From the NCBI GenBank assembly GCA_900317325.1, contig ONGE01000026.1, forward strand, positions 1 through 36,299: DNA of 36,299 nt, in the 5' to 3' direction. This document shows, one piece after another, positions 1 through 36,299 of the stretch. The DNA is from an uncultured Prevotellaceae bacterium. Its GTDB lineage: Bacteria; Bacteroidota; Bacteroidia; Bacteroidales; Muribaculaceae. Below the pieces are notes generated by a model, which was not told where the DNA came from, did no database searches, and was given only the letters and a program-made list of their open reading frames with translations. The number at the start of each line of letters is the position of its first letter. Within the stretch, counting starts at the first letter, position 1. The position numbers were made by a program, and so were the translations under genes.

Positions 1-25
1 CATTCAATTGTAACGAATGAAACTA

Positions 26-65
26 ATTGCATCCGCATTCCGACCAACTGGAGTGCGGATGCAAT
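26..65 (+). terminator. Terminator-like hairpin of a gene left of the window
   Basis: A 16-bp stem (26-41 with 50-65, one mismatch) closes an 8-nt loop and is followed by a T-rich stretch (66-83). It contains the GCATCCGC block that recurs in other gaps of the window. It probably ends a plus-strand transcript from outside the window; the T-tract is interrupted, so this is only likely. Confidence 0.55.
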
Positions 66-144
66 ATTGTTATAGTTGTTTTTAAAATCTTGGCGTCTTA
101 GCGTGGGGCCCTGGTTGCGGCCACGCCAGGGCGAGGCCCTACAG

Positions 145-201
145 GCGGATGCCTCTCTAATCACTAATCACTAATCTCTAACCTGCTCGCGTCAGCGAGC
201 A
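145..201 (+). repeat. Composite interspersed repeat, copy 1
   Basis: Three parts in order: GCGGATGCC (145-153), four degenerate heptamers close to CACTAAT (155-182), and a hairpin with stem TGCTCGC/GCGAGCA and a 4-nt loop (184-201). The same parts occur in inverse order at 18635-18691, which marks it as an element rather than chance. Confidence 0.75.
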
Positions 202-302
202 TAATAACCTCTAATTTGCGAGCAGTGCGAGTATTTTTTTGGTTAAATAATGTTAAATATTGTGAATGATGATATTGTTCGAGGGGGTTTCACACATTAA
301 AT

Positions 303-334
303 ATTGCGTGTATGCGATAAAAAGAGTACTTTTG
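303..334 (+). promoter_or_regulatory. Promoter of the rimP-nusA-infB-folK operon
   Basis: TACTTTTG at 327-334 matches the Bacteroidetes -7 consensus TAnnTTTG exactly. ATTG at 303-306 is a one-mismatch -33 box with a 20-bp spacer. This predicts a leader of about 125 nt before rimP. Confidence 0.7.
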
Positions 335-463
335 CGCCAGCATTCGTGAGAGGGGGCATCGGGCTTCCTCGTTTTTATTATAATTTGAGTTGCCGATTGG
401 CGTGTTTCGGGCCTTGTGACCTGCATGAATGACGATTGGTGACCCATTAAATGAGAATATAGA

Positions 464-931
464 ATGATTGACAAGACGGAACTGGAAAAAGTGATTAACG
501 GGGCGCTTGAAGGCACCAATATGTATCTTGTCACCCTCAAGGTGAGCAAGGACAACGTGATTGATGTGGCTCTGGACAGTGACGAGGACATCACCATCGA
601 CGATTGCATCGCTGTCAACGATGCGGTGCTCGCAGCATTTGACCGCGACGAGGGTGAGGACTATGAGTTGACCGTGGGTTCCTACGGCATCACGTCGCCG
701 CTGCTGCTGCCTCGCCAGTACCGCAAGAATATCGGTTATGAGGTCGAGGTGCTGACAGCCGACGGGCGTAAGCTCAAGGGCGTCATCGCCGACGCCGATG
801 ACGAGGGCTTCGTCCTGACCATGACCGTTAAACGCAAGCTGGAGGGCAAGAAACGCCCCGAGCTGGTGGAGGAGCAAGAGCGCTTCAATTACAGTGACAT
901 CAAACAAACTAAAAATATCATCAAAATCTAG
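464..931 (+). CDS. rimP: Ribosome maturation factor RimP
   Basis: RimP binds the free 30S subunit in the cytoplasm and assists late assembly. The 155 residues fit the family length. The N-terminal alpha/beta domain (about 1-75) includes the D-E-D-I-T-I-D-D segment and the helix that follows. The C-terminal SH3-like beta barrel (about 85-150) starts after the S-P-L-L-L-P-R-Q-Y motif, equivalent to the family's 'SPGL-R-L' stretch. It is first in an operon with nusA and infB, the conserved bacterial order. The ATG at 464 is the first in frame after the promoter; no Shine-Dalgarno sequence is seen, as is normal for this phylum. The last residues are lysine/isoleucine-rich and AT-rich. Confidence 0.95.
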   Translation: MIDKTELEKVINGALEGTNMYLVTLKVSKDNVIDVALDSDEDITIDDCIAVNDAVLAAFDRDEGEDYELTVGSYGITSPLLLPRQYRKNIGYEVEVLTADGRKLKGVIADADDEGFVLTMTVKRKLEGKKRPELVEEQERFNYSDIKQTKNIIKI

Positions 932-936
932 CTTTT

Positions 937-1008
937 GCGATTAGCGATGAGCAACAGGCCGGCATTATCGACGGCCGACAGCTAACGGCTAACAGGTAAT
1001 GGCTAAAG
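937..1008 (+). repeat. Heptamer arrays in the rimP-nusA gap
   Basis: Two degenerate heptamer arrays fill most of the 89-nt gap: three units close to GCGATKA (937-957) and four units close to GCTAACG (981-1008), separated by a short GGCC-containing inverted repeat (about 957-977). They lie inside an operon, so they are transcribed. Confidence 0.7.
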
Positions 1009-1020
1009 ACAAAAAAGATT

Positions 1021-2271
1021 ATGGCTAAAAGAGAAGAAGCGGTCAACATGACCGAGCAGTTTGCCGAGTTTAAGGAACTCAAGGACATCGACAAGACGAC
1101 ATTGATCAGCGTGCTCGAGGAGTCTTTCCGCAGCGTGCTGTCCAAGATGTTCGGCAACGACGACAACTTTGACGTGATCGTGAACCCCGACAAGGGTGAC
1201 TGTGAGATCTATCAGAATCTGGAGGTCGTGGAAGATGGTGAGGTGGAGAACCCCAACAAGCAGATCTCGCTGAGTGACGCTCAGGCCGATGACGACCCCG
1301 ACTGTGAGGTGGGCGAGGAGCACACCCGCAAGATCGACTTCGCCAAGTTCGGCCGTCGTGCGATCCTGAACCTGCGCCAGACGCTGGCCAGCAAGATTCT
1401 GGACCTGCAGAAGGATGCCATCTACAACAAGTTCAAGGCCCTTGAAGGTCAGCTGGTTGCCGGTGAGGTCTATCAAGTGTGGAAGCGCGAGGTGCTGCTG
1501 CTCGACGATGACAAGAACGAGCTGCTGCTTCCCAAGGAGGAGCAGATTCCTACCGACATCTACCGCAAGGGCGATGTGGTGCGTGCCGTGATCGAGAAGG
1601 TGGACAACACCAACAACAATCCCAAGATCATCGTTTCGCGTACCAGCCAGAACTTCCTGCGCCGCCTGTTCGAGCAGGAGGTGCCCGAGATTCACGACGG
1701 CCTGATTGTCATCCGCGCCGTGGCCCGCATTCCGGGTGAACGTGCCAAGATCGCCGTCGAGAGCTATGATGACCGCATCGACCCCGTCGGCGCCTGCGTG
1801 GGTGTGAAGGGAGCCCGCATCCATGGCATCGTGCGCGAGCTGCGCAACGAGAACATCGACGTGATCAACTACACGACCAACTCCCAGCTGCTCATCCAGC
1901 GCGCGCTGAGCCCCGCCAAGATCTCGTCGATCCGCATGGACGAGGAGAACAAGCACGTCGAGGTGTTCCTGCGCCCCGAGGAGGTGTCGCTGGCCATCGG
2001 TAAGGGCGGCTTGAACATCAAGCTGGCAAGCATTCTTACCGGTTACAGCATCGACGTTTACCGCGATGTGGAGACCGAGGAGGACATCTACCTGGATGAG
2101 TTCAAGGACGAGGTTGACGAGTGGGTTATCGAAGCCCTCAAGAACGTGGGTCTGGCCACTGCCAAGTCGGTGCTGCGCACGCCGCGTCAGGACCTCATCG
2201 ACCGTGCCGACCTGGAGGAGGACACGGTGGACAACCTGTTGAACATCCTGCGTGCCGAGTTTGAGGAGTAA
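1021..2271 (+). CDS. nusA: Transcription termination/antitermination factor NusA
   Basis: NusA binds RNA polymerase and nascent RNA and modulates pausing, termination and antitermination. The 416-residue protein has the RNA-polymerase-binding N-terminal domain (about 1-125), an S1 domain (about 140-200), and two KH domains with GxxG loops in G-V-K-G-A-R-I and G-K-G-G-L-N-I (about 205-350). A short acidic helix-hairpin tail (360-416) follows; the duplicated acidic repeats of the 495-residue E. coli protein are absent, as in other Bacteroidetes. The start at 1021 gives M-A-K-R-E-E, which fits the family N-terminus. An ATG at 999 is out of frame and lies in the heptamer array. Confidence 0.97.
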
Positions 2272-2387
2272 TCGACCTGCGGCACAATATTGAAAGCGAG
2301 TTAATTCATCAATTACATCTCACCGACAAAAACAAAAATATCAGCCGAAAGCATATTGCCGAAAGCGAACCGATAAAAAACAACATA

Positions 2388-5195
2388 ATGGCGATAAAAA
2401 TCAGTAAAGTCATCAAAGACCTGAACGTGGGTAGGCAGACCATTGAGGAATTCCTTCACAAGAAGGGCATCGAAATCAGCGCGAACATCAACGCGAAGAT
2501 CGAGGACGATGTCTATGAGATGCTTGTCAAGGAGTTCAAGCCCGACATGGACCTCAAGAGCAAGTCGGACAAAATGGCCACCGAGCGGCAGAAGGAGAAA
2601 GCCAAGCAGATTGCTGCGGCCAAGGAGTCTCACGAAATCAAGACAGTCATCCCTGGTCAGAAACCTAAAGTGCTGGGGAAGATTGACCTTGAGGCTGCCG
2701 GCAAACCTAAGCCGGTAGTCAAGCCCGAGCCTGCTCCCGAAGTCATCGAGGAGAAGCCTGCCGAACCCAAGGTTGAGGAAAAGCCGGCCGAGCAGACGGT
2801 CGAGCAACCCAAGGTGGTCAAGGAGAAGCCCGAACCCGAAGTTGTGGCAGAAACCACCACTCCGGCCCAGGAGCCTGCTCCCGAGCCTGTCGTTGCAGTT
2901 GAGCCCGAGCCGCAAGAGGAGGTTCCTGCCCCCGCCGAGGAGGTCAGCGACAGCGCCGAGGGTGGCGACGAAGTGTTCAAGCCGGTATCCGAGAGCGTGA
3001 GCGGCCCGCAACTCAAGGTCGTGGGCAAGGTCGATCTCACCTCGCTCAACCAGCAGACGCGTCCCCGCAAGAAGAGCAAGGAGGAGAAACGCAACGAGCG
3101 TATCGCCAAGGCTCAGGCCGAGGGAGGCAAGCGCAAGCGCAAACGCATCGGCAAGGAGAAGGTGGATATCGAGAGCGCCGGCAACCAGACTGCATCGCAG
3201 CAGGGTAAGAACCGCGGCGGTAACAAGGATGACCAGGGCGGCAAGCGCAACAAGGACAAGAAGGGCAACCGCAAGCCCCTGCGTCCCGAAGTGAGCGAGG
3301 AGGATGTTCAGCGCCAGATGAAGGAGACGCTGGCCCGTCTGACCGCCAAGAGCAACAAGAAAGCCGCTGCAACCCGTCGTCGCGAGAAGCGCGAGGAACA
3401 CCGTGAGGAGGCCCGCGAGGAGGCCGCACTGGCAGCAGCTCAGAGCAAGACGCTGAAACTCACCGAGTTTGTTACGGCCAATGACTTGGCTATGATGATG
3501 AACGTGCCCATCAACAAGGTTATCGCCACTTGTATGAATCTGGGCGTGATGGTGAGCATCAACCAGCGTCTCGATGCCGAGACCATCAATATCGTGGCCG
3601 ACGAATTCGGCTTCAAGACCGAATACACCAGTGCCGAGGTTGCCGAGGCCATCAGCGAGGAGGAAGACCGTCCCGAAGACCTCGTTCAGCGTTCTCCCGT
3701 GGTTACCGTCATGGGCCATGTGGATCACGGTAAGACGTCGTTGCTGGACTACATCCGCAACTCTAACGTGATTGCCGGTGAGGCCGGTGGTATTACCCAG
3801 CACATCGGTGCCTACAACGTGAAGTTGGCCAACGGCCGTCGCATCACGTTCCTGGACACTCCTGGTCACGAGGCGTTCACCGCCATGCGTGCCCGCGGTG
3901 CCAAGGTGACCGATATCGTTATCGTCATTGTCGCTGCCGACGACAGCGTCATGCCCCAGACCATCGAGGCGCTCAATCACGCATCGGCGGCTGGTGTGCC
4001 CATCATCTTCGCTATCAACAAGATTGACAAGCCGAGCGCCAATCCCGAGAAAATCAAGGAGGAGCTCGCCAATCTTAACTACCTGGTCGAAGACTGGGGC
4101 GGCAAATACCAGAGCCAGGATATCTCGGCCAAGAAGGGTATCGGCGTGGAAGAACTGATGGAGAAGGTGCTGCTCGAGGCCGATATGCTTGACCTCAAGG
4201 CCAACCCCAACCGCAAGGCCACGGGTTCCATCATCGAGTCGTCGCTCGACAAGGGCCGCGGCTACATCGCTACTGTGCTGGTCGACAACGGCACCCTGCA
4301 TGTGGGTGACATTGTGCTGGCCGGTACCCACTTCGGTAAGGTGAAGGCCATGTTCAACGAGCGCAACGTGCGCATCGATGAGAGCGGTCCTTCGACCCCG
4401 GCTTTGATTCTGGGTCTGAACGGTGCTCCCACGGCAGGTGACAAGTTTAATGTGATGGACACCGACCAGGAGGCCCGCCAGATTGCCAACAAGCGCGAGC
4501 AGCTCCAGCGCGAGCAGAGCCGCCGCACCCAGCATCGTGTGAGCCTCGAGGACATCGGTCGTCGTCGCGCGCTGGGTGAGTTCCATGAGCTCAACTGTAT
4601 CGTCAAGGGTGATGTGGACGGCTCGATCGAGGCCCTGAGCGACTCGCTCATCAAACTCTCGACCCCCGAGGTTCAAGTCAATGTCATCCACAAGGCTGTG
4701 GGTGCCATCACCGAGAGCGACGTTACCCTGGCAGCAGCCAGCGACGCCTACATCATCGGTTTCCAGGTGCGTCCGTCGGCTTCGGCCAAGCGCGCCGCCG
4801 AGCAGGAGGGTGTGGACATCCGTTTGTATTCCATCATCTATGACGCCATCGAGGAGGTCAAGAGTGCTATGGAAGGTATGCTCCAGCCCGACATCAAGGA
4901 GGAGGTTACCGGCAGCGCCGAGGTGCGCCAGGTTTACCACATCAGCAAGGTGGGCACCATCGCCGGCGCCATGGTTGTCGAGGGCAAGATCAAGCGTGGC
5001 AGCAAGGTGCGCGTGATTCGCGACGGTATTGTTATCCACACTGGCGAACTGGCCTCGCTCAAGCGCTTCAAGGATGATGCCAAGGAGGTTACCAGCGGCT
5101 TTGACTGCGGTTTGAGCCTCAAGTCGTTCAACGACCTGCAAGAGATGGACATCATCGAGGCCTTTGAGGAAATCGAGGTTCACAAGACCTTGTAA
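2388..5195 (+). CDS. infB: Translation initiation factor IF-2
   Basis: IF-2 is the GTPase that places initiator tRNA in the P site and promotes subunit joining. The 935 residues begin with an IF2 N-terminal module (about 1-60), then a long Pro/Glu-rich and then Lys/Arg-rich linker (about 65-350) typical of Bacteroidetes IF-2. A second IF2_N fold (about 357-415) precedes the GTP-binding domain. P-loop GHVDHGKT is at 443-450, followed by DTPGHEAF, the NKID specificity motif and SAKKG. Domains II, III and IV follow to the C-terminus. It lies 116 nt after nusA; that gap contains repeated CCGAAAGC words but no clear promoter. folK follows after 3 nt. Confidence 0.98.
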
Positions 5196-5198
5196 AAG

Positions 5199-5666
5199 AT
5201 GAAATATTACCTGAATATAGGTAGTAACATGGGCGAACGGCGCGATAACCTCTATCGCGCCGTCGTTGCATTAGTGGCGGGGAACAGCGAATGCGCTGTC
5301 TCGAGCATTGTCGAGAGTGAGCCGTGGGGTTTCGAGAGTGAGCACCGTTTCATGAATCTGGGGATGAGTCTGGAAAGTGACCTGGAACCCCTGCAGATGC
5401 TCGACCGCATCCACGATATCGAGCGCGGCCTGGGCAGTGCGTCTCACCGCGACGAGCACGGCGGCTACATCGACCGCCTGGTGGACATCGATATCGTCGC
5501 CATCGACGATATGGTCATTGACAAGCCCGAGTTGCAGGTGCCGCACCCGCATCTGCCCGAGCGCGACTTCTTTCTCAAGCCCATGATGCAGCTGGCCCCT
5601 GAATGGCGGCACCCTGTTACAGGCCTTACCGCCGCCCAGATGCTGGAAGCGATGAATGATCGTTAG
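5199..5666 (+). CDS. folK: 2-Amino-4-hydroxy-6-hydroxymethyldihydropteridine pyrophosphokinase (HPPK)
   Basis: HPPK transfers pyrophosphate from ATP to 6-hydroxymethyl-7,8-dihydropterin, the step before dihydropteroate synthesis in the folate pathway. The 155 residues fit a monofunctional enzyme. Visible marks are the N-terminal L-N-I-G-S-N-M-G motif, E-S-E-P-W-G-F, the R-x-x-D-I-D-I metal-binding segment (around 93-99) and the P-H-P-x-L-P-x-R-x-F substrate loop (about 113-122). It starts only 3 nt after the infB stop, so it is probably translated by reinitiation or coupling in the same operon. Its end lies 6 nt from the end of the convergent AraC-type gene, with no terminator visible between them. 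Confidence 0.95.
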   Translation: MKYYLNIGSNMGERRDNLYRAVVALVAGNSECAVSSIVESEPWGFESEHRFMNLGMSLESDLEPLQMLDRIHDIERGLGSASHRDEHGGYIDRLVDIDIVAIDDMVIDKPELQVPHPHLPERDFFLKPMMQLAPEWRHPVTGLTAAQMLEAMNDR

Positions 5667-5672
5667 GGAAGA

Positions 5673-6566
5673 CTATTTGCCGTAGTTGTTGGCCTTGCGA
5701 TAGTTGTTGGGAGAAAGTCCCAAGTGCTTTTTAACGTATTTACCGAAGAATGACAGGTTGTCGAATCCCATTTCGGCAGCCACTTCCTTGATGCCCAGGT
5801 CGCTGTAGAGCAGCAGTTGCTTGATGCGGCTGATGACGGCGGTGGCGATGAGTTCGCTGGGCGTGTAGTCGCTGTGCTTGCGGCACACGCTGGTCAGGTA
5901 TTTGGGAGAAACACACAGTTCGTTGGCATAGGACTTGACACTGCGGTTCGCATTGGTGTTCTCGGCCAGCATGAGCATGAAGCGGCGGAAGATGCGGTCA
6001 CCCTGGCGCAGCATGTCGTCGCCGTCCTTATTGAGGTGCTGATTGATGTTGGACAACAGGTCATAGGCAAAGCAGCGGATGATGTCCCTCATCGTCTCCC
6101 GGCCGAAGTTCATCTCGGGGTGATCCATCTTGAAGACGAGCAGGTCGTAGTACTTGACCATCAGGTCGATATCGTCTTGACCCATCTTGATGACAGGGTT
6201 AGAAAGGATGTGCATCACCGACTTCATCAGACTCTTGTTGATGAACGAGAAGCCGATATCGGTGCTCATGGCGCAGATCAGGCATCGGAAGTCGTCGCTG
6301 TGGCTCACGTTATCGATAACCATCTTGCGGTCGACGATGAGCGAACTGTTCTTGTCCAGGTGATAGGGGACGGCATTGAGTTCCAGCGACAAAGACCCCT
6401 CAAGCACCATGACATAGGCGATGAAATTGACTTTGAACTGTTTCATCAGCCCGGGGATGGACGTGATGTTGTCGGCGAAGTAGATCTCGCCGTCATTGTA
6501 CTTCAGGTTGTGGTACACCTGCGGAACGTCGTGCAGGTCCAATTCGGTGACTTTGTTCTGTTTCAT
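5673..6566 (-). CDS. AraC-family transcriptional regulator
   Basis: A 297-residue DNA-binding regulator. The N-terminal half (about 15-150) has a cupin-like beta-rich pattern of a ligand-sensing domain. The C-terminal 100 residues hold two helix-turn-helix motifs: A-N-E-L-C-V-S-P-K-Y-L near 215, and I-K-E-V-A-A-E-M-G-F followed by S-F-F-G-K-Y-V-K-K-H-L-G-L-S-P near 260-290, the AraC family signature. The gene is convergent with folK. Its target and inducer cannot be read from the sequence; the lipoprotein gene on the other side of the spacer is the nearest divergent candidate. Confidence 0.92.
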   Translation of the reverse strand: MKQNKVTELDLHDVPQVYHNLKYNDGEIYFADNITSIPGLMKQFKVNFIAYVMVLEGSLSLELNAVPYHLDKNSSLIVDRKMVIDNVSHSDDFRCLICAMSTDIGFSFINKSLMKSVMHILSNPVIKMGQDDIDLMVKYYDLLVFKMDHPEMNFGRETMRDIIRCFAYDLLSNINQHLNKDGDDMLRQGDRIFRRFMLMLAENTNANRSVKSYANELCVSPKYLTSVCRKHSDYTPSELIATAVISRIKQLLLYSDLGIKEVAAEMGFDNLSFFGKYVKKHLGLSPNNYRKANNYGK

Positions 6567-6586
6567 GTTGTCCGCATTTATGACTG

Positions 6587-6618
6587 CGAAGTTACCACCT
6601 TTTTCTCATAATAGCAAG
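6587..6618 (-). promoter_or_regulatory. Probable promoter of the AraC-family gene
   Basis: On the minus strand TAACTTCG (6587-6594) is one mismatch from TAnnTTTG, and CTTG (6615-6618) is one mismatch from TTTG with a 20-bp spacer. It would give a leader of about 15-20 nt. Confidence 0.5.
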
Positions 6619-6733
6619 CCCACACAAGCCCACGCGCAAAAGAAAGCCCGATGAATGATTGTTTTATAACCATTAAACTGAATAATGATATTGATTTGTG
6701 CCGGTTTGCGGTAATACTGTAGAAAAAATGAAT

Positions 6734-6741
6734 TAAATTTG
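6734..6741 (+). promoter_or_regulatory. Possible -7 element for the lipoprotein gene
   Basis: TAAATTTG matches the -7 consensus, but the nearest TTTG upstream (6705-6708) is 25 bp away, longer than the usual 19-20 bp. If used, the leader would be close to 195 nt. Confidence 0.35.
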
Positions 6742-6940
6742 CATCGTCATAAGACCTGATGGGGCTATTGACAGACATAATAGAAAGCGCGATATCGATA
6801 TACTGGAAATGTGGACCTGGACATTGAGTCATTCACATGACGGTGTGGAGATTAGGTGGCTCCGTTTGTCTTTTATGTCTTGATAATCTTGCTAGCAAGC
6901 TGCATCGTGGAGCCATAGATGCCATTTAAAGATTAGAATT

Positions 6941-7432
6941 ATGATTAAAGTTATGAGACATGAAATGAGGTTTGTGGTATTGGCCCTCTTGGCCGTTCTT
7001 TGCTTTGCTTCGACCGGTTGTGTTAAATCTTCGGTGTCATCGGACGCAAAAGCTGCAAAAGAAGACCCCACCGCTGCTTTAAAGGAGCTGATCAAAAAGG
7101 ACGTAAAGGAAGATAACGAAAGCTGTCCCATGAATTTGGACAACGGAGTGATTTATGCGAGTGTCGAATATGATGAAGACGCTAATACGGTCACTTACAA
7201 ATATCTGGTAGAGAACTTTGATAATCTGGATGGAGGCGATGGTGCATTGAAGGAATCGTTGTTAGGCGCACTGGCTGAGGCTTGTGATAATGACGATAGC
7301 ATTGCCTATTTTAAGGCGGTGGCTGAGACAGGGACTAATCTGGTCTATCATTACTCTACCAACGATGATTATCGCGAAATAGTGATCAAGCCCTCAGATC
7401 TCCAAGCTGGCCTTCCTCAATTGAAGAAATAA
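6941..7432 (+). CDS. Small lipoprotein of unknown function
   Basis: A 163-residue protein with a lipoprotein signal: short basic start, hydrophobic segment F-V-V-L-A-L-L-A-V-L, and lipobox A-S-T-G-C with the lipidated cysteine at about residue 27. The mature part is acidic and soluble. It starts with a low-complexity linker (about 28-45, Ser/Ala/Lys), then a small alpha/beta domain with V-I-Y-A-S-V-E-Y, T-V-T-Y-K-Y-L-V-E-N and L-V-Y-H-Y-S-T-N. The alternation of strands and a helix recalls small periplasmic stress or DUF4878-like lipoproteins, but I do not recognise the family. It probably sits in the inner leaflet of the outer membrane. ATGs at codons 5 and 9 are alternative starts. Confidence 0.75.
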   Translation: MIKVMRHEMRFVVLALLAVLCFASTGCVKSSVSSDAKAAKEDPTAALKELIKKDVKEDNESCPMNLDNGVIYASVEYDEDANTVTYKYLVENFDNLDGGDGALKESLLGALAEACDNDDSIAYFKAVAETGTNLVYHYSTNDDYREIVIKPSDLQAGLPQLKK

Positions 7433-7512
7433 TCATCTCGGGATTGTCGGCAAGCGCCCGGTTGGCCATTTTAGGGAGAGGCCGTTTGCTGACATGATGG
7501 ATGACAAATGAA

Positions 7513-7544
7513 AAGCGGCGATCGGATTATTCCGGTCGCCGCTT
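7513..7544 (-). terminator. Intrinsic terminator of tRNA-Pro
   Basis: A 13-bp GC-rich stem with one mismatch (7513-7525 with 7532-7544) and a 6-nt loop lies 8 nt beyond the 3' end of the tRNA on the minus strand and is followed there by TTTTCATTTG. It may also help end the lipoprotein transcript on the plus strand, but T residues are few in that direction. Confidence 0.7.
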
Positions 7545-7551
7545 GCTTGAG

Positions 7552-7625
7552 TCGGGGTGAGAAGACTCGAACTTCCGGCCTCCACGTCCCGAACGTGGCG
7601 CGCTAACCAACTGTGCTACACCCCG
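7552..7625 (-). tRNA. tRNA-Pro (anticodon CGG)
   Basis: The minus strand folds into a standard 74-nt cloverleaf. The acceptor stem CGGGGTG pairs with CACCCCG, with discriminator A. The D arm contains AGTTGGTTAGC. The anticodon stem CCACG/CGTGG closes the loop TTCGGGA, so the anticodon is CGG with G37, as expected for proline. The variable loop is AGGCC-like and the T loop is TTCGAGT. The CCA end is not encoded. Confidence 0.96.
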
Positions 7626-7643
7626 AATCTCATTTGAGCGCGG

Positions 7644-7675
7644 CAAAGGTACTGCTTTTTTTTTAACTGAGCAAA
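7644..7675 (-). promoter_or_regulatory. Promoter of tRNA-Pro
   Basis: On the minus strand TTTG (7672-7675), a 20-bp spacer and TACCTTTG (7644-7651) match the Bacteroidetes consensus without a mismatch. The -7 box ends 19 bp before the tRNA 5' end, so the tRNA has its own promoter. Confidence 0.8.
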
Positions 7676-7688
7676 AAATTGCTCAGTT
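7665..7688. repeat. Perfect inverted repeat over the tRNA-Pro -33 box
   Basis: AACTGAGCAA (7665-7674) and TTGCTCAGTT (7679-7688) form a perfect 10-bp inverted repeat with a 4-nt AAAA loop. The -33 TTTG box lies in its left arm and loop. It is not followed by a T-tract on the minus strand, so it looks more like an operator or a processing hairpin than a terminator in that direction. Confidence 0.6.
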
Positions 7689-7769
7689 TATTTGAGTGGG
7701 ATGGATGGAGAGGACGGAATGGAGCGGTGATGTGGGGGGGTGTACGGGCTGCTTCATGGAGGTTTTTAG

Positions 7770-7966
7770 CGAGCCGGAGGCTCGCAATACATCGACGTGG
7801 GTTGCGGGGGCTTTTTTACGAGCCGGTGGCTCGCAATACATCGACGGGAGTGCGGGGGCTTTTTTACGAGCCGGTGGCTCGCAATACATCGACGGGAGTT
7901 GCGGGGACTTTTTTACGAGCCGGTGGCTCGCACTACCGGGACGGGGAGGGCGGGGGCGGTTTTTTA
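7770..7966. repeat. 48/49-bp tandem repeat, four copies
   Basis: Copies start at 7770, 7819, 7867 and 7916. Each contains the palindrome CGAGCCGGTGGCTCG, then CAATACATCGACG, a G-rich stretch and a run of five or six T. The fourth copy is degenerate in its second half. Each unit could form a small hairpin. Frames reading through it are artefacts of the repeat. Confidence 0.9.
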
Positions 7967-7982
7967 GGGGGCTGGCGAGAGG

Positions 7983-8004
7983 GAGGCGCAAGATTTTGCG
8001 CCTC
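7983..8004 (-). terminator. Hairpin just beyond the end of polA
   Basis: GAGGCGCAA (7983-7991) and TTGCGCCTC (7996-8004) form a perfect 9-bp stem with a 4-nt loop 26 nt after the polA stop. No T-tract follows on the minus strand, so termination is only possible. Confidence 0.4.
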
Positions 8005-8030
8005 TACAGGAGGGTGGGGCGGGGTTGAGG

Positions 8031-10871
8031 TTAGTGGGCGTCGAGCCAGTTGGAGGCGGCGCCGTGGCTTGCGGTGAGTTTCACCTGGCCGTGATAGACG
8101 CCCTCCATCTCGTCGATGACGATGCGCTGGACGCGGTCGAGCTCGCTGGGGATGACGTCGAAGTTGAGTTCGTCGTGCACCTGTAGAATCATCTTGGACT
8201 GGATACCTTCCTCCTGGAAGCGGCGGTAGATGCGCACCATGGCGAGCTTGATGACGTCGGCGGCCGTGCCCTGGATGGGCGCGTTGATGGCGTTGCGCTC
8301 GCTGAAGCTCCTGACCACGGCATTCCTGGAGTTGATGTCGGGCAGCATGCGACGGCGGCCGTATAAGGTGGTCACATAGCCTTTTTCACGCGCCTGGGCG
8401 ATGCTGCGGTCGATGTAGTCGCGCACCTGCGGGAAGGTGGTGTAATAGCCGTCGATGAGCATCTTGGCCTCGTCGCGCGGGATGTTGAGCCGCTGTGCCA
8501 GACCGAAGGCGCTGATGCCGTACAGGATGCCGAAGTTGGCCGTCTTTGCCTTGCGACGCTCGTCGCCGGTGACCTGATCGAGCGGTTTGTGGTAGATGCG
8601 CGCTGCGGTGATAGCATGGATGTCGTGCCCGTTGGCAAAGGCATCGAGCATGGTTTTGTCATGGCTCAGGTCGGCGACAAGCCGCAATTCGATCTGGGAA
8701 TAATCGGCGCTGAAGAACACGTTGCCGTCGGCGGGGATGAATGCGCGTCGAATTTCCTTGCCGTCGTCGGTGCGAACGGGGATGTTCTGCAGGTTGGGAT
8801 TCGTCGAGGACAAGCGCCCTGTAGCAGTGACCGTCTGGTTATAGGTCGTGTGGATGCGACCCGTCTGGGGATTGATGAGGGCGGGCAGGGCATTGACATA
8901 GGTCGATAGGAGCTTGCGGATGCCCCTCAGTTCCAAGATCTTGTCCACCAAGGGATGGCGGTCGCGCAGCTTGAGCAGGATGTCCTCGGTGGTGCTGTAT
9001 TGGCCCGTCTTGGTCTTCTTGGCCTTGGGGTCGATTCTCAGGTGGTCGAACAGCACTTCTCCCACTTGGGCCGGCGATGCTGTGTTGAACGGAATGCCCG
9101 CCAAGCGGTGGCATTCCTCGTCCAGACGGTTCATCTGGTCGGTGAGCATGACGGAGTACTCTTTCAGGGCTTTCACGTCGATGCGGGCTCCTGCCAGTTC
9201 CATGCTAGCCAGCACAGGTATCAACGGCAACTCGATGTCGGTGAGCAATTTGGTCAGTCCTTGCTCCTCCAGAGCCTTGTCGAGCACGTCGGGCAGTTGC
9301 AGGGTGAGGTCGGCGGCCTCGCAGGCCCATTGCGTGAGAGCCTCGGCCGATAATTGCGTCGGTTTGAGCTGGTTGCGTCCTTTGGGACCCATCAGGCTCT
9401 CGGGACTGATGGCGGTGTAGTGCAGCAGTTCGTAGGCGACTTCGGCCGTGGAGTGTCCGCGCTCGGGCTGCAGCAGATAGTGGGCGACGGCGGTGTCGTA
9501 GTATGGAGCCGTGAATGCGATGCCGTGCTGGCTCATGACCACCATCAGCCGCTTGATATCGCTGCTCACGATGCGGGCCTTGCCGCCGAAAAGCGGTACC
9601 AACGCTTGCAACATCTCCTGCCTGTCGTCACACTTGACATAGGTCGCCTTGTGAGGTGTGGCGCAAAACGCCATGCCCATGATTTTGAACTGCATGGCAT
9701 TATCGCCGGAGCCCAGCATGCTGACAGCCACACGAGGCTGATTCTGCAACTCGCTGACGAGCGTTGCCAACTCGCCGGGAGAGGTGACGAGGCGGTAATT
9801 GTGGGTGGTGTTCTCGAGCGACCGGCCGGAGGGGGCTTGTTGCATCTCGGGCTCGTCGAGGTCGAAGAGCGACATCTGGCGACCGGCGGCCGGACGGGCT
9901 GCCTGGGCAGCAGGAGCTGCTGGAGTTGCCGCAGTTGCCTGGGCGGGAGGCGTTACGGGACTTTGCGTCACGGCATCGGCGTCGAGGCCGGAGTTGGCTT
10001 CGCCGCCATCAATGAGGCGCTGGGTGAGGGTGCGGAATTCCAGCTCACTGAACACCTTGCGCAGGGCTTCCAGATCGGCGGGTTCACGCTTGAGGGCCTC
10101 GGCTTCGAGTGTGACAGGCACATCGGTGATGATGGTTGCCAACCACTTGGACATGCGAATCTGGTCGGCATTGTCTCTCACCTTTTGCTGCTGAGCGCCC
10201 TTGAGTTCGTCGGTGTGCTCCAGTAGGTTCTCTATCGAGCCGAATTGCTGGATGAGTTTCTCGGCGGTCTTGGGGCCCACGCCTGGGCAGCCGGGGATGT
10301 TGTCGGCACTGTCGCCCATGAGTCCCAGGATATCGATGAGCTGAGTGGGTGCCTGGATGCCGTATTTGGCATTGACCTCCTCAACGCCCAGTATCTCCTT
10401 CTTGAGCGGGTCATAGACCTTGATGTTGGGGGTCACCAATTGGCCGAAGTCCTTGTCGCCGGTGACCATATAGGTGAAAAAGCCTTGCTGCTCGGCTTGA
10501 TGTGACAGGGTGCCGATGACGTCGTCGGCCTCAAAGCCCTCGACCTCAAAGATGGGGATGCGGTAGGCCTCGAGGATGCGCTTGATGTAGGGCACGGCAA
10601 CGAGGATGCCCTCGGGCGTCTTGTCGCGGTTGGCCTTGTAGGGCTCGTAGTTCTCGTGCCTGAACGTCTTGCCGCCTGGCGGGTCGAAGCACACGGCGAT
10701 GTGGCTGGGTTGCTCACGCTTGAGCAGGTCCTGCAGGGTGTTGACAAAGCCGAACACGGCCGATGTGTCGATGCCGGTCGAGGTGACACGCGGATTGCGT
10801 ATCATGGCATAAAAAGCCCTGAAGATAAGGGCATAGGCATCAAGCAACAGCAATTTCTTGGTTGGTTCCAT
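8031..10871 (-). CDS. polA: DNA polymerase I (5' nuclease plus polymerase; proofreading motifs lost)
   Basis: Pol I removes RNA primers and fills gaps in lagging-strand synthesis and repair. The 946-residue form starts at M-E-P-T-K-K (10871), because a promoter lies at 10895-10926; upstream in-frame ATGs to 10970 fall in or before it. Domains: 5'-3' nuclease (about 1-290, with G-D-S-A-D-N-I-P-G), a linker with QMSLF at 332-336, a 3'-5' exonuclease fold (about 350-550), and the polymerase with motif A D-Y-S-Q-I-E-L-R, motif B R-R-K-A-K-T-A-N-F-G-I-L-Y-G and motif C V-H-D-E-L (about 898-902). In the exonuclease fold the usual D-x-E, N-x-x-x-D and Y-x-x-x-D residues are replaced (near 380-401, 435-443, 515-519), so proofreading is probably absent. 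Confidence 0.97.
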   Translation of the reverse strand: MEPTKKLLLLDAYALIFRAFYAMIRNPRVTSTGIDTSAVFGFVNTLQDLLKREQPSHIAVCFDPPGGKTFRHENYEPYKANRDKTPEGILVAVPYIKRILEAYRIPIFEVEGFEADDVIGTLSHQAEQQGFFTYMVTGDKDFGQLVTPNIKVYDPLKKEILGVEEVNAKYGIQAPTQLIDILGLMGDSADNIPGCPGVGPKTAEKLIQQFGSIENLLEHTDELKGAQQQKVRDNADQIRMSKWLATIITDVPVTLEAEALKREPADLEALRKVFSELEFRTLTQRLIDGGEANSGLDADAVTQSPVTPPAQATAATPAAPAAQAARPAAGRQMSLFDLDEPEMQQAPSGRSLENTTHNYRLVTSPGELATLVSELQNQPRVAVSMLGSGDNAMQFKIMGMAFCATPHKATYVKCDDRQEMLQALVPLFGGKARIVSSDIKRLMVVMSQHGIAFTAPYYDTAVAHYLLQPERGHSTAEVAYELLHYTAISPESLMGPKGRNQLKPTQLSAEALTQWACEAADLTLQLPDVLDKALEEQGLTKLLTDIELPLIPVLASMELAGARIDVKALKEYSVMLTDQMNRLDEECHRLAGIPFNTASPAQVGEVLFDHLRIDPKAKKTKTGQYSTTEDILLKLRDRHPLVDKILELRGIRKLLSTYVNALPALINPQTGRIHTTYNQTVTATGRLSSTNPNLQNIPVRTDDGKEIRRAFIPADGNVFFSADYSQIELRLVADLSHDKTMLDAFANGHDIHAITAARIYHKPLDQVTGDERRKAKTANFGILYGISAFGLAQRLNIPRDEAKMLIDGYYTTFPQVRDYIDRSIAQAREKGYVTTLYGRRRMLPDINSRNAVVRSFSERNAINAPIQGTAADVIKLAMVRIYRRFQEEGIQSKMILQVHDELNFDVIPSELDRVQRIVIDEMEGVYHGQVKLTASHGAASNWLDAH

Positions 10872-10894
10872 AATCGTGATTCTTTTACAGGCGA

Positions 10895-10926
10895 TAAAGA
10901 TAGTCATTTTTTCCGGATCAGGCAAA
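10895..10926 (-). promoter_or_regulatory. Promoter of polA
   Basis: On the minus strand TTTG (10923-10926), a 20-bp spacer and TATCTTTA (10895-10902, one mismatch in the last base) give a start about 20 nt before the M-E-P start codon. It decides the polA start. Confidence 0.7.
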
Positions 10927-11018
10927 TGAAGCAGGGTGGGAGCGAAGGCGAATGGCAATGAAAAAATCAATTAACAAAAATTGCTCTCAAAAATGGTGGT
11001 ACTCCCGATAATTATTGC

Positions 11019-11026
11019 TACCTTTG
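11019..11026 (+). promoter_or_regulatory. -7 element of the polyprenyl synthase gene
   Basis: TACCTTTG is a perfect -7 box, followed by CA as is common in this phylum. It ends only 7 nt before the ATG at 11034, which predicts a leaderless or nearly leaderless mRNA. The -33 position (about 10995-10999) is weak. Confidence 0.65.
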
Positions 11027-11033
11027 CACTCTA

Positions 11034-12011
11034 ATGGCAATCACGTTAGAACATATTCATGAGCAGTTGCGCCCAGAACTGGACGCGATGAACACTATCA
11101 TCATCTCGACGTTGACGAGCGACAGCGAGTTGACTAATAACATCGTAACCAATTATCTCAAGATCAAGGGCAAGTTGCTGCGGCCCATCGTGACGCTGTT
11201 GTGCTCCAAATTCTTTGGCGGCATCAACGACAAGGCATTGCAGGCGGCTGCCGCGCTGGAGATGTTGCACAATGCCTCGCTCATTCACGATGATGTCATC
11301 GACGATGCCACCGAGCGCCGTGGGCTGCCCACCATCAACAATGTGTGGAGCAACCATGTGGCCGTGCTCGTGGGCGACTTCTTTGTCACCGGCGCGTTGC
11401 GCTGTGGCGTGGCAACCGGCGACGGTCGCATCCTGAGTGCGCTGGCCGATATGGGTCGTGACTTGTCGCTGGGCGAGATTGACCAGGTGGACATCGCCCG
11501 CAACCGCAACATCGACGAGGCCACCTATATGGAGATTATCCGCGCCAAGACGGCATCGCTCTTTGAGTGCTGTGCTGCGGTGGGCGGCTATGCCAACGAC
11601 GCTCCCCAGACCATCATCGACGAGTTGCGCCGTTATGCGCGTCTGCTGGGCATCTGCTTCCAGATCAAGGACGACACGTTCGACTACTACAACGATCCCA
11701 TCATCGGCAAGCCCACGGGTAACGACCTGCGTGAAGGCAAGGTGACGTTGCCGCTGATTTACGCTTTGCGTCGCACCGATATGCCCGAGTGTGACGAGAT
11801 GCTGGCTCTGGTCAAGAAAGAGGAGCTCACCCGCGAGGACATCGACCGCCTGATTGACTTCGCCAAGCGTGCCGGCGGCATCGAGTATGCCTACGAGACG
11901 ATGGAGCGCCTGCGTGCCGAGGCCAACGACGTGCTGTCGCCTTATTCGCCCCACGAGACCGTGGATCAGTTGCGAGAAATCTTTGACTACGTGATCGAGC
12001 GTAGGTTATAG
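11034..12011 (+). CDS. All-trans polyprenyl diphosphate synthase
   Basis: This enzyme extends farnesyl or geranylgeranyl diphosphate with isopentenyl diphosphate; in Bacteroidales the long product is used for the menaquinone side chain. The 325-residue protein has the first aspartate-rich motif D-D-V-I-D at 86-90 followed by R-R-G, and the second at 212-216 (D-D-T-F-D), plus the G-K-x-x-R-P segment near 46-51 for diphosphate binding. Small residues before the first motif (A-S-L) suggest a long product of roughly C35-C50; the exact length cannot be read. It is divergent from polA and probably co-transcribed with rnhB, 43 nt downstream. Confidence 0.93.
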
Positions 12012-12012
12012 C

Positions 12013-12039
12013 GGCTATAGTGACTATAGTGGCTATAGT
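12013..12039 (+). repeat. Nonamer array between the polyprenyl synthase gene and rnhB
   Basis: Three copies of a 9-nt unit GRCTATAGT follow the stop codon directly (the stop itself is in the partial unit TTATAG). They fill most of the 43-nt intercistronic gap. Confidence 0.8.
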
Positions 12040-12054
12040 GTTTCATTTCAAGGC

Positions 12055-12660
12055 ATGTTGCAGAGTTTTTTGATAGCGGGACGTGTCGAGGCCGGTTGTG
12101 ACGAGGCTGGTCGAGGCTGCCTTGCCGGACCCGTGACTGCCGCTGCCGTCATACTGCCTCCCGACTTCCACAACGACTTGATCAACGACAGCAAGCAGCT
12201 CACCGAGCGTCAGCGCGAGCAGTTGCGACCCGTCATCGAGCGCGAGGCTGTGGCCTGGGCCGTGGCGATGGTCTCTCCTGAGGAGATTGACCGCATCAAC
12301 ATCCTGCGCGCCTCGATCACGGCGATGCATCGCGCCCTGGACCAGTTGAGCGTGCGCCCCGAGGGCATCCTCGTTGACGGCAACCGTTTTTTCCCTTACC
12401 ATGACATTCCCCACACAACCATCGTCAAGGGCGACGGCAAGATGCTGAGCATCGCCGCTGCCTCGATTCTTGCCAAGACGCATCGTGACGAGTTGATGCG
12501 CCGCCTGGACGAGGAATATCCGCAATATGGCTGGGCGCGCAACAAGGGCTATCCCACGCCCGACCACCGTGCCGCCATCGCCCAATATGGTGCCACGCCT
12601 TATCACCGCCACACCTTCCAATTGCTGCCGCAGCCGTCGCTGTTCGACGATCTGGACTGA
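12055..12660 (+). CDS. rnhB: Ribonuclease HII
   Basis: RNase HII cuts the RNA strand of RNA-DNA hybrids and single ribonucleotides in DNA. The 201-residue protein has the signature D-E-A-G-R-G at 16-21 (catalytic Asp16 and Glu17), the third acidic residue Asp108 in I-L-V-D-G, and Asp145 in K-T-H-R-D-E-L-M. The C-terminal H-R-x-x-F segment (about 184-188) is followed by QPSLF at 193-197, a clamp-binding-like motif. The protein ends D-D-L-D. A diverged second copy of this 3' end lies 196 bp downstream, so the present end may come from recombination. It is probably in an operon with the polyprenyl synthase gene. Confidence 0.95.
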
Positions 12661-12662
12661 GG

Positions 12663-12767
12663 TGCTCGCTGGCGCGAGCAGTGGATTTCGCTCGCGTTGC
12701 TCGCGGTGGAGGTGCTCGCTGGCGCGAGCAGGGTGTAGGGTGTATAGAGTATGGTGTAGAGTGTAGA
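12663..12767 (+). repeat. Two GCTCGC hairpins and a heptamer array after rnhB
   Basis: Identical hairpins TGCTCGC-TGGC-GCGAGCA stand at 12663-12680 and 12713-12730, with further CTCGCG words between. Five degenerate heptamers close to GTGTAGA follow at 12733-12767. This is the insert that separates the functional rnhB end from its displaced copy. Confidence 0.75.
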
Positions 12768-12792
12768 GGAGGCGTCTGCGTTGTAGGGCCTC

Positions 12793-12880
12793 GCCTTATT
12801 ATCGTCACACCTTCCAACTGCTGCCGCAACCGTCGCTGTTCGACGATCTCCAGGTCAATCAATCGGTTGAATTGGACTAA
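12793..12880 (+). pseudogene. Displaced duplicate of the rnhB 3' end
   Basis: Positions 12793-12850 repeat 12597-12654 at an offset of 196 bp with five differences in about 58 bp. In the rnhB frame they encode the same [15 protein letters not shown] peptide. Four substitutions are silent; the other (two changes in one codon) gives His to Tyr. The frame then runs V-N-Q-S-V-E-L-D to a TAA at 12878-12880, a different tail from the present gene. It has no start and is not likely translated. Confidence 0.75.
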
Positions 12881-12902
12881 TTGGTCTGATTAGTCTAATT
12901 GG
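12867..12902 (+). repeat. Nonamer array over the end of the displaced rnhB copy
   Basis: Four degenerate 9-nt units close to TCTAATTGG. The second unit carries the TAA stop of the displaced rnhB reading frame. Confidence 0.7.
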
Positions 12903-12911
12903 TTAAAGAAA

Positions 12912-12948
12912 AAAAAGCAGGAACCCAAACAACGGGTTCCTGCTTTTT
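12912..12948. terminator. Bidirectional intrinsic terminator between rnhB and the dockerin gene
   Basis: A perfect 15-bp stem (12912-12926 with 12934-12948) with a 7-nt loop, A-rich on the left and ending in TTTTT on the right. It can end both the plus-strand rnhB transcript and the minus-strand transcript of the secreted protein gene at 12990. Confidence 0.9.
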
Positions 12949-12989
12949 AGGTTGTAACACTAGTGTCGTGTTACTGTTTCAAGATCTCA

Positions 12990-15086
12990 TTACTGAGCCA
13001 TTACCTTGTTGATCAGCATGGTAACATCGGTGATGTTGATGATGTTGTCACCGTTCAAATCAGCATTGGTAGTGTTGATATTAGCGAAGTTCTCGGTCAT
13101 AACAGCACTGATCAGGGTGGTAACGTCGGTGATGTTCACAACGTTGTCGTTGTTCACGTCGCCAACCAAGCCAGCAGCCTGAGCCTCGGTGATAGCGATG
13201 GGCATAATCTGTACGGCATTGTTGTAGTAGCTTACCATACCCTCAACATCGAAGGTCTTGCCCTCGAGCTCGGTGGGATACTCGATACCGAACTGGTTGT
13301 AGATGGCCATACCGTCAGCGGTGTAGAGATACTTGGGATCATTGCCAGCGGTCAGGGTCAGACCCTTAACCAGTACGCGCTCGTTGATCTTGGTGGTGTC
13401 GATAGCAGCCTCGGTATACTCGGTGGGAACGATCTCAACGAGCTCGGCATCGGTAGCAACGAGGTCAGCGGGATACTGATACTCGTTGATGTGCTTGCGG
13501 AACAGGTGGTACTGTGCAGTCCACTCCTCGTCAAGGGTAGCACCCTCCTGGAACTCACCAACCTCGTGGCCGTAAATCAGACCATAGGCAGTGTTGTCCT
13601 TAACATACAGGTAACCACCATTCTGGTAAACAACTACTACGTTGCCGTAGAAGACGAAGTCCTTGTAATCCTGCAGGGCGTTGGCCTCGGCAAGGGTCGA
13701 AACCTCAGCGCGCTTGTAGTACTTGGCGGTAACAACGGCACTCTGTACACCCTCGAGCTCGGCATAAGCCTTAACTACGGTAGAGTCCTCGGTTACAGTG
13801 AAGGGAGCAGTGTAGAGCTGATAGCCACCATCGTTGATGTCGTAGTAAATCTGAGCACCAGCGGTCTCGCAGGAGATACTAACAACCTGGCTACCGGTAA
13901 AGCCGGTGGTACCCGGGTTGAACACGGGATCAGCAACTACGATTTCAGGCTGGTTGGGCTCGTCACCTGCTACATAGACGATGATCTCGCGAGCACGGCA
14001 CTGCTTGCCCGAAGCGGTGAATGTAACTTCGGATGCGTTGCCAATCCAAGTAGCGTTAATGCCTTCGTAAGTCAGACCCTGGTTAGTGCCGAAGGCAATC
14101 TCAGGAGAATAGTCAGCGCTGACCTCAGAACCGATGAACTCAATCTTCACGATTTTACCGTGGGTGGTCGAGAACTTGATGTTGGCATCCTTAAAGATGC
14201 GGTACTCATGGTACTCGGTAGAATTCTGAGTGTAGTTCGAGATGCGGCCATTGCTCACCTTGAAGGTGACGCGATCCTTGGTGATGGTGTATGCACCCTG
14301 AGTAGCGCCTTCGGTGTTGTAACCGGGAAGGGTATCGGCAGTTACATCGAAGTCGTAAGCGTAATCATAAGCACCAGGCTTGGTAAAGGAAACGTAGGTC
14401 GTGTCGCTGTTGTCCATGCCATTCTTGTAAGCATAGGCAGCATAAGTCGAAGTCTCAGTTACATAGAAAGTACCCTCGGTAACACCATTGCTGGGGAAGA
14501 AGTCACTTACATACTCGAACTCGCCGTCAACAACCTGATAGAGCTGGATCGAAGAGTTCTCGGTAGCGCAGCTGACTGTTACAGCGGTGCTCTCCTGAGT
14601 AAGAAGGCCACCATTGGGGTTGAACACGGGAGCATCAACCTTGGGAGTAATAGGAGTTCCGTCATTCAGAGTAACGGCAATGCCGGCAATGCGGCGGTGC
14701 TTGCTGGTACCACCTACGGTGAAGGTTACCTCGTTGGCAGAGCCGGTCCACTTGGGCTCGGAATAGCCTGCAGGGTCGCTGGTGATAGCGTTGGTGTTGT
14801 CACCGGTACCAAAGGTGAACTCAATGGCAACAATGGTCTGATCAGCAGATACGGTGATGGTACCGCCGGCATAAACACGAACGGCTTGGCCAGTGGTGTA
14901 CCATGCAGGAGCGTTTGAGCCTGTACCCTTGGCAAAGGCGATCGTCACACCGTTAGCTTCATCATAAACGGAGGTTACTTCTTGAGCATTCTCGTAACCT
15001 GACGTGAAATCGAAGTTAACAGTCGTCTGAGCCCAAGCCGACATGGTCAGCAGGGCTAACGTGAGGAGAGAAAATAATTTCTTCAT
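12990..15086 (-). CDS. Secreted multidomain protein with C-terminal dockerin-like repeats
   Basis: A 698-residue exported protein. Signal peptide 1-19 (M-K-K-L-F then a hydrophobic core ending A-W-A-Q). Two related beta-sandwich modules (about 25-140 and 230-375) share the pattern G-x-I-x-x-I-E-F then W-x-G-x-A-x-x-V-x-F-T and R-x-x-x-I-x-V. Chitobiase/Fn3-associated-like stretches beginning P-V-F-N-P-x-x-G lie near 150-225 and 385-455. A putative OB-like module (about 460-630) starts L-A-E-A-N-A-L. The C-terminus has two calcium-binding-type repeats, G-D-V-N-N-D-N-V-V-N-I-T-D-V-T and A-D-L-N-G-D-N-I-I-N-I-T-D-V-T (to 698), as in dockerin type I. No enzyme motif is seen; a surface adhesin or glycan-binding role is inference. 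Confidence 0.88.
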   Translation of the reverse strand: MKKLFSLLTLALLTMSAWAQTTVNFDFTSGYENAQEVTSVYDEANGVTIAFAKGTGSNAPAWYTTGQAVRVYAGGTITVSADQTIVAIEFTFGTGDNTNAITSDPAGYSEPKWTGSANEVTFTVGGTSKHRRIAGIAVTLNDGTPITPKVDAPVFNPNGGLLTQESTAVTVSCATENSSIQLYQVVDGEFEYVSDFFPSNGVTEGTFYVTETSTYAAYAYKNGMDNSDTTYVSFTKPGAYDYAYDFDVTADTLPGYNTEGATQGAYTITKDRVTFKVSNGRISNYTQNSTEYHEYRIFKDANIKFSTTHGKIVKIEFIGSEVSADYSPEIAFGTNQGLTYEGINATWIGNASEVTFTASGKQCRAREIIVYVAGDEPNQPEIVVADPVFNPGTTGFTGSQVVSISCETAGAQIYYDINDGGYQLYTAPFTVTEDSTVVKAYAELEGVQSAVVTAKYYKRAEVSTLAEANALQDYKDFVFYGNVVVVYQNGGYLYVKDNTAYGLIYGHEVGEFQEGATLDEEWTAQYHLFRKHINEYQYPADLVATDAELVEIVPTEYTEAAIDTTKINERVLVKGLTLTAGNDPKYLYTADGMAIYNQFGIEYPTELEGKTFDVEGMVSYYNNAVQIMPIAITEAQAAGLVGDVNNDNVVNITDVTTLISAVMTENFANINTTNADLNGDNIINITDVTMLINKVMAQ

Positions 15087-15181
15087 AAAAACTTGAATAA
15101 ATTAGAAGTTAATGAAATATGTTAATAAACAAAAAATGTTCATTTTTAGCGCTTTATGTTAGCGAGGTCCATTTCACGCTG

Positions 15182-15213
15182 CAAAGGTAGTCATATTAAA
15201 TAGAATGTGCAAC
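15182..15213 (-). promoter_or_regulatory. Promoter of the dockerin-type protein gene
   Basis: On the minus strand TACCTTTG (15182-15189) is a perfect -7 box and GTTG (15210-15213) is one mismatch from TTTG with a 20-bp spacer. The leader would be about 90 nt. Confidence 0.75.
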
Positions 15214-15280
15214 ACTTTTAAGCGAAAAACGAAAAACTATACCATTGGGGTGATGCCCCCACGCGAAGGCGAGACCCTAC

Positions 15281-15316
15281 AAAAACAGGGAGGCGACCCG
15301 CACTGGGGTCGCCTCC
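15281..15316 (-). terminator. Terminator of the 937-residue secreted protein gene
   Basis: An 11-bp perfect stem GGAGGCGACCC (15289-15299) with GGGTCGCCTCC (15306-15316), loop of 6 nt, then CTGTTTTTG on the minus strand, about 35 nt after the stop codon. Confidence 0.85.
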
Positions 15317-15349
15317 GTTGAGGTATGACAGTTGTTGACTGTTAGTGGC

Positions 15350-18163
15350 TTACTTGATCACCTTGGTGGTGCGAACGGTGCCGTCGCTGTAGCGGGTGAT
15401 AACGATGTTCAGGCCGTTGAAGGGCTTGTCGCTCTTGATACCCTGAGCGTTGACATAGGTCTTGCTCACCTCGTTGGCGACATTGATCTCGTTAACGCTG
15501 GTGGGGATGTTGGTCCACTCGAGGGTCGACTCAACCACATAGTACATCTGGTCGTTGGTCTCTTCGGCCCTGTTGTTGTCAACCTTCTTGTAGTAAACGC
15601 GCACGAGGAACTTGATCTGGGTGTTGGCCAGAGCGCCGAATCCCAGGAGATCCCACTCGTCACCGATGGTGATGGAGTAGTCGTTGGTGATTTCCTCGAT
15701 GATGAGCTCCTTGGCGTTGCGCGGTGCGGTAGGATCGTTGACGGGGATGTTGTTGGCATTCATGGTGTAGCCGCGAACGTCGTCACAGAGTCTCCACACG
15801 CGGTACATGTAGGGCTCATAGTCCACGTTGGCCTCGGTGGGCGGGATCATGTTGACGTTGATGGTGGGATTATAGATGACGCACTTCTTGTTGTTCTCGT
15901 CTAACCACTCACCGTTGACGGTCGAACTCTTGGTACCGGTCACATGTCCGCTGATGCCAGCCACACCGCTCTTCCAGATGGGGCTACCGTAGCTGTTCTC
16001 GCCGTCATGGTTCACGCGGTCGGTGCCGAAGGACCAGATCACGGGCACATAGGAAGCGAAGTCGTTGTAATCGCCGGTGAGCACTATGTTGTCGAACAGG
16101 TAGTGGTCGCCCTCATTATAAATCTCACCCATGTGACCTAGGCGGTTGTTCATCTCCCTGAAGGTACCGTCGGTGCGGCGCTGCAGCCTAGAAATGGTAT
16201 CGGTGGGAGCGGCATTGTCACCACGCTGGATGGTGTAGTAGTAGATGGCGGGGTTGTTGACCAGCGGCATCTCGATAAGGGCATTCTTCACGCCGGGCAG
16301 CAGCTCGGGCTCGGTGTCGGCCATGATCTCCTCGAGGGTGTAGAAGCCGTCGATGGTCGAAGCGGTCTTGAGCACGGGAACCTCGACAGTGTTGGTGCCC
16401 TTGTCGCTGTCGTTGAGCAGCAGCACGTAGCCGTAGAGGCTGGGATGCTCGTTGGTGGCCGTCGACTCGTTGAACTGGTCAACGAAGAGGATGCTCGACA
16501 GGTCGATGGCGTTGTTGGCGCCAGTGTTCAGGCCACCGCTGGTGGTAATGGGCACGTTGTAGCCGGCCAGGGGCTCCTGGTTCTCATACTCGATGTTGTA
16601 GAACACACCGCCGAAGGTTGCAGCAACCGAGAGGTTGAGCTGAGCAACGGGGATCATCACGTCGGGGTTAGCGGTGTCGAAGCGGTAGAGCGTGAACTCG
16701 TTCTCACCGGCCTGTACGCGCTCGGTGGTGAGTGCGTTGAGCATGTCCTCGTTCTTCAGTGACAGGAAGTTGCGGTAGTAGTTCATCTCCTCGGCGGGCA
16801 CGAAGTCGCTCTCGTAGTGGTCGCCCACCAGACCCAGGAAGTCGTTGGTGCCGGGGATAATCACGTCATCGATATTGCTCCAAGCCTCGAAGGCATCGTT
16901 CTCGGTGGCATAGCCGTGCACGATGTAGTTGATCGTGTAGCTGTGCTCTTCCTGAGGCACCTGATAGGTGTAGGTGGTCTCGGTGGTGTTGGTCAGCAAC
17001 TGGTAGGACTGGTTACCGAACTCGTCGGTAATGACGATATAGACGGTGTAGGTCTGGGGCACCTCGCTCTTGACAATGGTGTTGAGGGACGAGGTCCAGT
17101 CGAGGGTTACGTCGTAGGTCAGCTCTTGATCGGCGGGAGCGGCGTTGGCATCGAGAAGGATGGTGTACATACCTACCTCGGGCTGGTGGCTCGGGCTGTA
17201 GTTACGCTGATTATAGACACCACGGTTGTCAGGAATAAAGATAATCATGCCGGTCATCGACTTCTCCTCGGTGCTGTTCTTGCCGGCCATCGAGAAGTAG
17301 TGCTCGAAGTGTATTACTGATGTACAGTCGTGGATAACGGGATAAACCTCACCCTCGTTCATCTTCTCATAGAAGTCGTTGATGGTGGCACCAGTGTCGT
17401 TTGTGGTGGGGCTGTACTCCTCAAACATGTTGTAGAAGGGAGCATAGGGTGCGCCAGCATAAGCCTCACTATCTTGTTGGGGTGGGCAATAGTAGGTCTT
17501 ACCCTTACCGATGATGAAGAAGCGGTTAAACTCACCCTCAATGTTGAACATCGTACCCTGGTTGTTGCCGCTACCGACGCGCATGCCGTCGGTGAGCAAC
17601 TTGATGGACTGGATGTTGTTCCTGAAGTAGGTAATCAGGTCGCTCTTGCTCTCGGTTCTTGTACCAGGAGCGGTGGCGTAGTTTTTCAGCTTCACCAGGA
17701 ACAGGGTGTGGCCGTCCTCGTTGGGGGCGGTCACATCGGTAATGCCCCATCCCGGATCAGTCTTGGTGTAGGAGTAGAAAAGCAAGCCATGCCTAGTATA
17801 ATAGAACTGCTCACCATAGTAAACAGACGAGTTAGTGAAGCCGCTGTGCTTGATGCCAGGGATCTCGGGGTTGGTGTAAACCCACTTGAGCATGTCAAAC
17901 ATCTGATAGGGATCGGTCACCTCGTCCACCAGGCTGGCGGTCTGAGTCTGACCATTGGCGTTGGTCCAAGTGTAGGTCTTGGCTGCATACCAATCATAGT
18001 CATGGGTGGCTTCAGAGGCCCTCATGGGGGCATTCAGCGTAGGGGAAGCTGAATTGGGGAAGAAAAAGCCCTCATCCTTTACCTGACCCTGTGCGATGGC
18101 ACTGGTTCCTAGCAACAACATCGCAGCTGCCAGAAACATGAAATTGTTTTTAGTCTTTTTCAT
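15350..18163 (-). CDS. Large secreted protein with sorting-type C-terminus (fused form of the paralogue pair)
   Basis: A 937-residue exported protein with a signal peptide (about 1-25, ending S-A-I-A-Q). The N-terminal half (about 50-530) matches the 705-residue protein at 22551: W-Y-A-A-K-T-Y-T-W, D-P-Y-Q-M-F, T-D-G-M-R-V-G, H-Y-F-S-M-A-G-K, F-I-P-D-N-R-G and L-D-W-T-S-S-L-N are shared. The C-terminal half (about 560-937) matches the end of the 1184-residue protein: F-V-D-x-F, Y-V-P-V-I-W, N-S-Y-G-S-P-x-W. The last 40 residues (S-K-T-Y-V-N-A-Q-G ... Y-S-D-G ... T-T-K-V-I-K) resemble a type A sorting domain of the type IX secretion system. No catalytic motif is recognised; it is probably a cell-surface protein. 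Confidence 0.85.
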   Translation of the reverse strand: MKKTKNNFMFLAAAMLLLGTSAIAQGQVKDEGFFFPNSASPTLNAPMRASEATHDYDWYAAKTYTWTNANGQTQTASLVDEVTDPYQMFDMLKWVYTNPEIPGIKHSGFTNSSVYYGEQFYYTRHGLLFYSYTKTDPGWGITDVTAPNEDGHTLFLVKLKNYATAPGTRTESKSDLITYFRNNIQSIKLLTDGMRVGSGNNQGTMFNIEGEFNRFFIIGKGKTYYCPPQQDSEAYAGAPYAPFYNMFEEYSPTTNDTGATINDFYEKMNEGEVYPVIHDCTSVIHFEHYFSMAGKNSTEEKSMTGMIIFIPDNRGVYNQRNYSPSHQPEVGMYTILLDANAAPADQELTYDVTLDWTSSLNTIVKSEVPQTYTVYIVITDEFGNQSYQLLTNTTETTYTYQVPQEEHSYTINYIVHGYATENDAFEAWSNIDDVIIPGTNDFLGLVGDHYESDFVPAEEMNYYRNFLSLKNEDMLNALTTERVQAGENEFTLYRFDTANPDVMIPVAQLNLSVAATFGGVFYNIEYENQEPLAGYNVPITTSGGLNTGANNAIDLSSILFVDQFNESTATNEHPSLYGYVLLLNDSDKGTNTVEVPVLKTASTIDGFYTLEEIMADTEPELLPGVKNALIEMPLVNNPAIYYYTIQRGDNAAPTDTISRLQRRTDGTFREMNNRLGHMGEIYNEGDHYLFDNIVLTGDYNDFASYVPVIWSFGTDRVNHDGENSYGSPIWKSGVAGISGHVTGTKSSTVNGEWLDENNKKCVIYNPTINVNMIPPTEANVDYEPYMYRVWRLCDDVRGYTMNANNIPVNDPTAPRNAKELIIEEITNDYSITIGDEWDLLGFGALANTQIKFLVRVYYKKVDNNRAEETNDQMYYVVESTLEWTNIPTSVNEINVANEVSKTYVNAQGIKSDKPFNGLNIVITRYSDGTVRTTKVIK

Positions 18164-18334
18164 AATACTTGGGTGTTAAAAAGTTAGTAATTAAATAATG
18201 TATAGTACCAGCTTGTGTATTTGCTTGTTGTATCCTGTGGGATTTCGTTTTTTCAAGGATAGCTATGGTGGGGTTCAACCTTGGTTATGGTGAGTGCTAT
18301 TAAGAAAAAAAGAAATCACTTTGATATTTCGCTA

Positions 18335-18365
18335 CAAAAGTAATGCTAAATTTTTAAACAGCAAA
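18335..18365 (-). promoter_or_regulatory. Promoter of the 937-residue secreted protein gene
   Basis: On the minus strand TTTG (18362-18365), a 19-bp spacer and TACTTTTG (18335-18342) match the Bacteroidetes consensus exactly. The leader is about 165 nt. Confidence 0.85.
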
Positions 18366-18412
18366 ATTTTTTCATGATTTTAGTTTGAGATTTTAAGTTG
18401 GAGGATTACGAT

Positions 18413-18630
18413 AAAACTACGGATTACGCTTTTTGAAACTACGGATTACTCTGATTGAACTGATTTTGGCATCCGCGTTCATATTGAAACTACGGATTAT
18501 TCTGATTGAACTGATTTTGGCATCCGCGTTCAAATTGAAACTACGGATTATTCTGATTGAACTGATTTTGGCATCCGCGTTCATATTGAAACTACGAATT
18601 ACTCTGATTGAACTGATTTTGGCATCCGCA
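18413..18630. repeat. 51-bp tandem repeat, four copies plus a partial one
   Basis: Units start at 18435, 18486, 18537 and 18588, exactly 51 bp apart, with a partial unit from about 18413. Each runs from GAAACTACGGATTA through CTGATTGAACTGATTTTGG to GCATCCGCGTTC. Copies are almost identical, so the array is young or kept uniform. The period is a multiple of three, which creates a 79-codon frame of 17-residue repeats that I do not accept as a gene. Confidence 0.92.
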
Positions 18631-18634
18631 GGGA

Positions 18635-18691
18635 TGCTCGCTGGCGCGAGCAGACCAGTGATTAGTGATTAGTGATTAGTGAGGCATCCGC
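18635..18691 (-). repeat. Composite interspersed repeat, copy 2 (inverse orientation)
   Basis: Hairpin TGCTCGC-TGGC-GCGAGCA (18635-18652), four heptamers AGTGATT (18657-18684) and GGCATCCGC (18683-18691). Read on the minus strand this is the same order as at 145-201. It is joined to the 51-bp array through the shared GCATCCGC block. Confidence 0.8.
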
Positions 18692-18778
18692 GAACGGACT
18701 CCACGCAAAGGCGCGAAGACGCTAAGAATTTTTAGGATTGCTCGTTTGGGCTCGCAAGAAATCAAAAAAACGTTTTAT

Positions 18779-18836
18779 GCCATCCGAGTTCATTAACCCT
18801 TAACCTTTAACCTTTAATCTGCGAGCGCCAGCGAGC
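18779..18836 (+). repeat. Composite interspersed repeat, variant copy
   Basis: GCCATCCGAG (18779-18788), four heptamers close to TTAACCT (18793-18820), then GCGAGC-GCCA-GCGAGC (18821-18836). Here the two arms are direct rather than inverted, unlike copies 1 and 2. Confidence 0.7.
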
Positions 18837-18850
18837 ACTACACATTATTT

Positions 18851-18888
18851 AAAAAAACATGGGGCGCACAGTCACTGCGGGCCCCATG
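18851..18888 (-). terminator. Terminator of the 1184-residue secreted protein gene
   Basis: CATGGGG-CGCA (18858-18868) pairs with TGCG and CCCCATG (18876-18888, 2-nt bulge), and seven T follow on the minus strand (18851-18857). It lies about 95 nt after the stop codon. Confidence 0.85.
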
Positions 18889-18981
18889 TCGGCATTTTGT
18901 TATAACGTGGTCAAAATGCTATTATTCAATAAATGCTTATTTTTTCATTCATCTCATTTTAAGCAAAGTATAATGTCTTGC

Positions 18982-21900
18982 TTAATGCATCACCTTGGTG
19001 GTGCTGCTGGTGCCATCGCTGTAGCGGGTGATGACGATGTTGAAGCCCTTGAACGGCTTGTCGCTCTTCATACCCTGAGCGTTGACATAGGTCTTGGAAA
19101 CGATCTCACCGTGGTTCAGATCGTACCACTTCTCGATGATACCGGTGCTGATGCCGGGGCTGCTGCCGGGCGACTCGGCACCCATACCGCTGCCGTCACC
19201 GCGCTTGGGAGCACGCAAGTTCGAGGGATCGATGATCGTTGAGTTGTCGCCATCCACCAGGTAGTAGTAGCGAACGAACACTTGCAGGTCGCTGATGTTG
19301 TCAAGAGCGGCGAAGATCATGTTGTCGGCCCAGGTGTCGCTCTTGGTCTTCTGGAACTCGAAGCCATCGGTGGGCTCGTCCCAAACGCACCATACGTAGT
19401 GACTCTGGTCGGGATCGTACTCGGCACCCGAACCGGGCGTGCCGGTGTTGTCGGGATCCACGCCGGGCTCAGGCCTCCACCTGTAGCCACGTAGCTTACC
19501 GCTCTCGCTGACAACGAACACGCGGAACATGTAAGGCTTGTAGTTGATGTTGGCATTTGCGGGCAGAGCACCTACAGCCTTGAGCACGTCGAGCATGAAG
19601 ACGCTGCACGAGTCGCCGTTATTGTCGACGAAGTTGGTCGAACCGTACTTGCCGGTCTGACGCTCGGCATGAACCTCGAGGATGCTGCAATCGCCGACGC
19701 CGTTCTGCCATCTGGGCGAGCCATAGCTGTTGTGCTTGTGGTCGTTGTCCCAGTTGAGGCGCTTGTTGCTCGGGTCGTTACCGAGGGTCCACACGATGGG
19801 CACATAGGTCAAGAAGTCCACGTTGTAAACACCATCGTCAAAGATTTCGGTAACGGTGTCGAGACGGTTGATCTCACCATAGTTAACAGTCGCACCATAG
19901 GGGTAATAGTCACCCATCTCGGTGTAAGTGTTGTTCAAGTTGCGCTGCATGCGGCTCAACTCGATGTAGTCCTCATCATTATAGCTGTTGACACTGCGGT
20001 CGAGCGTGTAGTAATAGATGTCGGAGCTGTGCTCGAGATACAACTCGGCGTCCACGTTCATGATGCCCATGGTCAAGGCGCGGGTGCTGTCCTGATCAAG
20101 CTGATCCTGGGTGTAGAAGCCGTTCATCATCGAACCGGTCTTCATGACGGGGATGATGTGCTCGTTGGTCGAGCGCAGGTTGCCGTCGAGCTTGGTGTCG
20201 TTCTCGGTCATCTTGTAGATGTACTTGGGCGCATGCTGGTTGTCGGCCGTGGATGCGGTGAAGCGGTCAACGAACATCAGGTTGTCGTTCCAGTTGATGA
20301 CGCTGTTGTTGCCGTAGGTACCGGGCAACTCGGTCCAGCCAGCGATAAGCTCTTCGAGGTTGGTCAGCTTCGGAACGAGCACTTGCTGAGTCGTGGTGCT
20401 CATGGCGTGCTGCGTGTCGTTGATCTGAGCGGTGACGGTTACGGTGACATAGTAGTCCTCGGTGCCGCGCTCCAGGTAGTAGGGATTGTTCACCTCCTGA
20501 CCGTCGATGTACATGTGCACATCGCCTTCACCGCTGCCGGTTACCTGTACACTCAGGTCAAGCACTTGGCTGCTGATGCTGGGCGTGGGGGTGGGCTCGA
20601 GCAGTGATGCCTCGATGAGGATAGTCTGGGTGGTCGGGTCGCTGACGAGCTTGCCTTCGGCCTGTGCAGTTGCACTTGCCGTCACGCTGTAGTCTTGGTC
20701 AGCACGTCCAACAGGAATCTGCACTGAGCCAACGCCGCTCACTGTTGTTCCGTTAACCGTCAGGGAAACAACGGCATTGGGATCGGTAGTGGGCGCGGTT
20801 GCCGTGATGTAATAGGTGCCGGCATCACTAAAGTAGGTGATCGTGGGAGGATCGGTCTTCTGCATTGCGCTCTTGAAGATCAGCTGCACGGCAAGGTCAC
20901 CGGGACGGTCGGTGTTGTCCGGGCCTGATACACCATCACCCCACCAAGTGCGAGTATATGAACTGCTGGAGGATGACGAAGCATACATCAGTGAATAGTG
21001 AGTGTGGCCAGTACTATTGCTGTTTACAGCCATAGGGGCAAAGCTCGTGCTGTTCTCCTGATAGAAGGTGTAGCCGATAAAGATATGATCGTCACCATCA
21101 GGTACGGTAAACACAACAGGTTGCTCGAGGAAGAAGTCATGCCACTCACCGCCTTGCAGACCCAGATAGGTGGGGGTGCTGACGTCACCAGTGAAGGCAA
21201 AGGTTGCCTTGGGCAGGAAGGTGCTGGTGTTACCCGTCGTGGACTGGTTAGCGCTGGCACCCGTAGAGATGAGGCTGACGTTAGCACTCTGGTCGTCACC
21301 CAAGAAGTAGGCATGGGCAAAGTTGCCACCGCCGGTGCATGACATCTGAACCAACAGGTTGCCACCAGTGTAGGTGAACGGGGTGGTGAAATCAATCTTC
21401 CAAGCCGTAGCCTCACTGTCGGCCACAGGAGTAATCGTAGCCACGGTGGTCAAGCCCGAGGTGATCTTGGTGCCGGTGGTACCGGTGCCAAAATTGTCAT
21501 TGGTGACGTTGGCCAGTCTTACGATTACCGGAGCACCGCTGAAGGGGATACCGATACCCTCCTCGGGGTAGAAGGTCACCGAAGTGATCTGAGCACCACT
21601 GGCCATAGCGAGCTGACCAGCGCGATAAATCATCTGGTTCTGGAAGCCATAGTCCATGTTCCAACCCGAAACGGGGAGGTGTTCATTCCTGGAAGCACCA
21701 CGGCCGACCTCAACAGTTCTAGAACCTGTTGTGGTCTCAACGGTAACGACAATGTTTGTGCATCGATACTGTGACGAAGCAGTGAAATTAACGCTTGAAG
21801 CGTTACCCGTCCAAGTATTACCACTAATCGCTCCTGTTGAGGGGGTCAGAAGGTTACTCGTTGAATAACCACTAGAAGGAGTGAATACGATTTTAGTTAT

Positions 21901-22536
21901 GGTGCCACTGCTTGTAGAGAAAGTTGTAGTGGAACCAGAATATAATCGATATTGATTATAGCTGCTAGCTAAATTGCCATTTGTTGTGCTAATAGTTACT
22001 CCACCCTTTGTAACAGATGTGCTACCATAATCTGATGCCTGATTAAAGGTCACGTCTGTTGGCGTGGTAGTAACGTCATCACCAATGGCAGTATTGCCAC
22101 TCATCAGTTGACCGAGGTTCCAGGTGTACCCTTCAGAACTATATACGGTACTTTCGTCAACGGGATAGAGCACAAAGTTGCTCACGTTAACCTTCTGAGA
22201 ACCAGCTAAAGCAAAACGGAATCCGATAATTGAATCACCGAGATGCTCTTCAAATTCGTTGCGGTCAAGCATTACGACTGTCGTAATGTCTTGGGCAGCG
22301 TTGTAGTATCCAGCATAGCTGATACCAGTGGCATCGAAGTCATCGGTAGTGTAAGGGCCAAAGAGGTATTCGCCGGAACCCAAGGAGGGCATACGGAACT
22401 GACCGTTGGGTGAATACAAATAAGCTGTGCCTGTAGGCGTAAAATTGGGAATTCCATTCTTGCCAGGCAGTTTCTGCGCGTTAAGCGACATCGTGAGCAG
22501 CGTGATGGCTGCCAAAATCATATATATCTTTTTCAT
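18982..22536 (-). CDS. Large secreted protein with sorting-type C-terminus (second member of the split pair)
   Basis: A 1184-residue exported protein. Signal peptide 1-20 (M-K-K-I-Y-M ... S-L-N-A-Q). The N-terminal part (about 30-560) has no counterpart in the 937-residue protein: a surface-type region, an inserted AT-rich module (about 130-270) with W-T-G-N-A-S-S-V-N-F-T-A-S that resembles the modules of the protein at 12990, and a jelly-roll-like domain (about 275-555). Immunoglobulin-like stretches follow (about 560-720). From about 730 it matches the C-terminal half of the 937-residue protein, ending in the same S-K-T-Y-V-N-A-Q-G ... S-T-T-K-V-M-H sorting-type tail. It starts 14 nt after the upstream gene, so the two are co-transcribed and probably act together at the surface. 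Confidence 0.85.
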   Translation of the reverse strand: MKKIYMILAAITLLTMSLNAQKLPGKNGIPNFTPTGTAYLYSPNGQFRMPSLGSGEYLFGPYTTDDFDATGISYAGYYNAAQDITTVVMLDRNEFEEHLGDSIIGFRFALAGSQKVNVSNFVLYPVDESTVYSSEGYTWNLGQLMSGNTAIGDDVTTTPTDVTFNQASDYGSTSVTKGGVTISTTNGNLASSYNQYRLYSGSTTTFSTSSGTITKIVFTPSSGYSTSNLLTPSTGAISGNTWTGNASSVNFTASSQYRCTNIVVTVETTTGSRTVEVGRGASRNEHLPVSGWNMDYGFQNQMIYRAGQLAMASGAQITSVTFYPEEGIGIPFSGAPVIVRLANVTNDNFGTGTTGTKITSGLTTVATITPVADSEATAWKIDFTTPFTYTGGNLLVQMSCTGGGNFAHAYFLGDDQSANVSLISTGASANQSTTGNTSTFLPKATFAFTGDVSTPTYLGLQGGEWHDFFLEQPVVFTVPDGDDHIFIGYTFYQENSTSFAPMAVNSNSTGHTHYSLMYASSSSSSSYTRTWWGDGVSGPDNTDRPGDLAVQLIFKSAMQKTDPPTITYFSDAGTYYITATAPTTDPNAVVSLTVNGTTVSGVGSVQIPVGRADQDYSVTASATAQAEGKLVSDPTTQTILIEASLLEPTPTPSISSQVLDLSVQVTGSGEGDVHMYIDGQEVNNPYYLERGTEDYYVTVTVTAQINDTQHAMSTTTQQVLVPKLTNLEELIAGWTELPGTYGNNSVINWNDNLMFVDRFTASTADNQHAPKYIYKMTENDTKLDGNLRSTNEHIIPVMKTGSMMNGFYTQDQLDQDSTRALTMGIMNVDAELYLEHSSDIYYYTLDRSVNSYNDEDYIELSRMQRNLNNTYTEMGDYYPYGATVNYGEINRLDTVTEIFDDGVYNVDFLTYVPIVWTLGNDPSNKRLNWDNDHKHNSYGSPRWQNGVGDCSILEVHAERQTGKYGSTNFVDNNGDSCSVFMLDVLKAVGALPANANINYKPYMFRVFVVSESGKLRGYRWRPEPGVDPDNTGTPGSGAEYDPDQSHYVWCVWDEPTDGFEFQKTKSDTWADNMIFAALDNISDLQVFVRYYYLVDGDNSTIIDPSNLRAPKRGDGSGMGAESPGSSPGISTGIIEKWYDLNHGEIVSKTYVNAQGMKSDKPFKGFNIVITRYSDGTSSTTKVMH

Positions 22537-22550
22537 CGCTTATGTCGTGT

Positions 22551-24665
22551 TTAATCGTTAGGAATTGTTTGATAATTCGGTACAGTGATATTATTCGGAC
22601 CGGTCTTCACCTGGGTGTCGTCATAATAGCGGATGCGGTAGTACACCTTGTTGCCGATACCACGAACCTCGAGCACGGCAACGCCGGTGTTGTCACGCCA
22701 CAGGGTGTAGCTGGCGGTCTGGTTGGGCCACTCTTGCTTGAGCTGTCCCATGGTCATACCGGTGCCGGGAGCCAGGTTGGTGGGATACAGGTAGTTGCGG
22801 TAGTAGTTCTTCTGCTCATTGATCACGAAGTCGCTCTCGTAGCGCTCGCGGTAGAGCACCATGAAGTCGAACCAACCGGGAATCTGAACGTCGTCGATGT
22901 TGCTGTAGGTGAAGAAGTTGCCGCCACCTTCCTGCAGTTCGCCACTTGATGAAAGGAGGGGCTTGTTGGTCGCACCGGTGGGATAACCCAGGATCACATA
23001 GGTGAAGGTCTGGCTGGCCTGCGTCTGCTTCTCGTTGTACTGATAGGTCAAGATGTCTTCTACCGTATCGAGGTAGGTGTAAACGCGGTTGCCGTGATCG
23101 TCAAATTCCACCTTGTAGATGACGTAGGTCTGACCCACGGTGTTGTTCACCATCTGGTTCAATGATGAGGTCCAGTCGAGGTAAACGGTGTAGGTCGAGT
23201 CCTGAGCATAGGTTGAGCTGGGCGCGGTCTCGGCAGCCAAGCGGATGGTGTAGAGACCTACCTGGGGCTGATGCTCCTCAACATAAGTGCGTTCCAAATC
23301 TTCGCGTCCGCGATTGTCGGGGATGTAAAATACCAAGCTTGAAACCGATTTGGGAGCGATGGTGTCTTTACCGGCCATCGAGAAGTAGTGCTTCATGTAC
23401 ATTACGCTCTGGCAGTCATGGACGATGGGATAATACTCACCAGCGGTCATGTTGGCATAAAGGTCCTTCTGGTTGGCGGTCTGAGATTCCACATAGGGGC
23501 TGAATTCCTCATACATGCTGTAGTAAGGAGCACGGTCGCCGTTGACCCAGTACATTTTGCCCTTGCTGATAAAGAAGAACTTATCCAGGATGCCCGTATA
23601 GGAGAATACGGTACCGGCCTTGTCGGTGCCTTCACCCACACGCATACCATCGGTCATCAGTTCCATTGATTCAACGTAGGTGTCGAAGAATGTAAACAGT
23701 TCGTTGCGTGTTGAGGTCTTTTCGACAATATTGTCGAAGCTGACATCCTTCAGCTTCACCATGAAAACAGTGTAGCCGTTCTCGGTGGGACGATCGATAC
23801 CACCATAAATTGTTGAGAACCTACCATAGGTTGCTGTTGTTGAAAGAGTGAAGTAATTATTCCTTATTTGTACCCTTAAGCCATTATCTGAGCTCTGATA
23901 AGCACGGGCTCTAATTGCAACAAAAACACTATCCCTTCCATCAATAGCACTATGGGGAACAGAGATGGTACCACCATCGTTCATATAATACCAAGTATAA
24001 CCACCAGCAGTGCGAGTCTGCAATGTCTTGGATGATGACCAGCCGCTGGGAAGATTACCACCGGTCCAGCTGGCAATGGAACTAGATGATGCTGCATCAT
24101 ACACAGTAATTTCTCTAATTAATGCGTTGGTGCCAGTAAGCTTGACTCTAATGTCATTGAAACGGGTTCCATAAATGTTATAGCCATTTCCAATACCAGG
24201 ATAAGCCACATCATCATCCCAACCGCCACTGTAGAGGATACCAGGAATTGCAGGCGTTATGTAAGTGCCTGCGGTAAGATAGTACATCTGATAAGGATTC
24301 TCTACAAGGTCAGTCAGACTGGCTGAATGGCTTGCGTTGTTTTGATCATACCAGGTGTAAGAGTAAGCTGAGTACCAATCGCGGGGATGAACCGCATCTG
24401 CAGTTGCTGTGTTGTCAGCTCTGCGAGGGGCATTCATTCTTGATGAAGCCCCCCCATTCATGTGCATGGGCTCCGCCTTGTGGGTCGGGCCATTGAGAAT
24501 AGCAGAAGCCGGGAAAGATACTTTCTCCCCTGACTTGTGAGCATCGGCCCTCTCTTCAATTACAGAGGCCTTTTGATACCCGGGCAAAAGCTGTGCCGAA
24601 GCATCACTAGTCCAGCCTACTGCAAGGAGCAGGCCGAACGCCAAAATTGTTAGTTTCTTTTTCAT
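22551..24665 (-). CDS. Secreted protein matching the N-terminal half of its 937-residue paralogue (first member of the split pair)
   Basis: About 705 residues from the M-K-K-K start (24665); an ATG nine bases upstream (24674) is an alternative. Signal peptide about 1-25 (ending D-A-S-A-Q). The protein aligns along its length with residues 1-530 of the 937-residue protein: W-Y-S-A-Y-S-Y-T-W, N-P-Y-Q-M-Y, M-T-D-G-M-R-V-G, H-Y-F-S-M-A-G-K, Y-I-P-D-N-R-G and L-D-W-T-S-S-L-N. It carries an extra module (about 150-265) in AT-rich DNA. It ends in N-Y-Q-T-I-P-N-D without any sorting domain, so secretion past the periplasm would need its partner or another route. Function unknown. Confidence 0.82.
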   Translation of the reverse strand: MKKKLTILAFGLLLAVGWTSDASAQLLPGYQKASVIEERADAHKSGEKVSFPASAILNGPTHKAEPMHMNGGASSRMNAPRRADNTATADAVHPRDWYSAYSYTWYDQNNASHSASLTDLVENPYQMYYLTAGTYITPAIPGILYSGGWDDDVAYPGIGNGYNIYGTRFNDIRVKLTGTNALIREITVYDAASSSSIASWTGGNLPSGWSSSKTLQTRTAGGYTWYYMNDGGTISVPHSAIDGRDSVFVAIRARAYQSSDNGLRVQIRNNYFTLSTTATYGRFSTIYGGIDRPTENGYTVFMVKLKDVSFDNIVEKTSTRNELFTFFDTYVESMELMTDGMRVGEGTDKAGTVFSYTGILDKFFFISKGKMYWVNGDRAPYYSMYEEFSPYVESQTANQKDLYANMTAGEYYPIVHDCQSVMYMKHYFSMAGKDTIAPKSVSSLVFYIPDNRGREDLERTYVEEHQPQVGLYTIRLAAETAPSSTYAQDSTYTVYLDWTSSLNQMVNNTVGQTYVIYKVEFDDHGNRVYTYLDTVEDILTYQYNEKQTQASQTFTYVILGYPTGATNKPLLSSSGELQEGGGNFFTYSNIDDVQIPGWFDFMVLYRERYESDFVINEQKNYYRNYLYPTNLAPGTGMTMGQLKQEWPNQTASYTLWRDNTGVAVLEVRGIGNKVYYRIRYYDDTQVKTGPNNITVPNYQTIPND

Positions 24666-24873
24666 ATAATCCACTAAATTTTAATTAATTAAAATATTGA
24701 ATTTCAGAAGTGTTAAGCAAATCAGACCTTATCATATCTTTATGGGGAAAATCATATGACCAATTCCTTCAAGCTCGAGTCGCTCAATTTCCAGCGCTGT
24801 CGTGATAGTCTGTTTTGAAAATGGTGCTGTTTCATCTCCTCATCAAGAATATGATAACTTCCTCTTCAACCTG

Positions 24874-24905
24874 CAAAATTAATGCCATTTTTTGTATCTT
24901 GCAAA
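24874..24905 (-). promoter_or_regulatory. Promoter of the split-pair operon
   Basis: On the minus strand TTTG (24902-24905), a 20-bp spacer and TAATTTTG (24874-24881) match the consensus exactly. The predicted leader before the first gene is about 200 nt, long enough to hold regulation. Confidence 0.8.
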
Positions 24906-25020
24906 AAAAATACCTGAAAAAACTACGAAAAGAAGACATCTGGACCAACTTAAACTATGAAAAAACACACTTTGCAGGAAAAAACACTGAATTATCTGAA
25001 AACATCTGCGCTCAACAAAA

Positions 25021-25061
25021 AAGGAAGACAATAAACACAATAAATACTAGGGCGTCCGCAC
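25021..25061 (+). repeat. Dispersed 41-bp repeat, copy A
   Basis: This segment recurs at 27110-27150 with few differences: AAGGAAGACAATAA, then RCACAATAARTACTA, then GGCRTCCGCRC. Copy A is intergenic; copy B lies inside the signal-peptide region of the DUF3316 gene. Confidence 0.8.
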
Positions 25062-25162
25062 TCGACTTTCAGACAACAGGGACAACATTTAGACAAAAAA
25101 GACAACAAAAAGTTGTCCATCTTGTTTTTGATTGTTGTCTTTGTTGGCGGAAAAATGAAGGT

Positions 25163-25198
25163 GGATGCCCGCTAAAAGCTAAATGCTAAGAGCTAAAA
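25163..25198 (+). repeat. GGATGCC block plus heptamer array across the S41 gene stop codon
   Basis: GGATGCC (25163-25169) is followed by four heptamers close to GCTAAAA (25171-25198). The last unit contains the stop codon of the minus-strand S41 gene (25193-25195). Same order as composite copy 1, without the hairpin. Confidence 0.75.
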
Positions 25199-26278
25199 GC
25201 TTGTTTGGTGAGTAAGGATGTCGATGGCGCGGTCGAGGATCGCGTCATGGGTGCGGTCGTCGGGGTTCATGTCGATGCGCACGTCGGGCGCTACGCCAAA
25301 CTCGGTGAGCCGGCCCTGGGCGTCCATGATGGGGCAGGAGGAGAAACGCACGCGCCAGCCGTTGGGCAGCTCGCTGGTGAAGGGCAGTCCGCAGCCGCCG
25401 CCGGTGGTGTCGCCCACAACGGTGACCTGGTCGAGCGACTTCATGATCGAGACGAAGTTGTTGGTGGCGCTGAACGAGCCGCGGCTGGCCAGCACGACGA
25501 CGGGTTTGAGGTAGTGGATGTGGTTCTTGGCGGGCTCGAAGTAGTAGGCGTAGGGCTCACTCAGGTCGTTGTGGCCCGGCCCGGTCTTGTGGCAGATGTA
25601 GCCGGCGAGCATCTTGCCGGGGATGAAGCGCGAGACAAGTTTCTCGACGTTGGTGAGCAGGCCGCCGCCGTTGTCGCGCACGTCGATGATGAGTCCGTCG
25701 GCCGTGGATAAGTAGCTGAGGATGAGGTCAAGATTGCCCTCGCCGATTTCGCTTGAGAAGGAGCCGTAGTACATGTAGCCGAAGTTGCTGGGCAGTATCT
25801 GATACTTGATTCCGCTGGCCCTCTTGTAGTCGAAGTTGAGGTAGTGCTGGTCGATGAGGCGCTCGTCGTAGTTGACGGGCCACTGCTCCCAGATCCAGTA
25901 GCGCGAGACATCGTGGCTGGCGATGAGGTTGGTGTGTCCGTCGCGCAGCTCCTTGAGCATGTCGCCGCAGATGTCGAACAACTCGCGGTCGGTCATCTCG
26001 TTAGAGACGCGGGCGCGGTAACGCTGGTGCACCTCGTTCCAGTCCACCTGCTTGTAGTCGAAGAAGCTGTAATGCTCGTCCATGATGGTCCACAAGGCCT
26101 CGAAGTTGCCCACCTGGTCGCGCTCGAACTCGTCCTGCTCGGCACAACCACCTAACACACAACTCATTATCAAACAACACAAACAACATTGAACAACAGT
26201 AACAACCTTCTTAAATAATACTTGGTTGTTCTTGTTGTTGATGGTTGTCCTTGTTGTTTGATTGAATCTGGATAGCAT
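25193..26278 (-). CDS. S41-family peptidase lipoprotein
   Basis: A 361-residue exported protein with lipobox V-L-G-G-C (Cys45). Its N-region is unusually long and Asn/Thr-rich, and the hydrophobic part is Cys-rich (Q-C-C-L-C-C-L-I-M-S-C), encoded by GTTGTT-type repeats. The mature part has a helical N-domain (about 50-115) and the S41 catalytic core: G-L-I-I-D-V-R-D-N-G-G-G (195-206), catalytic serine in R-G-S-F-S-A-T-N (Ser270 most likely), and V-V-G-D-T-T-G-G-G near 287-295. The lysine that CtpA-type members carry about 25 residues after the serine is not evident, which suggests a tricorn-like arrangement. It probably faces the periplasm or cell surface. It lies 67 nt after the DUF3316 gene on the same strand. 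Confidence 0.88.
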   Translation of the reverse strand: MLSRFNQTTRTTINNKNNQVLFKKVVTVVQCCLCCLIMSCVLGGCAEQDEFERDQVGNFEALWTIMDEHYSFFDYKQVDWNEVHQRYRARVSNEMTDRELFDICGDMLKELRDGHTNLIASHDVSRYWIWEQWPVNYDERLIDQHYLNFDYKRASGIKYQILPSNFGYMYYGSFSSEIGEGNLDLILSYLSTADGLIIDVRDNGGGLLTNVEKLVSRFIPGKMLAGYICHKTGPGHNDLSEPYAYYFEPAKNHIHYLKPVVVLASRGSFSATNNFVSIMKSLDQVTVVGDTTGGGCGLPFTSELPNGWRVRFSSCPIMDAQGRLTEFGVAPDVRIDMNPDDRTHDAILDRAIDILTHQTSF

Positions 26279-26297
26279 TGTTATTATTGATTTATTG
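26263..26297 (-). repeat. Start-codon repeat of the S41 gene
   Basis: 18 bp (26263-26280) are identical to 27251-27268, and similarity continues upstream on the minus strand to about 26297. The repeat includes the ATG and the first residues M-L-S-R-F of both the S41 and DUF3316 reading frames. Confidence 0.8.
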
Positions 26298-26306
26298 TTT
26301 TCGTTC

Positions 26307-26344
26307 TTTTACCTTTAACCTCTAAACTGCGAGCGCAAGCGAGC
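26307..26344 (+). repeat. Heptamers plus GCGAGC pair between the DUF3316 and S41 genes
   Basis: Three heptamers close to TTTAACC (26307-26327) run into TGCGAGC-GCAA-GCGAGC (26328-26344), directly next to the DUF3316 stop codon. Same build as 18793-18836. Confidence 0.75.
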
Positions 26345-26345
26345 C

Positions 26346-27266
26346 CTAGAGGGAGATGCCGAGGACCAGGGCATGGGAGACGTCGTGGACATGGAGGTGG
26401 TTGACGTTCCAGTGCTCGAGGCGGTTGCGGTAGCCGATGCGCAGGAGGGTCTTACCCAGGTGCAGGTCGGCGCCCAGGTAGTTGGTCATGTCGAAGCGGT
26501 TGCCCCACCAGCCCAGATGGGCGAGGTTCTTGTGGTTGCCGAGGTAGATCTCGTAGTAACTCTCGTCGTACTCTGGGGCGAAAAATACCCCTGCCACGGG
26601 CAACTGCAACTGGTAGCGCAGCGTGATGGGCATGCGCCCCAGGCGGGTGTTGAACCACGCCATACCCGTCGCACCCAGATTCCAGTGGGCCCTGACGGTG
26701 ACGGGATTATTGCTGTTGACGGCGTCATAGACGATGCCGGCGCGCAACTGTGTCATGGGACCGACAGAGAGACCCAACCGTGGGTGGATTGCCCCTAACC
26801 AGGCGTGCTGCATGTTGAAGGAGATGTCGCCCATGACCTTGTGCAGGTCGTTGTTCTTGGCGTTGTTCTCGACATAGTTGTAGTCGGCGCCCACGCCCAG
26901 TTGCCACAGCCACCTGTAGTGGTTGAACCAGCGCGTAGCCTCGATGGAGAGCCCCAGGTCGAGTCCGTCGTAGGTGATGGGGGTGAGGTAGCTGTCGTGG
27001 ACCGAGGCATAGCCGGCGTCGAGCATCAGCATCGACTGGTTGGGCAGCACCGCCGGTCCGGGCTCATCATCTTGGGCGTTGACGGGAAATGCCATCAACA
27101 ACAAGATAAAAGGAAGACAATAAGCACAATAAGTACTATGGCATCCGCGCCGTTTTTTCAAAGCGAATTTCTCGAATTTGACCAATTCCACGAATTTTGA
27201 AAACAAACAATTCGTGAAATTAGCGTAATTCGCATTAGCTCCGCAGGATATGAATCTGGATAGCAT
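26346..27266 (-). CDS. DUF3316 outer-membrane-type protein
   Basis: The C-terminal part (about 230 residues) is a typical DUF3316 protein: alternating amphipathic strands, G-R-M-P-I-T-L-R-Y-Q, then F-F-A-P-E-Y-D-E-S-Y-Y-E-I-Y-L-G-N-H, and a final L-G-I-S-L, as expected for an outer-membrane beta-barrel. Function unknown. Cleavage is likely after F-P-V-N-A. The start is uncertain: no ATG lies close to the hydrophobic segment, and the frame runs on to M-L-S-R-F at 27266 (or 27272) through about 45 residues encoded by nonamer repeats (N-Y-A-N-F-T-N and K-F-V-E-L-V-K-F-E-K-F). The start shares its sequence with the S41 gene. It follows parC by 44 nt. Confidence 0.75.
   Translation of the reverse strand: MLSRFISCGANANYANFTNCLFSKFVELVKFEKFALKKRRGCHSTYCAYCLPFILLLMAFPVNAQDDEPGPAVLPNQSMLMLDAGYASVHDSYLTPITYDGLDLGLSIEATRWFNHYRWLWQLGVGADYNYVENNAKNNDLHKVMGDISFNMQHAWLGAIHPRLGLSVGPMTQLRAGIVYDAVNSNNPVTVRAHWNLGATGMAWFNTRLGRMPITLRYQLQLPVAGVFFAPEYDESYYEIYLGNHKNLAHLGWWGNRFDMTNYLGADLHLGKTLLRIGYRNRLEHWNVNHLHVHDVSHALVLGISL
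27110..27150 (+). repeat. Dispersed 41-bp repeat, copy B
   Basis: Near-identical to 25021-25061. In this copy the minus strand encodes C-H-S-T-Y-C-A-Y-C-L-P-F of the DUF3316 signal-peptide region, so the repeat is part of a coding frame. Confidence 0.8.
27166..27235. repeat. Nonamer arrays in the DUF3316 N-terminal region
   Basis: Seven 9-nt units starting with AATT: four at 27166-27201 and three at 27209-27235. On the minus strand they encode residues with a period of three. They look like intergenic repeat that has become part of an open frame. Confidence 0.75.
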
Positions 27267-27286
27267 TGTCATTATTGTATTTATTG
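27251..27286 (-). repeat. Start-codon repeat of the DUF3316 gene
   Basis: Second copy of the sequence at 26263-26297: the 18-bp identical core (27251-27268) contains the ATG and M-L-S-R-F codons. The upstream flank is made of ACAATAAA-like words. Confidence 0.8.
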
Positions 27287-27310
27287 TCTTCCCTTTATTG
27301 TTGTGGTTTT

Positions 27311-30058
27311 TTATTCGTCGAAGGGGATGCGCTGCTGGCCGGTGAAGCTGTCGAGCACCTCGTCCTGGCTGATGCCGTCGGCGGGCGGGGTGTCGTCGGA
27401 TGCCTCATCGGTTTCGGCTACGGTGGGCGTCTGCTCCTCGACTGGGGCCGGTTCGCGCGGCTCAATCTCGGTGATGGTATCCACCTGCCAGTTGGTGACG
27501 CGGCGTCCCTTGGCCTTGAAGGTCTTGACGCCGATAAACTCCTCGGCATCGATGACGAATGCCTCGCGATGAGCGTCATCGCCACCCATCTTCACCTCGA
27601 AGCGCGGACAGGGTTCATCGCTGAGCAACAGCAACTTGGACTCGGGGTTGCCGCCGATGAAGCTCTGCTTGCGGGTGTTGTCCTCGAGGGTGAAGCGCTT
27701 GACGTAGGGGTGCCCTTGATCGGCGTCGTCGAGCACAGCAGTCCAAACCTTGGCGGGGACGAACTTCTCGATGCGCAGGATGCCCTCCTCGTAGTGGTTG
27801 CTGGCTTCGGTGCTGGTGGTGTAGAACTCGCCCGTGCGCATGATGACCAGGATGCGGTCGTCACCGCCGAACAGGCCCAGCGAGCGTCCGTGCTTCTCGT
27901 AGTTGATGCGCAGGATGTCCGGGTCGAACCACACCTCGCGGTCGCCCAGGGTCGATTGGCCTGCCTCCTTGAGCGAGATGCGGTGCACCTCGTTCTTGGT
28001 GACGATGTTGCCGCGGGCTTGCTTGCCCTTGATGGCCAGGTCGGCCAGGTTGACGTCGAACTGCAGCACCTTGAGCCTGAACTTGGGCTTGAGGGTGATG
28101 CGCAGCACCTCGGCCTCGCCGTTGGGGTTGGCGGTGAACCAGGTGATCTTGCTGCCCGGCTTGCCTTGGGTGATGTCATACTCCTTGTCGCGCGTGATAC
28201 CCGTGACGGCAAATCGCTTCATGAACGTGGTGCCGCCACGTCCATCCTGGTACAACACATTATATATAGTGCGGTCGTCACCCTTCTTGAACACGTTCAG
28301 GTAGAGGATGTTCTTGCCCACGTAGATTTTGTCGGCCACCTTGATGACCTTGAATTTGCCGTCCTTGTAGAAGATGATGATGTCGTCGATGTCCGAGCAG
28401 TTGCACACGAACTCGTCCTTCTTCAGGCCTGTGCCGATGAAACCGTCGGCGCGGTTGATGTAGAGCTTCTGGTTGGCCTCGGCGACCTTGCTGGCGACGA
28501 TGGTGTCGAACTCGCGGATGATGGTGCGGCGCGGGTACTTGGCGCCGTATTTGGTCTTCAGACCCTGGAACCACTCGATGGTGTAATCGGTAAGGTGGGC
28601 CAGCTTGTTGTCGATGTCCTTGACGCGATCCTTGAGGCGGGCGATGTTCTCGTCGGCCTTGTCGCTGTTGTACTTGAGGATGCGCTTCATCGGGATTTCG
28701 AGCAGGCGCAGCAGGTCGTCCTCGGTGATTTCGCGGAAGAACTGGGGCTTGAACGGCGTCAAGCGCTTGTCGATGTGCTTGAGGGCCTTCTCCTGGGTCT
28801 TGGCGTTCTCGAACTCCTTGTCCTTGTAGATGCGCTCCTCGATGAAGATTTTCTCGAGCGAGACATTGTGCAGGGTCTCCATGGTCTCGCCGCGCTGGAT
28901 CTCGAGTTCCTGTCGCAGGATATCGCGCGTGCGGTCCACGCTGTAGCGCAGCACGTCGCTCACGGTGAGGAACCGGGGCTTCTGGTCCATGATGACGCAG
29001 CAGTTGGGCCAGATGGAGATTTCGCAGTCGGTGAAGGCGTAGAGGGCGTCGATGGCGATGTCGCTGCTCGTGCCGGCCTGCAGCGAGACGATGATCTCGG
29101 CCGTGGCGCTGGTGTTGTCCTCGACCTTGCGGATTTTGATTTTTCCGCGTTCGCCGGCCTTGAGGATGGACTCGATGACTGTGCCTGTGGTTTTGCCGTA
29201 GGGTACGTCCTTGATCAGCAACGTCTTGTTGTCGAGTTTCTCGATTTTGGCGCGCACGCGCACGCTGCCGCCACGCTCACCGTCGTTGTAGTGACCCACG
29301 TCGATGTAGCCACCGGTCTGGAAGTCGGGGTAGAGGTGGAACTCCTCGCCGCGCAGGTAGCTTACCGCCGCGTCACACACCTCGTTGAAGTTGTGAGGCA
29401 GGATCTTGCACGACAGGCCGACGGCGATACCCTCGGCACCCTGCGTGAGCAAGAGCGGGAACTTGGCGGGCAAGGTCAACGGCTCGCGCTTGCGGCCGTC
29501 GTAGGACAGGCCCCAGTCGGTCACCTTGGCGTTATAGACCGCGTCGAGCGCAAACTCGCTCAAGCGGGCCTCGATGTAACGGCCGGCAGCCGCACCGTCG
29601 CCGGTGAGGATGTTACCCCAGTTACCCTGGGTGTCGATAAGCAGCTCTTTCTGACCCAGTTGCACCAGCGCGCTGTAGATCGAAGCGTCGCCGTGGGGGT
29701 GATACTGCATGGTCAGACCAACGATGTTGGCCACCTTGTTGTAATGACCGTCATCGGCCTCCTTCATGGCGTGCATGATGCGTCGTTGCACGGGCTTGAA
29801 GCCGTCCTCGATGTGGGGCACGGCGCGCTCGAGAATAACGTATGAGGCATAGTCGAGAAACCAGTTCTCGTACATGCCGCTGAGCTGCAGTTTCTTATCC
29901 TTAGGCACCTGGTAGGAGGAGTGGGCCTGCGGCTCGCCATTGCTGTCACCATCGTCGGGCGAAGTGGCTTCGTCGTTGGTGTTGTCAGCGTTTTGGGCGT
30001 CGCCCTCGGCGGGCTCTTGAGGCTCCATGCCTTCCAGTTCGTCGTCGTCTTTCTTCAT
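27311..30058 (-). CDS. parC: DNA topoisomerase IV subunit A
   Basis: The A subunit of topoisomerase IV cleaves and rejoins DNA to decatenate chromosomes, with ParE supplying ATPase. The 915-residue form starts at M-K-K-D-D-D (30058); an in-frame ATG at 30082 overlaps the -7 box. After an acidic, probably disordered extension (1-45) comes the winged-helix and tower core with catalytic Tyr161 in A-A-A-G-R-Y-I-E-A-R-L. The positions equal to E. coli GyrA Ser83 and Asp87 are Ala125 and Ser129 in H-P-H-G-D-A-S-I-Y-S. The C-terminal half is a beta-pinwheel-like region lacking a clear GyrA-box, which favours ParC over GyrA. It ends in an acidic tail. parE is not in the window. Confidence 0.93.
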   Translation of the reverse strand: MKKDDDELEGMEPQEPAEGDAQNADNTNDEATSPDDGDSNGEPQAHSSYQVPKDKKLQLSGMYENWFLDYASYVILERAVPHIEDGFKPVQRRIMHAMKEADDGHYNKVANIVGLTMQYHPHGDASIYSALVQLGQKELLIDTQGNWGNILTGDGAAAGRYIEARLSEFALDAVYNAKVTDWGLSYDGRKREPLTLPAKFPLLLTQGAEGIAVGLSCKILPHNFNEVCDAAVSYLRGEEFHLYPDFQTGGYIDVGHYNDGERGGSVRVRAKIEKLDNKTLLIKDVPYGKTTGTVIESILKAGERGKIKIRKVEDNTSATAEIIVSLQAGTSSDIAIDALYAFTDCEISIWPNCCVIMDQKPRFLTVSDVLRYSVDRTRDILRQELEIQRGETMETLHNVSLEKIFIEERIYKDKEFENAKTQEKALKHIDKRLTPFKPQFFREITEDDLLRLLEIPMKRILKYNSDKADENIARLKDRVKDIDNKLAHLTDYTIEWFQGLKTKYGAKYPRRTIIREFDTIVASKVAEANQKLYINRADGFIGTGLKKDEFVCNCSDIDDIIIFYKDGKFKVIKVADKIYVGKNILYLNVFKKGDDRTIYNVLYQDGRGGTTFMKRFAVTGITRDKEYDITQGKPGSKITWFTANPNGEAEVLRITLKPKFRLKVLQFDVNLADLAIKGKQARGNIVTKNEVHRISLKEAGQSTLGDREVWFDPDILRINYEKHGRSLGLFGGDDRILVIMRTGEFYTTSTEASNHYEEGILRIEKFVPAKVWTAVLDDADQGHPYVKRFTLEDNTRKQSFIGGNPESKLLLLSDEPCPRFEVKMGGDDAHREAFVIDAEEFIGVKTFKAKGRRVTNWQVDTITEIEPREPAPVEEQTPTVAETDEASDDTPPADGISQDEVLDSFTGQQRIPFDE

Positions 30059-30079
30059 AATTTTAGGCGTTTTAACCTG

Positions 30080-30087
30080 CAAAGATA
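30080..30087 (-). promoter_or_regulatory. -7 element of parC
   Basis: TATCTTTG on the minus strand is a perfect -7 box, followed by CA. The -33 region is weak. Transcription would begin near 30076, which rules out the ATG at 30082 and supports the start at 30058. Confidence 0.7.
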
Positions 30088-30112
30088 CAAAAAAGTTTCT
30101 TGTTACTAATGA

Positions 30113-31468
30113 TTATGCTCCGCTTTCTCGCTCTAATTCCTTGCGGACAATGTTCTCGATGTTCCAAACGAGGTAGAAGGGCAGATTGATGAGTCGGAAT
30201 TTCTTGTGCTTGATGGTGGTCTGCACATCATCAACCGAGAAAGGCCCTGACCATACTCTCACGGCCACATCGATGGGAGATGCATCCATGAATGAATGTA
30301 GTGATTTTAGGTGGGCATTATGGCCGGTTTTGACTTCAATGGGTATGAGTTTAGAGTCAACGATCCAGGTGAGGTCAACCTCAGCGCCGCTTTTACCCTT
30401 GCCGCTCGTCCAAAATGTGCGGTGCGTGTTGATGTCGTTGCTCGTCGCCAGCAACTCTTGAGCTACGATTTGTTCGCCGATGCGACCTCGCCACACGTCG
30501 AGGATATCATTGGCGCCGATGAGTTCCTTGCGTATGCCAGCTGTATAGTTGACCATGCCGGTATCAAACCAAAAGAGTTTTGGCATACGTTTCATCTCGG
30601 GAATGGCAGGTAGTTGCGCTGATGTTGAAGGATGAACCAGTTCTACCAGCATAGCCTTTTGTAACAACTGGAAAGCTTCGCCCACTTCGCGTGACTTGTA
30701 TTGCGATTCGCCAAAGTTGCCAAGCGTGATGATACTTCCTGCCTCGTTCCATCCGTGACGGATGATAAAACGGACAACCTCGGTGAGTTTGTTCCCACGG
30801 CAGTATTTCTCGACATCGTCAAGATAGCCGCGCAGCAGCTGAGCACAGATGCGGTCCATATTGACCATATCGTGCGTATCGGCATAGTATTGAACGACCT
30901 CGGGCATGCCACCCACGATACAATATTGGTTGAACAGCGCCATGTACTCGGTGTGGAACGACCGTGTGAATTCAGGCTTTATTTCGGTCATTTCAGGAGC
31001 ACGATTGATGGCCGAGAGAAATTCGCGAAATGAGCAAGGACGAATGGGCAGGTAATCAACCCTGCCTACTGGAAAACTTGCTTTGATATCCACAATGTTT
31101 TCCAATAATGATCCGGCAGCGACAACATGCAATTGGGGCAGTTTCTCATACAAATATCTCAGCACTGCCATCGCTTGTGGCGACTGTTGTATCTCATCAA
31201 TGAACATCAGTGTTTCGCCTTTGTCGCGAACGATGCCTTTGCGGGCAAACAACAGGTCAACCATATCATTGATCGGCAGCTCGAGTTCAAATGGTCGTCT
31301 GTCCTCGGCCAACTCCATGTTTAAGTACAGGTAGTTGTCGAACTCTCGTGCAAATTCATTGATGATGGTGGTCTTGCCTACCTGTCGTGCCCCACGCAGT
31401 ACCAAGGGTTTCCTGTGGGGGTCGTTGCGCCATGAACGCAGAAATTTCAGAGCTTCTCGTTGTATCAT
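30113..31468 (-). CDS. AAA-family ATPase with DUF4143 domain
   Basis: A 451-residue ATPase with Walker A G-A-R-Q-V-G-K-T-T (26-34) and Walker B L-M-F-I-D-E-I-Q (87-94) in an AAA_14-type domain (about 1-200). A DUF4143 domain (about 205-400) follows, with S-G-K-G-K-S-G-A-E-V-D-L and P-I-E-V-K-T-G-H near 365-395. The latter resembles a PD-(D/E)xK nuclease-like core (E-V-D then E-V-K). Such ATPases are common, often mobile-looking genes in Bacteroidetes; their role is not established. It is transcribed on its own from a -7 box at 31495-31502 with three direct repeats upstream. Confidence 0.9.
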   Translation of the reverse strand: MIQREALKFLRSWRNDPHRKPLVLRGARQVGKTTIINEFAREFDNYLYLNMELAEDRRPFELELPINDMVDLLFARKGIVRDKGETLMFIDEIQQSPQAMAVLRYLYEKLPQLHVVAAGSLLENIVDIKASFPVGRVDYLPIRPCSFREFLSAINRAPEMTEIKPEFTRSFHTEYMALFNQYCIVGGMPEVVQYYADTHDMVNMDRICAQLLRGYLDDVEKYCRGNKLTEVVRFIIRHGWNEAGSIITLGNFGESQYKSREVGEAFQLLQKAMLVELVHPSTSAQLPAIPEMKRMPKLFWFDTGMVNYTAGIRKELIGANDILDVWRGRIGEQIVAQELLATSNDINTHRTFWTSGKGKSGAEVDLTWIVDSKLIPIEVKTGHNAHLKSLHSFMDASPIDVAVRVWSGPFSVDDVQTTIKHKKFRLINLPFYLVWNIENIVRKELERESGA

Positions 31469-31494
31469 TGTGATAATGCTTTTATTTTCAGCTG

Positions 31495-31502
31495 CAAAGT
31501 TA
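31495..31502 (-). promoter_or_regulatory. -7 element of the DUF4143 ATPase gene
   Basis: TAACTTTG on the minus strand is a perfect -7 box followed by CA, about 27 nt before the start codon. The expected -33 position (31522-31526) has no TTTG but lies within the first direct repeat at 31511-31530. Confidence 0.7.
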
Positions 31503-31510
31503 CATTATTT

Positions 31511-31596
31511 GTTTCAAAATTTGGGTATATTCGCTATTAAAATGTTGTAAAATTCGGGTATTTTGTTCTGATTTTTGTTTCAAAATTGGGGTATAT
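31511..31596. promoter_or_regulatory. Three direct repeats at exact 33-bp spacing upstream of the DUF4143 ATPase
   Basis: The core AAAATTnGGGTAT starts at 31516, 31549 and 31582. The first and third copies extend to GTTTCAAAATTnGGGTATAT. The spacing is three helical turns, so the sites face roughly the same side of the DNA. The first overlaps the -33 region, as expected for regulator binding sites. No family is recognised. Confidence 0.65.
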
Positions 31597-31606
31597 GGGT
31601 TCTCAT

Positions 31607-31652
31607 ATCAAAAACATCAACAACCGTTTTTTTAAGAACGGTTGCTGATGTT
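31607..31652 (-). terminator. Terminator of the MoxR/VWA operon
   Basis: AACATCAACAACCGTT (31613-31628) pairs with 31637-31652 (one mismatch; 8-nt loop), and GTTTTTGA follows on the minus strand. It lies about 50 nt after the VWA gene. Confidence 0.8.
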
Positions 31653-31698
31653 GTATAGAGTTGTTTGTGTTGTTTGAATCTCTTTGAGGGGGGATATC

Positions 31699-32883
31699 TT
31701 ACAGGCCGGTGATGCGGACAACGGGGCCGAAAGGCTTGAGGTTGTCCTCGTTGCCGCCTTGGGCGGTGAGAATCCAGGCCAGGGGCTTGTGGCGTTTGTC
31801 GTCGGGGAGTTTGGGCTTGGCGGCGTAGCCGTCGGTAAGGAAGACCAGGCCGTCATACTCCTCGTGTTCGTAGTAGAAGTCGATGGCGGGCTGGAAGTTG
31901 GTGCCGCCGCGACCAATGACGCGGATGCCGTTTGCGGCCTGCTTGAGCGCGATGGGCTTCTCGGTAGTGATTTTGCTGTCGAACTCGATGACCTCGATGC
32001 TCTCGATGCCCTGCTTGAAGAAACGGTTGATGACAGCGAGGAATTTCTTGATGTCCTCGTCGGGCACACTGCCGCTGACATCAACGGCAACGAGCAGGCG
32101 TGTGCTGTAGGCATACTGGCTGCCCATCGCATCGAAGCCGTAGCGACGGTTGGGGCGCATGCGCGTGAGGTGGCGCTTGCTGCTCAGGATGCTGGCGCGG
32201 AACTGGCTGAGGATGGCACGGAAGTTCTGCTTGCTTACCAAGGTACTCTCAATGAGGGCTTTCAGGTCGCCCCCCAGCGAGCCCCACTGGTTGCAGCGTT
32301 GGGCTGTCTCGATCTCGTGGTTGACCTTCTCGCTCATGAGTTCATCCTCTTCCCACAGCGAGGCGCCGGCATCGGCCTCCAACAGGTCGTCGGTCAGATT
32401 ATCGCCCTTGGCATCACCCGACATATCGCTGGCGATAGGGATGCCGTCGCCGTCGGCGTTCTGTTCAAGCTGCAACACCTGGCCTGCCATGAGCGAGTAA
32501 TACTGCTCAAAAGCCTGGTCGCGCGGAATGTCGAAAATGCGCGGCGGCTCCAGCCCGATGGTGTCCATGCCCTCGAGGTTGTCGCACAATGTCAAGTCGC
32601 TTGACAGGCGCATCACGTCGCGGCGCGGGTTGTAGGGCTGGCGCTGGTAAGGGTGCTTGAGGATGATGCGCAGCACCTCGGCCTTGAGCCTGAGTGCCAA
32701 CTGGTTGTCGTCGAAATGCTCGAGCCGATCGGGGTTGTACTCGATGAGACCTTTGCCGCACCGCATGTCGCAGCCCATGTTGTCGTTGCGCTTCATCGCG
32801 TGGGTGCACAGCACAGCGAACATGAGCGGCTCGGTGAGGAACCAGTCCTGTGAGATGGTCTTTATGCGGTCGCCTACGGTCAT
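31699..32883 (-). CDS. VWA-domain protein (DUF2201-like), partner of the MoxR ATPase
   Basis: A 394-residue cytoplasmic protein; the start at 32883 overlaps the MoxR stop as ATGA, so translation is coupled. The C-terminal VWA domain (about 260-394) has a full metal site: D268-V-S-G-S272, Thr328 in G-G-T-N-F, and Asp351 in L-T-D-G-Y. The N-terminal part (about 1-110) resembles the putative metallopeptidase domain found before such VWA domains, but the place of the HExxH helix reads A-E-V-L-R (68-72) and then I-I-L-K-H, so the zinc ligands appear lost. The middle (140-190) is acidic. Known MoxR/VWA pairs act as chaperone-like assembly machines; the substrate here is unknown. Confidence 0.9.
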   Translation of the reverse strand: MTVGDRIKTISQDWFLTEPLMFAVLCTHAMKRNDNMGCDMRCGKGLIEYNPDRLEHFDDNQLALRLKAEVLRIILKHPYQRQPYNPRRDVMRLSSDLTLCDNLEGMDTIGLEPPRIFDIPRDQAFEQYYSLMAGQVLQLEQNADGDGIPIASDMSGDAKGDNLTDDLLEADAGASLWEEDELMSEKVNHEIETAQRCNQWGSLGGDLKALIESTLVSKQNFRAILSQFRASILSSKRHLTRMRPNRRYGFDAMGSQYAYSTRLLVAVDVSGSVPDEDIKKFLAVINRFFKQGIESIEVIEFDSKITTEKPIALKQAANGIRVIGRGGTNFQPAIDFYYEHEEYDGLVFLTDGYAAKPKLPDDKRHKPLAWILTAQGGNEDNLKPFGPVVRITGL

Positions 32884-33956
32884 AAGTCGGCAATCATCTG
32901 GTTGATCAGCGTCAAGGCCTCGCGGCAATCCATCATGATGAACGCGTTGGCGTTAGGATAGGTCGCGTTCTCAAAGAACGAGGCGAAGTGGGCGATGGCC
33001 TCTTGACGGCCGTTGTTCAGCATCCAGTGGATGTAGCGCACCAGGTTGCGGCCCACGGTCTCGCTCGCTTTCTTGTCCACACCCAGTTCCAGCACCTGGT
33101 AGATGCCCTCGTTGATAATGGCGATCTGGGGCATGGTGTAGCTGGCCAGTTCGTGCTGACAAGCGCCGAAGTCGGCCAGCACCTCGCGTGCGGTGAGCAT
33201 GCGCGACTGGTTCAGCGACTGGATGAACATCGAGGCCGAGCGGGCGCCAATGACGCCGGTAATCATCTTGGCTAAGCGATTCATGTCGGTGTCGGTGGTG
33301 ATGCTCATGCTCTTGAGCAGCCCCGACACGCGCACCCAAGCACGGCGATCAGGCGTCTTGTCGAATGTGCCCTTGTTGATGTCCACGTTCTTCTCCAGCT
33401 CGTCGGGGTGCTCCTCGATGAAGGTGATCACGCGCGGGTCCACGTCGTGCTGCTTGGCCCAGAAGAGCCATTCGCCCACCGTGGGCGAGAAGAAATAGAC
33501 GTTGAAACGCGATACCAGGGCCGGGTCAAGGTCGGTCAGCTGGTATTCCTCGCCGTCGTTCACTGCAGCGATGACGCGGCTGCCTGCAGGCAGTGAGCGC
33601 CCTGCCAACTTGCGGTTGAGAGACAGGTCCATGACCGATTGCAGAATCTCGGGGCGGGCGCGGTTCATTTCGTCGAGGAAGAGCACCACGGGTTTATCGT
33701 CCATGGGGAACCAATAGGGCGGCATGAACTCGGTCTTGCCGGTCGCCTCGTCCTTGTTGGGCAGACCGATGAGGTCGCCCGGGTCGCTCATCTGTCCCAA
33801 GAACAGAGCAATGACGGGTATGCCCTGTTCCTCGAAGTGACGTGTGATGATTTCACTCTTGCCGATGCCGTGTTTTCCCACGAGCAGGATGTTCTGTGTT
33901 GATGGCGTGGTCTCGAGAATTGTCTTGAGGTCGCCGGTGTTGATGGTGATAGCCAT
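32880..33956 (-). CDS. MoxR-family AAA+ ATPase
   Basis: A 358-residue ATPase with Walker A G-K-H-G-I-G-K-S (27-34) and Walker B V-L-F-L-D-E-M-N-R-A (91-100), the sensor-type segment V-I-A-A-V-N-D-G and R-F-N-V-Y-F (about 140-160), and a C-terminal helical lid. The D-E-M-N-R-A and the N-K-D-E-A-T loop are typical of MoxR proteins. The stop overlaps the start of the VWA gene by 4 nt. MoxR ATPases commonly remodel or insert cofactors into a target via a VWA partner. The gene upstream (33987) is separated by 30 nt of heptamer repeat and is probably the third component. Confidence 0.93.
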   Translation of the reverse strand: MAITINTGDLKTILETTPSTQNILLVGKHGIGKSEIITRHFEEQGIPVIALFLGQMSDPGDLIGLPNKDEATGKTEFMPPYWFPMDDKPVVLFLDEMNRARPEILQSVMDLSLNRKLAGRSLPAGSRVIAAVNDGEEYQLTDLDPALVSRFNVYFFSPTVGEWLFWAKQHDVDPRVITFIEEHPDELEKNVDINKGTFDKTPDRRAWVRVSGLLKSMSITTDTDMNRLAKMITGVIGARSASMFIQSLNQSRMLTAREVLADFGACQHELASYTMPQIAIINEGIYQVLELGVDKKASETVGRNLVRYIHWMLNNGRQEAIAHFASFFENATYPNANAFIMMDCREALTLINQMIADL

Positions 33957-33962
33957 TATTGT

Positions 33963-33990
33963 AGTTTAGAGTTTAGTGTTTAGCGTTTAG
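33963..33990. repeat. Heptamer array between the operon genes, over a stop codon
   Basis: Four units close to AGTTTAG (33963-33990). They fill the 30-nt gap between the gene at 33987 and the MoxR gene, and the minus-strand stop codon TAA (33987-33989) is part of the last unit. Confidence 0.8.
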
Positions 33991-35141
33991 TGATCGGATT
34001 TTGCGGTAATCCACTCGATTTTTTTACGCGGGCCGGTGAGCCGGTAGGGGAACAGCCGGGCGAGCTCGGCCAGACGCGGAATGTAGGCCATGTCGTGGTC
34101 GATGCGCGCCTTGATGTCGTTGCACTGTTTCAAGTTGATGATCATCGCGCGACAACGGCTCAGGCGGATGTGCAGTTCGCAACGTCCGCCCTCGCCCTCC
34201 TCGTCCTCGGTGAGGTGGTATTGGCATTTCTTGCCGAAGAAATACTCATCGACCTGCTGTTGCAGCGCCGACTTAGGCTGCTCGTCGGTTTTCTTCTTGT
34301 CCGAGCCGTCAAGCAGGCGGTGCAGCCAACCCTTGATGCCGTGAGGCTGAAGGGCCTCGCTTGCGGCTTCTTGCTCGGGTTGCGGTGCCTGTTGCCAGTC
34401 GTCCCTCACCTCGCCGCGCACAGTGAAACGGCCGTCGCGGGCCATATAGGCAAATTCCACCATGTGGGGCTTGACCAGGTCCAGATGGTTGATGAAATCG
34501 TCGTGAGGAATAGGCAGGTCCAGCGTCTTGTAACGGTTGAGGTGGACGAGCAGGCGGGCTTTGTGTCCGTCGGCATGACGTTTGTCAAAGAAATAGGTGA
34601 TACCGGTGCCGTCGAAGTAGCGCTCCAAGTAGGCATCCATGTTGTTCATGGCCATGTTGCGCATTTTCACGCCCTTGCTGTCGGCCTTGAAGGCTGCAGC
34701 GATCTGCTCTTTCCACTCAGCGGCATGCTTCATGAACATCTGAGATGATTCCACGATGCGGCTGCGGTCGATCATCTCCATCGGGGCGCTGCTCCACTGC
34801 TGGTGGTAATGCAGGTCCTCGATGTCGATGCGGGCCCTCACGGCATTGGCTTGCACGGCATGACATAATGTCAGTCCGCACGGCGATTTCACATTCATGC
34901 CGATGCCATAATCTCCCATGTCGACCAGTTCCACCATCTCGTCGGTGATGATGCCGTTGACCAACTCGTTGCGTGCCGCCTCATACTCGCGAAGCATTTT
35001 GGCGCTGAGCCTCGGGCCGGTGCCTATATGCCCGTTAACGCCAGGCCTGTCGCCAAAGGTCGGCTTCAATATATGATCAATTTCGCCAGCCACGCGTTGT
35101 GACTCGCTTCCTTCAACTTCGGTATAAGTATAGATAAACAT
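33987..35141 (-). CDS. Uncharacterised protein, first gene of the MoxR/VWA operon
   Basis: About 384 residues from M-F-I-Y-T-Y-T-E (35141). A frame open to 35294 would overlap the terminator hairpin at 35282-35319 and adds a Cys-rich stretch without family character, so I reject that start. The protein is soluble, without signal peptide or membrane segments. Seen: G-T-G-P-R-L-S-A-K near 40, D-M-G-D-Y-G-I-G-M-N near 75, Y-F-F-D-K-R-H-A-D-G-H-K-A-R near 190, an Asp/Gln-rich loop (about 255-300), and a basic helical C-terminus ending G-P-R-K-K-I-E-W. I do not recognise the family. Context makes it a candidate client or adaptor of the MoxR/VWA pair. Confidence 0.7.
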   Translation of the reverse strand: MFIYTYTEVEGSESQRVAGEIDHILKPTFGDRPGVNGHIGTGPRLSAKMLREYEAARNELVNGIITDEMVELVDMGDYGIGMNVKSPCGLTLCHAVQANAVRARIDIEDLHYHQQWSSAPMEMIDRSRIVESSQMFMKHAAEWKEQIAAAFKADSKGVKMRNMAMNNMDAYLERYFDGTGITYFFDKRHADGHKARLLVHLNRYKTLDLPIPHDDFINHLDLVKPHMVEFAYMARDGRFTVRGEVRDDWQQAPQPEQEAASEALQPHGIKGWLHRLLDGSDKKKTDEQPKSALQQQVDEYFFGKKCQYHLTEDEEGEGGRCELHIRLSRCRAMIINLKQCNDIKARIDHDMAYIPRLAELARLFPYRLTGPRKKIEWITAKSDH

Positions 35142-35269
35142 CACAGACCAAAGGAGCAAAAACCGTGCCTGATGACACACAATGGCAGATAGACACGTGT
35201 TTTGTCTTTCCCTTTCAGGCAATACACAAGAAGATAGGATCCAAGGTGATGCCAATAAATCGATGTGTA

Positions 35270-35319
35270 TAACAAAGTAAAGTGCGGCGCACACTGGACT
35301 TAAAACAGTGGCGCCGCAC
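35270..35319 (-). terminator. Terminator of the downstream-edge dockerin gene
   Basis: GTGCGGCGC-A-CACTG (35282-35296) pairs with CAGTG-GCGCCGCAC (35306-35319) with one bulged A and a 9-nt loop. On the minus strand TTTACTTTG follows. It separates the dockerin-protein transcript from the MoxR/VWA operon. Confidence 0.8.
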
Positions 35320-35435
35320 CAGGATTTTGATGAATCTTGATCACACTATTTTTCCCTCGTGTTTTTCGGCTCTCTCTTTTCTCAGTAGGGTGTACTTGGC
35401 ATTATTATGTGCTCTCCTATTATTACCAGGGCACC

Positions 35436-36299
35436 TCAGTCGTTCATGATGAGGTCGATGAGGGTCGTCACGTCGCTGATGTTGGTCTCACCGTTCTGAT
35501 TGATGTCGCCATTGGGACGGATATGCGACGGTCCCTCGTGCAGGATCATCTCGATCAAGGACGTCACATCGCTGATGTTCACTACGCCGTCACCGTTCAC
35601 ATCGGCAGCCGTCATCTGGACGTGATGCTCATCATACCAAATGCCCTTGTAGATGATCTTGCCGTTTTCCTCCACATGATTAAGGAAGAGCCCTTGACAC
35701 CAAGGATGCATTATTTGGTTTCTGCTCACATAAAGATAGCCCAAAGTATAACCATAAATGTTACTGTCATAACCTATTCCCTCAATGAAAAACACGTCAA
35801 AAAAGCCTAAGTATTTGAAACGATAACACCTGGCCATCCTGTCACCGATGGAGACTTCATCACACCCTTCATAATTGAATTCACTACTCTCATTACTCAG
35901 ACTGCCATCTCCGTTGCGCGAGTGGTAGATGGTATTATAATAGTTTTCAGGATTGCTGAAGTCATACAGGATGAATTCCTCTCCGCTCCGTGCTGCATCA
36001 ACGATATTGATGTCTGGTCTTTTGTAGAACCACATTCCATACCCTATAAAAAGGCCATAGTATTCTTCAGGATTTGGTATGATGCCATAGACAATTTTGC
36101 CCTCTTCACGCAGGCATACAGGAATCGTGTCGCTCTGCTCGTTGATGCAGTCGCCGCTGTATTTGTGCATCTTCTTGTAGGTCTTGCCGTTAATTACGGT
36201 ATCCCCCTTGATTTCAAGCGTGAAATAGGTTTTACCTAGGGGATAAAACCTGCTCCAATCAACCTCATAAGCATGGCAGTTTTCTGAATCGAAATAGCA
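35436..36299 (-). CDS. Dockerin-type secreted protein, 3' part (runs off the window)
   Basis: The minus-strand frame is open from the stop at 35436 to the window edge, at least 287 codons; the first in-frame ATG inside the window (36170) is not the start, because the upstream codons read smoothly (F-T-L-E-I-K-G-D-T-V-I-N-G-K-T-Y-K-K). The visible part has a beta-rich lipocalin-like or structural domain (I-P-V-C-L-R-E-E-G-K-I-V-Y, L-Y-D-F-S-N-P-E-N). It ends with two dockerin-like calcium repeats, D-V-N-G-D-G-V-V-N-I-S-D-V-T and G-D-I-N-Q-N-G-E-T-N-I-S-D-V-T, as in the protein at 12990. It is probably an exported surface protein. No enzyme motif is seen. Confidence 0.85.
   Translation of the reverse strand, partial: CYFDSENCHAYEVDWSRFYPLGKTYFTLEIKGDTVINGKTYKKMHKYSGDCINEQSDTIPVCLREEGKIVYGIIPNPEEYYGLFIGYGMWFYKRPDINIVDAARSGEEFILYDFSNPENYYNTIYHSRNGDGSLSNESSEFNYEGCDEVSIGDRMARCYRFKYLGFFDVFFIEGIGYDSNIYGYTLGYLYVSRNQIMHPWCQGLFLNHVEENGKIIYKGIWYDEHHVQMTAADVNGDGVVNISDVTSLIEMILHEGPSHIRPNGDINQNGETNISDVTTLIDLIMND

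What the first reader, a model, noticed from the sequence alone, without database searches (positions are those of the whole stretch)
145..18836. Composite interspersed repeat: GCATCCGC block, heptamer array and GCTCGC hairpin
At 145-201 (plus) and 18635-18691 (minus) the same three parts occur in the same order: GCGGATGCC, three to four heptamers CACTAAT, and the hairpin TGCTCGC-N4-GCGAGCA. Partial versions are at 12663-12767, 18779-18836, 25163-25198 and 26307-26344. Opposite orientations and partial copies suggest a mobilised or gene-converted short element, comparable in idea to REP/RAYT or MITE families, but I do not know one with this build.
Basis: seen in the sequence. Interest (0 to 1): 0.75.

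Follow-up and report, generated by a model that had tools for sequence, protein, structure and literature searches.

The report
Heptamer repeats that bracket IVP genes
The scattered short repeats in this rumen bacterium look like loose ends of a small, little-understood genetic element whose only gene is a four-helix-bundle protein known from insertions in ribosomal RNA, which may help explain why seven-base repeats litter so many bacterial genomes.

Summary
The composite is real: hairpin, heptamer array (TTAGNGA strand), GCATCCGC, in that order (reversed placement 1 and 0 among 63 arrays). It is one face of something larger. Intergenic DNA here is full of 7-nt arrays (220 spaced 4-mer triples, 6.8 expected). 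Of 41 CTAATC-type arrays, 26 sit within 50 nt after a stop codon, TTAG on the sense strand, many next to a hairpin of locus-specific sequence. The one Y1/RAYT-like gene found carries none of the parts. Another gene does: 23S rRNA-intervening-sequence protein (IVP, PF05635) is bracketed by inverted arrays in 33 of 49 copies in the genus, against 2 of 271 other genes. The heptamer differs between copies, tends to match between flanks, and follows IVP relatedness rather than genome. One orthologous gap shows empty, filled and internally deleted states; the deleted one is in this genome. Brackets recur in cyanobacterial plasmids (8 of 14) and more weakly in the phylum (8 of 30). Best reading: IVS-like elements outside rRNA with arrays as ends; scattered arrays and the composite are derivatives. 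Mobility and mechanism are inferred; I saw no IVP trace inside the window's copies.

The parts
29..62 (+). GCATCCGC...GCGGATGC palindrome upstream of composite 1
145..152 (+). GCGGATGC block of composite 1
154..181 (+). heptamer array, CTAATC(A/T) on + strand (TTAG strand is -)
184..201 (+). hairpin TGCTCGC-GTCA-GCGAGCA of composite 1
12663..12680 (+). hairpin TGCTCGC-TGGC-GCGAGCA
12713..12730 (+). second hairpin TGCTCGC-TGGC-GCGAGCA, flush with the next array
12730..12768 (+). heptamer array with another unit (GTGTAGG/GTGTAGA); best IVP-flank match in G041, score 19
18635..18652 (-). hairpin TGCTCGC-TGGC-GCGAGCA of composite 2
18657..18682 (-). heptamer array, (GATTAGT)n on + strand
18684..18691 (-). 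GCATCCGC block of composite 2
18793..18817 (+). inverted partner array (TTAACCT)n
18820..18837 (+). GCGAGC-GCCA-GCGAGC (direct repeat, not a hairpin) at the end of the inverted partner
25171..25201 (+). solo heptamer array GCTAAAA, overlapping the 3' end of a predicted gene on the - strand
26307..26344 (+). heptamers TTTAACC/CTCTAAA followed by GCGAGC-N4-GCGAGC
33963..33990 (.). solo heptamer array GTTTAGN (+ strand) between two predicted genes on the - strand

Best explanation
The composite is a derivative of a family of IVS-like elements that live between genes. The full element is: hairpin, heptamer array, IVP gene (PF05635 four-helix bundle), the same array inverted, hairpin. SHOWN: the bracketing; the match of the two flanks; units that follow IVP relatedness; empty, filled and apparently deleted states at one gap. 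INFERRED: arrays are the element's ends; they settle at the foot of hairpins by gene 3' ends, where stops in all frames and a hairpin make an insert harmless; the hairpin's 3' arm is often an inverse copy of the gene's own end, which could come from hairpin-primed (fold-back) DNA synthesis at insertion; the IVP multimer recognises the array stem; loss of the gene leaves inverted array pairs, single arrays and, with GCATCCGC palindromes picked up, the composite of the finding. The enzyme that cuts and copies is unknown and may be the host's.
For: IVP brackets: inverted-flank score >=16 in 33 of 49 loci against 2 of 271 other genes; 32 of 48 own pairs against 7.7% of 2256 mismatched pairs, and 36 of 48 with period-7 flanks. 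Unit follows IVP: different-site pairs at >=60% protein identity share arrays in 52 of 135, at <50% in 6 of 462, permutation p=0.001; same-genome pairs of different IVPs share arrays in 3 of 22. Orthologous gap before a tRNA gene: 36 nt and no array in G002; IVP between inverted arrays in 12 of 30 loci; in this genome one left unit, the leader with the IVP start codon and the right array, without the ORF (compared by eye with G041). Stem spanning the gene end and running up to the array: 9 of 12 with IVP, 0 of 6 without, 0 of 1 remnant. Solo units match an IVP flank of another genome in 28 of 30 (12.0 expected from permuted units). YTAA array load correlates with IVP copies over 41 genomes, rho 0.56. 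IVP under purifying selection, dN/dS median 0.31 over 77 pairs. Left arm G>C in 34 of 40 brackets. RNA fold of one copy: 31-bp array stem round IVP with hairpins at its foot on both sides, z -10.8. Cyanobacterial plasmids: 8 of 14 at >=14 against 6% of mismatched pairs. One G024 element holds array, GCATCCGC, a GCTCG-type part and a second array before IVP.
Against: I saw no IVP trace inside the window's own composites. IVP copies over the family cut-off number three in this genome, one with a stop, while arrays are far more numerous (24 CTAA triples in 436 kb). In the rest of the phylum only 8 of 30 best-scoring IVP genes are bracketed at >=16, and 2 of 30 with period 7. Six of 14 cyanobacterial copies score under 14. 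The array-IVP correlation is not corrected for phylogeny; IVP copies were found by likeness to one query, and two IVP-free genomes still have 21 and 44 array matches. No target-site duplication was sought; no recombinase is known. At the tRNA gap three filled copies have no gene-end stem, the right array meets the TTCAAGGGG hairpin directly in 8 of 12 only, one copy (G020) has a broken frame, and the unit differs between genomes (GTTTAGA, GTTTAAT, GGTTAGA) with both flanks changing together, which needs re-insertion or conversion. Stable folds also occur 3' of the arrays (20 of 63).
Confidence: 0.55

Rival explanations
1. The arrays are host features: short tandem repeats kept at gene 3' ends because they put stop codons in every frame next to a terminator hairpin, and spread or renewed by slippage and gene conversion. 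IVP elements are guests that prefer the loops of array hairpins.
For: 26 of 41 CTAATC-type arrays lie within 50 nt after a predicted stop codon with TTAG on the sense strand, 0 of 41 in the other orientation. The pta-ackA gap holds period-7 arrays in 10 of 30 loci, with different units, most with a stop triplet per unit. Fold <= -8 upstream in 36 of 63 against 17% of 295 controls.
Against: Unit identity follows IVP clade and not genome. Adjacent GATTAGN units differ more than chance (18 same, 52 different, 43% same expected), which is not what fresh slippage gives. Some IVP-flank units carry no stop codon (GGAGAAT, GTGTATG). Nine genomes without an IVP match have a median of 2 array matches.
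Confidence: 0.3
2. REP/RAYT or another Y1-transposase repeat system.
For: Palindromic parts, intergenic, many copies, both orientations.
Against: Single Y1 gene found; none of the parts at its locus, which carries another repeat, CCTCGAAGAGG-like (read by eye). Hairpin sequence differs from site to site.
Confidence: 0.05
3. A separate MITE family (hairpin-heptamer-GCATCCGC) with its own transposase, whose heptamers merely resemble those round IVP.
For: Inverted pairs with interior REP-like DNA and no IVP trace seen (window 18635-18837; C20:289001 and 289213). GCATCCGC goes with the GCTCGC part (14 of 63 against 5.4 expected).
Against: Same heptamer unit as the IVP copy at C14; a G024 IVP element contains array, GCATCCGC and a GCTCG-type part.
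Confidence: 0.1

Closest known systems
Intervening sequences (IVS) of 23S rRNA with the S23/IVP reading frame (PMC4990558, passages read)
   Same: S23/IVP ORF in the loop of a stem made by its complementary ends; patchy distribution; called selfish, or perhaps a transposition remnant, in that paper
   Different: Here between protein and tRNA genes in the copies whose neighbours were read; ends are tandem heptamer arrays whose unit differs from copy to copy; solo arrays spread over the genome
TAACTGA heptamer repeats of Beggiatoaceae, Cyanobacteria and some Bacteroidetes (PMC4679880, abstract and passages read)
   Same: Intergenic 7-nt direct repeats, stops in all frames in one orientation, patchy; the paper says no transfer mechanism is evident
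   Different: There mostly before start codons and one unit; no link to IVP in the passages seen, and a word search of its main text for S23, four-helix and intervening gave none
GGGNATC heptamer repeats of Xanthomonas and Nostoc (PMC4692102, passages read)
   Same: [quoted passage not shown] it cites a GTGATTA heptamer in Helicobacter pylori, the unit of this window
   Different: Studied there as G-quadruplex repeats; conserved places; no element proposed in the passages seen
BrickBuilt MITE of Porphyromonas gingivalis (PMC4596501, abstract and outline read)
   Same: Bacteroidales, intergenic, tandem repeat inside an inverted-repeat element
   Different: 23-nt unit within the element, not at its ends; no IVP mentioned in the abstract
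REP/RAYT (recalled)
   Same: Dispersed intergenic palindromes
   Different: Needs a Y1 transposase flanked by its repeat; tested, not met

Membership tests
REP/RAYT | linked Y1 transposase whose locus bears the repeat | tested here: not met
   one Y1 gene found; parts absent from its 3.3-kb locus
REP/RAYT | conserved palindrome sequence | tested here: not met
   hairpins beside arrays differ in sequence; GCTCGC-type in 20 of 63
23S rRNA IVS | PF05635 reading frame | tested here: met
   E 6e-37 for L058:9022-9381; this holds for the IVP elements, not for the window's composites
23S rRNA IVS | complementary ends forming a stem round the ORF | tested here: met
   33 of 49; fold of one copy
23S rRNA IVS | insertion in a 23S rRNA helix | tested here: not met
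   copies whose neighbours were read (C14, the tRNA-gene gap, 14 plasmid copies) lie between protein or tRNA genes; the 23S genes of these genomes were not searched
23S rRNA IVS | excision by RNase III | not testable with these tools
   needs RNA work
Heptameric short tandem repeats (STRR/LSSR) | 7-nt direct repeats, intergenic | tested here: met
MITE | inverted ends without transposase gene | tested here: met
   window 18635-18837; remnant in L315; 8 inverted neighbours, one of them the C14 IVP copy
MITE | target-site duplication | not tested
   only gap sequences compared by eye
MITE | ends shared with an autonomous element | tested here: inconclusive
   array units shared with IVP elements; autonomy of IVP elements unproven

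The most novel reading that the evidence does not exclude
IVP/S23 proteins define a widespread class of mobile element without any known recombinase. Its ends are tandem arrays whose heptamer is set by the protein, it inserts at hairpins by fold-back DNA synthesis, and it is the source of the unexplained heptamer repeats of Bacteroidota and Cyanobacteria; rRNA intervening sequences are one special landing place of it.
Probability: 0.35. Interest if true: 0.95.

Novelty: new variant of a known kind. Interest (0 to 1): 0.82.

Why it matters
Two old puzzles meet: where bacterial heptamer repeats come from, and what the common S23/IVP four-helix-bundle protein does. A link between protein clade and repeat unit makes both directly testable with a small protein and a short nucleic acid.

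Tried and rejected
RAYT link: looked for and not found. The reversed-pattern control of the genome search is useless for CTAATCA, because that heptamer array reads the same backwards. Simple slippage as the only source: disfavoured by alternating units. Array as a mere all-frame stop cassette: kept as a rival, since some units lack stops. A bacterial RRM protein as reader of TTAG repeats was an idea; one paper search, listing only, not followed. Rfam over the window at gathering threshold found only a tRNA. IVP in phage records: no match with one query. The three more distant PF05635 hits in this genome are under the cut-off and were left out. The two control genes that score >=16 are an acyl-CoA dehydrogenase and an NMN transporter. 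Literature: eight searches of the open-access library on heptamers or IVP genes listed no paper that I could see to link IVP/S23 genes with heptamer arrays; only listings and the passages named were seen, and most subscription journals are missing.

Dropped rows: one array site of another unit (C17:19461) left out of the 41 sites; L240 (short flank); L226 and L240; four IVP loci (L240, L244, L245, L248) plus those without a period-7 run or under 100 aa (41 loci left of 50); 76 of 820 pairs as same-site or undetermined; 14 of 28 plasmid records fetched, all cyanobacterial; 50 IVP loci taken from the longer match list. The bracket threshold is 16; at 16 the cyanobacterial count is 6 of 14 (scores).
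Full report
What is in the window. Both composites exist as described: 145-202 on + and 18634-18691 on -, 58 nt, 90% complementary. The second has an inverted partner at 18790-18837, so 18635-18837 is a 200-bp unit with array ends facing each other. Two of the partial 'hairpins' (18820-18837, about 26329-26344) are direct repeats of GCGAGC. At 12713-12768 the same hairpin is flush with another heptamer, GTGTAGG.

More than chance. In 436 kb (the window plus 20 stretches of 20 kb taken at set places; genes by a home-made finder) intergenic 4-mer triples at period 7 number 220, summed over 4-mers and strands, against 6.8 in Markov sequence. Periods 5, 6, 8, 10-13 and 15 give 4 to 40. Period 14 gives 80, a multiple of 7, and period 9 gives 146, from a second set of arrays. 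CTAA/TTAG is the commonest core (24 each). Units seen: CTAATC(A/T), TTAACCT, CTAAACT, TTAGTCC, TTAGGAG, GCTAAAA and others.

Order and place. I read 41 CTAATC-type sites on the TTAG strand, with one site of another unit left out. [quoted passage not shown] in the other orientation none of 41 does. A hairpin often stands just before the array, and its sequence differs: TGCTCGC-N4-GCGAGCA, AGCGCC-N3-GGCGCT, AGCATC-N4-GATGCT, long terminator-like palindromes. Folding energy <= -8 just before the array: 36 of 63 arrays; just after it: 20 of 63; in controls after stop codons: 17% of 295 (TTAA-only arrays were not turned there). After the array comes CATCCGC in 17 of 63; GCTCGC-type part and CATCCGC go together in 14 (5.4 expected); reversed placements 1 and 0.

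Relatives. In a first draw of 41 genomes, 14 have an exact CTAATCN triple, in 2 of 17 genera. At the rimP gap, sister loci L060-L063 lack arrays, while L064 has GTTTAGA arrays with a GCTCGC-type part. Between the pta stop codon and ackA, 10 of 30 loci score >=10 for period 7 (9 of the 17 nearer ones, 1 of the 13 more distant), with different units: GATTAGN, GGACTAA, TTAGGCN, AGTTAAC, GATAATA. Same place, different heptamer.

The linked gene. Inverted arrays 400 bp apart on contig C14 enclose a 119-aa gene that Pfam calls 23S_rRNA_IVP (E 6e-37). I took 50 IVP loci from genomes of the genus. The local inverted match of the 200-nt flanks reaches 16 in 33 of 49, against 2 of 271 other genes of this genome. 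With 250-nt flanks, own pairs reach 16 in 32 of 48 and mismatched pairs in 7.7% of 2256; 36 of 48 show period 7, at most one any other period from 5 to 12. The heptamers differ: GATTAGN, GTTTAGA, GGATAAT, GTTGACC, AGTCCTT, GGTTAGT and more; where both flanks have an array, the two mostly agree. The left arm is richer in G than C in 34 of 40 brackets, 3 the other way. The opposite-orientation neighbours of this genome have one polarity as well (8 of 8, one of them the C14 copy).

Unit follows protein. Between IVP copies at different sites, array similarity >=14 occurs in 52 of 135 pairs at >=60% protein identity and 6 of 462 at <50%; label permutation gives p=0.001 after a stricter removal of same-site pairs (for the first version). 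Copies of different IVPs in one genome share a unit in 3 of 22 pairs. So the heptamer goes with the protein lineage more than with the genome.

Empty, filled and deleted. The gap between a gene ending in ..FENQKLYM and a convergent tRNA gene with its terminator hairpin was read in 30 loci. G002 has 36 nt there; G042 and G019 are also without arrays; G006 has other DNA ending in a single CTCTAAAC. Twelve genomes hold IVP between inverted arrays, one (G020) with a broken frame. In eight of the 12 the right array meets the TTCAAGGGG terminator hairpin directly, and that hairpin stands also in the empty G002. The more distant loci have other neighbours. This genome (L315, C17 near 248.5 kb) has one left unit, the leader with the IVP start codon as in G041, and the right array, but no ORF: a remnant of the kind the finding is about. 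On the left, 9 of 12 filled alleles have a stem scoring 12 or more that is made of the stop codon, 2 to 13 nt before it and the bases after it, and that runs up to or into the array; 0 of 6 genomes without IVP (two of them without the tRNA marker) and not the remnant. A similar stem stands on contig C14, where the gene end is followed by its own inverse and then the array; the sister G041, without the insert, lacks it.

Wider. Over 41 genomes, YTAANNN four-unit matches (overlapping counts) correlate with IVP copies, rho 0.56, not corrected for kinship; the nine genomes without an IVP match have a median of 2 and a maximum of 44. Of 30 solo arrays in the window and sample, 28 resemble an IVP flank of another genome, against 12.0 with permuted units. 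IVP genes are under purifying selection (dN/dS median 0.31 over 77 pairs, all under 0.5). In the rest of the phylum the bracket is weaker: 8 of the 30 loci fetched (best-scoring genes) at >=16 against 0.34% of 870 mismatched pairs, with period 7 in only 2. In cyanobacterial plasmids 8 of 14 reach 14 (6 reach 16), with units such as AGGGAAC, TTAGCTT and GGGTGTA; three copies lie between cas or cmr genes. Phage records: none.

Mechanism. As RNA the C14 copy folds to a 31-bp array stem with IVP in the loop, an 11-bp hairpin one base before it and a 15-bp hairpin directly after it, z -10.8. The only solved relative by sequence is 2gsc, XCC0516, presumably the Xanthomonas S23 protein that PMC4990558 describes as a homopentamer of four-helix bundles. 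I infer that IVP binds the array stem or duplex, that the element settles at hairpin feet by gene ends, and that the inverse copy of the gene end is made during insertion. None of this is shown. The alternative, that arrays are host features and IVP a guest that prefers them, is kept at 0.3.

Known work. Heptamer repeats and their nearness to stop codons are known (PMC4692102, PMC4679880), as are rRNA IVS with S23 genes (PMC4990558). I found no paper joining the two in eight searches of an open-access library.

Noticed in passing
G000:C29:78390-78728 (L031): Single Y1/RAYT-like gene flanked by another repeat family with CCTCGAAGAGG-like words; pieces like it also stand in the intergenic stretch L052:10827-11352.
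   Followed up: partly
window 12004-12040; L051:7651-7824; L052:4893-4952; L058:17708-17762: A second class of intergenic arrays with 9-nt units (GGCTATAGT, ACGGATAAG, GGTCTAATT); in the ddl gap of some sister species ACGGATAAA units stand as inverted pairs round a terminator-like hairpin.
   Followed up: partly
window 18433-18629: 51-nt tandem repeat, about four copies, each ending in GCATCCGC, directly beside composite 2.
   Followed up: no
window 7758-7945: 48-49-nt tandem repeat with CGAGCCGGTGGCTCG palindromes; similar CGAGCC-GGCTCG words follow pta in G019, G023, G042 and G051.
   Followed up: no
L336, L337, L343: In cyanobacterial plasmids IVP genes sit between cas6 and cas4 (two plasmids) and between cas10/cmr2 and a cmr3-family gene (one).
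   Followed up: no
e.g. G094, G091, G183: Some Bacteroidota genomes hold 14-16 PF05635 matches, a good place to look for recent copies.
   Followed up: no
G000 arrays of GATTAGN: Neighbouring units tend to differ, mostly alternating GATTAGT and GATTAGA (52 of 70 neighbours differ).
   Followed up: partly
L184 (G005), pta-ackA gap: Two TAACTGA units at and after the pta stop codon, the heptamer described in Beggiatoaceae (PMC4679880).
   Followed up: no
window 1-201; ends of contigs C20, C24, C30: Several contigs of this assembly end within or near these repeats, so the assembly may break on them and undercount long copies.
   Followed up: no
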